Of a DNA stretch of 64,000 nucleotides, positions 1 through 64,000 are shown piece by piece. The stretch is from Euzebya pacifica (GTDB lineage: Bacteria > Actinomycetota > Nitriliruptoria > Euzebyales > Euzebyaceae), in the NCBI RefSeq assembly GCF_003344865.1, contig NZ_CP031165.1, positions 496,001 through 560,000 on the forward strand. Reading direction: 5' to 3'. The notes under the pieces were generated by a model. That model worked only from the letters and a program-made list of their open reading frames with translations. It was not told where the DNA came from and ran no database searches. How positions within the stretch are numbered: the stretch's first letter is position 1; every line of letters starts with the position of its first letter. The translations under genes were made by a program, and so were the position numbers.

Positions 1-1
1 G

Positions 2-1885
2 CTGGCGGCGGGGACCGATCCCACCGACACCGATTCCGACGACGACGGCATCCCCGACGCCGTGGATGCCGGTGTGGCCGACGAGGCCGACCGCGATCAC
101 GACGGACGAGACGACGGGCAGGAAGCGGTCGCCGGGACCGACCCGACCGACGCCGACTCCGATGACGACGGACTGTCCGACGGGGACGAGGTCGAGGCGG
201 GCAGCGACCCTGCCGACGCGGATTCCGACGACGACGGACTGTCCGACGGCGACGAGCTGACGGCCGGGACCGATCCGACCGACGCGGACTCCGACGCCGA
301 CGGCCTGCCCGACGGCGACGAGGTCGGGCGTGGCACCGATCCGACCGCCGCGGACTCCGACGACGACGGCCTCGAGGACCGCGAGGAGATCGTCATCGGG
401 TCGGATCCGACGGATCGTGACAGCGACGACGACGGGCTGTCCGACGGCGACGAAGTGGCTGCGGGCTCGGACCCCGCGGATGCCGATTCCGACGGTGACG
501 GGACCCTCGACGCCGTCGGGGCCGGTGTGACCGACGAGACGGACCCGGACAACGACGGGTTGACCGAGGCCGAGGAGCTGCTCGCCGGCACCGACCCCGA
601 GGATGCCGACTCCGACGACGACGGCCTCGCTGACGGTGAGGAGGTCGCCCTGGGGTCCGACCCGACGGATGCGGATTCCGATGGTGACGGACTGTCGGAT
701 GGTGACGAGGTCGGACGTGGGTCCGACCCCACAGACGTCGATTCGGACGGTGACGGCCTGGAGGACGGTGAGGAGGTCGATCGTGGGTCCGACCCGACGT
801 CCGTCGACTCCGATGGTGACGGCCTGTCCGATGGCGACGAGGTCGCTGGCGGAACCGACCCAACCGATGCGGACTCCGACGACAGCGGCACCAGCGACAA
901 CGCCGAGCTGGCTGCAGGCACCGATCCGACCGACCCGACCGACGACCCCTCCGAACGGATCGACGGCGACAGCCGCGTGGAGACGGCGGTGGAGGTGTCG
1001 CAGCACGGCCGGACCAGTGCCCCGGCTGCGGTCATCGCCCGCGCCGACGAGTTCGCCGACGCCTTGACCTCCTCGACCCTGGCGGCAGAGGTTGACGGAC
1101 CGATCCTGCTGACGAATCCCAGCCGGCTCGACGGCCGCGTGCTGGACGAGCTCCAGCGGCTCGACGTCGAGACCGTCTACCTTGCCGGGGGCACCGCGGC
1201 CCTATCGATCGACATCGAGCGGTCGCTGGCCGACAACGGCTACCGGGTGGTTCGCCTGGCCGGGCCGAGTCGTGTGGAGACGGCGGTCCGCATCGCGGAG
1301 GAGGTCGTCGCGCTCGGCGGAGGTGTCCAGCAGGTGCTGCTCGCCCGCGCCGACGCCTTCCCCGACGCCCTGGCCGCCGCCAACCTGGCCACCTGGGGCC
1401 GCACGCCGATCCTGCTGAGCGGGACCGACGCGGTCCCCGAGGCAACCCTCGACGCCCTCGACCGGGTACTGGACGAAGGACAGGACAGCGTCTGGCTGGC
1501 CGGAGGCCCGTCGGCGTTGTCATCTGGGGTCGCCGAGCAGCTGCAGGACATCGGCATGACGACCGAACGGTTCGGCGGTGACGACCGGTACTCCACGGCG
1601 CTGCTGCTGTCGGAGGCGGCCCGCACGCGCTTCGGCGCCGGCATCCAGACGGTCTGGATGGCCTCCGGGACGGCGTTCCCCGACGCGTTGACCGCCGGCG
1701 TCGCCGCATGGCGTGACGGCAACGTCTTGCTGCTGGCCGACCCGACCGACCTGACCTCGAGCCCGGCGGTCGGACGGTTCCTCGACGAGGAGGCCGACCT
1801 GATCGACGGTGCCGTCTTCGTCGGCGGGCCTGCCGCGTTGTCCCGGCTGGTCGAGGAACAGGTCGTCAGCACGATCGCTGGCTGA
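2..1885 (+). CDS. Cell-surface protein: calcium-binding (thrombospondin type 3-like) repeats plus C-terminal CWB2 anchor; 5' end outside the window
   Basis: The reading frame is open from the first bases, so the true start lies upstream. The first ~300 visible residues are about a dozen ~20-residue repeats of the form [18 protein letters not shown], acidic loops of the DxDxDG type known to bind Ca2+. The last loop, [10 protein letters not shown], is degenerate. From about position 970 to the stop there are three CWB2 repeats (motifs [24 protein letters not shown]). In Firmicutes CWB2 modules hold proteins non-covalently on wall polymers; that role here is inferred. Probable job: an exported, calcium-stabilised stalk bound to the envelope. 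It is convergent with the next gene, with a 9-base gap. One of seven CWB2 proteins in the window. Confidence 0.9.
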
Positions 1886-1894
1886 TGCCCTCCG

Positions 1895-2344
1895 TCATCG
1901 GACGCGTGGCAGCCGGTGGGACGATCCGCCGGCGCACGCGACGATGTCGAGGTGGTCGTCGTCGATGACGTAGACGGCGTGCTGTCCGAACGCCCGCCCG
2001 ACCGCGAGCAGGGTGTGGAGGGACGGGCGGCCGCCGTCGAGGGGCACCGCGAAGGAGTCCTCTGACCACCCGCCGTCCGCGGCAGTCCCACGGGCGGGCA
2101 GGACCGTGGCGCCCATCGCCAGCAGCACCGCAGCGAGGTCGGCGTTGGCCTGCCGGTTGGTCGCCTCGTCGGTGGGTCGGCTCTTCGGGTTCCAGGCCGT
2201 GATCACCACGACGCGTGTCGGGAGATCACGACGGGCGGCCGATCCGGCGACACGCGTCCGGGTGGGAAACCACACGTCGACGTCGGTGGCGGCGTACGCC
2301 TCGAGCACGTCGTCGAGGGAGGGGGCGGACGGGTCGGTCACCAC
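1895..2344 (-). CDS. DUF3293 domain protein
   Basis: This 149-residue protein has the DUF3293 hallmarks: VITAWNPKS near residue 50, a conserved N after it (ATNRQAN), and a C-terminal WSEDSFAVP followed by AFGQHAVYVID. The family's function is unknown. The start is the first of two adjacent GTG codons, 7 nt after a CACAAT hexamer, so a leaderless transcript is possible. Residues about 30-45 (TRVAGSAARRDLPTR) are encoded by a copy of the dispersed palindromic element described at 2210-2258. Families of this type normally have a longer segment between the N-terminal strand and the TAWNP motif, so the element may have replaced or disrupted native sequence. Whether the product still folds is unknown. 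Confidence 0.75.
   Translation of the reverse strand: MVTDPSAPSLDDVLEAYAATDVDVWFPTRTRVAGSAARRDLPTRVVVITAWNPKSRPTDEATNRQANADLAAVLLAMGATVLPARGTAADGGWSEDSFAVPLDGGRPSLHTLLAVGRAFGQHAVYVIDDDHLDIVACAGGSSHRLPRVR
2210..2258. repeat. Dispersed palindromic element, copy A (inside the DUF3293 gene)
   Basis: Perfect 11-bp arms GACGCGTGTCG (2210-2220) and CGACACGCGTC (2248-2258) enclose a loop containing GATCACGACGGGCGGCC. The loop matches copies at 16580, 57644/58906 and 58963. It is read through in frame by the DUF3293 gene. Confidence 0.8.
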
Positions 2345-2349
2345 CCGGA

Positions 2350-2448
2350 TTGTGCACCTGGCCCGACCGGCCGGCCGAGCTGCACCACTCCTCCACCGCC
2401 TGGTGCAGCACTGCCGAGGGGCCGGCCAACCTGCACAGTTCAGGGCGG
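2350..2448 (+). repeat. Second dispersed repeat (TTGTGCACC element), copy 1
   Basis: This element fills nearly all of the 108-bp gap between the DUF3293 start and the next gene. It begins TTGTGCACCT and ends CTGCACAGTTCAGGG. Internal complementarity includes CTGCACCA/TGGTGCAG and the terminal TGTGCA/TGCACA. A second copy on the opposite strand at 28981-29079 aligns over 96 nt without gaps at about 62% identity. Its start also supplies the CACAAT hexamer preceding the DUF3293 start. Confidence 0.6.
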
Positions 2449-2452
2449 GCCG

Positions 2453-3076
2453 TCAGTCGTGGGCGACCTCGACGGGGATGCCCCGACGGACGGCCTCGCC
2501 GACCACGACTTCGGTCAGCCCGCGTGACAACAACGCGGTCAGCGCCAGCGGTCCCTCCAGCCGAACCCCGTCACCCGACGTCGTGCGCACGCCCACCAGC
2601 ACCGACGGGCTGCCGTCGATCACCGTGGTGGACACGTCAGCGACGACACCGGCCAGGCGGTCGACGACCCTGCCGGCCAGCCAGCGCAGGCCCGGGATGG
2701 GGACCCAGCGGCCGACGAGCGTCCCGGCGGTTCGCCCGATCAGCCGTCGCGCCGCCATCGCCGCCATCGGTTCCAGCACCACGGCCTCGGTGTCGTCCCA
2801 CCGCGCCGTGTGCGAGCGGATGATCCCGCGGCTCTGCACCCGGTCCGGGTCGACCCGCACGCTGTAGCGGTTGCCGACCGCGCCGATGACGCGGCGGGCA
2901 CGGGGGCCGTGCAGCACCCCTCCGGCGCGACGCCCGAGGTCGTCCAGCAACGGACCGAGGCCCGCGACGAACGGCCCGTCCAGCGGCAGCGCGGGCGCAG
3001 GATGCAGGTTCGCCCAGATCCGCTCCAGCGAGCTGTCGGGTGGGGTCAGGGGGCTGTCGGGCTGGGTGGAGGGCAT
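2453..3076 (-). CDS. Hypothetical protein, not recognised
   Basis: The call is a 207-residue protein from the ATG at 3076. The frame stays open further upstream, but that extension would overlap the divergent cupin gene and has arginine/proline-rich antisense-like composition. The N-terminal 60 residues are polar. A middle stretch with VGNRYSVRV and EPMAAMAARRLIG is followed by alternating hydrophobic segments near LVGRWVPIPGLRWL. The C-terminus reads GLTEVVVGEAVRRGIPVEV. There is no signal peptide and no confident transmembrane helix. I do not recognise a family. It shares a 50-bp divergent promoter region with the cupin gene at 3127. Confidence 0.55.
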   Translation of the reverse strand: MPSTQPDSPLTPPDSSLERIWANLHPAPALPLDGPFVAGLGPLLDDLGRRAGGVLHGPRARRVIGAVGNRYSVRVDPDRVQSRGIIRSHTARWDDTEAVVLEPMAAMAARRLIGRTAGTLVGRWVPIPGLRWLAGRVVDRLAGVVADVSTTVIDGSPSVLVGVRTTSGDGVRLEGPLALTALLSRGLTEVVVGEAVRRGIPVEVAHD

Positions 3077-3126
3077 GGGCAGGGTGTTCCCCGACCGCCG
3101 CGAGCCCACACGAGAGACTGCGCCGC

Positions 3127-3573
3127 ATGACCGACCCCACGGCCCGCGACCTGATCGACCGGCTCGGCATGCAGCCCCATCCGGAGGGCGGCTGGTACGC
3201 CGAGACGTGGCGTGCCCCGGCCGCCGACGGCGAACGGGCCACGAGCACCGCGATCCACTTCCTGCTGGAGGAGGGGCAGCGGTCGCACTGGCACACCGTC
3301 GATGCGGCCGAGATCTGGTGCCACCATGCCGGCGCACCGGTGCGGCTCCGGCTGAGCCCCGACGGCGAGGCGGTGACCGACCACGTCCTCGGTGGCGACG
3401 TCATGGCCGGTCAGGAACCGCAGGTCGTCGTGCCCGAGGGGCACTGGCAGGCCGCCGAGGCAACCGAGGGCTGGAGCCTCGTGACCTGCGTGGTCGCCCC
3501 CGGATTCACCTTCGACGGCTTCGTGCTGGCCGCCCCCGGATGGGAACCGGGGTCAGCTCGCGCAGGAAGATGA
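3127..3573 (+). CDS. Cupin-fold protein, DUF985 (Cupin_5) family
   Basis: This 148-residue protein matches the DUF985 cupin family along its length: LGMQPHPEGGWYAETWR at the N-terminus, then AIHFLLEEGQRSHWHTVDAAEIWCHHAG carrying the usual metal-site histidines (two to three His in a beta-barrel), and a C-terminal APGFTFDGFVLA. The family is cytoplasmic and its substrate is unknown; plant and bacterial relatives are single-domain metal-binding cupins. The start ATG at 3127 follows GAGACT by 7 nt, suggesting a short or absent leader. The gene is divergent from the hypothetical gene ending at 2453 and convergent with the helicase gene beyond the hairpin at 3628. Confidence 0.85.
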   Translation: MTDPTARDLIDRLGMQPHPEGGWYAETWRAPAADGERATSTAIHFLLEEGQRSHWHTVDAAEIWCHHAGAPVRLRLSPDGEAVTDHVLGGDVMAGQEPQVVVPEGHWQAAEATEGWSLVTCVVAPGFTFDGFVLAAPGWEPGSARAGR

Positions 3574-3627
3574 CACCGGGGTGTCGAAACCCACGGCGTG
3601 GTCCCGACCCGACGGTCTGGATCGCGG

Positions 3628-3665
3628 CGCCGGGTCGGCGTCCCACCCCCTCAGTCGACCCGGCG
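3628..3665. terminator. Hairpin between convergent genes
   Basis: Perfect 10-bp arms CGCCGGGTCG and CGACCCGGCG flank an 18-nt loop. It lies between the stop codons of the cupin gene (plus) and the RNA helicase gene (minus). No T-tract is present, as is usual in high-GC actinomycetes. Confidence 0.6.
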
Positions 3666-3679
3666 TCCCCTGACCCCGA

Positions 3680-5467
3680 TCAGGTGATCTTGTCCTCGCG
3701 AACCTTGGCCTTCTTGCCACGGATCTTGGTGCGCATCAGCGAGCTGATGACCTCCTCCGCCGCGGCCGCCGGCACCTCGACCAGGCTGAAGCGACCGTGG
3801 ATCTGGATGGCCCCCACGTCGCGACCGGTCAGGCTGGTCTCGTTGGCGATGGCCCCGACCAGGTCCTTGGGCCGCATGCCGGCCTCGCGACCCAGGTTCA
3901 TCCACAGCTTGGTGGTCGGACCGGAGGAGGAACGGGGCTTGCCGCCGCCCGGCCCGCCTCGGCTGTTCTTGCCCTGGTAGCCGCCCTTGTCGCCCTTGCC
4001 CTTGCCGGAGAAGGACGCCTCGGGGACGTCGTCGTCATCGGCGTCACTGTGGGTCTCGTCGTGCGCCAGCTTGATGCCGGCCAGCGCGATCTCGACCAGG
4101 TCGAACTCGTCGGACAACGACTCCACGACCGGGCGGAAGGTGTCGAGGTCGTCGCCGTCGGCCAGCAACATCTCGCGCATCGACGCGCGGAGCATGCCCA
4201 GGCGACGGGCGCGGAGGTCAGCCACCGTGGGGACGGTCTCGACCTGCATCTTGCGGCCGGTGTGGCGCTCGATGGCCTTCATCGCACGGTGTTCGCGCGG
4301 TTCGACCAGCGAGATGGCCATGCCCTCGCGGCCGGCGCGGCCGACGCGGCCGATGCGGTGCGTGTAGGACTCCACCGCTGACGGCAAGGAGTGGTTGACC
4401 ACGTGGGTCAACGTGTCGATGTCGAGGCCGCGGGCGGCGACGTCGGTGGCGATCAGCAGCTCGGCGGCACCGGAGCGGAAGCGGTTCATCACGCGGTCGC
4501 GCATGCCCTGGTCCATGCCGCCGTGCAGCGCCTCGGCCCGGTAGCCCCGGCCGTTCATGGTGGAGGTCAGCTCGTCGACCTCCAGGCGGGTGCGGCAGAA
4601 CACGATGGTGGCGGCGGGGTCCTCGACGTCCAGCACGCGTGCCAGGGCGGCCGGTTTGTGGTGCCGGGTGACGACGTAGACGACCTCCTTGACCTTCGGC
4701 GCCTCGCCCTCGGCCGGCTCCTCGCGCTTGATCTGGATGCGCACCGGGTTGTTCAGGTGGCGGTCGGCCAGGTAGGAGATACGACGGGGCAGGGTGGCGG
4801 AGAACAGGGTGGTCTGTCGCTCGGCCGGGGCCTGCTCGAGGATGGCCTCGATGTCCTCGGCGAAGCCCATGTCGAGCATCTCGTCGGCCTCGTCGAGCAC
4901 GACGACCTCGAGGCTGTCCAGCGCCAGGGAGCCACGGCCGAGGTGGTCCATCGCCCGGCCGGGGGTGGCCACGACGATGTCGACGCCACGGTCGAGCTGC
5001 TTGAGCTGGCGGAAGATCGGCTGGCCGCCGTAGATCGGCAGGACGCGGGCGCCCATGGCCTTGCCGTAGGTGTGGATGGCCTCCGAGACCTGCATGGCCA
5101 GCTCGCGGGTCGGGACCAGGACCAGCCCGATGGGCTGTCGTCCGCGGTCGACCTCGTCGGGGATGCGCTGCAGCAGGGGGAGGGCGAAGGCGGCGGTCTT
5201 GCCGGTACCCGTGGCGGCCTGGCCGAGCAGGTCACGTCCCGCCAGGAGCGGCGGGATCGCCTCGGCCTGGATCGGGGTGGGCTCCTCGTAGCCGAGCTGG
5301 TCGAGGGCCTTGACGAGCTCCTCGCGCAAGCCGAGGTCGGCGAACGCGGGCGGTGCGTCCGGCCCGGCGTCGGGCGCCGCGTCGGGCCCGGCGTCGGGGC
5401 TGGGGGAGCTGGTGTCGGTGGTGGGTTCCGCGTCGGGAACGTCGGGTTCTTGATCAGGGGGTGTCAC
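3680..5467 (-). CDS. DEAD-box ATP-dependent RNA helicase with DbpA-type RNA-binding domain (DeaD/CsdA-like)
   Basis: This 595-residue protein has all DEAD-box motifs in order after an acidic, proline/alanine-rich tail of about 50 residues: a Q motif (EEPTPIQ), motif I AATGTGKT, PTRELA, DEAD, SAT, and HRIGRVGRAG in the second RecA domain. Residues about 515-590 (WMNLGREAGMRPKDLVGAI and following) form a DbpA RNA-binding domain, preceded by a Gly/Lys-rich linker. The family unwinds RNA during ribosome assembly and cold adaptation in the cytoplasm. I chose GTG 5467 because AAAGG lies 8 nt upstream. The earlier TTG at 5515 abuts the terminator at 5518-5550. Confidence 0.92.
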   Translation of the reverse strand: MTPPDQEPDVPDAEPTTDTSSPSPDAGPDAAPDAGPDAPPAFADLGLREELVKALDQLGYEEPTPIQAEAIPPLLAGRDLLGQAATGTGKTAAFALPLLQRIPDEVDRGRQPIGLVLVPTRELAMQVSEAIHTYGKAMGARVLPIYGGQPIFRQLKQLDRGVDIVVATPGRAMDHLGRGSLALDSLEVVVLDEADEMLDMGFAEDIEAILEQAPAERQTTLFSATLPRRISYLADRHLNNPVRIQIKREEPAEGEAPKVKEVVYVVTRHHKPAALARVLDVEDPAATIVFCRTRLEVDELTSTMNGRGYRAEALHGGMDQGMRDRVMNRFRSGAAELLIATDVAARGLDIDTLTHVVNHSLPSAVESYTHRIGRVGRAGREGMAISLVEPREHRAMKAIERHTGRKMQVETVPTVADLRARRLGMLRASMREMLLADGDDLDTFRPVVESLSDEFDLVEIALAGIKLAHDETHSDADDDDVPEASFSGKGKGDKGGYQGKNSRGGPGGGKPRSSSGPTTKLWMNLGREAGMRPKDLVGAIANETSLTGRDVGAIQIHGRFSLVEVPAAAAEEVISSLMRTKIRGKKAKVREDKIT

Positions 5468-5517
5468 TGGAGAAGCCTTTCGAGGGACCTCCGAGTGTGC
5501 CTGCTCGTGACACAACA

Positions 5518-5550
5518 GCGCCCCCGACCGTTCGAGACGGTAGGGGGCGC
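5518..5550 (-). terminator. Strong hairpin downstream of the CsbD-like gene
   Basis: GCGCCCCC-g-ACCGT pairs with ACGGT-a-GGGGGCGC around a 5-nt loop, giving 13 paired positions with one A/G mismatch. It sits 24 nt past the CsbD-like stop codon and before the helicase start, so it should separate the two transcripts. Confidence 0.75.
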
Positions 5551-5573
5551 GGTGTTCTGGCGGGCCGGTCGGC

Positions 5574-5813
5574 CTAGTTCTGGTGCGACTTCTGCTCGGC
5601 TTCCTCGGCCTTGGCCTCGGCGCGAGCCTTCTCGGCCTCGGCTTCCTTCTGGGACGCCTCGCGCTTGGCTTCGGCCTTGTCCTGCTGGGCCTCGCCCTCG
5701 TTCTCGAGGTCGTCGTTGCCCGTCAGCACGCCGGCAGCCTCCTTGGCCTTGCCCTTGGCGTCCTCGACGACGCCCTTGGCGCCAGCTTCCGGTCCGGTGT
5801 CCTTGTCAGCCAT
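5574..5813 (-). CDS. CsbD-like stress-response protein
   Basis: A 79-residue, highly charged protein starting MADKDTGPEAGAKGVVEDAKGKAKEAAG, which is the CsbD (microaggregate-binding protein 1) pattern. The C-terminal half is a run of alternating Glu/Lys/Ala (QKEAEAEKARAEAKAEEAEQ) predicted to be helical. CsbD-like proteins are small, abundant, mostly disordered stress proteins under general-stress control in other bacteria; the molecular role is unknown. The ATG is preceded by AAGGAGCGA, a good ribosome site. The strong terminator at 5518 follows, so it is probably a single-gene transcript. Confidence 0.85.
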   Translation of the reverse strand: MADKDTGPEAGAKGVVEDAKGKAKEAAGVLTGNDDLENEGEAQQDKAEAKREASQKEAEAEKARAEAKAEEAEQKSHQN

Positions 5814-5947
5814 GGTGTTCGCTCCTTGGTGTTGCGGGGTGGGGTGTTGCCCTCTCGTCCGAAGCGATGCCCGCTGCGTGGGCGCACAAACACCCGCGAA
5901 CGGGCAGGGTCCCGCGAACCGTCACCTGTGCCGCCAAGGCCCGCCCG

Positions 5948-6874
5948 TCAGGCGCCGATCACCGGCAGGATCCAGCCCTCCTCGCGGACCGTGGCCGTGA
6001 TGGCGGTGACGTTCAGGTCGGGCGGGCCGATCGCGGTCAGCAGGCTGCCGTCGCTGGCCATGCGGCGGTAGGCCCTGACGAGGGCGAGCACCTGCGCGGC
6101 GTCACGGACGGGGTGCAGGGCCGGGTCGTGGGGCAGCAGGCTCGGGTAGACCTCGGCGACGACGACCCCGGGGGAGGGGAAGCGTCCGGTGTTGTAGCCG
6201 GTGTCGAAGGGCCAGACGAGCAGCTGCTCCTCGGCGAAGGCCTGGCGCAGCCGGTGGATCACGGGCAGGGCAACGAGGGTCTGCCCGCCGACCGACCCGT
6301 TGTAGGCCACCTGCCACACCGACTTGGGCTGATGGCCCCGGTCGCGCCAGTGCCGTTCGGTGTGGCGCAGCTCGGCCAGCGGCCAGGCGTGCGGCGTGGT
6401 CACGGGATAGGTCGGCTTGGTCGGGTGCAGGTGGGGGAGGGGCTGGGTCTCGGGTCGTCCCCAGAACGGCCCCTCCTCTGCGCCCATCCGCGCGTTGAGC
6501 TCGTTGGCCACGGCGTAGCGGTTGTTGACGTTGCGCTCGTCGTCGGTGATCAGGTCGGCCAGCAGGGTCCGCATCCACGTCCACGGGTCCTCAGCGGCGG
6601 GAAGGCCCAGGGCAGCGGCGGTGCCGGAGGGATAACCGAACGCCGCGTCGATCCCGCACAGGACCCGGCGGCCGTCGTGGGTCAGGCGACGCAGCTCCTC
6701 CTCCATCCAGCGGGCTGCGTCGATGCGGGTGCGGAACGGCAGCACCCGGTCCTCGGCGCCGGGTTCGCCGATGGCCGCCCAGAGGCCGTTGGCCCCACCG
6801 TCGCTCGGTCCCTGCCTGGAGGCGGCGCTCCAGTCCACCATCACGAAGGCATCGGCGGTCCAGCGGTCACTCAC
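5948..6874 (-). CDS. Hypothetical protein, RNase H-fold DUF429-like
   Basis: A 308-residue soluble protein. Visible landmarks are VMVDWSAAS near residue 12, CGIDAAFGYPSG near 72, NRYAVANELNARM near 115, and VVVAEVYPSLLPHD near 235. The spaced acidic positions (VDWSA, GIDAAFGYP, AEVYPS) resemble DUF429 and related RNase H-like families. Alphaproteobacterial proteins with a similar VDWSA start have been annotated loosely as CbiG-like, which I do not accept as a functional call. Its start codon overlaps the end of the upstream P-loop kinase gene by 8 bases, so the two are translationally coupled and likely act together. Substrate unknown. Confidence 0.7.
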   Translation of the reverse strand: MSDRWTADAFVMVDWSAASRQGPSDGGANGLWAAIGEPGAEDRVLPFRTRIDAARWMEEELRRLTHDGRRVLCGIDAAFGYPSGTAAALGLPAAEDPWTWMRTLLADLITDDERNVNNRYAVANELNARMGAEEGPFWGRPETQPLPHLHPTKPTYPVTTPHAWPLAELRHTERHWRDRGHQPKSVWQVAYNGSVGGQTLVALPVIHRLRQAFAEEQLLVWPFDTGYNTGRFPSPGVVVAEVYPSLLPHDPALHPVRDAAQVLALVRAYRRMASDGSLLTAIGPPDLNVTAITATVREEGWILPVIGA

Positions 6875-7400
6875 GGAGGGTCCTGACGAAGTCGGCGGTG
6901 TGGGCGGGAGAGGTGAGGTGGATGAAGCGCAAGCCGGCGTTGGCGGGGTCGGCCATTGCCGCGGTGAACTCCTCCCGCTTGGCCCGGTGGGTCGTCCAGG
7001 CCCACAGCAGGATGTTGCGGTCGGGGTCGCGGCTGAGCAGGTTCGGGAGCTCCTCGCGGTTGCCGTTGTACAGCTCCTCCCGCGTGATCAGTCGACGCAG
7101 GGTACGCGGCACCAGCTGGCGCATGACCCGCCAGCGGGGGTAGTCGAGGTACACCACCGTGTCCGCTCGAGCCCACACCAGGTCCCGCACCGCGGCGTAG
7201 TTGCCGTCCACGACCCAACCGGGTCGTGCGACGAACGCCCCGACCTGCTGGCGGAACGTGGGGGTGTCGATCGGCGTCCAGCCGGGCAGGTGGTGGACCG
7301 CGTCGAGCTGCAGCGCCGGCACGTCGAGCGCTCGGGCCAGCACGCCGGTCAGCGTGGTCTTGCCGACCCCGCTGGTCCCCACCACGCTGACTCGCTGCAC
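6867..7400 (-). CDS. P-loop NTPase, adenylate kinase/topology-modulation (FlaR-like) family
   Basis: A 177-residue protein with Walker A GTSGVGKTT at residues 8-16. It then has LQLDAVHHLPGW and DGNYAAVRDLVWARADTVVYLDYPRW, the pattern of small nucleotide-kinase-like proteins annotated as topology modulation protein or AAA family ATPase. It is cytoplasmic and its substrate is unknown. GTG 7400 was chosen because the P-loop starts seven residues later and a TACCGT hexamer lies exactly 7 nt upstream on the same strand. The frame is open further upstream, but that stretch contains repeats and has no coding character. It overlaps the following DUF429-like gene by 8 bases. Confidence 0.82.
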   Translation of the reverse strand: MQRVSVVGTSGVGKTTLTGVLARALDVPALQLDAVHHLPGWTPIDTPTFRQQVGAFVARPGWVVDGNYAAVRDLVWARADTVVYLDYPRWRVMRQLVPRTLRRLITREELYNGNREELPNLLSRDPDRNILLWAWTTHRAKREEFTAAMADPANAGLRFIHLTSPAHTADFVRTLRE

Positions 7401-7407
7401 CCCACGA

Positions 7408-7413
7408 ACGGTA
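7408..7413 (-). promoter_or_regulatory. Predicted -10 hexamer of a leaderless transcript
   Basis: TACCGT on the minus strand lies 7 nt before GTG 7400, the TANNNT-N6/7-start arrangement of actinobacterial leaderless genes. No clear -35 is visible. Confidence 0.5.
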
Positions 7414-7445
7414 CCCACCGCTCGACCGCACGGCGCCCCCCTCCC

Positions 7446-7579
7446 CGGACGGAATTGCCTCCACGGGTGGATGGAATCGACCGGCTCGACGGGGCGAAAC
7501 CGCGCGTTTCGGGGCTCGGCCCGATGGAATCGCCTCCGCCGGACGACCGACCCGGCCATTTCGGAGGCGATTCCATCCG
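7446..7579. repeat. Cluster of four GGATGGAATCGCCTCC motifs with a 16-bp hairpin
   Basis: In the 216-bp gap before the P-loop kinase gene, related 16-18-mers occur at 7446 (GACGGAATTGCCTCC), 7467 (GGATGGAATCGACC), 7523-7538 (GATGGAATCGCCTCCG) and inverted at 7562-7577. The last two form perfect 16-bp arms around a 23-nt loop. A smaller hairpin CGAAAC-cgcgc-GTTTCG sits at 7495-7511. The hairpin also follows the SARP gene's stop codon by about 40 nt, so operator array and terminator are both possible. Confidence 0.6.
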
Positions 7580-7616
7580 CAGGGGCCGCCGCTGGGCCGG
7601 TCGACCGCACGCTGGG

Positions 7617-10577
7617 TCAGCGGCGGGCGGCGGAGGAGGGGACGCGGCGAGGGGGAGTGGTGCCGACCTGCACGGCGAGGGCCACGGCGTGGGCCCAGTC
7701 CAGCTCGGCCCCCTCGGCCAGGGCTCGTTCCAGCGCCGGGGCGGGCAGCACGCCGGTGACCAGCTCGCGCTGCCGGGGACCGTCGATGGGATCCATGCGG
7801 GCGGGGTGGAAGCCGACGCGGGCCCCCAGACGGTCCACGGCCCCGAGCAGGACGCCACCCTCGTAGTGACGGCCGAGCTCGGCCGCGATGGACCCCATCG
7901 TGTGCAGGGCGGTGAGGGTGGAGGAGCGGTCGCCCTGCTCGGCCAACCGGCGGGTCGCCTCGGCGAGCAACGGGCCGGCCTCGACGGCTCGACCCTCGTC
8001 GAGGAGGATCTTGGCCAGGATCCAGCCGGACGACGCCCATACGTAGGTGTTCTCCCAGCGGACCGCGCGCTCGCGCGACCGCTCGAGCACCGCCACGGCA
8101 TCAGCGATGCGGCCCTGCGACCGGCGTACCTGACCACGGACCATGTCGACCTCGGCCAGGACCCACTCGGGCACGTCGATGGACTCGGCGACGTCGAGCA
8201 GCTCGTCGGCCACGTCGGCGTTGCCGAACGCCGCCTCGAAGTAGGCCAGGTAGGTGCGGGACAGCGACGCGAGCACACCGCTGCCCGACGGCTCGCCCAG
8301 CGCCACCGCCTGGGTGATCCGCCGATGGGCCGTGGGCAGGTCGCCCGCGAGGTAGGCCCCCTGTGACCGACCGACGAGCGCCTGGACCAGGTCAGCGGCG
8401 GCCACCGTCGCCCGGCCCAGGCGAACCGTGCCGTCCCCGAGCGGTTCGGGGTCCTCCTCCAGCAGCCGGTCGAGCCATCGGTTCCCCTCCGTGACCTGTC
8501 CGAGCCTGAACCAGGCCCACGACAGGTCGCCACAGATCCGCAGGGCCGTCTCGACATCGCCGGTCGCGTCGCAGTGGGTCAGGGCCGCGCGGACGTTGTC
8601 GCGTTCGGCGATCGCGACGTCCCAGCGGGTGTCCCGGCCCAGGTAGGCATCGGCCACGCCCTCCGCGACCTCGGCCATCCACGCGGCGTGTCGGGCGGCA
8701 AGCGTCCCCCAGGCATCCTCGCCCACGTGCTCGCGGCAGTAGTCGCGGATCGTCTGCAGGACCCGGAAGCGACGGCCGCCGGCCACGTCCACCGGCATGA
8801 CGAGGGACTTGTCGACCAGCTGCGTCAGCACCGCCGCGGTGGTGCCGAGCCGGCCCCCCGCCACGGCGGTCAGGGCATCGAGGTCGCAGCCGCCGGCGAA
8901 CACCGCGGCGGCATGCAGCACCTCGCGCTGGGCCGTCGTCAGCGGCCGGTAGGACCAGTCGATCGCCGCCGCCATCGTGCGGTGTCGCGGTGCACTTCCC
9001 CGGCCGCCGTCGCCGAGCAGCGCGAAGCGGTCCTCGACCAGCCCGTCGATCTGGGCCAGCGACAGCGCCGACAGCCTGGCGGCGGCGAGCTCGATGGCGA
9101 GCGGTATGCCGTCGAGCGCCCGGCAGATGCGTTGCACGATCGGTCGGGTCCGGTCGTCGAGGACGAAGTCCGGGTCGACCAGGGCGGCTCGATCGGCGAA
9201 CAGCAGCTCGGCCTCCCCCACCTCGTCCGCCACGCCCGCGGCGAGGGGAGGGATGACGAGGACACGTTCCCCGGGCACGCCCAGCGGCTCACGGCTGGTC
9301 GCGACGATCGAGATCTCCGAGCACGCGCCGAGCAGCTCGGCGGCGACGGCCGCGGCGGCGTCAATGACGTGCTCGCAGTTGTCCAGCACCACCACCGCTC
9401 GACAGCCGCACATCGCAGCGATGACCGCGGACATGGGGTCGGTGGCGACGGCGGCGACACCGATCGCCTGCGCGAGCGTGGCCGGCACCATCGCCGGATC
9501 GGTCACCCCGGCCAGCTCGATCAGCCACGGTCCGTCCGGCAGCCGGGGACGAAGCCGTCGCACCGACTCCAGCGCCAGCCGGGTCTTGCCGGCACCGCCG
9601 ACGCCGGTGAGGGTCAGCAGGCGGGCGGTCGAGGACAGCCGCTGTACCTGCTCCAGCTGCGCGGTGCGGCCGACGAACGTGGTCAGCGGGATCGGGACGG
9701 CGCGGCCGGCCGACCCCTCCAGCGCCGTCGACCGGACCGCGGGTGCCGGCCCCATCTCGAGTCCACGGTCGGGCCCGTCCATCGTGATGGTGACGGGGGT
9801 GGCCGACGCGGACGGCACACCCAGCGGGTCGCCCTCGAGCAGGTCGGGATCCTGCTGCAGCACGGCCCGGTGGATGCGCTGCACCTCCGGCCCGGGGTCG
9901 ATCCCGAGGGTGTCGGCGAGGACGACGCGAAGGGTGTCGAAGCGCTGCAGCGCCTCGGCCTGCCGCTGGTCACGGTAGGCCGCCACCATCAGCAGGGCGG
10001 TGACCTGCTCATCGGTCGGCGCTCGGCTGGCCACGACGCCGAGGCTGTCGCGCACGAGGTCGTGGCGACCGGCAACCATCCGGGCTCGACCCCGCAACAC
10101 CTCGAGCTCCAGGCGGCGAGCGGTCAGCCCCTCCGCGGCGGGAACGGCGAACGGCAGGGCGACCACGTCGCCGAGCGCCTCGCCCCGCCAACGGGCGAGC
10201 GCGTCGTCGGCCAGCCGCTCGGCCTCAGCGGGTTCGTGGGTGATGGCGGCCCTGGCCAGCAGCAGGAGATCGGCCACCGCCAGCGCATCCACGGCCGTGG
10301 TCGGCACGTCGAGGGTGTAGCCACCCGTGACCCGCGGGAGCGTCGCCTGTCCGAGCGCCGCACGAAGGCGAGAGACGTAGGCCCGCAGGGTGCCCTCGGC
10401 GGTCGGCGGTGGCTGCTCGCCCCAGAGGTCGACCAGCAGGCGCTCCGCCGGCACCAGCGAACCGGCCTCGAGCGCCAGGGCGGCGAGGACACCACGAGGC
10501 ATCCGACCGCCGAGCCCGACCTCGGCTCCGTCGATGGTGGCGATGACCGGTCCGAGCAGGTGCACGCGCACCGCCAC
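7617..10577 (-). CDS. SARP/AfsR-type transcriptional regulator with NB-ARC ATPase and TPR-like C-terminus
   Basis: About 986 residues. Domain order: an OmpR-like winged-helix DNA-binding domain at residues 1-90 (VRVHLLGPV, ending in YVSRLRAALG), a bacterial transcriptional-activation (BTAD) helical domain at ~95-240, and an NB-ARC ATPase with Walker A TGVGGAGKTRLAL near residue 325 and VVVLDNCEH. Helical TPR-like repeats run from ~600 to the end. This is the large SARP architecture of Streptomyces AfsR-type regulators, which bind heptameric direct repeats with 11-bp periodicity. Exactly such repeats lie at 10749 and 11595. The start is one of two close GTGs (10577 or 10571); no Shine-Dalgarno is visible. 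It probably activates the divergent gene at 10863 and the lipoprotein-CWB2 pair. Confidence 0.88.
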   Translation of the reverse strand: MAVRVHLLGPVIATIDGAEVGLGGRMPRGVLAALALEAGSLVPAERLLVDLWGEQPPPTAEGTLRAYVSRLRAALGQATLPRVTGGYTLDVPTTAVDALAVADLLLLARAAITHEPAEAERLADDALARWRGEALGDVVALPFAVPAAEGLTARRLELEVLRGRARMVAGRHDLVRDSLGVVASRAPTDEQVTALLMVAAYRDQRQAEALQRFDTLRVVLADTLGIDPGPEVQRIHRAVLQQDPDLLEGDPLGVPSASATPVTITMDGPDRGLEMGPAPAVRSTALEGSAGRAVPIPLTTFVGRTAQLEQVQRLSSTARLLTLTGVGGAGKTRLALESVRRLRPRLPDGPWLIELAGVTDPAMVPATLAQAIGVAAVATDPMSAVIAAMCGCRAVVVLDNCEHVIDAAAAVAAELLGACSEISIVATSREPLGVPGERVLVIPPLAAGVADEVGEAELLFADRAALVDPDFVLDDRTRPIVQRICRALDGIPLAIELAAARLSALSLAQIDGLVEDRFALLGDGGRGSAPRHRTMAAAIDWSYRPLTTAQREVLHAAAVFAGGCDLDALTAVAGGRLGTTAAVLTQLVDKSLVMPVDVAGGRRFRVLQTIRDYCREHVGEDAWGTLAARHAAWMAEVAEGVADAYLGRDTRWDVAIAERDNVRAALTHCDATGDVETALRICGDLSWAWFRLGQVTEGNRWLDRLLEEDPEPLGDGTVRLGRATVAAADLVQALVGRSQGAYLAGDLPTAHRRITQAVALGEPSGSGVLASLSRTYLAYFEAAFGNADVADELLDVAESIDVPEWVLAEVDMVRGQVRRSQGRIADAVAVLERSRERAVRWENTYVWASSGWILAKILLDEGRAVEAGPLLAEATRRLAEQGDRSSTLTALHTMGSIAAELGRHYEGGVLLGAVDRLGARVGFHPARMDPIDGPRQRELVTGVLPAPALERALAEGAELDWAHAVALAVQVGTTPPRRVPSSAARR

Positions 10578-10748
10578 CGAACCGGAATGGTCAAGATTCG
10601 CTGTGGACAACGCGCTTCCTCGCACGACGCCCGAAGGACCCCTTGTCGTCTGCTGACGACAGTCCACCGTGGACCGGCTGGACGCCTCGATCCTAGATCG
10701 GTGTCTCCCATGGGGCGAAGGGGAATTTTCGGGGCGGTCGTGGTCGAC

Positions 10749-10766
10749 GTTGCAGCGACGTTGCAG
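10749..10766 (+). promoter_or_regulatory. Candidate SARP-binding direct repeat
   Basis: GTTGCAG-CGAC-GTTGCAG: an exact heptamer direct repeat with a 4-bp spacer (11-bp period), the geometry known for SARP operators. It lies in the 285-bp gap between the SARP gene (minus) and the gene at 10863 (plus). No good -10 is seen 8 bp downstream on either strand, so orientation is open. The rest of the gap holds no gene that I can see. Confidence 0.6.
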
Positions 10767-10862
10767 GGGAGTGGGGAGACGGGATCGCCGGAAGGGGGGT
10801 GGCGTCCGTCGGGCACAGTGCCGGAAGCCGGGTCGTCGGGGCCCGGGAGACCTGGAGCTGCT

Positions 10863-11519
10863 GTGCCCGTCCTGCTCACCGACCTCCCACTCGTCCTCGG
10901 CGAAATGGCCGATCACCTTCCCCTCAGCACCAAGCTGGTGGTCGGCGGCCGATCCGTGATCGAGGTCGACGTCGACCGGCCGTGCCGACTCGGTCCCCGG
11001 GTTCGTGGCCTCCTGCTGTCCGTCGTGGTCGCCCAGCTCGCGCAGCAGGGCTGTCTGTCGTTCGGCACGACGCTGGGGGAGTGCGTGGCGCGGCGCACGC
11101 TGCCCACCGACATCGACCCGGACCTGACCGTGGCGTCGCTGCTGACCGACATCGCCGAACCGGCCACACCCACGTCGACCTCGGCCGCACTGCTCGGGCG
11201 CGTGGTCGCTGCCGTGTCGGGACAGCGCGTCGGCCGTGTCGTCGCCGACATCGTCACCGAACCCCTCGGCATGACCGCAACCCGCTGGGAGGAGGGGTGG
11301 ACGTCGACCGCCGCGGACCTGACCCGGCTGGTGTCCTCGACGCGATGGGCCGAGGCCCGGGTCCGGGGCGGCTGGACGCCCGAACCGGGGACCGCCCGCA
11401 CCGGCGCCGCAGACCACCCCACCGCCGGGCTCTGGCGGAACGACGACCTCGACGTCTCCGTCGGCTACTGCGGTGACGGCCGAGCCCTCCTGGCGTTGCT
11501 CGACCACCTCGCCGGCTGA
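10863..11519 (+). CDS. Beta-lactamase-fold (serine hydrolase family) protein lacking visible catalytic motifs
   Basis: A 218-residue protein from GTG 10863, which has GGAG 5 nt upstream. Several stretches resemble class C beta-lactamase-like hydrolases (COG1680): VVAQLAQQGCLSF at residues ~55-70, LTVASLLTDIAEP, then VVAAVSGQRVGRVVADIVT followed by EPLGMTATRW and WTSTAADLTRLVSS. The expected nucleophile motif SxxK before the first block is absent (LGPRVRG instead), and YxN is replaced by TSTSA. It therefore looks like a catalytically dead or heavily eroded member. It is divergent from the SARP gene and shares the heptamer-repeat region, so it is probably a SARP target. Also possible is a decaying pseudogene, though the frame is fully open. 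Confidence 0.6.
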   Translation: MPVLLTDLPLVLGEMADHLPLSTKLVVGGRSVIEVDVDRPCRLGPRVRGLLLSVVVAQLAQQGCLSFGTTLGECVARRTLPTDIDPDLTVASLLTDIAEPATPTSTSAALLGRVVAAVSGQRVGRVVADIVTEPLGMTATRWEEGWTSTAADLTRLVSSTRWAEARVRGGWTPEPGTARTGAADHPTAGLWRNDDLDVSVGYCGDGRALLALLDHLAG

Positions 11520-11534
11520 CCCTGACGGGTGGCC

Positions 11535-11568
11535 GGCCCGACAGAACGCCCGGCCCGACAGAACGCCC
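11535..11568 (+). repeat. 17-bp tandem duplication after a stop codon
   Basis: GGCCCGACAGAACGCCC occurs twice head to tail, 15 nt after the stop of the beta-lactamase-fold gene. It resembles the short tandem duplications 3' of yaaA (16495) and after the GNAT gene (28937). Confidence 0.8.
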
Positions 11569-11594
11569 CGGGATCGATTGCACGCGATGGCGGC

Positions 11595-11612
11595 GGCGTT
11601 GCACCCCGGTTG
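11595..11612 (+). promoter_or_regulatory. Candidate SARP-binding direct repeat upstream of the lipoprotein gene
   Basis: GTTGCAC-CCCG-GTTGCAC: heptamer direct repeat with a 4-bp spacer, sharing the GTTGCA core and exact spacing of the site at 10749. It lies 130 bp before the lipoprotein start at 11743. Confidence 0.6.
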
Positions 11613-11742
11613 CACCCGCCAACGAGCCGTCGAGGGGGTGGTCGGGGCTCCGTACGGTCTCCCACGTCGCCATCCGAGCCGGCCTGCACCGCCCGTCCGG
11701 AGGGCGACACAAGACCTCCCCCTCACCGCATCGGAGACCCCT

Positions 11743-12606
11743 GTGTCCGCGTTCCCGTTCCACCTCCGTCAGACGACCGTGGCCCTGTCCATGGCACTGC
11801 TCCTCGTGATCGGCGCAGCCGGCTGCAGCGACGACGGCGTCGCCGCCACCGCGCAGGCCGCGGCGACCGCTGAAGCAGCTGACCAGGCCACCACCGCCGC
11901 CGAGCCCACCACCGCCGCCGAGCCCACCACCGCCGCCGAGCCCACCGCGACGGCGCAGCCCACCCCGACGGCGACCGAGGCGGTCGACAAGCCGTCGGTC
12001 CCCGTGCCCTCGACCACCACAACCCCCACCGCACCCAACGCACCCGCACCACCGGCACCGCCCGCACCTGCCGCTCCCGACGAGCCGACCGTCTTCATGT
12101 CGGAGGTGCCGATGACCGCCGGCGCCGAGCTGCCGGCCTACGACACCTACGTCACGGTCATCGACGACACCGGTCGCATCTCCGTGGACGTGCCGACCGC
12201 TTGGGTCGACGTCGACGGCACGCCCGTCAGCATCGGCGGATCCACCGTCGCCGACATCAGGGCCAGCAGCGACCTGGCGGCCTTCGCCAGCACCTGGACC
12301 ACCCCCGGCGTGATCGTGTCGGCCGGTGACGTCCCCGGCGTCACCCCCGAGCAGATCCTCGACGACGAGCGCACCACCCTCGGCTCGACCTGCACGTTCC
12401 AGGGCCGCGAGCCCTACACCGACGGGCTCTACGTCGGGTCATTCGACACCTACACCGCCTGCGGCGGCACCACCGCGGTCTACGTCGTCATCGCTGCCCG
12501 CCCCGCCGACGGCAGCGACCCCGTCGTCGAGGTCCAGGTCCGGGTCAACGCCGCCCGCGACGTCCAGGCCCTCGACCGCATCGTCGCCTCGTTCGTCGCC
12601 ATCTAG
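11743..12606 (+). CDS. Secreted protein or lipoprotein with threonine/alanine-proline repeat linker
   Basis: A 287-residue product from GTG 11743 (GGAGA 7 nt upstream). The N-terminus is an export signal, SMALLLVIGAAGCSDDG, ending in a Cys in lipobox-like context, though the -3 residue is a weak match. Residues ~40-115 are a low-complexity linker with TTAAEP repeated three times and many Thr/Pro. The C-terminal ~165 residues form one folded domain (start ISVDVPTAWVDVDGTPVSI, later DIRASSDLAAFASTW and two cysteines in CTFQG/YTACGG). I recognise it only as a recurrent actinobacterial extracellular domain of unknown function. The CWB2 gene starts 51 bases later, so the two are very likely cotranscribed and act together at the surface. 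Confidence 0.75.
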   Translation: MSAFPFHLRQTTVALSMALLLVIGAAGCSDDGVAATAQAAATAEAADQATTAAEPTTAAEPTTAAEPTATAQPTPTATEAVDKPSVPVPSTTTTPTAPNAPAPPAPPAPAAPDEPTVFMSEVPMTAGAELPAYDTYVTVIDDTGRISVDVPTAWVDVDGTPVSIGGSTVADIRASSDLAAFASTWTTPGVIVSAGDVPGVTPEQILDDERTTLGSTCTFQGREPYTDGLYVGSFDTYTACGGTTAVYVVIAARPADGSDPVVEVQVRVNAARDVQALDRIVASFVAI

Positions 12607-12657
12607 CACCCCCCCAAACCACGAGACCCCCCCCGCACACCAAGGAGCAACCCCGCC

Positions 12658-14361
12658 ATGACCCCGCACGACCACTTCAACGCCCTCGTCGCCCTCGAGC
12701 GGCCCATCGCAACCCTCAACGACGGACGCGGCGCCGACCCTCCCGGCCGGCTCCACCAGGCCCGATCCCCACGACGTCGTCGTCGGGTCGGCGTGGGCGC
12801 CGCCATGCTGACCACCATCGTGGCGGCGGCTGTGCTCGTCTCCGCCCCCACGACCTCACGCGCGTCCGTGCCCGGCGTGGACTGGACCAACCTCCCCGCG
12901 GAGTCCGTCGACCTGACCAGCGGCTGGGCGGGTGGCGCCTGCGACGGGGACGCGCCCGTCCTGTGCACCACCCTCGACGGCGAGGACCAGGGCATCGTCG
13001 AACACCTCGAATGGCTGGTGGAGGAGGGTGACCTCGCCGCCGACCTCGACGCCAGCATCCCGGTGCGCCAGGCGCTCGCCGCCGAGGCCGGCCGGTACCA
13101 CGAGGCCATCCGTGCCGACCGGGGCACCGTCTGCCCCGACCTGTCCTACATCGCCGAGCCCACCGTGGGCGCGACGGTCGCCGGGCTCGACGGGATCCGC
13201 TACGGCTTCGAGATGTTCGAGGGCAACCGTGTCGTCGAGCGGACCGTCGGCTTCATGACCGTTCGCCAGGCCGCACACGGCGCCGTCGTCGACGTCGTCG
13301 CCGCGACCGAGATCAACGAGGGAGCCTGCATCTCCGACGAGGGGCTGCAGCCCTTCCGCGACGGCAGCCTGGCGGACTTCGAGCCGGTCCTGGCCCAGCT
13401 GGTCGCCCGCTCCACGTTCGGGACGGGCAGCCGGCCCGTTCCCCAGCTGACCGAGGACCTGACGGTGCCGATGGGCGACCGCGTGGCGGTTGCTGTCGCG
13501 ATGTCCCAGCTGGCCCGCCCCGAGGACGGTGGCACCGAGACGGTGCTGATCGCCCGTGACGACCAGTTCGCCGACGCCCTGGCGTCCGGTGGCCTGCAGG
13601 GGGCGCTCGACGCCCCGTTGCTGCTGACCGGCGACGACCACCTCGACGAGCGGGTCGCCGCGGAGATCGGCCGGCTCGGCGCGGTCAGGGCGATCGTGCT
13701 CGGCGGCGAGGAGGCCGTCCCCGAACGGATCGCCACGGAGCTGCGGGGCCTGGCGCTGACCGTCGAGCGGGTTGCCGGAGCCGACCGCATCGCCACCTCG
13801 CTCGCCATCGCCGACATGATCGGCCCGCGAATCGAACAGGTCGTCCTGGTCCGTGCCCACGGTGACGAGACCGACCCCAGCCGCGCGTGGGCCGACGCGC
13901 TGGCCGCGGGCGCCACCGCGGCGGCGCTGGAGGCCCCGGTCGTGCTGACCACCGAGGACGTGCTCGACCCCCGGGTGGCCGGCTGGCTGCAGGCGGAGGT
14001 CATGGACAACGGACTGCAGTCGGTGCTCGTCGCCGGGGGCGAGGCCGCGATCGACCGTCCCGTCCTGCAGGAGATCGTCGAGATCGGCCTCGGCGTCGAC
14101 CGTGCCCACGGCGACGACCGGGCCGGGACCGCGGTGGAGCTGGCCCGTCGGCGGGGCATGCCTGCGGCAGAGCTGGTCGACACGGTCATCGTCGTCGACG
14201 GCAGCGACTGGGCCGGCGGAATGACGGCGGCGCTGGCGTCGGACCGCCTGGTGGCGCCCGTGGTGCTGACCGGCAACACGATGCCGGCCGCCACGACGGC
14301 CTTCGTCGGGGACGCCGACGTGGATGTCGTCTGCATCGCACGCGCCGCGGCGTGTCGATGA
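12658..14361 (+). CDS. CWB2 cell-wall-binding-repeat protein with unique N-terminal domain
   Basis: A 567-residue protein; AAGGAG precedes the ATG. It has an unusually long N-terminal region (~45 residues, ending in RRRRR) before a hydrophobic helix (MLTTIVAAAVLVSAPTTSRA) that serves as signal peptide or anchor. Residues ~65-260 form a domain with four cysteines (GGACDGD, VLCTTL, TVCPDL, GACISDE) that I do not recognise. Residues ~275-567 are three CWB2 repeats (RDDQFADAL, VLGGEEAVP, LVAGGEAAID). It is expected outside the membrane, bound to the envelope. It follows the lipoprotein gene by 51 bases behind the heptamer repeat at 11595 and ends before a bidirectional terminator. Confidence 0.85.
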   Translation: MTPHDHFNALVALERPIATLNDGRGADPPGRLHQARSPRRRRRVGVGAAMLTTIVAAAVLVSAPTTSRASVPGVDWTNLPAESVDLTSGWAGGACDGDAPVLCTTLDGEDQGIVEHLEWLVEEGDLAADLDASIPVRQALAAEAGRYHEAIRADRGTVCPDLSYIAEPTVGATVAGLDGIRYGFEMFEGNRVVERTVGFMTVRQAAHGAVVDVVAATEINEGACISDEGLQPFRDGSLADFEPVLAQLVARSTFGTGSRPVPQLTEDLTVPMGDRVAVAVAMSQLARPEDGGTETVLIARDDQFADALASGGLQGALDAPLLLTGDDHLDERVAAEIGRLGAVRAIVLGGEEAVPERIATELRGLALTVERVAGADRIATSLAIADMIGPRIEQVVLVRAHGDETDPSRAWADALAAGATAAALEAPVVLTTEDVLDPRVAGWLQAEVMDNGLQSVLVAGGEAAIDRPVLQEIVEIGLGVDRAHGDDRAGTAVELARRRGMPAAELVDTVIVVDGSDWAGGMTAALASDRLVAPVVLTGNTMPAATTAFVGDADVDVVCIARAAACR

Positions 14362-14455
14362 GCCCGACGAGGGTGCGAGACAACCAGACCTGCAGGTGAG
14401 GGCAGGGTCGCCGGAGTCAGTCTCCGGCTGCGGCGACCGGCCCCACCACGCAGAA

Positions 14456-14488
14456 ACGCGGCCGGATCCGAGGGGGATCCGGCCGCGT
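14456..14488. terminator. Bidirectional terminator hairpin
   Basis: Perfect 14-bp arms ACGCGGCCGGATCC and GGATCCGGCCGCGT with a 5-nt loop, between the convergent CWB2 gene and the zinc-ribbon gene. No T-tract. Confidence 0.8.
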
Positions 14489-14537
14489 CGTGGGGTGTGG
14501 CGGCGTTGCGGGCGACGCCACGGAGTGGTCTGGTCTG

Positions 14538-14702
14538 CTAGCCGACCCAGGTGATCCGGGGGGTGTGGACCGCGCTGACGCCCCGGCAGCCGCCGCAGCG
14601 GTAGTAGGTCAGCCATCCGTCGCTGACGGTGTGGCGGGACATGCGGGTACCGGCGGTGGCCTGGGTGCAGGCGGTGCAGGTGGTGGTGGCGATGGTGGGC
14701 AC
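14538..14702 (-). CDS. Small zinc-ribbon-like protein
   Basis: A 54-residue protein from GTG 14702, which has GGAG 6 nt upstream. Two CxxC pairs, TTCTACTQ near residue 8 and YRCGGCRG near residue 38, give a typical four-cysteine zinc knuckle about 30 residues apart. The rest is short and basic (AGTRMSRHTVSDGWLTYY). Such proteins bind nucleic acid or serve as adaptors; no specific function can be given. The frame is open further upstream, but that part overlaps the LysR regulator's promoter and start and lacks a ribosome site. It is divergent from the LysR gene and convergent with the CWB2 gene across the terminator. Confidence 0.6.
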   Translation of the reverse strand: MPTIATTTCTACTQATAGTRMSRHTVSDGWLTYYRCGGCRGVSAVHTPRITWVG

Positions 14703-14802
14703 GGTGGGCTCCGTTTCGGCTCTTCTGGGGTTCGGCTCTGGAGGAGGAGTGACACCAAGGTGCCCCACCTGTGCGATCATGTCTCCTGAATGGTTCCGAA
14801 CA

Positions 14803-14814
14803 TACCGATCGGTA
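14803..14814. promoter_or_regulatory. Perfect palindrome at the LysR gene start
   Basis: TACCGATCGGTA, a 12-bp perfect palindrome, ends 6 nt before the LysR ATG and lies between it and the divergent zinc-ribbon gene. It could be an autoregulatory operator. Confidence 0.45.
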
Positions 14815-14820
14815 GATTCG

Positions 14821-15732
14821 ATGGAATTGCGTGACCTCCGTACCTTCCTCGTGTGCGCTCGCCTGCAGCACTTCACACAGGCAGCCGAGGAGCTTGCCTA
14901 CGCCCAGTCCACGGTGACCGCCCAGGTCCGGTCCCTGGAGAAGGAGCTGGACGTCCCGCTGTTCGACCGGGTCGGCCGCGGCGTGGTGCTGACCCCCGCC
15001 GGCCAGCGGCTGGAGGGTTACGCCCGCCGGATCGTGGACCTCGTGGAGGAGGCCAGCGCGACGGTGGCCTTCGTGGGATCCCAGCCCCACGGTGACCTGA
15101 CCATCTCCGCCACCGAGACCCTGTCGACGTTCCAGCTGCCGGACGTCCTGCGCGAGTTCCAGCGACGCTTCCCCGACGTCCGGCTGTTCCTCCGCCCCCA
15201 CGACCCTGCTGATCTGGTGGCCCGGGTCGTGGAGGGCGACTCCGCGGCCGCGATCACCCTGGACGTCCCGATCAGCCACCCCGACCTGACCGTCGAGACC
15301 CTGCGGGAGGAGGAGGTGTGGCTGCTGGCACCGCCGGACCACCCCCTCGCCGGACGGCGTCGCCTCGGGTCCGCGGACCTCGCGCCGTTCCGCCTCCTCC
15401 TCAGCGAGCTCGACGTCTCCTACGGCGGGGCGTTCATCGACCGCCTCGCCGCCGAAGGGGTCGTGCCGATCGACCCGATGGAGTTCTCCTCCGTTGCCGC
15501 CATCAAGCAGTGCGTCAGGGTCGGCATGGGCCTGACCGCGCTGCCCGCGTTCGCCAGCACCGAGGAGGTCGAGTCCGGCCAGCTCGTCGTGCTGCCCTTC
15601 GCGTGCCCGTCGGTCACGGTGCAGCTGCTGTGGCACCGCCATCGCTGGGTACCGCCGGCGGCCGAGGCGCTGCTGGCGCTGACGCGCGAGCTGCTCGGCC
15701 AGCCGTCCCGGGTAGATTCGGCCGGGCCATGA
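14821..15732 (+). CDS. LysR-family transcriptional regulator
   Basis: A 303-residue protein of typical family length. The N-terminal winged helix-turn-helix (MELRDLRTFLVCARLQHFTQAAEEL, then QSTVTAQVRSLEKEL, LFDRVGRGV, TPAG) is canonical. Residues ~90-300 form the periplasmic-binding-protein-like effector domain. ATG 14821 is chosen because the conserved ELRDLRTFL starts right after it. It overlaps the yaaA start by four bases (ATGA), so the two are translationally coupled and the regulator probably controls its own operon, including the peroxide-stress gene. The effector is unknown. A 12-bp palindrome sits immediately upstream. Confidence 0.92.
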   Translation: MELRDLRTFLVCARLQHFTQAAEELAYAQSTVTAQVRSLEKELDVPLFDRVGRGVVLTPAGQRLEGYARRIVDLVEEASATVAFVGSQPHGDLTISATETLSTFQLPDVLREFQRRFPDVRLFLRPHDPADLVARVVEGDSAAAITLDVPISHPDLTVETLREEEVWLLAPPDHPLAGRRRLGSADLAPFRLLLSELDVSYGGAFIDRLAAEGVVPIDPMEFSSVAAIKQCVRVGMGLTALPAFASTEEVESGQLVVLPFACPSVTVQLLWHRHRWVPPAAEALLALTRELLGQPSRVDSAGP

Positions 15733-16511
15733 TCACCTTGCTGTCCCCCGCCAAGTCCCTCGACTACGAGACGAAGCTGCCGACCCGCAAGCACTCCGAG
15801 CCCCGGATGCTGGAGCGGTCGCAGGAGCTGATCGACGTCATGCGCCGCAAGTCGCCCGACGACGTCGCCCGCTTGATGAGCATCTCCGACGACCTGGCCG
15901 CCCTCAACGTCCAGCGGTACCAGGACTTCACGGTGCCGTTCACGCGTGACAACGCCCGCCCGGCGGTCCTGGCGTTCACCGGTGACGTCTACATGGGCAT
16001 GGACCCGCGCGGGCGGTTCGGCGAGCGGGACTACACCGAGGCGCAGAAGACGGTGCGGATCCTGTCGGGCCTCTACGGCGTGCTGCGGCCGCTGGACCTG
16101 ATGCAGGCCTACCGGCTGGAGATGGGCACCAAGCTGTCCACCGACCGCGGCGACACCCTCTACGACTTCTGGGGCGGCGAGATCACCGACGTGCTGAACG
16201 CCGACCTGGCCGAGTCGCCGGGACCCGACGCCGTGATCAACCTGGCGTCCAACGAGTACTTCGGCGCCGTCGACACCGACCGCTTGGAGGGGAAGCTGAT
16301 CAGCCCCCGCTTCCTCGACGAGGGCAAGGACGGCAGCTACCGGATCGTGTCGTTCTTCGCCAAGCGGGCGAGGGGCGAGATGGCCGCGTGGCTGGTCACC
16401 AACCGCGTCCGGTCGATGAAGGCGATCCAGGACTTCGACGTGGCGGGCTACCGCTACGACCCCGATCGCTCCACCAGCGACGAGCCCACCTTCACCCGCC
16501 CGGCCAGCTGA
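15729..16511 (+). CDS. yaaA: Peroxide stress protein YaaA
   Basis: A 260-residue protein starting MITLLSPAKSLDY, the family signature. It retains the internal conserved blocks YRLEMGTKL, YDFWGGEIT and NLASNEYF, and C-terminal RIVSFFAKRARGEMA. In E. coli YaaA lowers intracellular free iron and limits Fenton damage during H2O2 stress; it is cytoplasmic and DNA-binding. Length is normal. The ATG overlaps the LysR stop by four bases, and a TAGATT hexamer 10 nt upstream could also give a separate short-leader transcript. The stop codon lies within the first unit of an 18-bp tandem repeat. Confidence 0.93.
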   Translation: MITLLSPAKSLDYETKLPTRKHSEPRMLERSQELIDVMRRKSPDDVARLMSISDDLAALNVQRYQDFTVPFTRDNARPAVLAFTGDVYMGMDPRGRFGERDYTEAQKTVRILSGLYGVLRPLDLMQAYRLEMGTKLSTDRGDTLYDFWGGEITDVLNADLAESPGPDAVINLASNEYFGAVDTDRLEGKLISPRFLDEGKDGSYRIVSFFAKRARGEMAAWLVTNRVRSMKAIQDFDVAGYRYDPDRSTSDEPTFTRPAS

Positions 16512-16547
16512 CCCCGCCCGGCCAGCTGACCCCGCCCGGCCAGCTGA
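16495..16547 (+). repeat. 18-bp tandem repeat, three copies, spanning the yaaA stop codon
   Basis: The unit CCCGCCCGGCCAGCTGAC repeats at a strict 18-bp period. The first unit encodes the last residues of YaaA and its TGA, and the others are its 3' tail. The unit contains a near-palindrome (GGCCAGCTG) but no obvious terminator. Confidence 0.85.
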
Positions 16548-16579
16548 CCCCGGCGTGGTCCGGGCTGGCCAACCCGGAC

Positions 16580-16622
16580 GCGTGTCGGATTCCGGGCCGC
16601 CCGTCGTGATCACCCGACACGC
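16580..16622. repeat. Dispersed palindromic element, copy B
   Basis: Arms GCGTGTCGG and CCGACACGC enclose a loop with GGCCGCCCGTCGTGATCAC, the reverse complement of the loop of copies A and D. It lies 12 nt past the stop codon of the minus-strand membrane gene and could end its transcript. Confidence 0.8.
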
Positions 16623-16634
16623 GCTGGGGTGGGG

Positions 16635-17030
16635 TCAGGCGGTCGACGCGGCGCGGACCTGCATGGCGACGAACCCGGCGACCGCGGCGGCCTGCGCCAG
16701 CACGAACGCCACGCCGAGGCCGGTCAGGTCCCACGCGCCGAGGACGACCGCCCCGACGCTGGCGAGCACCCAACCGGTGTTGCCGATGGCGAACCAGCGG
16801 ACCCAGCCGGCCGTCCGGGGCAGCATCCGGGCAACGACGAGCAGCTCGGCGGCGTAGGCCAACATGAAGACGCCGAGTCCGAGCAGCCAGCCGGATGGGA
16901 TGCCCAGCGGCTCGGCCAGGGCGCCGTTGCCGGCCGCCAGCAACAGGCCGGTGGCACCCGACCCGGCGGCGTCGACGAGCAGGGCGCGGGACAGTGCGGA
17001 CAGGCGGGTGGGGGAGGCGATGGCGGTCAT
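16635..17030 (-). CDS. Four-helix integral membrane protein, unknown function
   Basis: 131 residues. After a short cytoplasmic N-terminus (MTAIASPTRLSALSRA) there are four hydrophobic segments: LLVDAAGSGATGLLLAAG, GWLLGLGVFMLAYAAELLVV, WFAIGNTGWVLASVGAVVLG and LGVAFVLAQAAAVAGFVAM. This is the pattern of small actinobacterial integral membrane proteins with no assigned function. ATG 17030 is chosen over the ATG 13 codons upstream because GGAAGG precedes it at 8 nt and the hydrophobic core starts soon after. It is divergent from the MmyB-type regulator across the ATTACC/GGTAAT operator and is therefore its likely target. Confidence 0.75.
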   Translation of the reverse strand: MTAIASPTRLSALSRALLVDAAGSGATGLLLAAGNGALAEPLGIPSGWLLGLGVFMLAYAAELLVVARMLPRTAGWVRWFAIGNTGWVLASVGAVVLGAWDLTGLGVAFVLAQAAAVAGFVAMQVRAASTA

Positions 17031-17099
17031 GGAGGATCCCTTCCGACGGGTCGTGGACGATGACGTCACCGACGATGGGTGCGGCCGGTCATGGTGTCG

Positions 17100-17116
17100 A
17101 TTACCTCTCGGGTAAT
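17100..17116. promoter_or_regulatory. Candidate operator of the MmyB-type regulator
   Basis: ATTACC-tctcg-GGTAAT, perfect 6-bp arms with a 5-nt spacer, in the 121-bp divergent region between the membrane gene and the XRE/MmyB regulator gene. Confidence 0.6.
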
Positions 17117-17139
17117 GGCCCGCCGGCGGGGGACGGGCC

Positions 17140-17145
17140 TACGGT
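17140..17145 (+). promoter_or_regulatory. Predicted -10 of the MmyB-type regulator gene (leaderless)
   Basis: TACGGT ends 6 nt before ATG 17152, leaving no room for a ribosome site. This is a typical leaderless arrangement, 24 bp downstream of the operator-like palindrome. Confidence 0.55.
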
Positions 17146-17151
17146 TCGGCC

Positions 17152-17982
17152 ATGACCGACCCGACCACCGGCACCCTGTCTGCGAGCCCACCCGCCGTCG
17201 GGGCGCTCCTGCGCCAGTGGCGGAGCCATCGGCGACGCAGCCAGATGGACCTCGCGCTGGACGCCGGCGTGTCCACGCGTCACCTCAGCTTCATCGAGAC
17301 GGGACGGGCCAGCCCCTCCCCGGAGGTCGTGCTGGCCCTCGCCGACGGGCTCGACGTGCCGCTTCGCGAACGCAACACCCTGCTGCTCGCGGCCGGGTAC
17401 GCACCGCGCTACGACGAGACCCCGCTGGACGCCCCCGCCATGGCAAGGGCGAAGGCGGCGGTGCAGCGGGTCCTCGACGCCCACGACCCCTACCCGGGCG
17501 TGGTGCTGGACCGGCGCTGGGACGTCGTGGCCGCCAACGCCGGCGCGCTGGCGCTGATCGAGGGGGTGGCACCGGAGCTGGCCAGCCCCACCCTCAACGT
17601 GTTCCGCGTCAGCCTGCACCCCGACGGCCTGGCCGCGCGCACCCGCAACTTCGAGGAGTGGGGCAGCTACCTGCTCTGGCAGCTCGAGCACCAGCTGGCG
17701 CTCTCCGGCGACGCGGGACTGGCTGCACTGCTGGAGGAGGTGCGGGGGTATCCCAACGTCGCGGCGCTCCCCACGTGCATGCCCGACGAGGACCCGATGC
17801 TGGTCCTGACCGTCGACCTGGTGGACCCCGACCTGTCGTTGTTCACGACCCTGACCACGTTCGGCACCCCGCGCGACATCACCCTCGACGAGCTGATGAT
17901 CGAGCTGTTCTACCCAGCCGACGACGCGACCGCCCAGCACCTCGGCCGGGCGGCCACGACACACGGAGTCGACCGGAACTAG
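17152..17982 (+). CDS. XRE-family regulator with MmyB-like ligand-binding domain
   Basis: 276 residues. The N-terminal helix-turn-helix at ~15-75 (LRQWRSHRRRSQMDLALDAG, STRHLSFIETGRASPS) is of the XRE type. Residues ~95-270 match the MmyB-like PAS-related ligand-binding domain (VVLDRRWDVVAANAGALALI, NVFRVSLHPDG, LEEVRGYPNV, PRDITLDELMIELFYPAD). Streptomyces relatives commonly bind fatty-acid-like ligands and regulate a divergent oxidoreductase or membrane gene. Here the divergent neighbour is a four-helix membrane protein. The 17-bp inverted repeat at 17100 is its probable operator. The start is well fixed by the leaderless -10. Confidence 0.9.
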   Translation: MTDPTTGTLSASPPAVGALLRQWRSHRRRSQMDLALDAGVSTRHLSFIETGRASPSPEVVLALADGLDVPLRERNTLLLAAGYAPRYDETPLDAPAMARAKAAVQRVLDAHDPYPGVVLDRRWDVVAANAGALALIEGVAPELASPTLNVFRVSLHPDGLAARTRNFEEWGSYLLWQLEHQLALSGDAGLAALLEEVRGYPNVAALPTCMPDEDPMLVLTVDLVDPDLSLFTTLTTFGTPRDITLDELMIELFYPADDATAQHLGRAATTHGVDRN

Positions 17983-17992
17983 GCTTCGCCGC

Positions 17993-19464
17993 ATGGCCGC
18001 TGAACACGAGGGCAAGCTCGACCTCCACCCCACCGTGGCGCTCGGGGACCCGCTGTCGGGGATCGAGGGCGCCGACGTCGAACACGTCGATCCGTTGCGG
18101 CTGGAGGCGACCTACTTCGACACCGCCGACCTGCGCCTGATCCGGGCCGGGGCGACGGTGCGGTACCGCCCGGAGGCCGACAGCGAGCCGTGGCAGGTCA
18201 AGCACCCCGTGGATGACGCAGACACCGACGGCATCGTGCGCGACGAGCGTGCGTACGCGGGTAGCGACGAGGGTCCCCCAGCGGCGGTCGCCAGCGCCGT
18301 GGCCGCCCTCACCCGCGGGGCGCCGCTGGTCCCGGTGGCCACGCTGGTCACCGAACGAGGACGCCTCCGCGTGCACACCGGCGGCGAGATGGCCGTGGAG
18401 GTCACCGACGACAACGTCGAGGCACACGTCGACGGCCGCCTCGTCGCCCGGTTCCGCGAGCTGGAGGTCGAGGGCGACCACGACCGGATCCGACGAGAAG
18501 TGGTCGACCGGTTGGTCGCGGCCGGCGCGGTCGAGACCGGCAACCGACCGAAGCTCGTCCGTGCCCTCGGGCCGGCGGCCGAGTCCCCGCCGGACCTCGT
18601 CGTACCCGAACCCACGCGGCCGAACCCGACGCAGCCCGTCGTCGACGTGGTGTCGCGCGCCATGCTGGTCGACCTCGACCGGATGGTCCGCTTCGACCCG
18701 GGTACCCGGGTGGGAGAGGACATCGAGGCCCTGCACCAGATGCGCGTGGCGACCCGTCGGCTGCGGACGACCCTGCGGACCCATCGGGCGGTCCTGGACC
18801 GTGACTGGGCCGACACGCTGCGCGAGGACCTGCGTCCCCTGGCCGCGGCGCTGGGTGAGGTGCGGGACCTCGACGTGCTGATCGGACGGGTCGAGGCCGA
18901 CCTGGCGAAGCTCGACCCCGCTGATGCCGAGGCCGCGCCCGGCCTGCGTGCCCTGCTCGACCAGCGTCGGGGCGAGGCGCGCGAGGCCCTGCTCGCGCTG
19001 CTGGACGCCCCCGGGTACGGCGGGTTGCTGGACCGGCTGCTGACCGCGGCGACCGCACCCCATGTGCTCGAGCCCGATGCGCCCGCCGGACCGACCCTCA
19101 CCCCCCTGGTCAGGCAGGCCTGGAAGCGGGTTCGCGCGGCGGTCCGGGCCGACGACGACGAGCTGCACGACGTCCGGCTGCACATCAAGCGCCTGCGCTA
19201 CGCCGCGGACGCGGTCCGGCCCGCCCTCGGCGCCCCGGCTGCGGACCTGTCGAAGGCGGCCGGCCGTGCCCAGGACGTGCTCGGCACCTGGCAGGACGCC
19301 GTGGTCGCGATCGAGGCGTTCCGGACGATGCGCAGCGAGGTCGACCCCGACGTGGCCTACCTCCTCGGGTGCTCACCGCCCGTGCGGCGCGTCGCCGTGA
19401 CCGGGCGGCACGGCGCTGGCCGGCTGAGTGGCGCCGCCTGCGCCGGTACCGCACCAGGATCTGA
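17993..19464 (+). CDS. CYTH-CHAD domain protein with an apparent 1-base frameshift near the 3' end
   Basis: Residues 1-200 are a CYTH triphosphate tunnel domain, with the start HEGKLDLH where the usual ExExK varies. Residues ~215-490 are a CHAD domain (HQMRVATRRLRTTLR, EVRDLDVL, DVRLHIKRLRYAADAVRP). Such proteins bind polyphosphate. At 19361-19371 the frame leaves the family: CTC CTC GGG TGC TCA. Adding one base (GGG-ATG-CTC) restores LLGMLTARAARRRDRAARR and an arginine-rich tail stopping at 19464, the usual CHAD C-terminus. Without it the frame runs to 19630, overlapping the next minus-strand gene by 142 bp with unrelated composition. This is a real mutation or a sequencing error. TAGGCT ends 7 nt before the ATG (leaderless). 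Confidence 0.8.
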
Positions 19465-19488
19465 GGCTGGGGCCGAGACCCGCCATCC

Positions 19489-19794
19489 TCAGTCGGCAGG
19501 GGTGGTGATCGCCTGCAGGGCGCGGACGTGGGCGTCGAAGGCAACGCGGCCCGCCGGTGTCAGCGACAGCCAGGTCAGCCGTCGTGCGTCGCGTCGATCG
19601 GCGGACGCGGCCTTGTCCGCGGTGACGTAGCCGGCCGTGGACAGGGTCTTGAGGTGCTTGGAGAGGGTGGCGTCGGCGACGTCGAGGGTGTCGCGCAGCA
19701 CGGAGAACTCGAGCTTGTCGACCGGCCGGAGGAGCCCGCAGATCCGCAGCCTGACGGGGGCGTGGATGGTCTCGTCGAACGCGACCTCAGCCAC
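19489..19794 (-). CDS. Winged-helix transcriptional regulator (ArsR/MarR-like, HTH_27 type)
   Basis: 101 residues, essentially one winged helix-turn-helix. It begins with ETIHAPVRLRICGLLR, followed by LEFSVLRDTLDVADATLSKHLKTLSTAGYVT (recognition helix ADATLSKHLKTL) and a wing with RRDARRLTWLSLTPAG. There is no cysteine metal site, so it is not a metal-sensing ArsR. Proteins of this kind are commonly paired with a membrane protein and repress the shared operon. Its ATG overlaps the end of the membrane-protein gene by 8 bases. The CGGAAAC/GTTTCCG inverted repeat at the head of the operon is the likely target. Confidence 0.82.
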   Translation of the reverse strand: MAEVAFDETIHAPVRLRICGLLRPVDKLEFSVLRDTLDVADATLSKHLKTLSTAGYVTADKAASADRRDARRLTWLSLTPAGRVAFDAHVRALQAITTPAD

Positions 19795-20269
19795 GGCGGA
19801 GGGTGGAGAAGGCCGACCGGTAGGCGATCCCTGCCAGCCACGTGGTGGCGGCGAAGCCCGCGAGGCTGGTGAACGCGACCGCCCACTGCAGCCCCGAGGC
19901 GACCAGGCCGAGCGACACGCTGAACAGCACCGTGCAGGTGGCGACGATGCCGGCGACGGCCCAGTTGGCGGTCGTGCCCATCTTCCGGAAGCGGATGCCG
20001 GTCTCCCGCTGGATCAGGTGGAGGACGACGAAGACCGCGCCGAGGGCCAGCCAGATCGAGGTCGGGGGCTCGTAGTCGGCACCCGGGTTGGTGAAGGCCG
20101 CGGCGCCGACCCACCAGGCGCCGACGCCACCGAGGGCGGCGAGGAGCGACCACGGGACCCGCGACCCCGTGGCCAGTCGTTCACGGTCGGCGTCCAGCGC
20201 GGCCAGCGCCTCGGCGGCCTCGCCGCGGGACGGACGGTCATGGTCAGGACGGTGGAAGTCATTTTCCAT
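19787..20269 (-). CDS. Membrane protein, four predicted helices, partner of the winged-helix regulator
   Basis: 160 residues from ATG 20269. The first ~45 residues are polar and acidic. Four hydrophobic stretches follow: VPWSLLAALGGVGAWWVGAAAF, IWLALGAVFVVLHLI, NWAVAGIVATCTVLFSVSLG and GLQWAVAFTSLAGFAATTWLAG. The domain is similar in layout to small actinobacterial membrane proteins encoded next to HTH_27 regulators; no activity is assigned. The start is chosen because a TATACA hexamer lies 11 nt upstream within the operator-like repeat, making the longer in-frame ATG at 20305 unlikely. First gene of a two-gene operon. Confidence 0.72.
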   Translation of the reverse strand: MENDFHRPDHDRPSRGEAAEALAALDADRERLATGSRVPWSLLAALGGVGAWWVGAAAFTNPGADYEPPTSIWLALGAVFVVLHLIQRETGIRFRKMGTTANWAVAGIVATCTVLFSVSLGLVASGLQWAVAFTSLAGFAATTWLAGIAYRSAFSTLRRG

Positions 20270-20271
20270 GT

Positions 20272-20296
20272 CGGAAACTGTATAAGTGGGTTTCCG
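20272..20296. promoter_or_regulatory. Inverted repeat over the promoter of the membrane protein-regulator operon
   Basis: CGGAAAC and GTTTCCG (7-bp perfect arms, 11-nt spacer) surround the minus-strand TATACA -10 candidate, immediately before ATG 20269. This fits an autorepression operator. Confidence 0.55.
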
Positions 20297-20450
20297 GTTC
20301 GGCAACTGATTGGGGTCCGCCCGATGGACCAGCCCGGTTGGGCTACTCGAAAAATGGTCCGAAAAGTGAAGCGGGAGACGACGGGTGAGGCGTAGATTCT
20401 CGGTCGGTCAACGCTCCATCGGGGGGGCGTCCGTCTTGAATGGGGTCATC

Positions 20451-22835
20451 GTGCTGCGCCGATTCGCGTCGTTCCTGCCAGTCCTGCTCGTGATCGGCCT
20501 GCTCGCGCCGCCGGCCCGGGCGGCCTATCCCGGCGCCAACGGGATCATCGCGTTCGAACGAGGCGGTGACATCTGGGTCGTCGAGGCCGACGGCAGCAAC
20601 CCTCGCAACGTCACCAACACCCCGACCAACGTCGAGCAGCATCCCGTCGTCTCGCCCGACGGCACCCGTATCGCCTACACGCGTACCGAGATCTACGACG
20701 AGATCTGGACCACCACCATCGACGGCACCCAGGTGACGGAGGTGTCCAACCCCATCGGCCACGACGTCCTCGGCAGCGCCGAGCAGCCGACGTGGTCGCC
20801 CGACGGCACCGAGATCGCCTTCCAGGGCTTCCACGACGGGGAGGGACAGTTCGTCCTCTGGGTCGCCGACGCCAACGGCGGCGGGGGGTTCCCGTTGACG
20901 ACGGGGTACCGGACCGAGCAGGCGGACTGGGGCGTCAACAACGAGATCGTGGTCCGCGTGGCCGGCGACTTCTACGCCGTGGATGCCAACACGGGTGCCG
21001 AGCGGATCCTGATTCGCTACGAGGACGCCCCCGACGGTCCCGAGTCGATCGACGACCCGGAGTGGTCCCCCGACGGCACGCGCATCGTCTTCACCTGCGA
21101 CACCGGACTGTGCTCGGCGTCAGCAACCGGAACGGACTGGCAGCGGCTGACCGACGTCGGCGTCAACACCCACCCGCAGTACTCCCCCGACGGCCGCTGG
21201 ATCATCTACGCGGGGACCGGCCCGGGGACCAGCAGCGGCGACTACGACATCTGGCGGGTTCCCGTCGATGGTGTGGCCGCCGGCCAGCCCGAGCGGGTGA
21301 CCTCCGGCCCGGCCACTGACCGCTTCCCCGACTGGGGCCCGGCCGGTGGGGGTGCCACTCCGCCACCCGCGCCGACCCCGCCCGGTCCGACCCCGCCCGG
21401 TCCGGTCGAGCCGCCGGTCGTGGCCTTCGACGACGACCCGGCGACGACCGCCGTGATCGAGCGCGGTGAACCCGTCGGCGCGGCCATCGAGATCGCCCGT
21501 GCCCGGTTCGCCGACGCCGGCGGGTTCGCGCAGTCCGGTCCCCGGGCCCAGTGGGTGGTCCTGTCCCGCGACGACACCTTCCCCGACTCCTTGGCGGGCG
21601 CGGCCCTGACCGCCGGTGGGCCGATGCTGTTCACCAACAGCCAGGCGTTGACCGCGTCCACGCACGCCGAGATCCAGCGGGTCCTCGGCGGACAGGGCGC
21701 CGTGTTCCTCCTGGGCGGTACCGGGGCGATCAGCGTCGCCATCGAGTCCCAGCTCCGCACCGAGGGCTACGACGTGCAGCGGCTGGCCGGACCGTCCAGG
21801 GTCGAGACCGCGCTCGCCGTGGCCACCGAGGTGCGTGCACGGTTCGCCGACAACGGCACCGTGCTGATCGCCCGCGCGTCGGGCCCGGCGGACAACCCCA
21901 CCGCCGGATGGGCCGACAGCGTCAGCGGCGGCGCGATCGCGGCCTACGGCGGTGTGCCGATCGTGATCACGCCCACCGACGCGATCCACCCGGCCGTCGC
22001 GGCGTGGCTGCAGTCCGACGCGCCCACACGCTCGGTGCTGCTCGGCGGCATCGCGGCGCTGTCGGCCGCGATCGAGCAGGGTGTCCCCGGGCCGATCCGC
22101 GTGGCCGGCGACGACCGAACGGCGACCGCTGCGGCCATCGCCGAGCAGCTGTGGCCAGACGAGGAGGGACGCGAGTTCGTGGTCGTCAACGGGTTCCGCC
22201 CCGACGGCTGGGCGTTCGGCCTGGCCGCCGCGGGCATCGCGTCGGACGCCGAGGCCCCCGTGGTCATCGTCGGCGACCAGGTCTCGCCCGCCACGGCCGC
22301 CATGGTGTCGGCCTGCGGGTCACCCGCCGTCGACCTGCTGCTGGTCGGCGACAGCTCCATCATCGGCCGCGGCGTCGCCGACGAGCTCGACCGGCTCGAC
22401 GGTGGCGGTTGCGGCGGCGGTACCGGTGGGGGATCCGAAGGGGAAACGCCGCCGCCGGGCAACGGCGGTGGTGGGGGCGCCGGGCAGGTCGGGCGCTGGG
22501 CTGCCGAACCCTTCTCCCTCGTCGCCGAGCTGGAGTTCGACTACGACGGCTCCTCGATCCGCGACGTCGACGGCACGCTCCTGTGGTACTGCGACGGATC
22601 GTCCTCCTCGACCTACATCACCTTCTATCCGGAGGGGCAGCCGATCCAGGTGACCGGCGGATCCTGGTCGGTCGACAACGAGTACGACGACGGGCAGGGC
22701 AACACCTACCGGGAGGTCTGGACCGGGACGTTCACCAGCGCCACCACGGTCGAGGGCACGATCTCCTACTCCGTGGCCGGCAACGGCTCGTACTGCCAGA
22801 CGGGCACCGTGGAGTGGTCGGGGGCGCCTGCCTGA
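20451..22835 (+). CDS. Secreted TolB-like beta-propeller protein with CWB2 repeats and a C-terminal beta domain
   Basis: 794 residues from GTG 20451, giving a clean signal peptide (VLRRFASFLPVLLVIGLLAPPARA, cleavage before AYPG). An alternative GTG at 20385 only adds a non-signal extension. Residues ~25-310 contain five to six PD40/WD40-like propeller repeats (VVSPDGTRIAYTR, TWSPDGTEIAFQG, EWSPDGTRIVFTC, QYSPDGRWIIYAG). A proline-rich linker leads to three CWB2 repeats at ~325-655 (RDDTFPDSL, LLGGTGAIS, LLGGIAALS). A Gly-rich spacer and ~115-residue C-terminal domain with two Cys (WYCDGSSSST, SYCQTGTVEW) follow; I do not recognise that domain. CWB2 is internal here, unlike in most of the other CWB2 proteins of the window. 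Confidence 0.85.
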   Translation: MLRRFASFLPVLLVIGLLAPPARAAYPGANGIIAFERGGDIWVVEADGSNPRNVTNTPTNVEQHPVVSPDGTRIAYTRTEIYDEIWTTTIDGTQVTEVSNPIGHDVLGSAEQPTWSPDGTEIAFQGFHDGEGQFVLWVADANGGGGFPLTTGYRTEQADWGVNNEIVVRVAGDFYAVDANTGAERILIRYEDAPDGPESIDDPEWSPDGTRIVFTCDTGLCSASATGTDWQRLTDVGVNTHPQYSPDGRWIIYAGTGPGTSSGDYDIWRVPVDGVAAGQPERVTSGPATDRFPDWGPAGGGATPPPAPTPPGPTPPGPVEPPVVAFDDDPATTAVIERGEPVGAAIEIARARFADAGGFAQSGPRAQWVVLSRDDTFPDSLAGAALTAGGPMLFTNSQALTASTHAEIQRVLGGQGAVFLLGGTGAISVAIESQLRTEGYDVQRLAGPSRVETALAVATEVRARFADNGTVLIARASGPADNPTAGWADSVSGGAIAAYGGVPIVITPTDAIHPAVAAWLQSDAPTRSVLLGGIAALSAAIEQGVPGPIRVAGDDRTATAAAIAEQLWPDEEGREFVVVNGFRPDGWAFGLAAAGIASDAEAPVVIVGDQVSPATAAMVSACGSPAVDLLLVGDSSIIGRGVADELDRLDGGGCGGGTGGGSEGETPPPGNGGGGGAGQVGRWAAEPFSLVAELEFDYDGSSIRDVDGTLLWYCDGSSSSTYITFYPEGQPIQVTGGSWSVDNEYDDGQGNTYREVWTGTFTSATTVEGTISYSVAGNGSYCQTGTVEWSGAPA

Positions 22836-22840
22836 TCGCG

Positions 22841-23638
22841 TCAGTGCTGGTGGTCGTGGTCGCCGTAGCGGTGGACGTGGCCGTGGTGGCCGTGCACGTC
22901 CTCCAGCAGGGTGCCGCCGTCGAGGTCGACCAGCCGCCCGCCGTACCCCTCACGGAGGACGTCGGGAACCAGCACCTCCGCTGGTGTGCCGGCCGCGACG
23001 ACGTGGCCGGCCAGCAGCACCACGTGGTCGGCGCGCTGTGCGTCGGCCAGGTCGTGGGTGGTCAGCAGGATCGTCCGACCGGCGGACTTCTCGACGTTGA
23101 TGGCCTGCAGGATCAGCTGCTGCGACGGCAGGTCGAGGCCGGTCACCGGTTCGTCGAGCAGCAGCACCTCGGCGTCCTGCGCGAGTCCCTGGGCGACCAG
23201 CACGCGCTGGCGCTGTCCACCGGACAGGGTGCTCAGGTGGCGATCGGCCAGGTGGTCGACCTCCATGCGGGTCATGGCACGGTCGACGGCCTCGCGGTCC
23301 TGACGGGTCAGCCACCGCAGGCCCCGGCGGTGGGCGTACCGGGCCATCGTGACGACCTCGCGCACCGTCACCGGCAGCAGCCGGTTGGACTCCGTCTGCT
23401 GCGGCACGTACGCCAGGCGTGGACCCAGCCGGCGGGGTGGCCCACCCAGCACGGTCACCGTGCCTGCGGCCGGCTGCAGCAGCCCCGACACGGCCCCGAG
23501 CAGGGTGGACTTGCCCGACCCGTTGGGGCCGATCAGCGCCGTGACCGCACCCATCGGCAGGTCGAGGTGGACGTCGTCGAGGGCGATCGCGTTCCCGTAG
23601 GTCACGCGAACCCCGGACATGTGGATCGCCGTGCTCAC
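22841..23638 (-). CDS. ABC transporter ATP-binding protein, zinc/manganese type, with His-rich tail
   Basis: 265 residues. Walker A GPNGSGKST near residue 37, a Q-loop YVPQQTES, signature LSGGQRQR near 140 and Walker B VLLLDEPVTGLD place it in the metal-uptake (ZnuC/MntB-like) ABC ATPase group. The tail HGHHGHVHRYGDHDHQH is strongly histidine-rich, suggesting direct Zn/Mn binding. GTG 23638 overlaps the upstream GGDEF-EAL stop by four bases (GTGA); an in-frame ATG lies six codons later. No permease or solute-binding protein is encoded next to it, so its membrane partner must lie elsewhere. It is convergent with the propeller-CWB2 gene, 5 bases away. Confidence 0.85.
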   Translation of the reverse strand: MSTAIHMSGVRVTYGNAIALDDVHLDLPMGAVTALIGPNGSGKSTLLGAVSGLLQPAAGTVTVLGGPPRRLGPRLAYVPQQTESNRLLPVTVREVVTMARYAHRRGLRWLTRQDREAVDRAMTRMEVDHLADRHLSTLSGGQRQRVLVAQGLAQDAEVLLLDEPVTGLDLPSQQLILQAINVEKSAGRTILLTTHDLADAQRADHVVLLAGHVVAAGTPAEVLVPDVLREGYGGRLVDLDGGTLLEDVHGHHGHVHRYGDHDHQH

Positions 23639-26136
23639 CCGCCGGAGACTATCGGGGAGGTCATCTCCCGGTCCGCGACCAACGCACGTTCCCGCAACAT
23701 CCGGTCCAGCGCGAGGACCGGGACCGGGCGGTCGAACAGCCACCCCTGGGCATGGTCGCACCCGGCGTTCTGGGCCAGCACCAGGTCGGCCTCGGTTTCG
23801 ACACCCTCGGCGACGACCACCGCGCCGAGGGCGTGTCCGAGCATGGTCACGGACTCCATGACCGTCGTCTCGCTGCCCTCACCGGCCTCTCGCGACATCC
23901 GCAGCAGGGACATGTCGATCTTGAGGACGTCGAGGGGGAACCGCATCAGCTGCCCGATCGAGGACTCGCCCTTGCCGAAGTCGTCGGCAGCCAACCGGAA
24001 TCCCTCGGCGCGAAGGGCGACCAGCGAGTGGACGGCGTCGGCGTCGAGCAGGACGGACTCGGTCACCTCGAGGATCACCCGGCCGGTGGGCACCTCGGCG
24101 GCGCGGACGTCCTCGGCGAACTGCGCGGCGACCTCGGGACGGCGCAGCTGGGCGGCCGACACGTTGACGCTCAGGGCCCAGCGGTCGTCCAGACGGGGGT
24201 CGTTGAGGTGGCCGGCGAGCTCGCGACAGGCCATGCGCAGGACCTGCCGGCCGAGGTCGTCGATCAGCCCCGTCTCCTCCGCGATCGGGATGAACTCCGC
24301 CGGGCTGATCGGTCCCCTGACCGGGGGGTCCCAGCGGGCCAGGGCCTCGAGGGAGGCCAGCCGGCCGCTCGTCGTGGACACGATCGGTTGGTAGGCGACG
24401 CGGATCTGGTCGGTGCCGATGGCCTCCCGCAGATCCGCTTCCAGCTGCAGCCGGTCATCGGCCTGGGTGCGCATGCTGGGCACGAAGCGGTGCACGCGTC
24501 CGCGACCGGCGGCCTTCGCCGCGTAGGTCGCCGCGTCGGCGCAGGCGATCAGGTCGTCCTGCTCCAGCCCGGGTTCGGAGCTGGCGACACCGACCGAACA
24601 GGTGGTGTAGAAGCGCCGGTCGCCGACGACGAACGGGTCGGCGATCGTTTCGAGCAGGCGGGCGGACTCGGCCTCGACGGCATCGGCCTCCAGCCCCTCC
24701 AGCAGCATCACGAACTCGTCGCCCCCGAAGCGGGCCACGACCCGATCGGGGAAGCTGCGTCGCAGCCGGGCGGCGACGGCCTGCAGCAAGCGGTCGCCGG
24801 TCAGGTGGCCGAGGGAGTCGTTGACGAGCTTGAAGCGGTCGAGGTCGAGCATGACAACCGCGCACGGTTCGCCGAGGGTCAGCGTGCGCGCGAGGTGCTG
24901 TTCGAACGCCATGCGGTTGGCGAGGCCGGTCAGCGGGTCACCGAAGGCCAGGCTCTGGAGGGTCTGCTCGGCACGCTTGGCGGCGGAGACGTCCTGGATC
25001 TGCACCGAGCGGAGCTCCCCGCCCTCGCCGTCGTCGAGGGTGGCGACGGACTGCAGCACGAACAGCGAGGAGCCGTCGATGGCCCGGTACTCGGCCTCCT
25101 GCACCATCCCGCGGGTGGTGTCGTTGGTGCCCTTGATCGCCGCAGCCACCAGGTCGGTGCTGGTCGCGCTCGTGAAGTCGGTCAGCAGCACGTCGACCAG
25201 CTGCGCGGGGGTCCGTCCCAGCAGCTCGCCGAGCGCACGGTTGGCCCGGACGATCTCGCCGTTGCGACGTACGAGCGCCATGCCGATCGGGGACTGCTCG
25301 AAGGCGACCCGGAATCGGTCGTCGCTGGCGCCCAGGCGTCCGGCAAGCTCGGCGGCAAGGGTGGTGACCGCCTCGTGGTGCAGCTCGAAGGCGTCGCTCA
25401 GCCGGCGGACCTCGAGGCTGGAGTGGTGCAGCGAGGTCAGGTCCTCGCCGAGGCGTGGGATGGGGTCGCCGTCGCGGATTGACTCCAGGACCCGGGGGAT
25501 CTCCTCGGTGCCCGACTGCTCCACCATCGCCGACAGCCGGGCAAGGTCCCGCATCATGCGGCGGGTGAGGGCCGCACCCAGCAGGGCTGCCAGGACCGAG
25601 ACGGTCACGGTCACGAGGATGGTCTGTTGTTGGGCGGCCCGTTGACGGGCGAGGACGTGCTCGTTGTTGAGGGTGACCCGGATCACCCCGAGGGTGACTC
25701 CGTTGTAGGCGACGGCCTGGTTGATCGTCACGGTGCCGTCGGCGGATCTGCTGATGTTGTTCGCCACGAGGTCGCCGAGCTCGCGCTCGCGGTCCAGGTG
25801 CAGGACCGAGGACGGATCGATGGGGCCGCTCAAGGCCGCGGGCATCAGCCGGATGTCCTCCAGCGCCGGCTCCTCACGGAGCTGGTCGAGGAGCTGCTCG
25901 ATGTCGAGGACGCCCATCTCGTCGAGTTGGGCGGTCATCTCGGCGACGAAGCCGTCCCCGATCGTGCGGGCACCGGTGAGCACCAGTTCTTGGTACGCCT
26001 CGTCCTGCTGGGTGATCCAGAAGCCGGCGAGGACACCGGCCGTCAGCGTGACGACGAGGGCCATCGCGAGCATGACCTGACGCTGCAGGCCGAGGATCGG
26101 CCGTCGCGACTGGCGAACTGGCACCGCAGATGACAT
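23635..26136 (-). CDS. Membrane sensor with PAS, GGDEF and EAL domains (cyclic-di-GMP turnover)
   Basis: 833 residues from ATG 26136. Order: TM1 (VMLAMALVVTLTAGVLAGFW, ~20-40), an extracytoplasmic sensor of ~130 residues, TM2 (ILVTVTVSVLAALLGAAL), a linker, a PAS domain (~275-385, FRVAFEQSPIGMALV), GGDEF (RFGGDEFVML near 470) and EAL (SLEALARWDPP near 600). The GGDEF site is intact. EAL keeps NVSAAQL, LEVTESV, ADDFGKGESS, LKIDMSLL and AEGVETE, so both diguanylate cyclase and phosphodiesterase activity are plausible. It lies in a minus-strand run after the DUF3179 gene (53-bp gap) and is coupled to the metal ABC ATPase gene. The sensed signal is unknown. Confidence 0.92.
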   Translation of the reverse strand: MSSAVPVRQSRRPILGLQRQVMLAMALVVTLTAGVLAGFWITQQDEAYQELVLTGARTIGDGFVAEMTAQLDEMGVLDIEQLLDQLREEPALEDIRLMPAALSGPIDPSSVLHLDRERELGDLVANNISRSADGTVTINQAVAYNGVTLGVIRVTLNNEHVLARQRAAQQQTILVTVTVSVLAALLGAALTRRMMRDLARLSAMVEQSGTEEIPRVLESIRDGDPIPRLGEDLTSLHHSSLEVRRLSDAFELHHEAVTTLAAELAGRLGASDDRFRVAFEQSPIGMALVRRNGEIVRANRALGELLGRTPAQLVDVLLTDFTSATSTDLVAAAIKGTNDTTRGMVQEAEYRAIDGSSLFVLQSVATLDDGEGGELRSVQIQDVSAAKRAEQTLQSLAFGDPLTGLANRMAFEQHLARTLTLGEPCAVVMLDLDRFKLVNDSLGHLTGDRLLQAVAARLRRSFPDRVVARFGGDEFVMLLEGLEADAVEAESARLLETIADPFVVGDRRFYTTCSVGVASSEPGLEQDDLIACADAATYAAKAAGRGRVHRFVPSMRTQADDRLQLEADLREAIGTDQIRVAYQPIVSTTSGRLASLEALARWDPPVRGPISPAEFIPIAEETGLIDDLGRQVLRMACRELAGHLNDPRLDDRWALSVNVSAAQLRRPEVAAQFAEDVRAAEVPTGRVILEVTESVLLDADAVHSLVALRAEGFRLAADDFGKGESSIGQLMRFPLDVLKIDMSLLRMSREAGEGSETTVMESVTMLGHALGAVVVAEGVETEADLVLAQNAGCDHAQGWLFDRPVPVLALDRMLRERALVADREMTSPIVSGG

Positions 26137-26189
26137 GTCCCCGGGGGGATCGGCATCCCTGATCCAGAACTTGACACCTGTGTTGCGGT

Positions 26190-27605
26190 TCAGCTGTCGT
26201 GGGGCCAGAGGGTCGTGTCGGGGTGGAACTGCGACCACGCGAACCAGAACGCCTGATGGGTGGGCAGCTGCACGCCGTCGAGCTCCGCCGTGAGGCCCCC
26301 CGCGTCCTGCTGGACGCGGATGCCGTCGAACACGACCTCCTCACCGTCCTCCAGCGTCTCGAGGGCGGAGAGGACGGCGAAGGCGACTGCCGACCCGTCG
26401 TCGAGCACGACGCCGAGGACCTGGTCGTGCACGCCGAGTCGCTCGTCGACGACGCCGACGGGGAAGATGGGGCCGTTGTCGTCGCGACCCCGCAGCGGGT
26501 CGAGCGGGTAGGTGCGCCCGATGCCGCCGTTGCCCTGCAGGATCATGGTGTCGGGGTGGTCGTCCTTCCAGTCGCCCCAGGTGGAGGTGACGACAGGGGC
26601 CTGCTGGAGGACGATGCCCATCTCGCGCAGCGGACCGGTCACGGCGTGCCCGGTGAAGGTGTCGAACACCGACTCGGTGGTCAGGTCGTACATGACCTTG
26701 TTGGACCGCCGGAGCAGGCCAGAGGTGCGCATCACGATCTCGTCGGTGCCGCCGCCCTCGGTGTCGGTGAAGAACACCTGTGCCGCCCCGCACAGCGTGC
26801 AGTAGGGGATGGCCACCCGACGGCCGCCGATGGTCGCGTTGACCATCTCGTGGACCTCCATGATGTTGCGCGGCAGCGCCACGACGTCGTCGCCGATGAC
26901 CACGCCGAACACGATCCGGTCGTCGGGGTAGTAGGCACCCTCCGCAGCGGGGACGAAGGGCGGGTCGTCGAGGCTCGGGATGCACCCGCCCTCGCAGGGC
27001 TGGGTGTCCCCGAGCGGCCGGTCGTCGATGAAGACCCCACCCCATGACACCTGCCGCCAGTCGATCGTGGCGTCCGGGTCGTCGAAGAACGGGGCCCAGC
27101 CGGGCTCGATCGAGGTGAAGAGGGCGGCCTTGTGGTCGACGTAGCCGTCGTAGTCGGGCAGGTCCCAGGCGATCAGGTGGTCGGTCAGCAGGCCCCACGG
27201 GAAGTCCCGTTCGCCGAGGTCGATGCCGGCCAGGGCTTCGGCGGTGTCGCGCAGCACGGCCTGCTCGTCCCTCGACTGCACGAACCGCATCAGGTCCGAG
27301 ATCGCCCACAGTACGCGCGGGTCGCCGGGGTCGGCCAGCGAGGCAACGGCGTCGAGGTCCAGGATCAACGGCGTGTCGAAGATCGTGTCGAGCGCCTGGG
27401 ACGCCGCGGCGGCAAGCGGCCCGTCGGGGACCTCCGGTGGGGCAGGGAAGGCGTTTCCGTCGCTGTCCACGCCGACCGACCCGGCGGGCGCGGCCTCGGT
27501 TGCCTCGGCGTCGGTCGTTGCCGGTTCCTCCGTCGGACTGCACGCCGCCGCAACGAGGGCGAGGACCAGGAGGGGGAGGAGGATGCGCAGCACGCTGCCC
27601 AGCAT
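26190..27605 (-). CDS. DUF3179 domain lipoprotein
   Basis: 471 residues. The signal ILLPLLVLALVAAACSPTEEP has a lipobox (VAAAC), so it is probably a membrane-anchored lipoprotein on the outer face. A Thr/Ala/Glu-rich linker runs to ~60. The body carries DUF3179 marks: DDRPLGDTQPCEGGCIPSLDDP, GVVIGDDVVALPRNIMEVHEMVN, IPYCTLCGAAQVFF, and YDLTTESVFDTFTGHAV. The CxxC in PYCTLCG is conserved in the family and hints at metal or redox chemistry, but no activity is established. It sits in a minus-strand run: ankyrin gene 35 bases upstream, GGDEF-EAL gene 53 bases downstream. Confidence 0.88.
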   Translation of the reverse strand: MLGSVLRILLPLLVLALVAAACSPTEEPATTDAEATEAAPAGSVGVDSDGNAFPAPPEVPDGPLAAAASQALDTIFDTPLILDLDAVASLADPGDPRVLWAISDLMRFVQSRDEQAVLRDTAEALAGIDLGERDFPWGLLTDHLIAWDLPDYDGYVDHKAALFTSIEPGWAPFFDDPDATIDWRQVSWGGVFIDDRPLGDTQPCEGGCIPSLDDPPFVPAAEGAYYPDDRIVFGVVIGDDVVALPRNIMEVHEMVNATIGGRRVAIPYCTLCGAAQVFFTDTEGGGTDEIVMRTSGLLRRSNKVMYDLTTESVFDTFTGHAVTGPLREMGIVLQQAPVVTSTWGDWKDDHPDTMILQGNGGIGRTYPLDPLRGRDDNGPIFPVGVVDERLGVHDQVLGVVLDDGSAVAFAVLSALETLEDGEEVVFDGIRVQQDAGGLTAELDGVQLPTHQAFWFAWSQFHPDTTLWPHDS

Positions 27606-27640
27606 CCTCCTTCAACGGGGTGCGTGGGCTCGTGACTTCC

Positions 27641-28141
27641 TTACGTGTCGGACCGGTCGTGTCCGCCAGCGGTGCCGGCGAAGCGCTGGAGGAGGTCGTG
27701 GCGCTCGAACATCCGCGCCGTGTCCAGCGGGGTTGGCGTGCCGGCAGCCGGGTCGGCGCCGTGGTCGAGGAGGACGTCGATGACGTCGTCGTGGCCCTTG
27801 AAGACCGCCCCGGCGAGGGGGCTCTGGCCACGGTCGTTGCACAGGTCGACGGTGGCCCCGCGAGCGGCGAGCGCCCCGACCACGTCGGCGTGGCCGTGGT
27901 AGGCGGCGAGCATCAGCAGGCTGTCGCCGGTGCCGGTCCGCAGGTCCACGGGGACACCGGCGTCGACGTAGGCCACGAGCTGGTCGCCCCGGCCCGCTCG
28001 CGCCATGTCGTAGAGGCGGCCGGCCAGCTCCTGCAGCTCGGGGGCGGCCTCGGGCTCCGCGTCGTCGGTCGGGTCCGCGGCGTCGGTCGGAGTCGAGGCG
28101 TCGGTCCGGGAGGCGTCGGTCTGGGTGGGTCCGTCCGTCAT
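27641..28141 (-). CDS. Ankyrin-repeat protein
   Basis: 166 residues from ATG 28141. The first ~50 residues are acidic and Thr/Asp-rich. Residues ~55-165 contain about three ankyrin repeats: GRGDQLVAYVDAGVPVDLR, GDSLLMLAAYHGHADVVGAL, GQSPLAGAVFKGHDDVIDVL, each with the expected helix-turn-helix consensus. Single-domain bacterial ankyrin proteins act as protein-binding adaptors; AnkB-type partners of catalases have the same size. No signal peptide, so cytoplasmic. It may head the minus-strand group leading to DUF3179, GGDEF-EAL and the ABC ATPase, and is divergent from the GNAT gene 56 bases away. Confidence 0.82.
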   Translation of the reverse strand: MTDGPTQTDASRTDASTPTDAADPTDDAEPEAAPELQELAGRLYDMARAGRGDQLVAYVDAGVPVDLRTGTGDSLLMLAAYHGHADVVGALAARGATVDLCNDRGQSPLAGAVFKGHDDVIDVLLDHGADPAAGTPTPLDTARMFERHDLLQRFAGTAGGHDRSDT

Positions 28142-28197
28142 GTCGCGGAACGTGCCCAGACGTGCGCGGGCTGCAACGCGTGGCATGCTGCCGGGTC

Positions 28198-28890
28198 GTG
28201 GCTGATCCTCTGACCGAACACCTCCGCCGTTGGCTCGGCGAGTGGCCTGCCGACGGTCCGGGCCTGCACGTCGTGGGCACCGAGCAGCGGACCGAACCCG
28301 ACTGGGACGGTCGTGTCTCGCCCCTGCGCGGGTTGTCGGACGGGGCGCGGACGGTGGTCGGGGTGCCGCCCGGCACCGAAGAGGCGGTCCGGACGGTCCT
28401 CGACCCGGCGCTGTTCGACCACCGGATCCCCCGTCGTGAGCTCGGTCGCCGCCTCGGGGAGCTCCTCGACCGGCCCGGGGCGGCGTTCGGCCACGCGATC
28501 TTCCGCTGGTCGACCGCCCCTGCTCCGCTGGAGTCCCTCGGCACCTGGGTCGACGCGCGCGACCCACGGCTGCCGGAGTGGCTGCACCCCTTCAACGGTG
28601 GGGTGCTCGCCGTCTTCGACCCCCGTGGGGCCTACCTGGCTGGCGTCGGTCGGAAGGTCCACGACGAGTTCGGCCACGAGATCGCCGTGGGCACCACCCC
28701 GGCGGCCCGCGGCCGTGGACTGGCCCGTCGCCTGGTCGTGACCGCCGCCCGTCGGATCCTTGCGGAAGGGGCGGTGCCGACCTACCTGCACGACCCCACC
28801 AACCACGCCAGCGCGAGGGTGGCCGTCTCCGCTGGCTTCCCCGACCGCGGCTGGCGCCTGCACGGCCTCTGGGGCGGCCAGCCCGGCTGA
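28198..28890 (+). CDS. GNAT-family N-acetyltransferase
   Basis: 230 residues from GTG 28198. The C-terminal half has the GNAT acetyl-CoA site: GHEIAVGTTPAARGRGLARRLV (the [RQ]xxGx[GA] loop reads ARGRGLAR) and later YLHDPTNHASARVAVSAGF, where an asparagine precedes the final strand. The N-terminal ~110 residues (LTEHLRRWLGEWP and a PGTEEAVRTVLDPALF stretch) look like a substrate-specific domain. The substrate cannot be predicted. It is divergent from the ankyrin gene and followed by a 255-bp gap that holds two repeats and no gene. Confidence 0.85.
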   Translation: MADPLTEHLRRWLGEWPADGPGLHVVGTEQRTEPDWDGRVSPLRGLSDGARTVVGVPPGTEEAVRTVLDPALFDHRIPRRELGRRLGELLDRPGAAFGHAIFRWSTAPAPLESLGTWVDARDPRLPEWLHPFNGGVLAVFDPRGAYLAGVGRKVHDEFGHEIAVGTTPAARGRGLARRLVVTAARRILAEGAVPTYLHDPTNHASARVAVSAGFPDRGWRLHGLWGGQPG

Positions 28891-28936
28891 CCGCTCCGGC
28901 TCGGTGGCTCGGCCCGGGCGGCACGTCCGGCCAGTC

Positions 28937-28968
28937 CGGCCCGGCGTGTCGGCGGCCCGGCGTGTCGG
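28937..28968 (+). repeat. 16-bp tandem duplication
   Basis: CGGCCCGGCGTGTCGG occurs twice head to tail, 46 nt after the GNAT stop. The GCGTGTCGG core is also the arm sequence of the palindromic element, but no matching inverted arm is nearby. Confidence 0.8.
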
Positions 28969-28980
28969 CAGCTCGGCGCC

Positions 28981-29079
28981 TCGGCCCGAATTGTGCTGCT
29001 CGGCCATGATGCTGGCTGACCTGCACAGACCGTCCAGGGAGATGTGGACCTCGGCTGGCCGGCCGGTCGAGGTGCACAA
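28981..29079 (-). repeat. Second dispersed repeat (TTGTGCACC element), copy 2
   Basis: On the minus strand it begins TTGTGCACCT at 29079 and ends GCACAATTCGGGC near 28983. The termini TTGTGC/GCACAA are inverted, and GTCCA/TGGAC can form an internal stem where copy 1 has CTGCACCA/TGGTGCAG. It aligns over 96 nt without gaps to 2353-2448. It lies between the convergent GNAT and methyltransferase genes. Confidence 0.6.
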
Positions 29080-29145
29080 CAGGGCCGGGGCCGGGGCCGC
29101 TACCGGCGCCGGCCCCAGCGGGGGCGCAGGGGCTTGGGGCGGGCG

Positions 29146-30585
29146 TCAGCGGCGGGGCAGCCGGTCGGACCACCAGCCGGTCGCGGCAGGGTCCGCCTCC
29201 AAGCCGTAGGCCGTCCACATCGATGCGCCGCACCGTTGCAGCAGGTGAGTGCGCTCGTCCGGCCCCGTGGTGTCGTGGGCGGCCCGGAACGCCTCGGCCG
29301 CCGCATCCCAGGCCGGCCCGTCGTCGGGCAGGGGGAGCGCGAGGACCTGCGCGGCGCTCAGCTTCAACGCCGTCCTCGTCCGGGCCGCTCCGGCATGGCG
29401 CCGGGCCGCGAGGGCCGTCAGCACCGGGCTGGTCAGGGCCGCGCCGACGTGCCAAGGGCGGTCGGTCCGCACCGTGATGGCCGGCGTGGTCGGCAGCATG
29501 TCGCCGACGGTGTCCACCAGCGCCTCCAGCACCTTGGTCTGCGTGGCGACCAGCAGCTTCGGTCCCGACCTCGTGGCCAGGAATGCCGGCGGCAGGTCGA
29601 CGGCCACGGGACGTTCCCAGCGTTGTTTGGCGAACCTGACCGTGGTGGCACCCCAGCGATGGTGGGCCGGGTCGATCAGGCCGACGGGCGTGATGCGCGG
29701 GTCGTCGTGGCCGGGACGGGCCTCGCGGACGTGGTCGGCGACGAGGTAGTAGGCCTCGCGGAAGTCCGCGGTCGCCGTTGCGAGGTCGCCGACCGTCCGC
29801 GTGGCCCCCGGCACGGGGTCGGCCACCAGCGGGACGTCGTCGGCCAGCAACGCCGCCCACGAGTCCCCACCCGTGCGGGCCCCCTCGACGCCTCCTCGCC
29901 GGACCCGCCGAAGCAGGAGGGCGCACGTCGGCACGCCGGGGAAGACGCCGTCGGTGTCACGCCAGACCACCTCGACGCCGCAGCGACTCGACACCTCCTC
30001 GCGCATCCGTGCTGCCGACCCCGTGGCCAGCAGGGCCTCGGGCACCACCAGCACCGCGACCCCGCCGGGGGACAGCAGCCGGCTGACCGCGAGGACGAAC
30101 AGGCCGGACTCGTCGACGTACCCCTCGGCGGCCTCGCCGTACCAGCCACGCAACCGGACGCGACGATCGTCGTCCCGGGTGGTCGCGGTCCGCAGCTGCG
30201 ACAGGAACGGCGGGTTGCCGACGACCAGGTCCGCCCCCTCTGGAGTGGAGGAGGGGTCGAGCCCGTCGCCGTGCACGACGACCACGTCGGTGGCACCGGC
30301 CCCCGCGAGGGCCTCGTCGGTCACGGCCACGGCACCGGCGTCGATGTCGATCCCGACCAGCCGGGCCTCGGGAAGGCGCTCGTGGGCGGCGAGCAGGAAA
30401 GCCCCACCGCCGACCGACGGGTCCAGCACGACCCTGGGTGGGCGGGGTCCCGACCAGGCCGACAGGGCCCGGTCGACCAGCAGCCGGGCCACCGCGGCCG
30501 GGGTGAACCACGCCCCCCGGCGGGTCCGGTCGTCGGGGTCCTGCGCCTCCTCGAAGGCCACGCCCAGCGCGAACGGATCGGCCAC
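29146..30585 (-). CDS. N6-adenine-specific DNA methyltransferase (Type I/IIG-like N-6 DNA methylase)
   Basis: 479 residues. Start GTG 30585 follows an ideal GGAGGTGA by 7 nt. N-terminal RRGAWFTPAAVARLLVDRAL and VVLDPSVGGGAFLLAAHERLP form the AdoMet site (motif I as DPSVGGGAFL). VVGNPPFLSQL is motif IV (NPPF), the adenine-N6 methylation site. The C-terminal ~250 residues (TVRFAKQRWERPVAVDLPPAF and following) look like a target-recognition region. It is cytoplasmic and acts on DNA. No restriction nuclease domain is fused or adjacent. It is divergent from the HerA-like ATPase gene, 64 bp apart, which suggests a functional link to the HerA-SbcCD-NurA locus. Confidence 0.88.
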   Translation of the reverse strand: MADPFALGVAFEEAQDPDDRTRRGAWFTPAAVARLLVDRALSAWSGPRPPRVVLDPSVGGGAFLLAAHERLPEARLVGIDIDAGAVAVTDEALAGAGATDVVVVHGDGLDPSSTPEGADLVVGNPPFLSQLRTATTRDDDRRVRLRGWYGEAAEGYVDESGLFVLAVSRLLSPGGVAVLVVPEALLATGSAARMREEVSSRCGVEVVWRDTDGVFPGVPTCALLLRRVRRGGVEGARTGGDSWAALLADDVPLVADPVPGATRTVGDLATATADFREAYYLVADHVREARPGHDDPRITPVGLIDPAHHRWGATTVRFAKQRWERPVAVDLPPAFLATRSGPKLLVATQTKVLEALVDTVGDMLPTTPAITVRTDRPWHVGAALTSPVLTALAARRHAGAARTRTALKLSAAQVLALPLPDDGPAWDAAAEAFRAAHDTTGPDERTHLLQRCGASMWTAYGLEADPAATGWWSDRLPRR

Positions 30586-30621
30586 TGGCAGGTCACCTCC
30601 GTCGGGGCGGGTCGTCGCTGA

Positions 30622-30643
30622 TGTCACACGTCCTCCGTATTGT
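30622..30643 (+). promoter_or_regulatory. Promoter of the HerA-like gene, PafBC/RecA-NDp-like
   Basis: TGTCACAC (30622-30629), 8 nt, then TATTGT (30638-30643), with the ATG 6 nt after it. The same TGTCACAC-N8-TANNGT layout precedes sbcD. It resembles the actinobacterial RecA-independent DNA-damage promoter (TTGTCRGTG-N8-TANNNT) in its TGTCA core and spacing. Confidence 0.6.
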
Positions 30644-30649
30644 GAACAC

Positions 30650-32380
30650 ATGACCACCTCGCCCCTCGACAGCCCAGACGACATGCCCGTCGCCGGCCGG
30701 GTGATCGGCACCGAGGCCGCAACCCCGCTGGAGTTCCAGGTCCACGTCGCCGCCGACCAGTTCCTGCAGCTCGACGACATCGTGTCCGTCACCCGTCCGG
30801 TCCCCGGGCAGGGTGCGATCGACATCTACGGCGTCGTCACCCAGGTCCGCGGGTTCCACGAGGGCGTGGAGTACCACTCCGACGTCGAGAAGGTCTCCGC
30901 CGGAGTGATGTACGGCCGCACGTCCGAGGTCGCCACCGTGCTGACGACACGGCTCGAGCCCGAGGTGTTCCTGCCGCCCGTCCCCGGCAACGAGGTTCGC
31001 AAGGTCGCCGGGATCAAGCGCGACCGGGCGATGTTCCTCGACAAGATCGAACCGGGTCGACGCCTCGCCGCAGGCCTGCACCGCGCCGGCGGGCCGGTCT
31101 ACGTCGACGCCGACTTCCTCGACGGCACCAGCGGTGCCCACGTCAACATCTCCGGTGTCTCCGGCGTGGCCACCAAGACCAGCTACGCGACCTTCCTGCT
31201 GCACGCGCTGTTCCACCGGGGCTCGACGGTGCTCGGCAAGTCCGCCAAGCACGCCCGGGCGCTGATCTTCAACGTCAAGGGCCAGGACCTGCTGTACCTC
31301 GACCAGCCCAACGCACGGCTGACCGTCGAGCAGCGTGCCCGCTGGGCCGAGGTCGGCCTGCCGGCCGAGCCGTTCGGGTCCGTGGCCTTCTGGTCACCGC
31401 CGGTCAAGGGTGCGGTGTCGCCGATGCCCTCCAGCGCGCGCAAGGACAAGGTGCGTGGCTACTGGTGGTCGCTGGCGGACTTCTGCGCCGAGGGCATGCT
31501 CAGCCTGCTGTTCGCTGACACCGACGACGAACGCCAGCAGTACACCGCCGTCGCCCGCAACGTCGCGATCGCGCTCGAGCGGCACGCCACCCCGTTGCAG
31601 CAGGGCGGCGTCCAGATCGGGGTCGAGCAGGCCACCACGTTCGCCGACCTCGTCCGGATCATCCGAGACTACTGCGAGGACGAGGATCCCCAGTGGGTCG
31701 GCCGCTTCGCCACGTCCGGGTCGATCGGGGCGTTCATGCGCCGGCTGGATTCCGCCGCCGACCACGTCGCCCACCTGATCCGTGGTGACCAGGACGGCTG
31801 GAAGTCCCACCGGGTCAAGGTCATGGACTCCGACGAGCAGGTCAACGTCGTGGACCTCACCCCGCTGTCGGGCCGGGCCCAGCGGTTCGTCGTCGGGGCG
31901 CTCCTCCAGCAGGAGTTCCAGGCCAAGGAAGCCCGTGGCACCCGCGACCCGTTGTTGTTCGTCGTGCTCGACGAGCTGAACAAGTACGCGCCACGGCAGG
32001 GGAACAGCCCGATCAAGTCGACCCTGACCGAGATCGCCGAACGCGGCCGGTCGCTCGGCATGATCCTCATCGGCGCCCAGCAGACCGCGTCGGCGGTCGA
32101 CGAGGCCATCGTGTCCAACGCCGCCATCAAGGTGGTCGGACGGCTGGACCCGGCCGAGGGCACAAAGAACGAGTACCGCTGGATGCCCGAGAGCCAGCGC
32201 GACCGGGCGATGCTGATCAACCCGGGCACGATGATCCTCAAGCAGCCACGCGTGCCGGCGCCGCTGGTCGTCAACTTCCCGATGCCGGCCTGGGCCACCC
32301 GCGCCGAGGAGGTCGCCTACGACGTCACCCTCGACGGCGACGAGGACCCCTTCGACAGCGACATCTTCTCCCGCGGCTGA
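30650..32380 (+). CDS. HerA-like DNA-translocating ATPase (FtsK-HerA superfamily)
   Basis: 576 residues from ATG 30650 (leaderless -10 TATTGT). The N-terminal ~110 residues form a HAS-barrel-like beta domain (LDDIVSVTRPVPGQGAIDIYGVV). The P-loop is GVSGVATKTSYATF near residue 170. Walker B is LLFVVLDELNKYAP near 440, followed by TEIAERGRSLGMILIGAQQT and IVSNAAIKVVGRLD, the HerA arginine-finger region. HerA forms hexamers that pump duplex DNA and, with NurA nuclease, resect DNA ends in archaea together with Mre11-Rad50. All four partners are encoded in this region. Divergent from the methyltransferase gene; convergent with a CWB2 gene. Confidence 0.85.
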   Translation: MTTSPLDSPDDMPVAGRVIGTEAATPLEFQVHVAADQFLQLDDIVSVTRPVPGQGAIDIYGVVTQVRGFHEGVEYHSDVEKVSAGVMYGRTSEVATVLTTRLEPEVFLPPVPGNEVRKVAGIKRDRAMFLDKIEPGRRLAAGLHRAGGPVYVDADFLDGTSGAHVNISGVSGVATKTSYATFLLHALFHRGSTVLGKSAKHARALIFNVKGQDLLYLDQPNARLTVEQRARWAEVGLPAEPFGSVAFWSPPVKGAVSPMPSSARKDKVRGYWWSLADFCAEGMLSLLFADTDDERQQYTAVARNVAIALERHATPLQQGGVQIGVEQATTFADLVRIIRDYCEDEDPQWVGRFATSGSIGAFMRRLDSAADHVAHLIRGDQDGWKSHRVKVMDSDEQVNVVDLTPLSGRAQRFVVGALLQQEFQAKEARGTRDPLLFVVLDELNKYAPRQGNSPIKSTLTEIAERGRSLGMILIGAQQTASAVDEAIVSNAAIKVVGRLDPAEGTKNEYRWMPESQRDRAMLINPGTMILKQPRVPAPLVVNFPMPAWATRAEEVAYDVTLDGDEDPFDSDIFSRG

Positions 32381-32392
32381 CCGGAACGGAGC

Positions 32393-32422
32393 GGGCCGCC
32401 CGGCGCGTTCGCCGAGCGGCCC
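32393..32422. terminator. Bidirectional terminator hairpin
   Basis: GGGCCGC-c-CGGCG pairs with CGCCG-a-GCGGCCC around loop CGTT. It lies between the convergent HerA-like and CWB2 genes. Confidence 0.75.
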
Positions 32423-32443
32423 ACTATCACCTTGGGTCGAGGG

Positions 32444-34798
32444 TCACTGCAGGACGGACCCCGTCAGCGAGACGCCGCCGCCGTTGCCGCTGAGATCGCG
32501 GACGTCGATCCGGTAGGCCCCGGTCTGGGCGGCCGTGAACACGTTCCTCGAGTCGAGGAAGAACCCGTTGTCGTCGTCGTTGCTGACGTTGGTGCCTCCC
32601 GGGTCGAAGATGTCCACGATGGTGTCGACGGTGTTCTGGTCGTCCGCCGTCGTGTCGAGCACGAGGACCTCGCCGACGCGAAGCTCGATGGTCCGGCTCG
32701 TCGTGGCCCCACCCGAGAGGGTGAAGAAGTCGCTGATGACGTTGAACGCGCCGGGACGGTGCCGGACGAGCATCTCGATGAAGGCCGGGCCGGTGTTGGG
32801 CGTCAGGTTGCCGAACTCGACCGTGTGCAGGCCATCGGTGACCAGGATCAGCTCCAGCAGGGAGTTGGGGAAGCCCTGCCCGTCGTCATCGAACCCGATC
32901 GAGTTGGCCCCCGGGTCGAGGAGCCCGATCGTGGGGTCGGTGGTGCCGCCCTGGTCGGTCGAGAGGAAGGTCACGCCCTCGCTGGGCAGCAGGTCGACGG
33001 TGTCGCCGATCGGCCCGTTGGCGTTCGGGTTGAGCTGCAGCACGCGTGAGGAGAAGGCCGCCGGCAGCGGCGGATAGACGTGGACGACGACCTGCACGCA
33101 ACCACCCGCTTGGGTGAGGTCCCCGACGGAGACCCGGTGGTTTCCGTCGTCGAAGATCGGTGAGGAGACCAGCGACTCGAGCTCGAACCCGCTGTCGTCA
33201 TCGCTCGCAAGCGGCCCGTTGAACGGATCGAAGATATCCACAACCGGGTCGACGGTGGACAGGTTGAGCACGTTGACCCGTAGCCGTTCGCCACGTGACG
33301 CGGGGAAGGTGAGGTCCTGCGTCGCGTTCGGTGCGATGGTCCTGACCTCGTTGGCCAGCTCGATCGCGCTAGGTCCGGGTTCGGACGTCACGCTCAGCTC
33401 GACGTCATTCGCCTGGCCGTTGAAGTCGGTCGTCTCGATCAGGTAGATGCCGCTCAACCTGATCTGCAGGCTGATCTGGGCGTTCACGTTGCCGGGTGCG
33501 ATGTCGTCGTTGGTCGCGATGACGTTGCCGTTGGGATCCTCCAGCAGCAGGAACGGATCCTGGCCGTTGGTCGTGGTCGCGGTGATGGTCACGACGTCAC
33601 CGGCATGCAGGGTCAGCGTGCGGTTGACCGCGTTGGGGCCCGCCGGCACGGTGAAGGTCTCCAGGAAGATCGTGGCGGGCACAGGGGTGAACGCGGTGCA
33701 GGATGTGGGCGGCGGCGTACCAGCGCAGTTGGCCTGCGTGCGAGCGGCATCAGCGGTCGTCGACGGGATCGCCGCGGCAGGGCCGAAGCTGATGATCTCG
33801 CCGGGGGCGGTGTCACAGAGGTAGCTGCCGACGGGTGCGCCGACACCGGTGGTGTTGACGTAGACGACGGGCAGGTTCTCACGAGCACCGACCGCGCCGG
33901 CGGTCAGGGAGTAGGTCCAGCCGTCGTCGTTGAAGCCGTTGACCAGCCCGACCTGTGTGGGTGTGGGACTGGTGAACTGGCGGGCGATGACCGCAGAGGT
34001 GTCGTCACGTGTGGCACCCGCAAGCCGGGTGACGGTCATCCCCAGCGTGTTCAGCCGGTTCTCCACGTCCTGTGACAGGGCGGCCGTCCCACCGAGCAGC
34101 ACCACGTTGGTGATCTGGAAGTCACGGATGAACTGCTCGATGGCGGGATGCAGCGTCGCGACCGGGTTCACGAGGATGGGCACGCCCCTGCGAGCGGCCA
34201 GTCCACCGGCGGCGGCAGAGTCTGCGGGGTTGTTGTCACGGGCCAGGAAGATGGTGCGAGGGCTGGTCAGCGTTGCGGTGAACAGCGTGGCGATCGCGAC
34301 GGAGGTCTCCACGCGGCCGGCACCGGCCAGGCGGGTGGTGCAGTAGCCGAGTCCACGGATGGAGTTCTCGACCTGCTGCGAGATGGCTGCGGTCCCGCCC
34401 AGCAGGATCACCTGGCCGCGGTCGGTTGCGCCGGCGCAGGGTCGAGGTGCCGGCAGCACCCGGGTGATCTCTGCCTGGACACGGGGATCGAGGGTGGCGG
34501 TCGGGTTCAGCAGGAGCGGACCGAGGCCGAGGACACCCGCCAGGGAGGACCCACCGAGGTTGTCGGCGAACACGTCGGAGCGGCCGATGATGATGCTGCT
34601 CACGCGGCTGTCGTTTGCGGTGAAGTACTCCGTGGAGATGGCGATCGATGCCTGGACCGGATCGGTCGTGTCGGCCACGCGCCGGTCGGGTGGGGTCTGG
34701 GCGTTCGTCGACGCCGGAACGATGGCCAGCAGCGCTGCCACCATGGTGAGCATCGCGAGCAGGCTTGTCGCTCGTGGCCTTCGGGTTTGGTTGACCAT
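32444..34798 (-). CDS. CWB2 protein with four pre-peptidase-C-like (PPC) beta modules
   Basis: 784 residues; GGAGGGT lies 5 nt before ATG 34798. Signal peptide: basic start (MVNQTRRPRATS), then LLAMLTMVAALLAIVPASTNA. Three CWB2 repeats occupy ~45-360 (GRSDVFADNL, ILLGGTAAIS, VLLGGTAALS). The remaining ~420 residues hold at least four beta modules, each with a DPxxxIFDP...DDD pattern (DPFLLLEDPNGN, DPVVDIFDPFNGPLASDDD, DPTIGLLDPG, DTIVDIFDPGG). They are similar to PPC or bacterial surface Ca/sugar-binding modules. It is exported and wall-bound by inference. It is placed opposite in direction between the HerA-like gene and sbcD. CWB2 is N-terminal here, the reverse of most others. Confidence 0.85.
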   Translation of the reverse strand: MVNQTRRPRATSLLAMLTMVAALLAIVPASTNAQTPPDRRVADTTDPVQASIAISTEYFTANDSRVSSIIIGRSDVFADNLGGSSLAGVLGLGPLLLNPTATLDPRVQAEITRVLPAPRPCAGATDRGQVILLGGTAAISQQVENSIRGLGYCTTRLAGAGRVETSVAIATLFTATLTSPRTIFLARDNNPADSAAAGGLAARRGVPILVNPVATLHPAIEQFIRDFQITNVVLLGGTAALSQDVENRLNTLGMTVTRLAGATRDDTSAVIARQFTSPTPTQVGLVNGFNDDGWTYSLTAGAVGARENLPVVYVNTTGVGAPVGSYLCDTAPGEIISFGPAAAIPSTTADAARTQANCAGTPPPTSCTAFTPVPATIFLETFTVPAGPNAVNRTLTLHAGDVVTITATTTNGQDPFLLLEDPNGNVIATNDDIAPGNVNAQISLQIRLSGIYLIETTDFNGQANDVELSVTSEPGPSAIELANEVRTIAPNATQDLTFPASRGERLRVNVLNLSTVDPVVDIFDPFNGPLASDDDSGFELESLVSSPIFDDGNHRVSVGDLTQAGGCVQVVVHVYPPLPAAFSSRVLQLNPNANGPIGDTVDLLPSEGVTFLSTDQGGTTDPTIGLLDPGANSIGFDDDGQGFPNSLLELILVTDGLHTVEFGNLTPNTGPAFIEMLVRHRPGAFNVISDFFTLSGGATTSRTIELRVGEVLVLDTTADDQNTVDTIVDIFDPGGTNVSNDDDNGFFLDSRNVFTAAQTGAYRIDVRDLSGNGGGVSLTGSVLQ

Positions 34799-34877
34799 GT
34801 CTGACCCTCCGTAAGTCGCCCACCGTTCCCGCCCAGGAGTTGCCGGTTCATCGGCCGCGGGGTGAACGCCATTCGGA

Positions 34878-34894
34878 CCGTACAGGCCGTACAG
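34878..34894. promoter_or_regulatory. Direct repeat CCGTACAG x2 in a divergent promoter region
   Basis: CCGTACAG occurs at 34878-34885 and 34887-34894 (9-bp period), about 80 bp before the CWB2 start at 34798. It lies in the 211-bp gap that also holds the sbcD promoter. It could be a regulator half-site pair. Confidence 0.35.
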
Positions 34895-34980
34895 ATTTGA
34901 TGAACGGGATTCAGTAAGATTGTGAGTCCGGTTCGGTTCGTGCTCGACTCGGGCGGCTGGTGCCGGACGGTCAGCGGCGA

Positions 34981-35002
34981 TGTCACACCCGCGCCCTACC
35001 GT
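34981..35002 (+). promoter_or_regulatory. Promoter of sbcD operon, PafBC/RecA-NDp-like
   Basis: TGTCACAC (34981-34988), 8 nt, then TACCGT (34997-35002), with the ATG 7 nt later. The 10-mer GATGTCACAC and its distance to the -10 are identical to the HerA-like gene's promoter at 30622. Confidence 0.6.
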
Positions 35003-35009
35003 GTGGGCC

Positions 35010-36185
35010 ATGAAGATCCTCCACACCGCCGACTGGCACGTGGGCCGCACCATCCGTGGGCGGTCGCGCGCGGACGAGCACCGTGCGGTCCTCGCCGAGA
35101 TCGTGGAGGTCGCCACGCGGCGACAGGTCGACCTGGTCATCGTGGCGGGGGACCAGTTCGACGTGCAGGCGCCCTCGCCCGAGGCCGAGCAGATCGTGTG
35201 GAAGGCCATGCAGGACCTGGCTGCCGTCGCGCCGGTCGTGGCGATCGCGGGCAACCACGACAACCCTCGCCGACTCGAGGCGGTCCGCCAGCTGCTGGCC
35301 GCCAACGCCATCCATGCCGTCGGGTCGATGCGTCGTCCCGACGACGGGGGCGTCGTTCGCGTCGAGGCCGCCGACGGCACCCCCGTGAACGTCGCCATGC
35401 TGCCCTTCCTGCACCATCGTGCGGCCGTGCGTGCCGCCGACCTGCTGGACAGCGACAAGGCCGACGGCGAGTACGGCGCGCAGTACGCCGGCTTGTACGC
35501 CCGCTTCACCGAGGGCCTGTGCCGGGACATGGACCCTGCCGAGCTGAACGTCCTCGTCGGACACGTCACCGCCTTCGGGGGGCTGCGGGGCGGTGGCGAG
35601 CGCGAAGCACACACCATCGAGCGCTACTGCGTCGACCCCCGCGCCTTCCCCCAGGTGCTGGACTACGTCGCCCTCGGCCACCTGCACGTCGCGCAGCAGG
35701 TCGGATCGGCCCCACCCGTCCGCTACGCCGGCGCTCCGCTCATGATGGACTTCGGCGAGTCCGACAAGCCCTGCTCGGCCACGATCGCCGAGCTCGAGCT
35801 GGGCAAGCCGGTGCGCACCGAGGAGGTCCCGCTGGTCACCGGCCGGCCGCTGCGCACCCTGCGGGGGACGCTGGAGGAGGTCATGTCGGTCGACGTCCCC
35901 GACGACGACCCGTGGCTGCGGGTCCTGCTGACCGGTGCGGTGCCGGCCGGCGTGGCCGACACCGTCCGCGATCGGCTCGGCGAGCACGTGGTCGACGTGC
36001 GCCTGGACACCCGCACCGACGACCTGCAGGTCGACGCCACCGAACGGATCGGCCGCCCCCCGCAGGAGCTGTTCGCCGCGTTCCTCGAGGAACGCCAGAT
36101 CGAGGACAAGCGGATTCCCGAGCTGTTCGCCGAGCTGCTCGAGGACGAGCTCGGCCTCGAGGAGGGCAGCCATGCAGCCGCGTGA
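35010..36185 (+). CDS. sbcD: SbcD/Mre11-type DNA exonuclease subunit
   Basis: 391 residues. The metallophosphoesterase motifs are all present: TADWH (D8, H10), AGDQFD (D48), GNHDN (N82, H83, D84), VGHVTAFGG and ALGHLHVAQQ, the two-metal (Mn) nuclease site of Mre11/SbcD. The capping domain extends to ~380. With SbcC it forms the nuclease that opens DNA hairpins and trims double-strand-break ends. The start follows a leaderless -10; the upstream in-frame ATG at 34980 falls within the conserved promoter motif and is rejected. It overlaps sbcC by 14 bases, so subunit synthesis is coupled. Confidence 0.95.
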   Translation: MKILHTADWHVGRTIRGRSRADEHRAVLAEIVEVATRRQVDLVIVAGDQFDVQAPSPEAEQIVWKAMQDLAAVAPVVAIAGNHDNPRRLEAVRQLLAANAIHAVGSMRRPDDGGVVRVEAADGTPVNVAMLPFLHHRAAVRAADLLDSDKADGEYGAQYAGLYARFTEGLCRDMDPAELNVLVGHVTAFGGLRGGGEREAHTIERYCVDPRAFPQVLDYVALGHLHVAQQVGSAPPVRYAGAPLMMDFGESDKPCSATIAELELGKPVRTEEVPLVTGRPLRTLRGTLEEVMSVDVPDDDPWLRVLLTGAVPAGVADTVRDRLGEHVVDVRLDTRTDDLQVDATERIGRPPQELFAAFLEERQIEDKRIPELFAELLEDELGLEEGSHAAA

Positions 36186-38586
36186 GCTGATCATCGAGGG
36201 GCTGACCGCCTTCCGCGAGCGGGTGGCCCTCCGCTTCGACGACGTGTCGTTGTTCGCGCTCGTCGGCCCCACCGGTGCCGGCAAGTCCTCGGTCATCGAC
36301 GCCATGACCCTGGCGTTGTACGGGCGGATCCCACGGTTGCACGCCAACGAGATCGCGCCGGCCATCTCCACCAACGCCAACGAGTGCACCGTCGGGCTGA
36401 CCTTCACCGTCCGCGGACGGCCCTACCGCGCGGTCCGTACCGTCCGCCGCACCAAGACCGGCGCCAGCACGCTCGAGGCGGCGCTGGAGCAGCTCAACGA
36501 CGACGGCGCGGTCGTCGCCGTCCTGGCCGGCACTGCCGATGACGTCACCGTCGAGGTCGAGCGGCTCGTCGGGCTGACCTTCAACGAGTTCACCCGGGCC
36601 GTCGTCCTGCCCCAGGGCGAGTTCGCCCGCGTGCTGCGTGCCCAGCCGGCCGAGCGACAGGCCCTCCTGTCGAGGCTGCTCGGCGTCGGCATCTACGACC
36701 GCGTCAAGCAACGGGCGGGCTCGCATGCCCGCAGCGCACAGGAACGCGCAGAGCAGACGAGCCACCAGCTGGCCCAGCTCGGACAGGTCGACGCCGAACG
36801 TGTTGCCGCCCTGACCTCGCAGGTGCAGGCGCTCGACACGCTCGTGGCGGACCTCGCGGCGGACACCGAGACGCTGCAGGACATCCGCGACCGGTTCCGT
36901 GACGCCGCCGAGGTCGCCAAGCGGGCCACCGACCGCGTCGCCCGGCTGACCGTCATCGGCGAACCTCCCGAGGCCGTCCGCGAGCACGGTGAACGGCTGT
37001 CCATCGCCGACCTCGCCGTGGAGAAGGCGACCGCGGCCGTCACCGCCGCCGAGGCCGACCTGGCCAAGGCCGAGTCCGACCTGCCGTCGGCCTCGGAGAC
37101 CGAGCAGCTGTCCACCATCGTGGCCCTGCACCAGCGCACCCCCGAACGCACCGCCGCGGTCGAGTCGGCCACCTCCACCCTGACCGAGGCCCGGGCCGAG
37201 CTGGCCCGCGTCGACACGGCGCTGGGCCGCGCCCGCACCGAGGTCGAGGCCGCCTCCGCCGCACAGCGTGCAGCCCACCGGGACCATGCGGCCGTCCAGG
37301 CGGTCGACGGGCTGGCGCCCGGGGACGACTGCCCGGTCTGCGCCTCCACGCTGGCCGACGACGCCCCGGCCTTCGCCGGTGACGCGGCTGCCGGGCAGGA
37401 CGTCCTGCAGGCCGCCGCCACCCGCATGACCGAGGCCAACCGTGCGGTCGGCACGCTCGAGGGCCAGCACGCGCGGGCCGCCAAGGACATCGCCGCGGCC
37501 GAGACGGCGCTGAAGGCTGCGGAGGACCAGCTCACCGCCCACCGCGCCCAGCTGGACGGCAAGCCCACCGAGGCGGAGGCACGTGAACGGATCGAGGCGG
37601 CGAGGAAGGTCGAGCAGCAGCTCGCCGGCCTGCGTCGCGAGGTCGCGCAGGCCCGGACCGACCTCGAACGGGCAACCCGTGACCGGACCAAGCTGACCGA
37701 CCAGGGCAAGGGGTTGTCCGGCACGCTGGACCGTCTGCGGCTGTCGGTGGCCGAGCTGGACCCTCCGGCCCTGGACGGCGACGTGGTGGCCGACTGGACG
37801 GCCCTGCACGAGTGGGCCGTCGCCGAGCTGCCGGCCCGCCGGGACGAGGCGGCCGAGGCCGAACGGGCCGTCGGCGCGGCCAAGGTCGAGGGATCGGCAC
37901 TGCGTGCCCGCATGGAGCATGCGTGCCGCGACGCCGGCATACCCGACGGGACCGGCGACCCGCGCGACCGGGCGGTCCAGCGCCGTGCCGACCTGGCCGC
38001 CGAACGCGACCGGCTGACCACCATGCTCGAGCTGGCCGACAACCTGCGCGCCGACGAGGCCGACGCCCGCGAACAGGCCACCGTCGGGGGCGAGCTCGCC
38101 CGGCTGCTGCGCACCGACCAGTTCCAGCGCTGGCTGCTCGACGAGGCAACCCGCGCGCTCGTCGCCGGGGCCTCGACCCAGCTGCGGGCGCTGTCCAGCG
38201 GCCGCTACGAGCTCGTGCTCGACGGCAAGAACGGGTCGATCGCCGTCGCCGACCTGGCCAGCGCCGGATCCCCCCGCAGCGTCCGCACCCTGTCGGGCGG
38301 CGAGACGTTCCTCGCCTCGCTCGCGCTGGCGCTGTCCCTCGCCGAGCAGATCGCCGTGTCCGCCAGCGGCCAGGTCGCCCTGGAGTCGTTGTTCATCGAC
38401 GAGGGGTTCGGTGCGCTCGACCCCGAGACGCTGGACATCGCCGCGGGTGCCATCGAACAGCTCGGTGCGGGTGACCGGACCGTCGGGGTCGTCACCCACG
38501 TCGCGGAGATGGCCGAGCGCCTGCCCACCCGGTTCGTGGTCCATCGGACCGCCAGCGGCAGCCGCGTCGAACGGGTGGACCTCTGA
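36172..38586 (+). CDS. sbcC: SbcC/Rad50-type SMC-like ATPase subunit
   Basis: 804 residues. Walker A GPTGAGKSSVIDAM near residue 34; then LPQGEFARVLRA, typical of SbcC. Long alanine/glutamate-rich coiled coils follow (~180-380 and ~395-620), separated by the zinc-hook CPVC near residue 388. The C-terminal ATPase half has LSGGETFLASLALALSLAEQ (signature) and SLFIDEGFGALDPETL (Walker B/D-loop). It is shorter than E. coli SbcC (~1050), mainly in the coils, as is common in Actinobacteria. It tethers DNA ends and gates SbcD. The ATG lies inside the sbcD coding end; the NurA-family gene starts one base after its stop. Confidence 0.95.
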   Translation: MQPRELIIEGLTAFRERVALRFDDVSLFALVGPTGAGKSSVIDAMTLALYGRIPRLHANEIAPAISTNANECTVGLTFTVRGRPYRAVRTVRRTKTGASTLEAALEQLNDDGAVVAVLAGTADDVTVEVERLVGLTFNEFTRAVVLPQGEFARVLRAQPAERQALLSRLLGVGIYDRVKQRAGSHARSAQERAEQTSHQLAQLGQVDAERVAALTSQVQALDTLVADLAADTETLQDIRDRFRDAAEVAKRATDRVARLTVIGEPPEAVREHGERLSIADLAVEKATAAVTAAEADLAKAESDLPSASETEQLSTIVALHQRTPERTAAVESATSTLTEARAELARVDTALGRARTEVEAASAAQRAAHRDHAAVQAVDGLAPGDDCPVCASTLADDAPAFAGDAAAGQDVLQAAATRMTEANRAVGTLEGQHARAAKDIAAAETALKAAEDQLTAHRAQLDGKPTEAEARERIEAARKVEQQLAGLRREVAQARTDLERATRDRTKLTDQGKGLSGTLDRLRLSVAELDPPALDGDVVADWTALHEWAVAELPARRDEAAEAERAVGAAKVEGSALRARMEHACRDAGIPDGTGDPRDRAVQRRADLAAERDRLTTMLELADNLRADEADAREQATVGGELARLLRTDQFQRWLLDEATRALVAGASTQLRALSSGRYELVLDGKNGSIAVADLASAGSPRSVRTLSGGETFLASLALALSLAEQIAVSASGQVALESLFIDEGFGALDPETLDIAAGAIEQLGAGDRTVGVVTHVAEMAERLPTRFVVHRTASGSRVERVDL

Positions 38587-38587
38587 C

Positions 38588-39595
38588 ATGCGCTTCAGGC
38601 TGGACAGCTGGCAGTCGGACTACGCCTTCCCCTACGAGCCCGAACCGGTGGAGGTCGACGCCGTCGACGCGGTCGACGTCGAGGTCGAGGCGCCCGCCCA
38701 CGACTGGGCCCCGATCACCCCGCCCGCCGACACGTCTCCGTTCGCCACGGTCCGGTTCATCGACGGGGTCCAGGCCAGCGACGCCGTCATCTGGATCAAC
38801 GACCCCGATCGGGACCGCCCCCTCCCCGGACTCGTCGCCTCCTGGGCCGCCGGCGTGGTCAGCTGCAGCGCCGATGGTGCCGCCCTCGACCGGGTGGTCG
38901 TCGAACGCGGCGTCTTCTCCGACGCCCGCAGCCTCGGCCCCATCATCGCCGGCAACCTGACCTGGCGACCGCAGGCACCGGAGACCCCGGTGGAGGAGGG
39001 GGACGCGTCCGACGCCATCCGCGACCCCGATCCGATGGCGCTGCGCGAACGGCTCGGCCTCGCCCGCCGACGCCTGGAGGACCGCATCGGCATCCTGCCC
39101 GCCCCGGACGGCCAGGACGTGCTCACCGTCTACGACGGCCTGCTGCACGCCCGCTCGCGGCCGCTGGCCGCCGTGGGCCTGGCCAAGCGCGCGCACCGGA
39201 TCTACCTGCCCGAGTCGTTGCAGGGCATCCAGCGGCAGCTGACGCGGGGTGAACGGACGCCGTTGTTCACCACCGATGCGCAACGGCGACGGCTGTCGTT
39301 CTACCTGGCCCTGTCCGACCCGCTGCCACCAGCGGTCGCTGACCCCGGCTCCTGCGTGGCCCGCATCGAGCTGTCCGTGGCCCCCGACACCACCATCGGC
39401 GACGTCAGCGCCTTCGCCGACCGTGTCGCCGCCACCCTGCCGCCGTTCGCCTCCGAACCCCACGTCGACCCTCGCGCCCCCCAGAACCTGATGCCGATCC
39501 GCAGCCTCGAACGCGAGCTGCGGCGCCTGCTCGGCCGGCCCTCCGTGGTCCGCCCGTTGCTCGCGTCGCAGGCTGCGGAGAGCAACCCGTCGTGA
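38588..39595 (+). CDS. NurA-family nuclease (HerA partner)
   Basis: 335 residues. The NurA signature is readable: a first acidic motif VRFIDGVQASDAV near residue 58, a second TVYDGLLHARSR near 182, and a C-terminal block DPRAPQNLMPIRSLERELRRLLG near 300 (the family's HxDPRxPQNLxPIxxLE pattern). In archaea NurA is a 5'-3' nuclease driven by HerA. The N-terminal ~45 residues, rich in Asp/Glu/Val, are probably flexible. Gene order sbcD-sbcC-nurA matches the archaeal Mre11-Rad50-NurA arrangement. It overlaps the following helicase gene by four bases (GTGA). Confidence is high for the family, lower for exact polarity or substrate. Confidence 0.82.
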   Translation: MRFRLDSWQSDYAFPYEPEPVEVDAVDAVDVEVEAPAHDWAPITPPADTSPFATVRFIDGVQASDAVIWINDPDRDRPLPGLVASWAAGVVSCSADGAALDRVVVERGVFSDARSLGPIIAGNLTWRPQAPETPVEEGDASDAIRDPDPMALRERLGLARRRLEDRIGILPAPDGQDVLTVYDGLLHARSRPLAAVGLAKRAHRIYLPESLQGIQRQLTRGERTPLFTTDAQRRRLSFYLALSDPLPPAVADPGSCVARIELSVAPDTTIGDVSAFADRVAATLPPFASEPHVDPRAPQNLMPIRSLERELRRLLGRPSVVRPLLASQAAESNPS

Positions 39596-42378
39596 CCGGA
39601 CATGCCCCTGCCACCGGACCCGGTGGCGCTGCGGCCCGTGACGGTGGACGGGCCCCCGGGCGCGGCACGGACTCCGGACACGAGACCGCCGGGCACGGCG
39701 CAGCTGCTCCCGCGACACCGGCGGTCGGGCAACGGCCGGTCCTGCACCGGGCCGTCGACCGGCCGACGGTGGCCGGGCCGGCGTTGCTCGGTCGGGGGGC
39801 GATCGTGCGACCCGGCCAGCACCCACCCTCGTGGGTCGGGGACGCGCCGCGGTTCGTCGTCGACGCCCGCGTGGTCGCTGACCCGGGCACCATCGTCGAC
39901 CGGCTGCACCGCCTGTGGGTGGCCCGGCAGCCCTACGTGGTCGAGCTCGCCGTCGACCCCCGCGAGCTGCAGGCCCCGACCAGCTCGACCGCACCGGTGC
40001 ACAGCCACGACCCTCGGTTCCTGTTCGGCCTCGACCGGCTGGCCTACCTCGTGTGGGCCAACACCGTGGACTGTCGCGGTGACGAACCGACGTGGTGGCA
40101 CACGGTCAAGGCCACCCGTGCGCTGCCCTCGTTGACCGCCGGGGGCCACGCCGACGTGACCCTGCCCGACGGCCGGCCCGCCTGGATCGACGGTGGTCCG
40201 CGCGAACCGCTGGACCTCGGCACTGTGGTGCTGCACCGCGACGACACCGAACGCGGACGGATGGCGCTGCCGACCAACCGCCCGCTCGCCCCGACCCGCG
40301 GCCTGGCGCCCGACCAGGCGGCGGCCGTGACCGCCCCCGGCGGGGCCGTCCGCGTCGCCGCCCCGGCCGGGTCGGGAAAGACTCGTGTGCTGAGCGCCAG
40401 GATCGAGGAGGTCCTCGGGGTCAGGGGTGTCCCCGCCGACTCGGTGCTGGTGCTGGCCTACAACACCAAGGCTGCTGCCGAGCTCCGTGAACGCTGTCCC
40501 GTCCCCGGCGCTCGGGTGGCAACGGTCCATGCGCACGCCCTCGGGCTGCTCCGCCGCCACCTCGGCGACGTCGAGGTGCTCGGTGACCGCGACGTCCGCC
40601 GCATCCTGTCCGGCCTGGTCGAGGTCCCCCGTCGCGCCAACGTCGACCCGATGCAGGCGTGGATCGACGCGCTCGAGCGCGTCCGCATCGCCATGGTCGC
40701 GCCGGAGGAGGTCGAGAAGGACCACGACGAGGTCGAGGGGCTTGCCGAGGTGTTCCTCGCCTACCGCGACCAGCTGGCCCGCCGCAACGCCGTGGACTTC
40801 CCCGAGATGGTGCACCGGGCGATCGAGCTGCTGCTGACCGACCCGGCCGTCCGGGCCGCCGAACAGGACCGGGTCGGCCAGGTGCTGGTCGACGAGTTCC
40901 AGGACCTGACCCCGGCCTACCTGCTGTACATCCGCCTGCTCGCCAGCCCGCAGCTGCAGTGCTTCGGGGTCGGCGACGACGACCAGGTCATCTACGGCCA
41001 CGCCGGCGCCACCCCCTCCTACCTGCTGCACTTCGACACGCTCTTCCCCGGTGCCACCGACCACCCGCTGACCGTCAACTACCGCTGCCCGGCCCCGGTG
41101 GTGGAGGGTGCGGTCCAGCTGCTGGGCAACAACAAGGTGCGGCTCGACAAGGTGATCCGTCCCCGCGACGGTGCACCCGACGAGCCCATCACGGTGCACC
41201 GCCTCGACCGCCACGCCGAGGCGAGGACCGTCGGCGACACCGTTCAGGGCTGGTTCGACGACGACGTGGACCCCACCGACATCGCCGTCCTCGGACGGGT
41301 CCGCGTCGCCCTGCTGGGTACCCAGGCCGAGCTCTCGACCCGCGGCATCGCCTGCCGCAGCCCGATCGGGGAATGGCTGCTCGCCCGGACGGGGGTCAGG
41401 GCAGCGCTTGCCTACCTGCGGCTGGCGTCGGACGACCACCTGTCGGGTGAGGACCTGGCCGAGGTCCTGCACCGCCCGTTGCGGCCGATCCCCGGTTCGA
41501 TGAAGGACCCCCTGCGACGACGGGCCTGGACCGTGGAGTCCCTCGGCCGCTTCGTCGACGGACTCGACGGGGGCGGCCCGCGCCGGGCGCTGCAGGACTT
41601 CGTGCGCGACATCGAGGTCCTCCGCCGGAGGGCCCTCCGACAGCCGACCGCCGAGGTCCTGCGCTACATCACCGACGTCGTCGGGCTGGGCGACGTCGCC
41701 GAGTCGCTGGACCACCACGCCGTGGCCGGGGGCGGTGCGGCCGGGGCGTCCCACATCGACGACCTGCAGGCCCTCATCCAGGTCGCCGACCACTGCACCG
41801 AGGCGGCCCGTTTCCCGCAGTTCCTGACCGACGTCGTCGCCCAGCCCGACCCCGACGGGCCGGCGGTGACCCTCTCGACCATCCACAGCGTCAAGGGTCT
41901 CGAGTGGCCGAAGGTCGTGGTCGTGGGTGCGGCCGAGGGCATCTCACCGCATCGCCTGGCCACCGGCAGCGCAGAGCTGGAGGAGGAACGGCGGGTCTTC
42001 CACGTGGCGATCACCCGGGCCAGCCAGCAGCTCGTCGTCGTCGCCCCGACCACCGGTACCTCCCGCTTCGTGGCCGAGATGGAGGGCAAGCCGGCGCTGG
42101 TCGGACGGTCCGCTGCCCCACGTCCCTCCGCCGGCGCGGTGACGACCCGGAAGGCCCGCACCCCCGTGCGCAAGGCCGGCCGGGCCGCCTCGTCCACGCC
42201 CCGGTACCGGGCATCGGTGGGCCTGGAGGTCAAGGCGCCCGGCGGCCTGGCCGGGGCCATCGAGTCGGTCACCGAGGAGGGGGCGCTGATCCGTACCGCC
42301 CGGGGGTCGCTCCTGCGGCTGAAGTACGGCAGCGAGGTCCGCGTGGACGGCACCCTCGGCACGCTCGTCAGCCCCTGA
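39592..42378 (+). CDS. UvrD/PcrA-type superfamily 1 DNA helicase with long N-terminal extension
   Basis: 928 residues from GTG 39592 (four-base overlap with the NurA-family gene). SF1A motifs: Q/I region LAPDQAAAV then APAGSGKTRVLSARI near residue 260, Ia YNTKAAAEL, II VDEFQDLTPAY, III GDDDQVIYG, IV NYRCP, V TIHSVKGLEWP, VI VAITRASQQL. It unwinds DNA 3'-5' by family inference. The first ~240 residues precede motif I, whereas UvrD/PcrA normally has it near residue 30. The extension contains RFLFGLDRLAYLVWANTVDC and WWHTVKATRALPS, unrecognised, perhaps DNA-end or partner binding. The last ~100 residues are basic. Operon with sbcD-sbcC-nurA suggests joint end processing. Confidence 0.9.
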   Translation: MTGHAPATGPGGAAARDGGRAPGRGTDSGHETAGHGAAAPATPAVGQRPVLHRAVDRPTVAGPALLGRGAIVRPGQHPPSWVGDAPRFVVDARVVADPGTIVDRLHRLWVARQPYVVELAVDPRELQAPTSSTAPVHSHDPRFLFGLDRLAYLVWANTVDCRGDEPTWWHTVKATRALPSLTAGGHADVTLPDGRPAWIDGGPREPLDLGTVVLHRDDTERGRMALPTNRPLAPTRGLAPDQAAAVTAPGGAVRVAAPAGSGKTRVLSARIEEVLGVRGVPADSVLVLAYNTKAAAELRERCPVPGARVATVHAHALGLLRRHLGDVEVLGDRDVRRILSGLVEVPRRANVDPMQAWIDALERVRIAMVAPEEVEKDHDEVEGLAEVFLAYRDQLARRNAVDFPEMVHRAIELLLTDPAVRAAEQDRVGQVLVDEFQDLTPAYLLYIRLLASPQLQCFGVGDDDQVIYGHAGATPSYLLHFDTLFPGATDHPLTVNYRCPAPVVEGAVQLLGNNKVRLDKVIRPRDGAPDEPITVHRLDRHAEARTVGDTVQGWFDDDVDPTDIAVLGRVRVALLGTQAELSTRGIACRSPIGEWLLARTGVRAALAYLRLASDDHLSGEDLAEVLHRPLRPIPGSMKDPLRRRAWTVESLGRFVDGLDGGGPRRALQDFVRDIEVLRRRALRQPTAEVLRYITDVVGLGDVAESLDHHAVAGGGAAGASHIDDLQALIQVADHCTEAARFPQFLTDVVAQPDPDGPAVTLSTIHSVKGLEWPKVVVVGAAEGISPHRLATGSAELEEERRVFHVAITRASQQLVVVAPTTGTSRFVAEMEGKPALVGRSAAPRPSAGAVTTRKARTPVRKAGRAASSTPRYRASVGLEVKAPGGLAGAIESVTEEGALIRTARGSLLRLKYGSEVRVDGTLGTLVSP

Positions 42379-42500
42379 TCGGGGCGACCCCTGACAGGGA
42401 TGCATGGGGGAGATCCCCAGCAGACCGGACGGCGCGCCGGGTCCAACATGATCGATGTCGCCGCGATCCCGCGGCGGTCACGCATCGAGGAGAACCCACC

Positions 42501-42788
42501 GTGAGCACCGCCACCGCCCCCACCCGCCTGTACCGGTCCACCCGCGACAAGAAGATCGCCGGCGTCTGCGGCGGGATCGCCGAGTCGATGGGCTGGGACC
42601 CGTCGACCGTCCGCCTGATCGCGGCGCTGTCCATCCTCCTGCCGGGCCCGCAGTTCCTTGCCTACTTCATCGCCTGGATCGTGTTGCCGACCGACGTGGA
42701 CGTCTTCGAGCCCCACGCCGCCCAGTACCCGCCGGCCGACCCGTACGGCCCTACCGACGGGACCCCGACCGACGGACCGATCTCCTAG
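42501..42788 (+). CDS. PspC-domain membrane protein
   Basis: 95 residues from GTG 42501 with GAGGAG 9 nt upstream. The PspC pattern is clear: LYRSTRDKKIAGVCGGIAE then a hydrophobic segment LIAALSILLPGPQFLAYFIAWIVLP, ending in a Pro/Tyr/Asp-rich cytoplasmic or external tail. PspC proteins sense or buffer envelope stress in the phage-shock response; here it stands alone. Its stop codon overlaps the end of the convergent SDR gene by four bases. Confidence 0.9.
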   Translation: MSTATAPTRLYRSTRDKKIAGVCGGIAESMGWDPSTVRLIAALSILLPGPQFLAYFIAWIVLPTDVDVFEPHAAQYPPADPYGPTDGTPTDGPIS

Positions 42789-43627
42789 TCCGCGTCGACG
42801 GGCTCCGGCCGTGGGGCCCGTCCGTGGAAGGTCTTCATGGTGTCGTTGACGCCGAGCAGGCCGATGGCCGCGTCGAAGGCCTTCACCGGGAGGATCCGCA
42901 TCGGGGCCAGCAGGCCGACGAGACGGGGCAGGTTCACGACCGACCGGTTGCGCTCGACGGCGACCACCACGGCCTTGGCCACCTCGGCCTCGGCAAGGAT
43001 CGGCAGGAGGAACGGAACGCGGCTGCGCACGCCCTCGAACATGCCGGTGTCGATGAAGAACGGGTTGACGACGGTGGTGCGGACCCCGGGCGCCACCTCG
43101 GCGAGCTCCATGCGCAGCGACTCGTCGAACCCGACCGCGGCGTGCTTGGAGGAGGCGTACTCCACCATGCGTGACACGCCGAGCAGTCCGCTCGCCGAGG
43201 CGATCGTCACGACGTGACCCGAGTTGCGGGCCACCATGTCGCCGAGGAAGGCCTTGGTGACCCAGAACAGCGAGAGTGTGTTCACGGCGAACGTCCGCTC
43301 GATCTCCTCCTCGCTGGTCTCCGTCAGCGGTCGGTTGCCGGCCACGATGCCGGCGTTGTTCACCACGACGTCGACGTCCCCCACCGAGCTGCGCACCTCC
43401 TCGGCGGTGCGGGCGACCATCGCGCGGTCGGACACGTCGACGCGGAAGGCGTGGTGGACACCACCGGAGCTGGACTCGAGGTCCTTGGTGACCGCCCTGG
43501 CGGCCTCGAGGTCGATGTCCCAGATGACGACGGTCGCGCCACGGGCCGCGAAGGCCTGGGCCATCTGCCGGCCGATGCCCGACCCGCCACCGGTGATCAG
43601 CACCGTGCGGTCCTGCAGCTTGCTCAT
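42785..43627 (-). CDS. Short-chain dehydrogenase/reductase (SDR)
   Basis: 280 residues from ATG 43627 (GAGGAG 8 nt upstream). Classical SDR: the NAD(P) motif TGGGSGIGRQMA near residue 13, an Asp at the end of strand 2 (VVIWDIDL, suggesting NAD+ preference), NNAGI near 88, catalytic S in TIASASG, and YASSK (Y/K dyad) near 160. The C-terminal ~80 residues (VEKAFD-like, MRILPVKAFDAAIGLLG) resemble SDRs that act on lipophilic substrates such as retinol or fatty alcohols, sometimes membrane-associated. Substrate not identifiable. Convergent with the PspC gene. Confidence 0.9.
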   Translation of the reverse strand: MSKLQDRTVLITGGGSGIGRQMAQAFAARGATVVIWDIDLEAARAVTKDLESSSGGVHHAFRVDVSDRAMVARTAEEVRSSVGDVDVVVNNAGIVAGNRPLTETSEEEIERTFAVNTLSLFWVTKAFLGDMVARNSGHVVTIASASGLLGVSRMVEYASSKHAAVGFDESLRMELAEVAPGVRTTVVNPFFIDTGMFEGVRSRVPFLLPILAEAEVAKAVVVAVERNRSVVNLPRLVGLLAPMRILPVKAFDAAIGLLGVNDTMKTFHGRAPRPEPVDAD

Positions 43628-43858
43628 GACGTTGGCTCCTCGTCCTCGACTGCGATCGAGGATCGCACGCCCACCCACCCGCGACCCAACCCACGGGTAC
43701 CAACAGCGCGGTGACTAGTCCGTTTGTGCGCCAAAAGATGGTCGGAACGGGGGATATGACTCTACGTGTGGCTGAAACACCATGGGGTCACACGCCGTCG
43801 ACGTCGTTCGGCAGCGTGTTCCGCAGTCACTTCCAGACCTCCAAAGGTGTGCCCACAC

Positions 43859-45406
43859 ATGAAGCGTTTCCCCTTCGTCGCCGGTGTCCTCGGCGCCGCC
43901 CTGATCGCTGGTCCGGTGTCGGCCCAGCTGCCCCTCGTCCCAGAGATTCCGATCGTCGACCCGATCCTGGACCCGGTACTCGATCCCCTGGATCCGGTCC
44001 TGGACCCCGTGCTCGACCCCGTTGACGACCTGCCGCTGCCCGACCTGCCAGGCCTGCCGACGGACCCCACCGACCTCATCGACGACCCGACGGGCATCCT
44101 CGGCGACCTGACCGACATCCTGGACGGCCTCGGCCCGATCCTCGAGCCGGCCGACCCGATCCTGGACCCGGTCACCGACATCATCGACCAGCTCGACGGC
44201 ATCATCACCGACGTCCTGGCCGACGTGATCCTGTCCAACCTGCTCGCGCTGAAGGGTGAGGACGCCGTCGACGCCTCCATCGCGTTCAGCCAGGCAACCT
44301 ACGACGCCTCCGACACCGCCATCATCGCCCGCGACGACGTCTTCGCCGACGCGCTGACCACCGGCGCCCTCCAGGGCATCTTCGACGCGCCGCTGCTGCT
44401 GACCGGGTCCAGCGACCTCGACAGCCGCACCGCTCGCGAGCTGGTCCGCCTCGGCGTCGAGCGCCTCGTCATCCTCGGTGCCGACTCCGCCATCAACCCG
44501 CTGGTCGTCCAGAAGCTGGAGATCGCCGGCCTCGACGTGACCCGCGTCGGCGGCCCGAGCCGTGTCGAGACCGCCACCCTGGCCGCTGCCGAGACCGCGC
44601 CGAACGCCACCACGGCCGTCATGACCCGGGCGTACTCCGCCGACGGCGACGACTCCCAGGCCTACGCCGACCTGCTGGCCGTCAGCCCGTGGGCTGCCGA
44701 GAACGACTGGCCCGTCCTGCTGACCCAGACCGACACCCTGACCCCGTCCGTGGCCAGCTACCTGACCGACTCCTCCATCACCGACGTCGTCATCATCGGT
44801 GGCGAGACCGCCGTGTCGGCCGCCACCCAGCAGGCCGTCGAGGCCCTGGGCGTGACCACCCGTCGCGTCTCCGGCAGCAACCGCTACGCCACCGCCGTGG
44901 CCGTCGCCAACGAGCGTGGCTTCGCCAACTCCGGTGACGCCGACCGGCTGATCCTCGCCGAGGGCACCTCCTCCCGCACCGACGTCTGGGCCCCCGGCTT
45001 CGCCAGCGCCGCCCACGGTGCCACCCACCGCGCCCCGGTCCTCCTGACCTCCGGCGATGTCATCCCGGCCGAGACGATGTCGTTCATCACCGAGGGCCTG
45101 GAAGCCAACCTGGCCGACGGCGGCCCTGCGACCATCTGCGCCAGCTTCGTCAGCCCGATCGCCTGCGAGGCCGCCGGCCTCCTGCTGCTGGGTGACCTGC
45201 TCGACGCAACCGACCTGCTGGGCCTGGACCTGACCGACCTGCCGCTCGTCGGTGACCTCCTCGACGTCATCGAGCAGGTCACCGGCGTGGAGCTGCCCGA
45301 CCTGGACGGCCTGCTGGGTGACCCGTTGGGCGGGGTCGACGGCGGCGCCGGCGGGCTCGACCCGGTCACCGACGTGGTCGGCGGTGTCCTCGGAGGCGGC
45401 AACTAG
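43859..45406 (+). CDS. CWB2 protein with Pro/Leu/Asp-rich N-terminal stalk
   Basis: 515 residues from ATG 43859 (AAAGGTG upstream). Signal peptide MKRFPFVAGVLGAALIAGPVSA. Residues ~25-120 repeat LDPVLDPLDP-type units, a periodic proline stalk. Three CWB2 repeats occupy ~135-430 (ARDDVFADAL, VILGADSAIN, VIIGGETAVS). The tail again is Leu/Asp/Gly-rich (LLGDLLDATDLLGLDLTDL) and ends GGGN. It pairs with a paralogue at 47432 by stalk type, by the shared LLTQTD..LTP repeat and by similar Cys-containing tail (CASFVSPIACEAA). Codons are very strongly C-ended, hinting at high expression. The upstream region has GGAAC-N16-CGT (43744-43767), an ECF-sigma-like layout, weakly supported. Confidence 0.88.
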   Translation: MKRFPFVAGVLGAALIAGPVSAQLPLVPEIPIVDPILDPVLDPLDPVLDPVLDPVDDLPLPDLPGLPTDPTDLIDDPTGILGDLTDILDGLGPILEPADPILDPVTDIIDQLDGIITDVLADVILSNLLALKGEDAVDASIAFSQATYDASDTAIIARDDVFADALTTGALQGIFDAPLLLTGSSDLDSRTARELVRLGVERLVILGADSAINPLVVQKLEIAGLDVTRVGGPSRVETATLAAAETAPNATTAVMTRAYSADGDDSQAYADLLAVSPWAAENDWPVLLTQTDTLTPSVASYLTDSSITDVVIIGGETAVSAATQQAVEALGVTTRRVSGSNRYATAVAVANERGFANSGDADRLILAEGTSSRTDVWAPGFASAAHGATHRAPVLLTSGDVIPAETMSFITEGLEANLADGGPATICASFVSPIACEAAGLLLLGDLLDATDLLGLDLTDLPLVGDLLDVIEQVTGVELPDLDGLLGDPLGGVDGGAGGLDPVTDVVGGVLGGGN

Positions 45407-45472
45407 TCCCACGAGGAGGCCGTTGCCGGGGTGACGTCAGCACATCCACCCGCGTAACGTCAGCACTGCCGG

Positions 45473-45506
45473 AGCCCGGTTCCGTCCCCCCCGTCGGAAC
45501 CGGGCT
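45473..45506. terminator. Bidirectional terminator hairpin
   Basis: Perfect 12-bp arms AGCCCGGTTCCG and CGGAACCGGGCT, 10-nt C-rich loop, between the convergent CWB2 and helicase genes. The rest of this 212-bp gap holds only short direct repeats (GACGTCAGCAC-like and CGATCGTGCCG pairs). Confidence 0.8.
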
Positions 45507-45618
45507 GTGGTTCGTCCGGGGGCGGGCGCACGATCGTGCCGTTCCCCTCCCCTGCGTGGGTTGGGCCCCGATCGTGCCGGTGGCCGCGCGAGCCCCTGCC
45601 GGTGGCCGCGAGGGACGG

Positions 45619-47232
45619 TCAGAGGCGGGTCAGCCACTTCTCGCCGGCTTCGAGGCGCTGCTCGAGCTGGTCGGCGGTGGCGTCGGAGATCCGCTTGATG
45701 CCCGAGAGGCGGTTGAGCTCCAGGTTGACGGCCTTGTGGTCCATGTTGGCGCGGCGGACCAGCAGCCGAACCAGGTCGGCGTTGCGCTTGCGGAGCGTGG
45801 CCTTGGTGACGTGCATGGCCTGGATCGGCAGCCCGTCCTCACCGACCTGGGGGACCTTCCCGCCGGGGGTGGGCGGGGGGAACAGCGTGAGGGGCACGCC
45901 CTCCTGGTCGGCCGCCGGGAAGGGATCGGCGGTGAACCACTCGGGCTCCTCCGATGAGCCGTTGTCCGACGCGGTCGCGGCGACGGCCTGGAACAGCGAG
46001 ATCTGCTCGCCCTCCTCCACCATCATCGCCTCGAGCGGGTCGGCGAGCAGGTCCTCCTCCTGCTCCTCCTTGCGCTTCAGCAAGTGGCGACGCGCCTCGG
46101 AGATGCCCATGCTGTGGGCACGCAACCGGGGGTCGTCGGGCAGGAACATCATCGACCGGGCGCCCCGGGTGTCGGGGGTGACGCGCACCAGGCGACCGAC
46201 GGCCTGCCGGAAGAACAGCTCGGTCGCGGTCGTCGTCGCCCACACCCCGACCCGCAGGCGGGGGATGTCCACACCCTCCGACACCATGCGCACGGCGACG
46301 ATCCACGGATCGGCCGACCGCGAGAAGTTGGCGATCCTGTCCGAGGCGTCGGGGTCATCGGAGGTCGCCACGACCGCGCGGACGCCACAGCGCTCGCGCA
46401 GCAACCGCACGATGCCCGAGGCGTGTTCGGTGTCGATGGCGATGACCAGGCCGCCGGCGTCGGGGTGGGTGCGCCGCACCTTCATCAGCGCGCTGTTCGC
46501 CCGGACCAGGACCGACGGCAGCCACTCGCCGTGCAACGACAGCGCCGTGCGCAGCCGCTGGGCGGTCAGGGTGCGGTCCAGGGCATCCCCGAAGGACGCC
46601 GCATGGTGGGAGCCATCGGCGGACACCCACTCCATCTCCCCGTCGATGCGGGGGAAGTAGACGGGCCGCACGACGCCGTCGGCAAGGGCGTCGCCGTAGC
46701 CGTACTCGATGTCGGGTTGGGCCTCGTCGAAGTCGTAGCGGACGAACGGGATGGCCTGGGTATCGGACCGGAACGGCGTGCCGGACAGCGCGATGCGTCG
46801 GCGCGTGAACTGGAAGGCCGTCGCGACCGAATCGCCCCATGCACGGTCGTCGCCGGCGTGGTGGACCTCGTCGAGCACGACGACCCCGTGGGCGACCCGT
46901 TGGGCCAGGTCGACGGCGGCCGAGGCCACCTGCTGGTAGGTCGTGACGATGCCGTGCATGTCGGGGCTGAACGGCTGCCCGGCGCTCCACGACGGGTCCA
47001 GGTGCAGCCCGAGGCGCGCGGCCGCGTCGGCCCACTGGATCTTGAGGTGCGCGGTCGGGGCGACGACGACGGCCGGCCCCGGCTGGCGGCTCAGCTCACG
47101 GATCATCGCCACGAGCGCGAACGTCGTCTTGCCCGCCCCTGGCGTGGCCACGGCGAGGAAGTCGGGGTGCGGGTGGTCAGCGAGCGCGTCGAGCGCGCGT
47201 CGTTGCCAGGGGCGGAGCATCAGTGCAGGCAC
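45619..47232 (-). CDS. DEAD/DEAH superfamily 2 helicase (XPB/ERCC3-like or type III-restriction-like)
   Basis: About 537 residues. Motif I ATPGAGKTTFAL follows LRPWQRRALDAL, so it begins close to the start. Then VVVAPTAHLKIQWADAA, motif II VVLDEVHH, motif III LSGTPFRS, and in the second RecA domain VSEGVDIPRLRVGVWA and RQAVGRLVRVTPD. The C-terminal ~150 residues are charged with a ribosomal-like basic end (KATLRKRNADLVRLLVRRAN). This is a common actinobacterial helicase family of unknown cellular role, acting on DNA or RNA. The start is uncertain between GTG 47232 and ATG 47220. It lies inverted between two paralogous CWB2 genes. Confidence 0.85.
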   Translation of the reverse strand: MPALMLRPWQRRALDALADHPHPDFLAVATPGAGKTTFALVAMIRELSRQPGPAVVVAPTAHLKIQWADAAARLGLHLDPSWSAGQPFSPDMHGIVTTYQQVASAAVDLAQRVAHGVVVLDEVHHAGDDRAWGDSVATAFQFTRRRIALSGTPFRSDTQAIPFVRYDFDEAQPDIEYGYGDALADGVVRPVYFPRIDGEMEWVSADGSHHAASFGDALDRTLTAQRLRTALSLHGEWLPSVLVRANSALMKVRRTHPDAGGLVIAIDTEHASGIVRLLRERCGVRAVVATSDDPDASDRIANFSRSADPWIVAVRMVSEGVDIPRLRVGVWATTTATELFFRQAVGRLVRVTPDTRGARSMMFLPDDPRLRAHSMGISEARRHLLKRKEEQEEDLLADPLEAMMVEEGEQISLFQAVAATASDNGSSEEPEWFTADPFPAADQEGVPLTLFPPPTPGGKVPQVGEDGLPIQAMHVTKATLRKRNADLVRLLVRRANMDHKAVNLELNRLSGIKRISDATADQLEQRLEAGEKWLTRL

Positions 47233-47431
47233 AACGGATGGGCAAGGATGCCATCCCCAGCCGCCCTTCCCAACCGGCCGCACGGGTTGGCTGTGGAAGT
47301 TCGTCAAGGGCTCACCTCCCGTTGACCAGTCACGAGGGACCATTGCCAGCCACTCGACTGGCGTGCGTCACTCGGACCGTGCACGGGTAGATCCCTGCCG
47401 CAGTCCACCACCGACCCGAAGGGGCCCCTGG

Positions 47432-48826
47432 ATGAAGCCAGTCCTCCGCGCGCTCAGCATCCTGCTCGTCCTGTCCGTCACGATCCTGGGCCCCGTCGGG
47501 GCGGCCAGCGCACAGATCGGTGACGTGGTCGGGCAGATCCCCATCCCCGACCTACCACCGGAGCTCGAGGATCCCCTCACCGACATCGTCGACCAGGTCG
47601 AGGACGGCGTCGTCGGGGCCATCGGGGACATCCCGCTGGACAACGCGGTGCAGCTGCTGGGCGACGACGGCGTCGAGGCGGCCATCAACCTGTCCAAGGC
47701 GACCTTCCCCGACGGCATGTCGCCGGTGGCGATGATCAGCCGGTCGACGATCTTCCCGGACTCGCTGTCCAGCGGTGGAGCCCAGGGAGTCCTGCAGGCA
47801 CCGCTGCTGGTCACCGCGGAGGACGAGCTGGACCCCCGCGTGGTCGACGAGCTCGCCCGGCTCGGCGTCACCCAGGTCGTGGTCCTCGGCAACACCTCCG
47901 CCATCTCCGACTCCGTGGTGGCCCAGCTGGAGGGGCTGGACCTGCGGGTCGACCGCCTCGGAGGCCCCACCCGCATCGAGACCGCCGTCGAGGTTGCGGC
48001 TGGGCTGATGCCCGACGCGTCACGCGCCATCATCGCCCGGGCCTACCCCGGTGACGGTGGGGACGATGCCCAGGCCTACGTCGACAGCCTCTCCGTCGGG
48101 CCCTGGGCCGCGGAGGACCGCATCCCGATCCTGCTGACCCAGACCGACGTCCTGACCCCGACGCTGCGGACCTACCTCGAGGGTGCCGACATCACCACGG
48201 TCACCATCATCGGTGGCGAGGAGGCGATCGCCCCGGCCGTCGCCACGGAGCTCGAGGGCCTCGGCATCACCGTCGAGCGGGTCGCAGGCGTGAACCGGTT
48301 CGCCACCGCCGTCGCGGTCGCCGCTGCACGCGGCTACCTCTCGGTGTCGGACTTCGACCGCTTGCTGCTGGCCGAGGTCGACGGACGCGATGACGTCTGG
48401 GTCCCCGGCTTCGCGGCCGCGGCCAACGGGGGGCTCTACAACGGGCCGATCCTGCTGACCGACGGCCTGATCCTGCCGACGGAGACCATCGCCTACCTGG
48501 TCCAGGGGCTGCCCGACACCCTGGCCGACCTCGGTGGCGCCCCCGTCATCTGCACCTCCTTCGTCAACCTGCTTGCCTGCGAGGCCGCGGCCCTGCTGCT
48601 GCTCGGCGCGTTGACGGAGGTGCAGGACCTGCTCGGCATGACGCCGCTCCCCGTCGGCGACATCATCGACATCATCACCGGTGGCGACGAGGAAGAGGAC
48701 CCGCCCGCTGACGAGGACCCGCCTGCCGACGAGGAGGACCCGCCGGCCGACGGCGAGGACCCGCCTGCAGAGGAGGAGTGCCTGTTCCCGGCGCCGTTCC
48801 CCTGCGTCCCGCCGCCGGGCGCCTGA
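47432..48826 (+). CDS. CWB2 protein, paralogue of the protein at 43859
   Basis: 464 residues; GAAGGGG precedes the ATG. Signal peptide: MKPVLRALSILLVLSVTIL, cleaved after ASA. A short stalk (QIPIPDLPPELEDPLTDIV) leads to three CWB2 repeats at ~75-370 (SRSTIFPDSL, VVLGNTSAIS, TIIGGEEAIA). LLTQTDVLTPTL matches LLTQTDTLTPSV in the paralogue, and the post-repeat block CTSFVNLLACEAAALLLLG matches CASFVSPIACEAAGLLLLG. The end differs: an acidic tail of DPPADEE repeats and a final CLFPAPFPCVPPPGA with two cysteines. Exported and wall-bound by inference. Convergent with the thioredoxin-like gene across a hairpin. Confidence 0.87.
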   Translation: MKPVLRALSILLVLSVTILGPVGAASAQIGDVVGQIPIPDLPPELEDPLTDIVDQVEDGVVGAIGDIPLDNAVQLLGDDGVEAAINLSKATFPDGMSPVAMISRSTIFPDSLSSGGAQGVLQAPLLVTAEDELDPRVVDELARLGVTQVVVLGNTSAISDSVVAQLEGLDLRVDRLGGPTRIETAVEVAAGLMPDASRAIIARAYPGDGGDDAQAYVDSLSVGPWAAEDRIPILLTQTDVLTPTLRTYLEGADITTVTIIGGEEAIAPAVATELEGLGITVERVAGVNRFATAVAVAAARGYLSVSDFDRLLLAEVDGRDDVWVPGFAAAANGGLYNGPILLTDGLILPTETIAYLVQGLPDTLADLGGAPVICTSFVNLLACEAAALLLLGALTEVQDLLGMTPLPVGDIIDIITGGDEEEDPPADEDPPADEEDPPADGEDPPAEEECLFPAPFPCVPPPGA

Positions 48827-48834
48827 GCCCGATC

Positions 48835-48860
48835 GCCGGGCGGCCTGCCGGTCGCCCGGC
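48835..48860. terminator. Hairpin between convergent genes
   Basis: GCCGGGCG and CGCCCGGC (8-bp arms, 10-nt loop) lie between the CWB2 stop at 48826 and the thioredoxin-like stop at 48869. Confidence 0.6.
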
Positions 48861-48868
48861 CAGCCAGC

Positions 48869-49315
48869 TCAACGGTCGAGGAGCGCCTCGACCGTCGTGC
48901 GGATGGGGTCAACCCCGGCGCCGTCGTGGATCGCCACGACGCGGCCCTGCTGGTCCACCACGTGGGTGCTGGGCCAGCCCTGCCGGGACCGGTCCCCGTG
49001 CCAGCGGGTGAACACGGTCCGCCGGTGGTCCATCGCCACGGGCCACGGCATGCCGGCCCGGGCAACGCCCAGCGCGATGCGTTGCGGATCGGCGTCGTCG
49101 GCGAACTGGGGGGCGTGCACGCCGATCACGTCGACCAGGCCGCGGTGGTCCTCCCACAGCGACCGCAGGGCCGGCACCATCTCGACGCAGCCCGGGGCGG
49201 ACAGCGAGAAGAACCAGACGAGCACGATCCGTCCGCGATGCTGCGACAGGCTCCGCGGCGGTGACTGCAACCAGCCGTCGAGACCCGACAACGACGGCGC
49301 CCGACGGTCCCTCAC
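48869..49315 (-). CDS. Thioredoxin-like (redoxin/TlpA-type) protein with incomplete active site
   Basis: 148 residues from GTG 49315. The fold is that of TlpA/AhpC-like redoxins: LVWFFSLSAPGCVEMVPALRSL (strand, active-site helix), VDVIGVHAPQFADDADP, then WPVAMDHRRTVFTRW and WPSTHVVDQQGRVVAIHDGAG (cis-Pro in GWPST). Where CxxC is expected the sequence is APGC, so only the second cysteine remains. It may act as a one-cysteine peroxidase-like or binding protein. No signal peptide. It follows the DUF4191 gene by 9 bases on the same strand, so the two are likely cotranscribed. Confidence 0.8.
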   Translation of the reverse strand: MRDRRAPSLSGLDGWLQSPPRSLSQHRGRIVLVWFFSLSAPGCVEMVPALRSLWEDHRGLVDVIGVHAPQFADDADPQRIALGVARAGMPWPVAMDHRRTVFTRWHGDRSRQGWPSTHVVDQQGRVVAIHDGAGVDPIRTTVEALLDR

Positions 49316-49324
49316 CGCGGTCGC

Positions 49325-49972
49325 CTAGCGGTACTTCTTGGGGGCGCGTCGCATCTGCGGCCCCTTGGGCATGGGCGGTGCGGACGCCTTCAGCGCGCTC
49401 AGCTTGCGGTTCAGCGGCCCGACCTCCTTGGGCTTGATGGCCCGCGGCAGCTTGGCCATGTGGAAGGCCAGCTTCTTCAGCTCGACCTGGTCCTCGCCGT
49501 CGCCGACCAGCACCTCGGTCACGGGGACCTCGCCGGCCGCCCGGTCGAAGCGGCGTCGCTCCTTGGCCATCAGCTGCTTCACCCGTGCGGGGGACGTGCC
49601 CTCGGCCACCAGCACGACACCGGGGGGACCCACGGCCAGGTGGATCATGTCCTCGCGACGGTTGAACGCCACCGCCGGGGTGATCTCCCATGCCCCCCGC
49701 ATCGACTGCAGCACCGCCGCGGCGGCACCGGCCTGTCCCTCGATCGCCGCCAGGCTGGCCGACTGCGCCTTGCGGCCCAGGATGATCAGCGCCGTGGCGA
49801 TCATCGCGAAGAGGGCCAGCGGGATCCACAGCAGCAGCGGCCCGAGCACGAAGCCGAGCACCAGGCAGAGCACCAGGGCCCCACCGGCCCCGAGCGCAAC
49901 AGCGGGCACGACGCTCGGGTCGTGCTGGCGGGTGACGTTGAACGTCTGGATGATCTGCTTGATCTGGTTCAT
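49325..49972 (-). CDS. DUF4191 membrane protein
   Basis: 215 residues; AAGGAG lies 11 nt before the ATG. After NQIKQIIQTFNVTRQHDPSV come two hydrophobic helices (VVPAVALGAGGALVLCLVLGFV and LLLWIPLALFAMIATALIIL), then a cytoplasmic domain with AIEGQAGAAAAVLQSMRGAWE and HLAVGPPGVVLVAEG, ending in a basic MPKGPQMRRAPKKYR tail. This is the DUF4191 layout, found widely in Actinobacteria often near lipoate or glutamine-synthetase genes, which are not present here. Function unknown. First gene of a pair with the thioredoxin-like gene. Confidence 0.88.
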   Translation of the reverse strand: MNQIKQIIQTFNVTRQHDPSVVPAVALGAGGALVLCLVLGFVLGPLLLWIPLALFAMIATALIILGRKAQSASLAAIEGQAGAAAAVLQSMRGAWEITPAVAFNRREDMIHLAVGPPGVVLVAEGTSPARVKQLMAKERRRFDRAAGEVPVTEVLVGDGEDQVELKKLAFHMAKLPRAIKPKEVGPLNRKLSALKASAPPMPKGPQMRRAPKKYR

Positions 49973-50087
49973 GGCTCTTTCGAACTCCTTACGGTGTCCC
50001 GCATGCTAGCCGTGCCGGGAGGATCCAGACGGGCCGGACGGTTGTCGCCAGCCCACCCTCACCAAACCCACGAACGAGGCAGGAATC

Positions 50088-50708
50088 ATGAGCAAGCCCG
50101 TCATCCGTGCAGGTATCGCCGCGGCCGTCGTCGTCGTGCTGGCCGTCGCCTTCTGGCTGATCAGTCCCTACTTCGTCGACGAGGTCGTCGACGAGGCGTT
50201 CCCCGGCGAGGACACCGCGGCCGAGACAGGTGCGGACGCTGACTCCGGGGCCTTCCCCCTCTCCGATGGTGCGGTCGTCCCGGACGACATGACCCAGGAG
50301 GAGGTGGAGGCCGAGATGGAGGCCGCGGCGGCCGAGGACGTCGAGGAGGTCGAGGACATGCCCGATGGCGAGCCCACGGCCATCGTCCGGGGCTCCTTCG
50401 TGGGCGCCGACAGCGTCCACCAGGGGTCTGGGTCGGCCACCGTCTACGAGCTCGCCGACGGCAGCCGGGTGCTGCGGCTGGAGGACTTCGAGGTCACCAA
50501 CGGACCGGACCTGCACGTCTACCTCGCCCCGGTCGTCGACGGCACGCCGCAGATCAACGCCGATGCGGTGGACCTCGGCAGCCTCAAGGGCAACGTGGGC
50601 AACCAGAACTACGACGTGCCGGACGGCCTCGACCTGTCCCAGGAGCTGGCGGTCGTCATCTGGTGCCAGCCCTTCCAGGTCACCTTCGCCACCGCGGTGC
50701 TGGGCTGA
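50088..50708 (+). CDS. DM13-domain membrane-anchored protein
   Basis: 206 residues; GAGGCAGG precedes the ATG. A single N-terminal helix (IAAAVVVVLAVAFWLISPYF) anchors it. An acidic stretch (~40-90, EEVEAEMEAAAAEDVEEVED) follows. Residues ~95-206 are the DM13 domain: IVRGSFVGADSVHQGSGSATVYEL, RLEDFEVTNGPDLHVYL, and the conserved cysteine in VVIWCQPFQVTFATAVL. DM13 domains are proposed to take part in extracytoplasmic electron transfer; here that is only family knowledge. A hairpin at 50771 ends the transcript. Confidence 0.9.
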   Translation: MSKPVIRAGIAAAVVVVLAVAFWLISPYFVDEVVDEAFPGEDTAAETGADADSGAFPLSDGAVVPDDMTQEEVEAEMEAAAAEDVEEVEDMPDGEPTAIVRGSFVGADSVHQGSGSATVYELADGSRVLRLEDFEVTNGPDLHVYLAPVVDGTPQINADAVDLGSLKGNVGNQNYDVPDGLDLSQELAVVIWCQPFQVTFATAVLG

Positions 50709-50770
50709 CCCGCACACGGACCGGCGTCCGGATTACCACCGTTGTCGTAGGACCCGTGTAGTATGAATCG

Positions 50771-50808
50771 CAACGCCTCCACGTCCGCCGCCCGGGCTGG
50801 AGGCGTTG
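50771..50808 (+). terminator. Terminator hairpin after the DM13 gene
   Basis: Perfect 11-bp arms CAACGCCTCCA and TGGAGGCGTTG with a 16-nt GC-rich loop, 62 nt past the DM13 stop, followed by TCAATTCC. An alternative view is that it marks the start of the next transcript's leader. Confidence 0.7.
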
Positions 50809-50904
50809 TCAATTCCGGAGTCGGGTCCGGTGTCGGCCACGGAGATGGCCGCGGGGTCGAGCCTGCCCCGACGGCGGTGCCGGCGCGCGTACCCTCCGCA
50901 CCGT

Positions 50905-52164
50905 GTGAGGACCGTGTCGACCATCCTGCTCGCGGCCCTGGTGGCGGTCCTCGTGTCCGCGTGCACCGGTGCTGCGCCCAGCTCGGCGCCCACGCTGCCC
51001 CCGCTCGCGCTGCGCACCGCGGAGCCGGCCGCATCCGGGGCGACCCCGGGCCCCTCGGCGGTGCCCTCCCCTTCCGTGTCACCACCCGGGCAGCTCCGAA
51101 TCGCCAGGCAACCAGTCGCTGACGGTGACGAGGTCGGGGTCACGATCGGCGGGAACGACCGTGCCTGGCTGCTCTCGGTGGAAGGGGAGGACCCTGCCGA
51201 GCTGGTCGGCATCACCAGGGTGACCGACCCCGCTGGCGAGGTGCGCTACGCCGCGGACCTGCGAGCTGGCCTGCTCCTGGTCGACGACCTCCACCCTCGG
51301 GTGCTGGCCGACGAGGGTGCCGTCGGCCTCTACGTGGCCTCGACCCCCGACGAACCCCTGGCGGAGGGGGAGTGGCGCGTGCGCGTGGCGACCAACGGCA
51401 CGACGGCCACCGTGGCGACCGCCGTCAGCCACGACGACGGCAACCCGGCACCGCGACAGCTCGACGTCGTGGTGTGGGCCACGGTCGACGTCGACGTCGA
51501 GGCGGTGGCCGGTCGGTGGCGCGCGGACATGGATGCGGTCCTGTCCCCGCACGGCCTCGGTGTCGACGAGCTCGACGTGGTGGTGGCCGGGGAGGCCGGG
51601 GCGAGCCACCGCGTGCTCGGCGTCGACGGCCTCGCCGGGGACGGCCACAAGGCCTGCACGGCCGCTGACGATGCGCTCGGGCCGGGTCCGAACACCGCGG
51701 TCGTCGTCCTCGCCGAACGCATCGGCGAGGGTGTGCTGAGCGCAGCCGCGGATCCGCCACGGACGTGGTCGATGGCCTACCGCAATCCCGACGGCGACAT
51801 CGGCGGGTTCGCCGTGGCCGCGCCCGGGACTCCCGTGGTCGGCCCCCCGTCCCACGCGTGCGTGCTGGTCTCCGTCGGCGACGACCCGTCGGCGAGGGGA
51901 ACGGTTGCCCTGCACGAGCTGCTCCACATCGCCGGTCTGCCGGTCCACACGAGCGAGGACGACGGACGTGCCCACGACACCATCGAGGACACACCCGAGT
52001 GCACGTCCGCAGCCGACGGCGACCGCGACGGCAGCGTCCGCGCCGACGAGTGCGTCGGGCTGGGGGCGGACAACCTGATGTTCTGGGCCGAGGGCGGTCA
52101 CGACCTGACCGCCGCGCAGGCCTGGCGCGTGCGATGGCACCCGCTGCTGCAGACAGAGGGTTGA
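50905..52164 (+). CDS. Putative metzincin-like zinc metalloprotease lipoprotein
   Basis: 419 residues from GTG 50905. Signal VSTILLAALVAVLVSACTG ends in a lipobox cysteine. A Pro/Ser/Ala linker leads to ~150 residues of unassigned beta structure. Residues ~185-400 include SMAYRNPDGDIGGFAV, then LHELLHIAGLPVHTSED near residue 335: HExxH plus G and a third His, one residue later than in the metzincin HExxHxxGxxH consensus. DNLMFW near 390 matches a metzincin Met-turn. DGDRDGSVRADEC is an EF-hand-like calcium loop. It is probably an extracellular protease; substrate unknown. I infer the function from motifs only. Confidence 0.7.
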   Translation: MRTVSTILLAALVAVLVSACTGAAPSSAPTLPPLALRTAEPAASGATPGPSAVPSPSVSPPGQLRIARQPVADGDEVGVTIGGNDRAWLLSVEGEDPAELVGITRVTDPAGEVRYAADLRAGLLLVDDLHPRVLADEGAVGLYVASTPDEPLAEGEWRVRVATNGTTATVATAVSHDDGNPAPRQLDVVVWATVDVDVEAVAGRWRADMDAVLSPHGLGVDELDVVVAGEAGASHRVLGVDGLAGDGHKACTAADDALGPGPNTAVVVLAERIGEGVLSAAADPPRTWSMAYRNPDGDIGGFAVAAPGTPVVGPPSHACVLVSVGDDPSARGTVALHELLHIAGLPVHTSEDDGRAHDTIEDTPECTSAADGDRDGSVRADECVGLGADNLMFWAEGGHDLTAAQAWRVRWHPLLQTEG

Positions 52165-52279
52165 CTTCGGCGGCGCGTTACGTCTCACTACGGTGAGTGA
52201 ACATCTTCCTGAAGTCGTCTCCCCATGGGGCTACGCTGCGACACACGGGAACGTCGAGGCAGTACCCAGGGGTGGAAAC

Positions 52280-55200
52280 GTGAAGTCGAGGATCGTCGTG
52301 GGCGCGCGCGGACGCGTCCGGCTCGTGGTGTTGATGCTCTCCATGGTGGCGGCGACGCTGCTGGCGGTACCGCCGGCAGCCGTGGCGCAGCCCACGCTAC
52401 CGACCGACTTCGTCATCGAGAACGTGATGGACGTGTCGGACACCGTCCTGGCCGCTGGCATGGCGTTCCTGCCGGGCGAGCCCCTCCTGGCGGTCGCTGG
52501 GAAGCGCGGACTCGTCGACCTCTACGGCGAGGACGGCACACGCCACGGCCGCATCCTGGACATCTCCGACAAGGTCAACCACAACAACGACCACGGGCTG
52601 ACGGGCATCGCGTTCCATCCCGACTTCGACCGGGCCGACCCTGCCACCAGGCTGCTGTACCTGTGGTACGTCTGGGATCCGGACGGACTGGCCGACGAGG
52701 GCAGCGGACGGCGCATCTCGCGCCTGACGTCGGTGGAGCTTGCCCCCGTCGTGCGTGACCTCGGGGCGGGCGTGCAGGTGCAGTCCTACGAGGTCGTCCC
52801 CGGCAGTGAGGCGGTGGTCCTCGGTGGGGCCGGGATGGCCGACCCGTGGGCTCCGACCCCGGCCGAGCTCGAGGCCGCACTCGGTCCCGACCCCGACTGC
52901 GCGACGACCGGTGGCCTGTGCTTCCCCGGCTGCCTGAACGACGGGGACCCCAGCAACGACGCCGACTGCCTCCCGACGGCGGCATGCACCGATGGCGCCG
53001 GATACCTCGAGGACTGCGTCGCGGCGGACGACACGTTGCACGCCGTCGGCACCCTGCGCTTCGGGCCCGACGGCGCACTCCACGCCGGGCACGGCGACGG
53101 GGCGTCGGCCTCCGTCGCCGACCCCCGAGCCTTCCGGGCCGGCGACCCCGACAGCCTGAACGGCAAGGTCCTGCGCATCGACCCTGCCACCGGCCTGGGG
53201 CTGCCCGACAACCCTTGGTACAGCGGCGACCCGACGGACAACCGCTCACGGGTCGTGGCAGCCGGCCTGCGCAACCCGTTCCGCTTCGCCGTGCACCCCG
53301 AACGCAACGACCTGCTGCTCGGCGACGTGGGCTTCTCCACCATGGAGGAGGTCAACGCGGGACGGGGCGGGACGCACGGATGGCCGTGCTACGAAGGAGG
53401 ACAGGGCGAGAACCTGCCGACCTTCCAGTACTCCGGCGAGGAGGCCTGCCAGGACCTCTACGACGACGTGGCCAACGGTGCGGTCGACATCACCCCCGCG
53501 CTGCATGCCTATCGCCACGACTCCTACATCCCCCCCGGCGCCGATCCGCCGAGTGGCGGTTCGATCATCGGCGGTGACTGGTTCCGCGGGACCGGCTGGC
53601 CGCTGACCTATCAGGAAGGATGGTTCTTCTCCGACTTCGAGGACCGGACGCTGTCGTACCTGCCGGCGGCTCGTGACAGCGGGGGGCTGGCCACCGGCAA
53701 CCTTGCCGACGCGGAGCTGTTCGCGACCGACATCGGCTTCGTCGTCGACGTGCAGCTCGCCCCCGACGGGACGCTGTGGCTGCTCGACATCGTGGACGGG
53801 TCCATCAACCGCGTCCGGTACGTCGGTGAGGACCCCAACCGTGCCCCGGTCATCTCCCCGCCGGCCGACCAGGCCAGCGGGCTCGGCGGCGACGTCAACC
53901 TCCAGCTGCTCGCCAGCGACCCCGACGGCCAGCCCGTGACCTTCTCGGTCGATCCGGCAGGTCCGCTGCCGCCCGGCATCGTCATGTCGGCGACGGGCCG
54001 GATCACCGGCCAGCCCACCACTCCCGGCACCTACGACGTCATCGTGGTGGCCAGCGACGGGGACCGGACCAGCTCGTCGACGTTCCAGTGGACCGTCGAC
54101 ACCACCTACGCCCCGCAGGCCAGCATCACCAGCCCGACGGTCGAGGACGGGTACGCCATCGGCGACATGGTCGCCATGACCGGCGAGGCAACCGACGCCG
54201 AGGACGGCCAGCTGACCGGCACGTCGCTGGAGTGGCACGTCCAGATCCACCACAACAACCACGTGCATCCCGACGAGGCCTCCGGCACGGGCGCGAGCCT
54301 CGCGCCGTTCTGGATCCCCGACCACGGCAGCAACTGGTACCTCACCGGGTGTCTCACCGCCACCGACTCCAGCGGGTACACCGACGTGGAGTGCATCGAC
54401 CTGCGGATGGACGAGCACGAGTACACCATCACCACCGACCCGCCGGGACTGCCGGTGCTGCTCGGTGGCGCGCAGATCACCCAGCCCACCTCCTTCACGC
54501 TGTACACCAACCAGCGCGTGACGGTCTCCAGCCCGCTGCAGCAGGGCGCACTGACGTTCGTCGGGTGGTCCAGCGGCCGTGCACACACCCATGCCATCGT
54601 CGGTGGCGTGTCCACGACGGACGTCGTGGCTCGCTACGTCGACACCGCCGCACCGACCAACCAGGCGCTCGCGGGCACGGCCCGGCAGTCCACCACCCAC
54701 ACCTACACCCCCTGTGGCCCGCATGCGGCCAGCAAGGCGATCGACGGCAGCGTCGCCGGCTACGAGGGTGACTGCTCCATCAGCCACACGTCGAAGGGCA
54801 CCAACCAGTGGTGGGAGGTCGACCTCGGCGGGATGCGCCTCGTCGAGGAGGTCCGCGTCTGGAACTGGCTGCAGCACTCGTTGGGACGGCTCTCCAACGG
54901 CCACGTGATGGTCTCCCCCACGCCGTTCGGTTCGCGAACGCTGGACCAGCTCCTGGCGGACCCGACCATCACCGTCACGTCCTTCTCCGCCACCGTCGGC
55001 CGGCCGACCACCTTCGTCGAGGGCGTTCGCGGACGCTACGTCCGGATCCTCCTCGAGGGCCCGGGGCGTGAACTCGTCATGTCGGAGGTCCAGGTCATCG
55101 CCGGGCCCCTGCGTCCGCCAGTCGGTGCCGTGTCGGTGCCCACGGGCATCATCCAGCGCGGCGCCCCAGCGCCCCTGGCTGCCGAGAGCTGGGTCGACCC

Positions 55201-57643
55201 CGACGCGTCGAGCCTGACCTACGCGTGGACCCTGGACGGCGCCAGCAGCGCCGGCTTCGACGACCCGACGTCGGCGACCCCGATTCTCGACACAACGGAC
55301 CTGACCAGCGGCGTCCACACCGTCACCGTCACCGTCACCGACGGCGACGGACAGACCGCGCAGGCCAGCGCCGACATCGAGATCGAGTCCGAGCCCCTGC
55401 CCCCGGTCGCGGCCATCGCCGACCCGGGTCCCGCCGTCGACGCCGGCACGCCCGTGCCGCTGGACGCGTCGAGCTCCTCCGACCCGCAGGGCGCGGCCCT
55501 GACGTTCGCGTGGGACCTCGACGACGACGGCGCCTTCGACGACGCCACCGGGGCGACGACCACGCTGGACACCACCGGCTTCCCCGCAGGCACCCACCCG
55601 GTGGCGGTCCGCGTGACCAACACCTTCGGCCTCGAGGACACGGCAAGCGCATCTGTCGCCGTGACCGAACCCGTCGAACCCGCTGACCCGCCCGTCGCGG
55701 CGCTGGCCGACCCCGGCCCTGCCGTTGCCGTCGGCACGGTCGTCGACATGGACGCATCCGCCTCGACCGACCCAGAGGGCGGCCCCCTCGCCTTCGCCTG
55801 GGACGTCGACGACGACGGGGCCTTCGACGCCGACGAGGGGACGACGGCGATCAACCCGGTCGACACCGCCCTCCTGGGTGCCGGCGACCACGACATCACC
55901 GTCCGGGTCACCTCGGGTGCCAGCGGGCTGCAGGACACCGCCACGCGGGTGCTCAGCGTCCGCACGCCACCGACGGCGACGATCGACGACCCCGAGGGGC
56001 CCTACGAGGTCGGCCAGCAGGTCCCGCTGGACGCGTCCACGTCCACCGATCCGCACGGCGGGTCGCTGGCCTTCGCGTGGGACCTCGACGAGGACGGCGC
56101 GTTCGACGATGCGACCGGTCCCGAGACGACCCTGGACACCACCGGCTTCGCCGTCGGGATCCACGAGGTCGTCGTCCGCGTCACCTCCGACGCCACCGGA
56201 CTGGCCGGTGAGGCCGTGGCACGCATCGCCGTCACCGACCCCGCCCCGGGTGGCGGCGGGGGCAGCCCCGGCGGGGGTGGCAGCCCCGGCGGCGGTGGTG
56301 GTGGCGTCCCCATCGAACCCGAGCCCGAGCATGCCGACATCTCCCTCGACCTGACCGCCTCGCCCCGCGAGGTCGCGGTCGACGAACCCGTGGTCATCAC
56401 GACCCGTGTGCACAACGACGGTCCCGCAGAGGCGCCGGTCCTCCTCGCCCTCGACCTCGGTGACCTCGACCTCGTCGCCGCCCCCGAGGACTGTCGCGCC
56501 GTCGATGGCAGCCTGACCTGCGAAGGCGTCCGGCTGGCCGCTGGGCAGTCCCACGAGCTGGAGGTGGAGCTGTCGGCGAGCACGGTCGGCTCCCAGACCG
56601 TCGAGGCCACGGCCACCGTGGCGGACGTGATCGACCCCACGCCGGACGACCTGACCGCCTCGACGACGTTCAGCACCTTCGACGCCCAGTCGGGCGGAGA
56701 GGACGCCATCAGCCCGGCGGCGCTGGCCATCGAGCTGTCGCAGCGCCTGTACCGCGACGTGGACGGCACGCGCGGCGAGGGTCGACGCCAGGCGGCAGCC
56801 GTCGTGCTGTCCCGCGACGACGCCTTCGCCGACTCCCTCACCGGGTCGGCGCTGACGGGCGACTCGCCGTTGTTGTTCACCGACCCGGCGCAGCTGGACC
56901 CCGCCACGGCGGCGGAGATCCGTCGGATGCTGCCCCTCGAGGGCGAGGTCCTGGTCCTCGGAGGCGAGGCCGCGCTGTCGGCTGCGGTGGCCGACGAGCT
57001 CGCCGACATGGGCTACCTCGTCAGGCGGCTTGCTGGCCCCAGCAGGGTCGAGACGTCCGTCGCCATCGCCGAGGAGGTTGCGCGTCGCCACGACGTGCCC
57101 CGCCAGGTCGGCATCGCCCGTGCCGACGGCCCGTCGGACAACCCCACGGCGGCGTGGGCGGACTCCGTCACCGCTGGTGGCTGGGCTGCCCGGACGCGGC
57201 AGCCGATCCTGCTGACCCCCACCGCCGAGCTGCATCCCGCGGTCGAGGCGTGGCTGGCCGAGCACGGCAACGCGGTCCCGATCGTCATGGGCGGCGAGGC
57301 CGCCTTGTCGGAAGACGTGGCACGAGCCGTCGGCCCGCACCTGCGCCACGCCGGCGCGAACCGGTACGAGACCGCGGCCATGATCGCCGAGCGACGGTGG
57401 GACGATCCCGCTGGGTACCTGGTCACGGCCGGCGACCACGAGCTCGGCTGGGCCTACGGCCTTGCGGCGGCAGGCCTGTCCGCGGCGACCAACCAGCCGT
57501 TGCTGCTCGTCGAGCAGGACCGCCTGCCGGAGGAGACGGCGACCGCGCTGTGCGACAGCCGCCAGGAGGCCCGGGTCGAGTTCGTCGGCGGCTCCGACGT
57601 GGTCTCGTCATCGGTCCGCGACGCCGTCACCGCCCTCTGCTAG
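52280..57643 (+). CDS. Giant secreted PQQ-dependent sugar dehydrogenase-like / PKD / CWB2 fusion protein
   Basis: 1787 residues from GTG 52280 (AGGGGTGG just upstream; an earlier GTG at 52193 is possible). Signal: VRLVVLMLSMVAATLLAVPPAAVA. Residues ~35-515 form a soluble glucose/aldose dehydrogenase-type propeller (NHNNDHGLTGIAFHPDF, GLRNPFRFAVHPERNDLLLGD, GWPCYEGG). Then come a cadherin/He_PIG-like Ig module (~520-605), GSDH-associated modules to ~790, an F5/8-type discoidin-like module (~790-945, KAIDGSVAGYEG, WWEVDLGGMRLVEEVRVW), four PKD-like repeats (~950-1320, LDASSSSDPQGAALTFAWDL), a Gly-rich linker, a CARDB-like module (~1350-1470) and three CWB2 repeats (~1475-1787). Probably a wall-bound carbohydrate-oxidising or -binding protein. 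It ends at the split palindromic element. Confidence 0.88.
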   Translation: MKSRIVVGARGRVRLVVLMLSMVAATLLAVPPAAVAQPTLPTDFVIENVMDVSDTVLAAGMAFLPGEPLLAVAGKRGLVDLYGEDGTRHGRILDISDKVNHNNDHGLTGIAFHPDFDRADPATRLLYLWYVWDPDGLADEGSGRRISRLTSVELAPVVRDLGAGVQVQSYEVVPGSEAVVLGGAGMADPWAPTPAELEAALGPDPDCATTGGLCFPGCLNDGDPSNDADCLPTAACTDGAGYLEDCVAADDTLHAVGTLRFGPDGALHAGHGDGASASVADPRAFRAGDPDSLNGKVLRIDPATGLGLPDNPWYSGDPTDNRSRVVAAGLRNPFRFAVHPERNDLLLGDVGFSTMEEVNAGRGGTHGWPCYEGGQGENLPTFQYSGEEACQDLYDDVANGAVDITPALHAYRHDSYIPPGADPPSGGSIIGGDWFRGTGWPLTYQEGWFFSDFEDRTLSYLPAARDSGGLATGNLADAELFATDIGFVVDVQLAPDGTLWLLDIVDGSINRVRYVGEDPNRAPVISPPADQASGLGGDVNLQLLASDPDGQPVTFSVDPAGPLPPGIVMSATGRITGQPTTPGTYDVIVVASDGDRTSSSTFQWTVDTTYAPQASITSPTVEDGYAIGDMVAMTGEATDAEDGQLTGTSLEWHVQIHHNNHVHPDEASGTGASLAPFWIPDHGSNWYLTGCLTATDSSGYTDVECIDLRMDEHEYTITTDPPGLPVLLGGAQITQPTSFTLYTNQRVTVSSPLQQGALTFVGWSSGRAHTHAIVGGVSTTDVVARYVDTAAPTNQALAGTARQSTTHTYTPCGPHAASKAIDGSVAGYEGDCSISHTSKGTNQWWEVDLGGMRLVEEVRVWNWLQHSLGRLSNGHVMVSPTPFGSRTLDQLLADPTITVTSFSATVGRPTTFVEGVRGRYVRILLEGPGRELVMSEVQVIAGPLRPPVGAVSVPTGIIQRGAPAPLAAESWVDPDASSLTYAWTLDGASSAGFDDPTSATPILDTTDLTSGVHTVTVTVTDGDGQTAQASADIEIESEPLPPVAAIADPGPAVDAGTPVPLDASSSSDPQGAALTFAWDLDDDGAFDDATGATTTLDTTGFPAGTHPVAVRVTNTFGLEDTASASVAVTEPVEPADPPVAALADPGPAVAVGTVVDMDASASTDPEGGPLAFAWDVDDDGAFDADEGTTAINPVDTALLGAGDHDITVRVTSGASGLQDTATRVLSVRTPPTATIDDPEGPYEVGQQVPLDASTSTDPHGGSLAFAWDLDEDGAFDDATGPETTLDTTGFAVGIHEVVVRVTSDATGLAGEAVARIAVTDPAPGGGGGSPGGGGSPGGGGGGVPIEPEPEHADISLDLTASPREVAVDEPVVITTRVHNDGPAEAPVLLALDLGDLDLVAAPEDCRAVDGSLTCEGVRLAAGQSHELEVELSASTVGSQTVEATATVADVIDPTPDDLTASTTFSTFDAQSGGEDAISPAALAIELSQRLYRDVDGTRGEGRRQAAAVVLSRDDAFADSLTGSALTGDSPLLFTDPAQLDPATAAEIRRMLPLEGEVLVLGGEAALSAAVADELADMGYLVRRLAGPSRVETSVAIAEEVARRHDVPRQVGIARADGPSDNPTAAWADSVTAGGWAARTRQPILLTPTAELHPAVEAWLAEHGNAVPIVMGGEAALSEDVARAVGPHLRHAGANRYETAAMIAERRWDDPAGYLVTAGDHELGWAYGLAAAGLSAATNQPLLLVEQDRLPEETATALCDSRQEARVEFVGGSDVVSSSVRDAVTALC

Positions 57644-57665
57644 CCACGCGTGTCGGGTGTTCACG
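57644..57665. repeat. Dispersed palindromic element, copy C, left half (split by the IS)
   Basis: CCACGCGTGTCGGGTG and following bases to 57665 begin right after the stop codon of the dehydrogenase-CWB2 gene. Its 15-bp arm CCACGCGTGTCGGGT is exactly complementary to 58923-58937. The last three bases (ACG) are the duplicated target. Confidence 0.75.
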
Positions 57666-58905
57666 CTTGATGTCAACCGGTGGGTGCAACAAGTTGGGCG
57701 AGTTGGGCGGCTGGTGTCTTCCAGCCGAGGGTTTGTCGGGGGCGGGTGTTGAGGCTCTCGGCGAAGTCGTTGAGGTTCGCTGGGGTGTGGACTGACAGGT
57801 CGGTGCCCTTGGGCATGTACTGGCGCAGCAACCCGTTGGTGTTCTCGTTGGAACCGCGTTGCCAGGGCGAGTGGGGGTCGCAGAAGTAGACGGGCACGTC
57901 GGTGTCGATGGTGAACTGGACGTGCTCGGCCATCTCGATGCCCTGGTCCCAGGTGATGGACCGCCGCAGGTGCTCGGGCAGCCCGGTGATCGCGGTGGTC
58001 ATGGCATCGCGCACCGTCGCGGCGGTCCGGTCGCCATCGAGGTGCATCAGCATCACGTAGCGCGTGGAGCGCTCCACAAGGGTGCCCACCGCGGACTTGC
58101 CGTCCTTGCCGATGATCAGGTCGCCCTCCCAGTGACCGGGCACGGCACGGTCCTCCACCTCCGCGGGCCGCTCGCTGATCATCACCATGTCGTGCATGCG
58201 TGGCCGGGGAGACCGACCGGAGGGGACCCGCTTGGCCCGACCGGTCCGCAGGCACGACGTCAGCTCGCGTCGCAGCTCGCCCCGCCCCTGGACGTACAGC
58301 GACTTGTAGATCGTCTCGTGTGACACCGTCATCGACTCATCGTCGCCGAACCGCTCCTTGAGATCTGCCGCGATCTGCTGGGGCGACCACAGTCTGCGCA
58401 GGCCGTGCTCGACGAGGCCGGCCAGCTCCGCGCAGCTGGCGAGCTTGGTCGGCTTGGCCCGCCGTGCCTGCTCGTGGGCACGCTTGTGGGCAAGCATCGG
58501 CCGGTAGGCCTCACGGCCACCGTTGCGGTCCACCTCGCGCCACACCGAGGACTTGTGCCGGCCGACCCGATCGGCGATGGCCTGATAGGTCTCGCCCCGA
58601 CCGATCCCCAACCGGATCTCCACCCGATCATCAAGCGACAACCGGTGCGGTGAGGGATCAGTCGCAAGCTCTGCCCGCAACACCCCACCGAACGGCTTGA
58701 GCACGTTGAGGAAGCTGCCCACGGAGATGTCGACCTCCTCAAGGATCTGCCGGCGGCCCTGACCGGCTCGTGCCCGACGGATCACCTCCGCCCGCACCTC
58801 ATCAGGCAACCGCAACCACCGCTTCTCACCCTTGGCCCTCGACCTCACCATGACCTACCGCCTCCACCTCGAAGTGTCGTGTTGCAACGAAGTCTTGAGG
58901 CTGCC
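57666..58905 (-). mobile_element. IS30-family insertion sequence, 1240 bp
   Basis: The limits were inferred by comparing the two flanks with intact palindromic copy D. Removing 57666-58905 and one ACG rebuilds a continuous palindromic element. The ends are imperfect inverted repeats sharing GTGCAACA and TTGCAACA about 19 nt in. Flanking ACG (57663-57665 and 58906-58908) is a 3-bp target duplication, within the 2-4 bp usual for IS30. It carries one intact transposase gene filling nearly all of it. Confidence 0.8.
57673..58851 (-). CDS. IS30-family transposase
   Basis: 392 residues. N-terminal HTH regions (LPDEVRAEVIRRARAGQGRRQILEEV and ETYQAIADRVGRHKSSVWREVDRNGG, the latter an IS30 signature) bind the ends. 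The DDE catalytic core is intact: D in PGHWEGDLIIG, D in SITWDQGIEMAEH, and E in WQRGSNENTNGLLRQYMPKG. Family length is normal and no frameshift is seen, so the element may be active. The stop codon falls within the left inverted repeat, 7 bp from the element's end. It cuts copy C of the palindromic repeat. Confidence 0.95.
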   Translation of the reverse strand: MVRSRAKGEKRWLRLPDEVRAEVIRRARAGQGRRQILEEVDISVGSFLNVLKPFGGVLRAELATDPSPHRLSLDDRVEIRLGIGRGETYQAIADRVGRHKSSVWREVDRNGGREAYRPMLAHKRAHEQARRAKPTKLASCAELAGLVEHGLRRLWSPQQIAADLKERFGDDESMTVSHETIYKSLYVQGRGELRRELTSCLRTGRAKRVPSGRSPRPRMHDMVMISERPAEVEDRAVPGHWEGDLIIGKDGKSAVGTLVERSTRYVMLMHLDGDRTAATVRDAMTTAITGLPEHLRRSITWDQGIEMAEHVQFTIDTDVPVYFCDPHSPWQRGSNENTNGLLRQYMPKGTDLSVHTPANLNDFAESLNTRPRQTLGWKTPAAQLAQLVAPTG

Positions 58906-58937
58906 ACGGCGGGCGGCCCAGAACCCGACACGCGTGG
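58906..58937. repeat. Dispersed palindromic element, copy C, right half
   Basis: It starts with ACG (target duplication), continues GCGGGCGGCCCAGAA and ends with the arm ACCCGACACGCGTGG (58923-58937), complementary to the left half at 57644. Confidence 0.75.
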
Positions 58938-58962
58938 GGGTGGTCGGGCGGCGCCACCCGGC

Positions 58963-59007
58963 CGCCTGTCGGGTGATCACGGCGGGCGGCCGAGAACCCG
59001 ACAGGCG
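58963..59007. repeat. Dispersed palindromic element, copy D
   Basis: Perfect 12-bp arms CGCCTGTCGGGT and ACCCGACAGGCG around loop GATCACGGCGGGCGGCCGAGA. The arm has CCTG/CAGG where copies A-C have CGTG/CACG, a compensatory change. It directly abuts the stop codon of the minus-strand ABC exporter gene and probably terminates it. Confidence 0.82.
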
Positions 59008-60780
<1,773 letters not shown>

Positions 60781-60853
60781 CCCGGCCAGTCTGCCGGTCC
60801 CGTTACTCCGGGGCCGGGGTCGGGGTGGCCAGGACGATGGTGTGGGCCAGCCG

Positions 60854-61258
60854 TCAGGTCAGGCGGCTGTCCTCGACGGTGCGCAGCAGCTCCTGGGCCA
60901 GCACGATCCAGCGACCGACGTCGAAGCTCGTCGTCTGGAACGGCCCGTCCTCGACGGGGGCGCAGTCGGGCAGGAATCCTCCACCGTGGGTGCCGCTGGC
61001 GGCGTCCCGGAAGGCGCAGACGACCTCGCCGTCGCTCCAGGAGACCCAGCCGACAACCGGCGGGTCGACCATCGCGTTGTCGCGCGTGGCCTCGAGGGTG
61101 AACAGCGCGCTGCCCTCGGTGTGCAGGGTGTACTCGGCGCGGCACCGCTGGCCGTGGTCATCGGTCAGTGTGACGACGAAGGAGCGCGGCCAGTCGCCCG
61201 TGCGCTGCACGGTGTGCACCGCGCCACGCATGTAGGGACGCAGGAGAGCGGTCGACAT
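60854..61258 (-). CDS. Hypothetical protein, not recognised
   Basis: 134 residues from ATG 61258 (GCGAGG 8 nt upstream). It looks like a single soluble domain: [50 protein letters not shown], and [23 protein letters not shown], ending in a helix [16 protein letters not shown]. No membrane segment or known motif. It lies downstream of the MarR gene on the same strand, behind its own promoter with the CTACG inverted repeat, so MarR control is plausible. Confidence 0.6.
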
Positions 61259-61322
61259 CGTTGGGCCTCGCTTGACGATCGGAGTGCCGGGGTGACATCC
61301 CACCCAACGAGGCAGGCTCCGG

Positions 61323-61340
61323 CTACGTTACGGATCGTAG
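61323..61340. promoter_or_regulatory. Inverted repeat at the promoter of the hypothetical gene
   Basis: CTACG-N8-CGTAG, overlapping a minus-strand TACGAT -10 candidate about 65 nt before the gene starting at 61258. It is a candidate MarR operator. A single CGTAG also lies just before the MarR gene. Confidence 0.35.
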
Positions 61341-61410
61341 TGTGAAAAGTGCGAGGTGTGAAGGCCCGGATCGACCGGGCTGGTCCTGACGTGTCGCCGC
61401 CGGGGCAGGG

Positions 61411-61896
61411 TCAGTGGCGGTGGGGGGTCTCGGCGCACTCCGCTTCGACCACGGCGGTCATCGCCTCGCCCATGACGCGCAGCTGCTCCGGCGTCAGGTG
61501 GTCCAGCAGGTGCTGGCGGACGGACTCGACGTGGGTCGGGGCCGCCGCCTCGATCCGGGACCTGCCATCGGCGGTCAGCGCTGCGTACGCCCCGCGCGCA
61601 TCCGTGGCGCAGGCCTGGCGCTCCACGAGGCCGCGCTCCTCCAGGCGACGGAAGCGGTAGGTGATGTGCGCCTTGGCAACCCGCAGGACGTCGGCCAGCT
61701 CGCCGAAGCGCAGGCGTCCCTCGGGTGCCTCCGACAGCATGGCGAGGATGGCGTAGTCGTCCATCGACAGGTCGTGGGCGCTCAGCATCTCGGCGTTGAG
61801 CTGACGCGACAACATCGTCATCGCCGTCACGAACGCGCGCCACGACACCTGCTCGTCCGCCGTCAGCCAGCGCGGTTCGGTGGTCGTGTTGCTCAT
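61411..61896 (-). CDS. MarR-family transcriptional regulator
   Basis: 161 residues with the MarR layout: a dimerisation helix (SWRAFVTAMTMLSRQLNAEM), LSMDDYAILAMLSEAPEGRLRFGELADVL, a recognition helix AKAHITYRFRRLEERGLV, the wing ACATDARGAYAALTADGRSRIE, and a C-terminal helix. The RQAC..DARG wing with a D..R pair is typical. Effector unknown. Divergent from the membrane protein at 62016 (119-bp gap) and upstream of the hypothetical gene at 60854; either could be its target. Confidence 0.9.
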   Translation of the reverse strand: MSNTTTEPRWLTADEQVSWRAFVTAMTMLSRQLNAEMLSAHDLSMDDYAILAMLSEAPEGRLRFGELADVLRVAKAHITYRFRRLEERGLVERQACATDARGAYAALTADGRSRIEAAAPTHVESVRQHLLDHLTPEQLRVMGEAMTAVVEAECAETPHRH

Positions 61897-62015
61897 GACG
61901 CCACTCTACGGGTTGTTGTGATTCTTACCATTTGGCTCTCCCCCTCACCGTATCGCCCGACCATACAACTCGTGGTCGAGGGACCGGACCGGCAGTCTGG
62001 CAGGATGTCGGCCTG

Positions 62016-62840
62016 ATGATCGGCCCCGCCCACGTGCTTCGTGTCCCTCAGCTCGCGTTCGTCCTGGGCGGCCTCCTCGTGCTGTGCGGATCGATCCTGT
62101 GCACGGGGACGGCCCTTGCCTCCACCATCGGCGACGCCGCGGACAACTTGAACGACGGGGTCTTCGTCGCCTCGGGCAGCGGTCAGGACCCCGATGCCCT
62201 GCGAGGAGTGGTCGCCGAATACGCCGACGAGGAGCGGGTGGTCATCGCCGTCTTCGCCGGCGGCCTGCCCCCGACCCCCGTGGACCGGGCCAACGACCTT
62301 CTGCGGGTGGTCGCCGCGGACACCGTGCTGCTCTTCACGCCCGACGACGTGGCCGTGGCCAGCACCCTCCACACCACCGAGGAGGTGGATGCGGCCTTCG
62401 ACCGGGCCGGCCAGGCCGCACTCGACAGCGACGCCGCCGTCGCCAGCCGCGCGCTGCTGGATGCGCTCGACCACCGTCCGACCCCGATCTGGGTGTGGTT
62501 GGCCGTCGCCGCGGCGCTGGTCGGACTGGTCGTCCTCATCGCCCAGCTGCTCGACCGCCGTCGTGAGCAGGCAGGTGCGCAACGGTCGTTCGATGCCGAG
62601 CAGGCCCGGCTCCGCTCGCGACTGCAGACGCTGGCCGACCGAATCCTGCAGGCCGAGGCGCACGTGACGATCGCCGACGACCCGGCGCTCGAGGCAACGC
62701 TGACGGAGGCGACCGGGATCTACCAGGACGTCCTGTGGTCGCTGGAGCGCGTCAACACCCTCGAGCGGCTCGCGACGCTCCATCAGCCGCTGGAGCAGGC
62801 AGAGGCCCTCATGGACCGGATCGCCGACCGCACCGGCTGA
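62016..62840 (+). CDS. Membrane protein with TPM-like extracytoplasmic domain (tentative)
   Basis: 274 residues from ATG 62016. First helix LAFVLGGLLVLCGSILCTGTALAS (signal or anchor), an outer domain of ~110 residues (VAEYADEERVVIAVFAGGLPPTP, DTVLLFTPDDVAVAS), a second helix near 165 (PIWVWLAVAAALVGLVVLIAQLL), then a cytoplasmic helical region (~185-274, RLRSRLQTLADRILQAEAHV) of probable coiled coil. The outer domain's layout recalls TPM/DUF4350-like domains but I cannot assign it. Divergent from the MarR regulator, which may repress it. An upstream TTG start is possible but would add no signal feature. Confidence 0.65.
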   Translation: MIGPAHVLRVPQLAFVLGGLLVLCGSILCTGTALASTIGDAADNLNDGVFVASGSGQDPDALRGVVAEYADEERVVIAVFAGGLPPTPVDRANDLLRVVAADTVLLFTPDDVAVASTLHTTEEVDAAFDRAGQAALDSDAAVASRALLDALDHRPTPIWVWLAVAAALVGLVVLIAQLLDRRREQAGAQRSFDAEQARLRSRLQTLADRILQAEAHVTIADDPALEATLTEATGIYQDVLWSLERVNTLERLATLHQPLEQAEALMDRIADRTG

Positions 62841-62851
62841 CCGGCGCCGCG

Positions 62852-64000
62852 TCAGCGGTGGGCCAGCCCGACGCCGCCACGTCGCGGATCGCCTTCGGTG
62901 CCGGCCGCGCCGGCCACGCTGACCCCGCCGAAGAAGTGATGGCGAGACGTCCAGCGCTGGACGGTGAACCCGGCCGCGACCAGCGCGGCCTCGTCCCGGT
63001 CCTCCAGGTGCGGTTCGACGTGGACCAGCTCGCCGACCCGATGGATGCGGGGCAGGTCGACGGCGGCCGTGGCGTCCAGCTCCCCGAGCACGATCCCGTC
63101 GATGGTGCGCAGCAGTGCGCTCGGGATGCGCGACCCGCCAGCAGCGCCGAGGACGGTGGCCTGCCCGGTCGGGGACACGACGGCGGTCGGCGCCATCATG
63201 CTGCCCATCCGGGTGCGGGGTCGGAGCCCGCCGACCAGCAGGTCCACCTCACCGAGCATCGAGTTCAGCTGGCTGCCACGGAACCAGTCGCCCGTGCCGA
63301 GGCCCAGGCTGGCGGTGACCGCACAGGCCCGGCCGTCGGCGTCCGTTGCGGCGAGGGACGTCGTGCCGAGTGCCTTCGGCGGCGTGGGCGACTGGGCCAG
63401 GGCCAGCCGAGCGGCGTGCGGGCCGTCGCTGGCGTCGAGGCGGGCGACCCAGTCGGTGAGCGGGGACAGGCCTCGTCGGCTGCGCACCTGCCAGCCGCCC
63501 AGCCGCACGGTCGGTGGGGTGTGTTCGACCGCGGTGCACGCGCCGAGGTCCTCGGCCGTCACCAGCGCACCCACCTCCTCCGCGAAGGTGGCCAGCTCGC
63601 GGGACATGGCGCCCTCGTAGAGGGTCGGGCCCCCTTCCTCGGCGATCTGTCGCAGGGCGTCGGCGAGGTCGGGGATCCGTACGAGCTCCCCCTCCACCCG
63701 CATGCGGTCATCGATGCAGAAGACCTCGCGCCCCACCCCCAGCGTCATGACGGGCTCGAGCATGTGCAGCAGTGATTCGTCGCGGTCGGAGAGGACGAAC
63801 CCCGTCCCTGCCCACTCGATGGCCGGCGCCACGACCTCGGCCCACGGCAGGCGGCCGAATCGTCGGTGGAGGTGCCAGCAGCCGGCCACCAGCCCCGGTG
63901 TGCCGAAGGTGGCGCCACCGATCGAGTAGGGCATCCGAGCACCGCCGAAGTCGATGGTGGTCTCGGCCCGCCGACCGCCGGTGGGGACCGCAGGCACGTC
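62852..64000 (-). CDS. Gamma-glutamyltransferase family protein, 5' end outside the window
   Basis: The frame is open to the window end, so the start lies beyond it. ~382 residues are visible: N-terminal part GGATFGTPGLVAGCWHLHRRFGRLPWAEVVAPAI and later LGTTSLAATDADGRACAVTASLGLGTG, where the first T of TTSLAATD aligns with the autoprocessing nucleophile (usual TTHxxVxD; here His is replaced by Ser). GSMMAPTAVV and GAAGGSRIP match the GGT C-terminal substrate site. Family members cleave glutathione and related gamma-glutamyl bonds, usually outside the membrane; some relatives act as acylases. Convergent with the membrane protein gene, 11-base gap. Confidence 0.88.
   Translation of the reverse strand, partial: DVPAVPTGGRRAETTIDFGGARMPYSIGGATFGTPGLVAGCWHLHRRFGRLPWAEVVAPAIEWAGTGFVLSDRDESLLHMLEPVMTLGVGREVFCIDDRMRVEGELVRIPDLADALRQIAEEGGPTLYEGAMSRELATFAEEVGALVTAEDLGACTAVEHTPPTVRLGGWQVRSRRGLSPLTDWVARLDASDGPHAARLALAQSPTPPKALGTTSLAATDADGRACAVTASLGLGTGDWFRGSQLNSMLGEVDLLVGGLRPRTRMGSMMAPTAVVSPTGQATVLGAAGGSRIPSALLRTIDGIVLGELDATAAVDLPRIHRVGELVHVEPHLEDRDEAALVAAGFTVQRWTSRHHFFGGVSVAGAAGTEGDPRRGGVGLAHR

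What the first reader, a model, noticed from the sequence alone, without database searches (positions are those of the whole stretch)
2210..59007. A dispersed palindromic element, four copies in 64 kb, with compensatory arm changes
Copies at 2210-2258, 16580-16622, 57644-57665 plus 58906-58937 (split) and 58963-59007 share a loop core (GATCACGRCGGGCGGCC, in either orientation) and long perfect arms (9-15 bp). Arm sequence differs between copies but pairing is kept: CGTGTCGG/CCGACACG in A-C against CCTGTCGG/CCGACAGG in D. Outer bases vary too (GACGCG/CGCGTC, CCACGCG/CGCGTGG). Paired change with a conserved loop implies the hairpin itself is selected or copied as a structure. Three copies lie 0-12 nt past stop codons, so terminator or REP-like roles fit; one lies within a gene. 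I do not know a described family with this core.
Basis: seen in the sequence. Interest (0 to 1): 0.75.

Follow-up and report, generated by a model that had tools for sequence, protein, structure and literature searches.

The report
Palindromes paired with a homing-type nuclease
The repeat is one of about a hundred copies of a short DNA palindrome scattered through this actinobacterial chromosome, and such palindromes, here and in distant relatives, bracket a gene for a DNA-binding nuclease, which suggests a repeat-spreading system built on an enzyme not known for such repeats.

Summary
The four copies are real and are the tip of a large family. Neighbouring copies stand head-to-tail at 72-73 bp (51 of 56 distances). 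The family is shared with one congener, where copy number and loop type have turned over in place.

The same ends with other interiors are enriched in scattered Actinomycetota. A RAYT-type domain is missing from 11 of 12 enriched genomes. Instead a gene for an AbiEi-like DNA-binding region fused to a Vsr/I-Bth0305I-like nuclease domain is bracketed by the palindromes in several lineages, and other genes of that family are bracketed by other matching palindromes (11 of 45 by one fixed criterion; 0 of 860 ORFs and 0 of 4500 random anchors). Best reading: a REP-like repeat whose partner is an inverted-repeat-binding, homing-type nuclease. Binding, cutting and spread by gene conversion are inferred, not shown.

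The parts
2211..2257 (+). Copy A, subfamily I, single; dyad TGTCG-N27-CGACA at 2216-2252, inner columns 11/37 and 12/36 unpaired; inside a predicted ORF
16578..16624 (-). Copy B, subfamily I, single, between convergent genes
57646..57665 (+). Copy C, 5' part, just after a stop codon (ORF end 57643)
57666..58904 (-). IS30-family insertion sequence that splits copy C; transposase ORF 57673-58851 (-)
   Evidence: CACG repeated at 57662-57665 and 58905-58908
58905..58935 (+). Copy C, 3' part; its core lies 73 bp before that of copy D
58962..59008 (+). Copy D, subfamily I; with copy C a head-to-tail doublet
45531..45574 (.). Single match to a second palindrome type (CGATCGTGCC...GGCCCCGATCG) that stands in a 72-bp tandem array beside the other DUF559 gene of this genome (L396)

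Best explanation
The element is a REP-like dispersed palindrome whose recognised unit is a duplex dyad, TGTCG-N27-CGACA, repeated head-to-tail at a genome-specific near-constant period. Its cognate protein is most likely an AbiEi-like inverted-repeat-binding region fused to a Vsr/I-Bth0305I-like (homing-type) endonuclease domain, encoded in this genome at C1:2101703-2102671 between two doublets of the palindrome. Proposed working: two protein molecules sit on the two arms of a dyad, as AbiEi monomers do on their operator; this regulates the gene itself, and nicking or cutting at a dyad starts repair from another copy, which spreads copies, changes array length, homogenises arrays and replaces one subfamily by another in place and in the same orientation. 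Shown here: the dyad, its spacing, arrays, turnover, the bracketing of the nuclease gene in several lineages and the predicted two-domain architecture. Inferred: binding, autoregulation, cutting, and conversion as the way of spread.
For: Dyad: 135 vs 1 (reversed control) in the own genome, 74/2 in a congener, and 102/4, 25/1, 24/0, 13/2, 12/0 in another family of the order, 33/0, 21/1, 12/2, 11/1, 8/0 in family f41. N27 is the only enriched spacing between 15 and 45 (86 vs at most 4 in own-genome loci, 103 vs at most 3 in 43 Actinoplanes lutulentus loci; these loci were chosen for their elements). Half-sites near invariant (columns 6-10 and 38-42) in 144 distinct copies; transition mismatches show no strand preference in five other genomes, which fits duplex recognition. 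Period: 72-73 bp in 51 of 56; 61-62 in 56 of 57 in A. lutulentus, where the scan admitted 47-77; linkers unconserved. Turnover in place: 6 of 24 orthologous comparisons are type I (or intermediate) against type II; copies within arrays 89% identical against 77% between sites; two sites lack the element in the congener. Partner: AbiEi-DUF559 is the most recurrent neighbour family in the element loci given, 8 lineages, next best 4; exact dyads lie within 1.2 kb of 7 of 49 DUF559 matches (0.78 expected from genome densities; reversed control 0; ten other spacings together 5), on both sides in 5, plus both sides in G008 and in a Solirubrobacteraceae record where start and stop codons lie inside the palindromes. 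The flanked label is clustered on the DUF559 tree (7 changes against 10.9 shuffled, 1 of 500 as low; without the five added genes 5 against 6.6, 20 of 500). Other DUF559 genes are bracketed by other matching palindromes: by one criterion 11 of the 45 usable genes (13 of 50 with five added ones), controls 0 of 860 and 0 of 4500. Architecture: AbiEi models down to 8e-32; C-terminal domain aligns to the I-Bth0305I catalytic domain and 3hrl (Z 13.4 each) and Vsr (Z 11.2), residues 2-196 to AbiEi (Z 8.5, rmsd 6.0). AbiEi monomers bind two 23-bp inverted repeats 3 bp apart, and Rv2827c has two such pairs in tandem (PMC7319586, passages).
Against: No partner was found beside TGTCG elements in G001, G017 or A. 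lutulentus, although PF04480 also missed the element-flanked genes of G008 and G012. Pfam's DUF559 reached its cut-off in 2 of 5 element-flanked proteins scanned (L109, L350); L347 was below it, L311 and L299 had no match at 0.01. Unrelated genes are bracketed too in element-rich genomes (a nucleotidyltransferase in L078/L130). Flanked genes are not one clade. Palindromes as such are common beside all DUF559 genes (15 of 19 in the half without TGTCG flanks); only matching pairs discriminate. In A. lutulentus pairing at variable columns is at or below shuffled level. The bracketing could reflect autoregulation only. The middle of the model is of low confidence (parts of residues 92-200), and the AbiEi match of Z 8.5 is little above common values. 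No target-site duplication or cut site could be defined.
Confidence: 0.6

Rival explanations
1. Operator network: the protein is an AbiEi-like transcription regulator, the palindromes are its operators, and the dispersed copies are a regulon or nucleoid-organising sites; the nuclease domain is incidental.
For: AbiEi and Rv2827c bind pairs of inverted repeats, Rv2827c two pairs in tandem (PMC7319586). Half-sites near invariant, no strand preference. Some arrays lie between divergent genes (7 of 47).
Against: Many arrays lie between convergent genes and some inside genes (19 and 7 of 47); interiors are alike within arrays and subfamilies; palindromes also follow the 3' end of the nuclease gene; presence/absence between congeners.
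Confidence: 0.2
2. Ordinary REP-like parasitic repeat spread by an unidentified or lost transposase; the nuclease gene is merely a frequent neighbour.
For: Dispersed, mostly extragenic, 3'-end rich, interiors limited to two congeners; REP families without a dedicated transposase are known (CGTC type, PMC3733652, abstract and passages).
Against: Y1 transposase domain in only 1 of 12 enriched genomes, a partial match; bracketing by matching palindromes of several unrelated sequences with no such case in 860 control ORFs; head-to-tail only, whereas such dimers are absent or rare in most REPs.
Confidence: 0.15
3. Transcription terminator or RNA-stabilising hairpin.
For: Sits within 30 nt of the gene end on 25 of 38 sides of convergent arrays in the own genome; the 25-copy alignment folds as a hairpin.
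Against: No T-run, G-rich 3' flank; near-invariant half-sites and fixed interior length are not needed for a terminator; strand is not tied to gene direction in tandem contexts (10 of 28 same); occurs in divergent regions and inside genes.
Confidence: 0.05

Closest known systems
REP / BIME / REPIN with RAYT (TnpA-REP)
   Same: Short dispersed extragenic palindromes, clustered, at 3' ends, targets of insertion sequences; an enzyme gene bracketed by its own palindromes
   Different: No Y1 transposase here, no conserved unpaired GTAG/CGTC tag, head-to-tail only at a near-constant period, candidate partner is an AbiEi-like region fused to a Vsr-like nuclease domain
AbiE type IV toxin-antitoxin antitoxin AbiEi / Rv2827c
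   Same: Two-domain DNA-binding region; operators are paired inverted repeats, in Rv2827c in tandem
   Different: Extra C-terminal nuclease domain; palindromes on both sides of the gene and dispersed through the genome; presence of an AbiEii toxin gene was not tested
I-Bth0305I / Vsr-like endonucleases (DUF559, REase_MTES_1575)
   Same: Catalytic-domain fold of the model (Z 13.4 and 11.2)
   Different: Free-standing gene between copies of a palindrome; an intron or intein setting was not looked for
IS30 family
   Same: The element in the window has rve and HTH_38 domains; that IS30 elements prefer palindromic targets is recalled
   Different: It is a passenger: 5 of 8 near-full copies split a subfamily I or II palindrome

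Membership tests
REP (GTAG/CGTC) | Dispersed, mostly extragenic palindrome in many copies | tested here: met
   135 dyads in the own genome vs control 1; 40 of 47 arrays outside predicted genes
REP (GTAG/CGTC) | Conserved unpaired GTAG or CGTC tag at one end | tested here: not met
   Column frequencies: outer columns and flanks variable, TGTCG/CGACA lie in the paired arms
REP (GTAG/CGTC) | Associated RAYT (Y1_Tnp); holds for GTAG REPs, CGTC REPs are reported to lack one | tested here: not met
   0 in own genome; 1 of 12 enriched genomes, a partial match in G012
BIME/REPIN | Neighbouring units in opposite orientation | tested here: not met
   0 opposite neighbours within 120 bp; 54 linkers all head-to-tail
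AbiEi-like DNA-binding protein (partner gene) | AbiEi two-domain region | tested here: met
   PADLOC AbiEi down to 7.9e-32 (4 of 4 scanned), Pfam AbiEi_4 above cut-off in 5 of 5 element-flanked proteins scanned; fold match Z 8.5 with rmsd 6.0
AbiE type IV toxin-antitoxin system | Adjacent AbiEii (DUF1814) toxin gene | not tested
   Neighbouring genes were not scanned for it
Vsr/I-Bth0305I-type endonuclease (partner gene) | Catalytic-domain fold | tested here: met
   Z 13.4 to 3r3p and 3hrl, 11.2 to Vsr; 4.7e-4 in Foldseek; model pLDDT 64-90 per ten residues there
Vsr/I-Bth0305I-type endonuclease (partner gene) | Nicking or cleavage activity | not testable with these tools
   Needs an enzyme assay; residues E207, H252, D261 (numbering of L347) invariant in 5 of 5 aligned, D234 in 4 of 5
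Intrinsic terminator | G+C-rich stem followed by a run of T | tested here: not met
   3' flank G-rich at positions +3 to +9 in 91 arrays

The most novel reading that the evidence does not exclude
A widespread homing system without intron or intein: families of AbiEi-Vsr nucleases, each encoded between copies of its own 33-45-bp palindrome, multiply that palindrome through the chromosome by nuclease-started gene conversion, in head-to-tail arrays of fixed period; several such pairs coexist in one genome (TGTCG and GATCG types here; TGTCG and TCTTGAGCGA types in Actinoplanes lutulentus).
Probability: 0.35. Interest if true: 0.95.

Novelty: new variant of a known kind. Interest (0 to 1): 0.85.

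Why it matters
How short palindromic repeats multiply has been tied to one enzyme family, the RAYTs; REP-like families without a RAYT have had no candidate enzyme that I know of. This gives one that can be tested directly, proposes a role for a family of AbiEi-DUF559 fusion genes from their flanks, and offers natural enzyme-palindrome pairs with distinct sequences, useful for specificity studies.

Tried and rejected
Compensatory arm evolution within a subfamily: rejected as evidence. One-strand RNA hairpin: no strand preference of mismatches in five other genomes; column pair 12/36 in subfamily I does lean to G-T (32 of 93), so not excluded there. Structured linker between doublets: mean fold z only -0.38. 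Helical phasing of the periods: 40, 60-62, 70 and 72-73 bp do not all fit whole turns; not claimed. RAYT. Rfam: no match in the window. Palindrome presence alone beside DUF559 genes: not discriminating. A first tree display compared only two-sided with one-sided rows (4 changes, shuffled 4.1) and says nothing on flanked against unflanked; that was run. First AF2 model too weak (pLDDT 55.9). Copy number of other palindromes: 0 of the two G003 types in 400 kb of G003; five copies of the TCTTGAGCGA type in 541 kb of A. lutulentus, none in 1.26 Mb of five other genomes. Papers: what I saw was listings, except abstract and passages of PMC3733652 and passages of PMC1525189 and PMC7319586. Searches for DUF559 with palindromic, AbiEi, Vsr, homing endonuclease or REP listed nothing on this link in the held library, which is not all literature; the I-Bth0305I paper is not held and its EDxHD motif is recalled only.

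Rows dropped: of the 49 DUF559 matches four were left out of the trees and (a fragment, two of another architecture, one misread frame), and five genes found through their elements were added; unbiased counts are therefore given for 45. Copies not exactly 47 bp long, and two weak ones, were left out. The first control drew its 2000 anchors partly from the DUF559 loci themselves and gave 43 hits, the 25 printed all in such loci; one search repeated it without them (0 hits).
Full report
1. What is in the window. The three intact copies and the split one are present as described. Copies C and D form a doublet whose cores are 73 bp apart; copy C is split by an IS30-family element (rve and HTH_38 domains). 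That IS has 11 matches in the own genome. Of the eight near-full copies five split a subfamily I or II palindrome (L186, L188, L189, L192, L193), two have junctions between TGTCG and CGACA ends with another interior (L190; L194, itself interrupted), and one (L191) lies just beside a copy. IS elements targeting REPs are known (PMC1525189, passages).

2. Genome-wide family. A covariance model from 25 copies found 116 matches, both strands of a palindrome often counted, all on the 5.80-Mb contig and none on the 0.57-Mb one (for 47 arrays the chance is about 0.012). The scan scored only its 150 best candidates, so counts are lower bounds. Analysed copies of exactly 47 bp: 84 here and 61 in one congener, G002. 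With this model 4 of 41 genomes (own included) matched at E 0.01, two of them by single weak hits, and 2 of 198 phylum genomes at 1e-4. A pattern for this interior found nothing in the 84,980-species collection, from which own and near records may be left out.

3. Anatomy. Two subfamilies, I and II, share the half-sites TGTCG and CGACA; columns 6-10 and 38-42 are near invariant in 144 distinct copies. Of 56 neighbour distances 36 are 73 bp and 15 are 72. All 54 linkers examined join units in the same orientation; 52 are 25-26 nt, and they are not conserved in sequence. The 91 arrays hold one (41), two (46) or three (4) units. By my own simple ORF caller 19 of 47 arrays here lie between convergent genes, 14 tandem, 7 divergent and 7 inside genes; among the window's gene pairs at least 30 nt apart 8 are convergent, 15 tandem and 11 divergent.

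4. Evolution. Of 40 own-genome loci 27 match a fetched G002 element locus over their flanks, as do the three window sites, flanks mostly 85-93% identical. Array length differs at several sites, and in 6 of 24 comparisons one species has type I (or intermediate) units and the other type II, in the same place and orientation. Units within an array are 89% identical on average, units of different sites of the same subfamily and species 77%. Of five further sites found in G002 stretches two lack the element (L083, L104), one keeps a remnant (L089), one has it (L105) and one aligns on one side only (L086). L083 is flanked by a 20-bp repeat, which may be a duplication or the trace of a deletion. This fits local amplification and conversion between copies better than repeated fresh insertion; that step is inference.

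5. The deeper constant. Reading IS junctions showed other interiors between the same ends. The pattern TGTCG-N27-CGACA, against the reversed pattern, counts 135/1 here, 74/2 in G002, 22/1 in G001, 9/5 in G003, and 102/4, 25/1, 24/0, 13/2 and 12/0 in five genomes of another family of the order. In 396 phylum genomes most are near background; family f41 holds 33/0, 21/1, 12/2, 11/1 and 8/0, while a few others stand above control (14/0 and 11/1 in f27) without a shared interior in the rows printed. G012 has five pairs at exactly 62, G001 73 and 60, G348 70, G015 40 and 99. Spacings other than N27 show no peak in any set; 270 kb of G002 not chosen for elements holds 2 at N27 and up to 4 elsewhere, in line with about 13 per Mb.

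6. Structure or duplex? Interiors in other genomes are dyad-like: pairing 0.72 (G001), 0.65 (G307), 0.61 (G022), 0.55 (G017) and 0.44 (G012) against 0.29 in chance hits; above partner-shuffling in G001 (p 0.001; two interior types there inflate it), G017 (0.011) and G022 (0.021), not in G307 (0.084) or G012 (0.31); no strand preference of mismatches (only the printed part of each genome's matches). In A. lutulentus variable columns pair at or below shuffled level. I read the unit as a duplex dyad bound by a protein; a hairpin role is not excluded.

7. The partner gene. No RAYT-type domain here. The gene between the two doublets of L109 encodes AbiEi_4 plus DUF559. The same protein family lies beside the elements in other loci. 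Clustering all ORFs of at least 120 aa within 250 bp of an element in the loci given, this family recurs in 8 lineages at 10 loci; the next groups reach 4. From the gene side: of 49 DUF559 matches in 16 of 20 genomes 7 have an exact dyad within 1.2 kb against 0.78 expected, 5 on both sides (G000, G002, G015, G022, G307); G008 and a Solirubrobacteraceae record add two-sided cases, and G010, G012 and an Acidimicrobiales record one-sided ones, besides G392 and G348. In the Solirubrobacteraceae record the ATG lies in the upstream and the TGA in the downstream palindrome. In G003 the related gene is bracketed by variants of the same ends, though no family of them showed in 400 kb of that genome.

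8. Other pairs. Looking for any matching palindromes (33-45 bp, perfect 5-bp ends, at least 60% alike) on both sides of the gene gave 13 of 50 DUF559 genes, 11 of the 45 unbiased ones; besides TGTCG types these have GCATGCGTGA, CGGGGTGG, TGAACC, GGACAC, TGGTTG, GCGGATTCC and GATCG ends. The same test gave 0 of 4500 random anchors and 0 of 860 ORFs in the window, G002 and G003 stretches. L421 has four units before the coding part and two after it, both sets at 61 bp; L396, the second DUF559 gene of this genome, is followed by four units at exactly 72 bp, and one copy of that type lies in the window. L430 of A. lutulentus has five units of the TCTTGAGCGA type after the gene and none matched before it; five more copies lie in 541 kb of the same genome, none in 1.26 Mb of five others.

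9. The protein. Element-flanked proteins match AbiEi models over about 170 residues; the PDB profile search lists 3hrl (0.002), 3r3p (0.31) and AbiEi 6y8q (0.64). Pfam's DUF559 reached its cut-off in 2 of 5, so the nuclease domain of the others rests on alignment and fold. A model of the Solirubrobacteraceae protein (mean pLDDT 67) matches the I-Bth0305I catalytic domain, 3hrl and Vsr for residues about 200-303 and AbiEi for 2-196, the latter with rmsd 6.0; RAP-like domains of mitoribosomes also rank high for the nuclease part. AbiEi monomers bind two 23-bp inverted repeats 3 bp apart and bend DNA; Rv2827c has two such pairs in tandem (PMC7319586, passages). That is close to the anatomy found here.

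10. Tree. The 12 genes with exact TGTCG dyads on one or both sides all fall among 31 of the 50 rows, none among the other 19. The label needs 7 changes against 10.9 in shuffles (1 of 500 as low); without the five added genes 5 against 6.6 (20 of 500); it is clustered but not one clade, and the congener pair helps it. With unbiased rows 7 of 27 against 0 of 18 (p 0.031) and 4 of 9 against 3 of 36 in the best clade (p 0.022). Some genes of the other half are bracketed by other palindromes.

11. Verdict. A REP-like family by anatomy, not a member of the tagged REPs by the features tested; most likely served by an AbiEi-Vsr nuclease. The link is genetic association; biochemistry is open.

Noticed in passing
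window 45531-45574: Match to a second palindrome type (CGATCGTGCC...GGCCCCGATCG) that stands in a tandem array beside the other DUF559 gene of this genome.
   Followed up: partly
window 57666-58904; L186, L188-L197: IS30-family element with 11 matches in the genome, mostly set in TGTCG palindromes; its target sites revealed further interior types.
   Followed up: partly
L194 near 137 and 2690; L197 near 1817: Another interior type (TGTCGGCTGGGTCGCGAGGGGGTCGACTGGTCCGACA and similar), apparently in arrays, in the own genome; not counted or modelled.
   Followed up: no
L079/L117, L095/L137, L098/L139: Doublets inside predicted genes of both congeners; by hand the length differences are multiples of three in two pairs and zero in the third, and in two pairs the subfamily differs between species.
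   Followed up: partly
L291 4860-5010: Phycicoccus sonneratiae: 51-bp tandem palindromes of yet another sequence directly before an AbiEi-DUF559-like gene.
   Followed up: no
window 62-1885 and 52193-57643: Long ORFs with acidic D-rich repeats and cell-wall-binding-like repeats near the copies; described from reading the translation only.
   Followed up: no

Follow-up and report, generated by a model that had tools for sequence, protein, structure and literature searches.

According to the classical SARP rule, the 3' repeat of the operator lies 8 bp from the -10 element and overlaps the -35 element (PMC10936776). AfsR of Streptomyces coelicolor sits in the spacer between the -35 and -10 elements, with the afs box centred at -29.5, and the afsS -10 element is CACTGT (PMC10936776). 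For PimR, a SARP-LAL protein of Streptomyces natalensis acting on pimM, class I activation has been proposed from one promoter (PMC3367932, PMC5930380). EmbR of Mycobacterium tuberculosis is also a member of the SARP family; its role lies outside antibiotic clusters, and it affects envelope lipids and the morphology of the cells (PMC9239209). Such roles of SARPs are thus known; the operator described below is SARP-like in repeat length and period and deviates in position.

The DNA analysed here, called the window, is a stretch of 64,000 nucleotides from the genome of Euzebya pacifica (6.37 Mb, 2 contigs; G000), which was compared with three congeners (G001, G002 and G003) and with a member of another family of the same order (G006, 4.6 Mb). 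It contains the gene for a large AfsR-like SARP (Table 1), whose start codon is GTG at 10625 or 10577. By domain tests the protein is a SARP, with an N-terminal OmpR-type winged helix followed by a BTAD: the Pfam models BTAD (PF03704, 1.9e-25) and Trans_reg_C (PF00486, 1.8e-6) both match above cut-off, while AAA and TPR models give matches below cut-off only. A phmmer search retrieved the AfsR cryo-EM chains (6e-31) and EmbR (2e-27); the homology to AfsR covers 33-650, from the DNA-binding domain through the NOD. A contig search for relatives returned only distant SARPs, with about 33-41% identity in the best segment and no close named orthologue.

The protein shares with AfsR the DNA-binding domain and BTAD and probably also the NOD and TPR parts of its architecture, and the system shares with AfsR/afsS the 11-bp direct repeats (PMC10936776). 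In its recognition helix, RAYVSRLRA, the AfsR base contact R92 and the phosphate contacts R87, S91 and R94 are kept, whereas T88, another base contact, and K95 are replaced by Ala (PMC10936776). The candidate -10 element of site 1, CACAGT, may be compared with that of afsS (PMC10936776). The afs box at -29.5 differs in position from the operator block of the window, predicted at about -50 to -78. PimR/pimM is similar in having three heptamers with 4-bp spacers, placed in the intergenic region beside the SARP gene and free of -35 overlap; its heptamer, however, is CGGCAAG, its single operator lies some 93 nt from the start site, and it controls the regulator of a polyene cluster (PMC3367932, PMC5930380). 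Conversely, the Euzebya system has GTTGCA(G/C) heptamers, a fixed 37-bp gap in nine promoters, predicted surface-gene targets and an AfsR-like C-terminus. EmbR, a DNA-binding and BTAD protein of the same family with a role outside classical antibiotic clusters, differs in carrying an FHA domain instead of NOD-TPR, and the portion of PMC9239209 considered describes no comparable heptamer regulon of lipoprotein and CWB2 genes.

Heptamer repeats and a shared promoter element

Site 1 (GTTGCAG-CGAC-GTTGCAG) and site 2 are the only exact matches to GTTGCA-N5-GTTGCA in the window, and both are direct heptamer repeats at the 11-bp period of SARP operators, which have a period of 11 or 22 bp. On these points the preliminary description was accurate, as it was on the sequence and the coordinates of site 1 (10749-10766); it also gave the correct sequence of site 2, but placed it at 11595-11612, 3 positions from its true location at 11598-11615. 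Its repeats stand, while the pair that it saw in them is usually a triplet of heptamers, and it missed both the outlying ATTGCAC and the TACGGT fixed in position downstream of site 2.

Table 1. Features of the SARP locus and of two distant promoters in Euzebya pacifica; positions are those of the window unless a contig is named
Feature	Position	Strand	Remarks
Large SARP (AfsR-like)	7617-10625	-	N-terminal OmpR-type winged helix, then BTAD, probable NOD-type ATPase and a weakly TPR-like C-terminus
Site 1, exact 11-bp tandem	10745-10766	+	CGACGTTGCAG x2; heptamers 10749-10755 and 10760-10766; kept in G002 and G001
Site 1, degenerate third heptamer position	10771-10777	+	GTGGGGA; GTTGCCC in G001
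Candidate -10 of divergent gene	10814-10819	+	CACAGT; 36 bp past third heptamer position of site 1
Divergent 218-aa protein	10863-11519	+	Weak similarity to beta-lactamases (PF00144 under cut-off); signal peptide not seen
Outlying heptamer	11577-11583	+	ATTGCAC; 21 bp upstream of site 2 tandem; equal spacing in G002, as GTTGCAG
Site 2	11598-11615	+	GTTGCAC-CCCG-GTTGCAC; kept in G002; as four heptamers in G001
-10-like element	11653-11658	+	TACGGT; begins exactly 37 bp past last site 2 heptamer
Predicted lipoprotein, 287 aa	11743-12606	+	Lipobox-like GAAGC; no Pfam domain; putative target
CWB2 cell-wall-binding protein	12658-14361	+	PF04122, 2.2e-28; putative target
Site 3, third exact match	G000:C1:4745484-4745500	-	4.2 Mb from sites 1 and 2
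Site 4, fourth promoter	G000:C1:4747525		New combined-pattern match; precedes 237-aa membrane protein

Pattern-based scans were extended to whole genomes. The exact pattern GTTGCA-N5-GTTGCA occurs three times in the 6.37 Mb of G000, each time upstream of a gene, against two matches for the reversed-pattern control; two of the three are sites 1 and 2, which lie 849 bp apart. The relaxed form GTTGCA-N5-GYTGCA gives six matches: four promoter regions account for five, and the sixth lies within an open frame. The abundance in coding regions that the preliminary description had named as a refutation is therefore not seen, and an origin of the repeats by chance or as coding repeats was rejected on the scan and the shuffle controls.

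The third exact match, site 3, belongs to the in-register triplet GTTGCAG-GGGG-GTTGCAG-GCCG-GCTGCAC, upstream of a gene for a secreted lipoprotein followed by a CWB2 gene, an arrangement that repeats the gene types found behind site 2. At sites 2 and 3 alike, exactly 37 bp separate the last heptamer from a TACGGT, and no conserved -35 was found between the last heptamer of site 2 and TACGGT. In the usual architecture, three GTTGCA-type heptamers with an 11-bp period are separated by exactly 37 bp from a -10-like TAC(G/C)GT, the -10 elements being assigned by consensus only.

From sites 2 and 3 the combined pattern YTGCA-N6-YTGCA-N38-TACSGT was fixed; its 37-bp gap was chosen after viewing these two sites, and the remaining matches constitute independent support. 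An independent-base estimate from composition gives a chance expectation of 0.005 exact matches per genome. Three exact matches were found in G000, including the new site 4, three in G002, two exact and one with a single mismatch in G001, and none in G003; the reversed controls gave 0, 1, 0 and 0, respectively. The promoter pair of sites 3 and 4 is present in G002 in equal relative order.

Alignment of nine promoters from three genomes reveals a constant 37-bp gap, with strong conservation only at the heptamer positions and at T, A and T of the -10 element, and no visible -35. The sequence of the gap has diverged, with 17 of 37 positions identical between G000 and G001 at site 2. The constancy of its length suggests that helical phase and distance matter. 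Site 1 fits the shared architecture less well: its third heptamer is degenerate, and its -10 is weaker; in the alignment, the gap to the -10-like element is 37 bp in G002 (CACAGT) and 36 bp in G001 (GACAGT).

Predicted targets and their distribution in Euzebya

Apart from the divergent protein, the putative targets in G000 look exported or membrane-bound. The divergent gene had been described as having a beta-lactamase fold, of which a weak similarity to PF00144 is retained (25.8 bits, cut-off 27). A beta-lactamase enzyme is unlikely, given this sub-threshold score and the lack of a conserved S-x-x-K: among three orthologues, neither an S-x-x-K nor even a single Lys is invariant. The single-sequence AlphaFold model of the protein is unusable (pLDDT 38.7). 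Its orthologues adjoin the SARP gene in G002 (66%) and G001 (40%), and none is present in G003.

Orthologues of the window lipoprotein stand behind the same operator in G002 and G001, and in the window the CWB2 gene is likely part of the lipoprotein operon. In the family of the unlinked lipoprotein behind site 3, one His, one Cys, a second His and one Met are invariant in 8 homologues; this pattern, together with a weak profile match to type 1 copper proteins (E 0.0013, no Pfam model above cut-off), indicates that it may be a blue-copper (cupredoxin) protein. Downstream of this unlinked lipoprotein-CWB2 operon are genes for ZnuA and a Fur-family (Zur-like) protein, identified by Pfam (L141 3096-4653, G000:C1:4741095-4742652); in G002, a gene that is ZnuA-like by sequence also follows the operon. 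A link to zinc was considered, but the ZnuA and Fur-family genes are not taken as members of the regulon, since none was seen in the G001 region examined.

Orthologues of the SARP, accompanied by the divergent gene and both operators, are found in G002 (80%) and G001 (60%). The arrangement of the targets is different in G001: the first gene behind operator 2 is the orthologue of the unlinked copper-type lipoprotein of G000, with that of the window lipoprotein next to it, and the CWB2 partner of the copper-type protein stands alone on contig C19, where it has a separate GTTGCAG-GGGG-GTTGCAG followed, after a gap of 38, by TAGGGT. The copper-type lipoprotein and CWB2 genes, though separated, each keep an element, so that the element follows its genes. 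G003 lacks orthologues of the SARP, the divergent protein, the copper-type lipoprotein and the small membrane protein, gives no match to the combined pattern, and has only paralogues of the window lipoprotein; this co-occurrence of SARP and element concerns four genomes of one genus.

Two further repeats were observed in G001. At G001:C38:73922 (L047), GTTGCAG-CCCC-GTTGCAG lies upstream of a gene for a predicted membrane-anchored protein, with no TACSGT at the 37-bp gap; this gene is possibly a further target. At G001:C74:23161-23221 (L138), two heptamers, 37 bp and TACCGT precede the gene for a predicted soluble protein of unknown family. Since the full element is present there, the G001 regulon may include a gene unrelated to the cell surface.

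Probable assignment of the repeats and proposed mode of activation

The best explanation, with a probability of roughly 0.8, is that the large SARP encoded beside the repeats uses them as operators and would thereby activate a small set of surface genes. It builds on the sequence elements, their conservation, their spacing and their co-occurrence with the SARP, from which SARP binding, activation, promoter identity and physiological role are deduced. The regulon of surface genes predicted in the preliminary description gains strong support from the genome scans and two related genomes, and from the same element at further predicted promoters it probably extends beyond the window, to the unlinked lipoprotein-CWB2 operon of site 3 and the membrane protein of site 4. 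The predicted surface targets stand; the role, which had been called unusual, has a precedent in the envelope effects of a SARP-family protein, EmbR (PMC9239209).

Nine BTAD genes are present in G000 (12 in G003), so the assignment to this particular SARP rests on adjacency and co-occurrence. GTTGCA repeats adjoin three SARP lineages: the orthologue, in three genomes; a paralogue (39%) forming a cupin-SARP pair in G001, with GTCGCAG-GTTGCAG-GTAGCAG and the same 37-bp gap; and a homologue in G006. In the latter genome the single exact match in 4.6 Mb is a perfect triplet directly upstream of the best homologue of the window SARP (38-39% identity), with no TACSGT at the 37-bp gap. This triplet (L140 4991-5018, G006:C1:3540990-3541017) is located between the SARP homologue and a divergent gene, sodium:solute symporter-like by sequence, which is followed by a proline dehydrogenase gene (PF01619); the arrangement suggests SARP control of proline use in that family.

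These three separate lineages also bear on the idea that another OmpR-family protein, a response regulator of the PhoP or MtrA type, binds the 7+4 repeats, the SARP being merely a neighbour or a target. Regulators of the OmpR type commonly bind well upstream of the -10 element, which counts in favour of such a protein. Moreover, PhoP and AfsR recognise a common site in the afsS promoter (reviewed in PMC10972967), and OmpR-type proteins can thus share direct-repeat sites. This is nevertheless unlikely, not only for the recurrence of the repeats beside SARPs, but also because G003 is without the element together with the SARP orthologue, and because the strict matches in G000 concern envelope genes only and no phosphate-type genes. 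Repeats arisen by chance, or inherited without function, are highly improbable: exact 7+4+7 repeats are indeed common in the 72% GC window (22 positions against 13.5 expected in shuffles), but two of them at most 1 kb apart with a common 6-bp core were found in only one of 200 dinucleotide shuffles, heptamers and gap length have been retained across a diverging gap sequence, and relocated genes still carry the element. It is conceivable, if rather doubtful, that site 1 serves the SARP gene itself, instead of or besides the divergent gene, and such autoregulation is compatible with the main explanation. The site stands between the two genes, and G002 has kept the TAGGAT at 10695-10690, a -10-like element for the SARP gene on the minus strand; on the other hand, the orientation of the heptamers and the 36-37 bp gap to the conserved CACAGT/GACAGT match the other operators.

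With the SARP as the binding protein, adjacent protomers would each occupy one GTTGCA-type heptamer, usually three in all, and the 11-bp distance between heptamers would place them on one face of the helix. The bound SARP would activate weak promoters, with a TACGGT -10 and no recognisable -35; the predicted targets are the divergent protein, the window lipoprotein-CWB2 pair, the unlinked copper-type lipoprotein-CWB2 operon and the small membrane protein. If TAC(G/C)GT is the -10, the 37-bp gap of the nine promoters departs from the classical SARP rule, the operator being about 29 bp further upstream than a distance of 8 bp would put it; PimR is the known precedent for such a departure. The last heptamer would then end 37 bp before the -10, at about -50 from the start site, and activation would most likely come from upstream of the -35, via contacts such as those with alpha-CTD (class I-like), instead of occupancy of the -35/-10 spacer. 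Because of this upstream position, a PimR-like (class I) activation is likelier than an AfsR-like sigma adaptation.

Heptamer triplets upstream of other large SARPs

A broader proposal has about equal chances of being right or wrong: that this SARP lineage activates at a fixed, -35-independent distance of 37 bp and is dedicated to copper and cell-wall surface proteins, and that large SARPs often carry clade-specific upstream triplets which reveal their operator code. The predicted regulon lies outside secondary metabolism, with named promoters and one geometry repeated nine times, and class I activation by a SARP, suggested for PimR from one promoter, can now be put to a direct test; clade-specific triplets would offer a route from the sequence of a SARP to its operator.

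In a side test, upstream regions of 300 bp from 121 large-SARP homologues, a set that was not de-replicated, were searched for heptamer triplets with an 11-bp period and compared with dinucleotide shuffles. Triplets reached p<=0.01 in 27 of these 121 regions; of the control windows, none of the 120 in-gene and 3 of the 142 far-upstream ones did so. Owing to its degenerate third heptamer, the upstream region of the window SARP itself stayed short of this threshold. Examples of triplet-bearing loci are L076, L091, L104 (Nocardia), L114, L131, L090, L081, L062, L064, L159 and L155. The heptamer varies by clade, being for example CTGACAC in several Nocardia and CTGTCGG in several streptomycetes and relatives, and two other SARPs of G000 are associated with the heptamers GGTGCAC and GGTTGAG.
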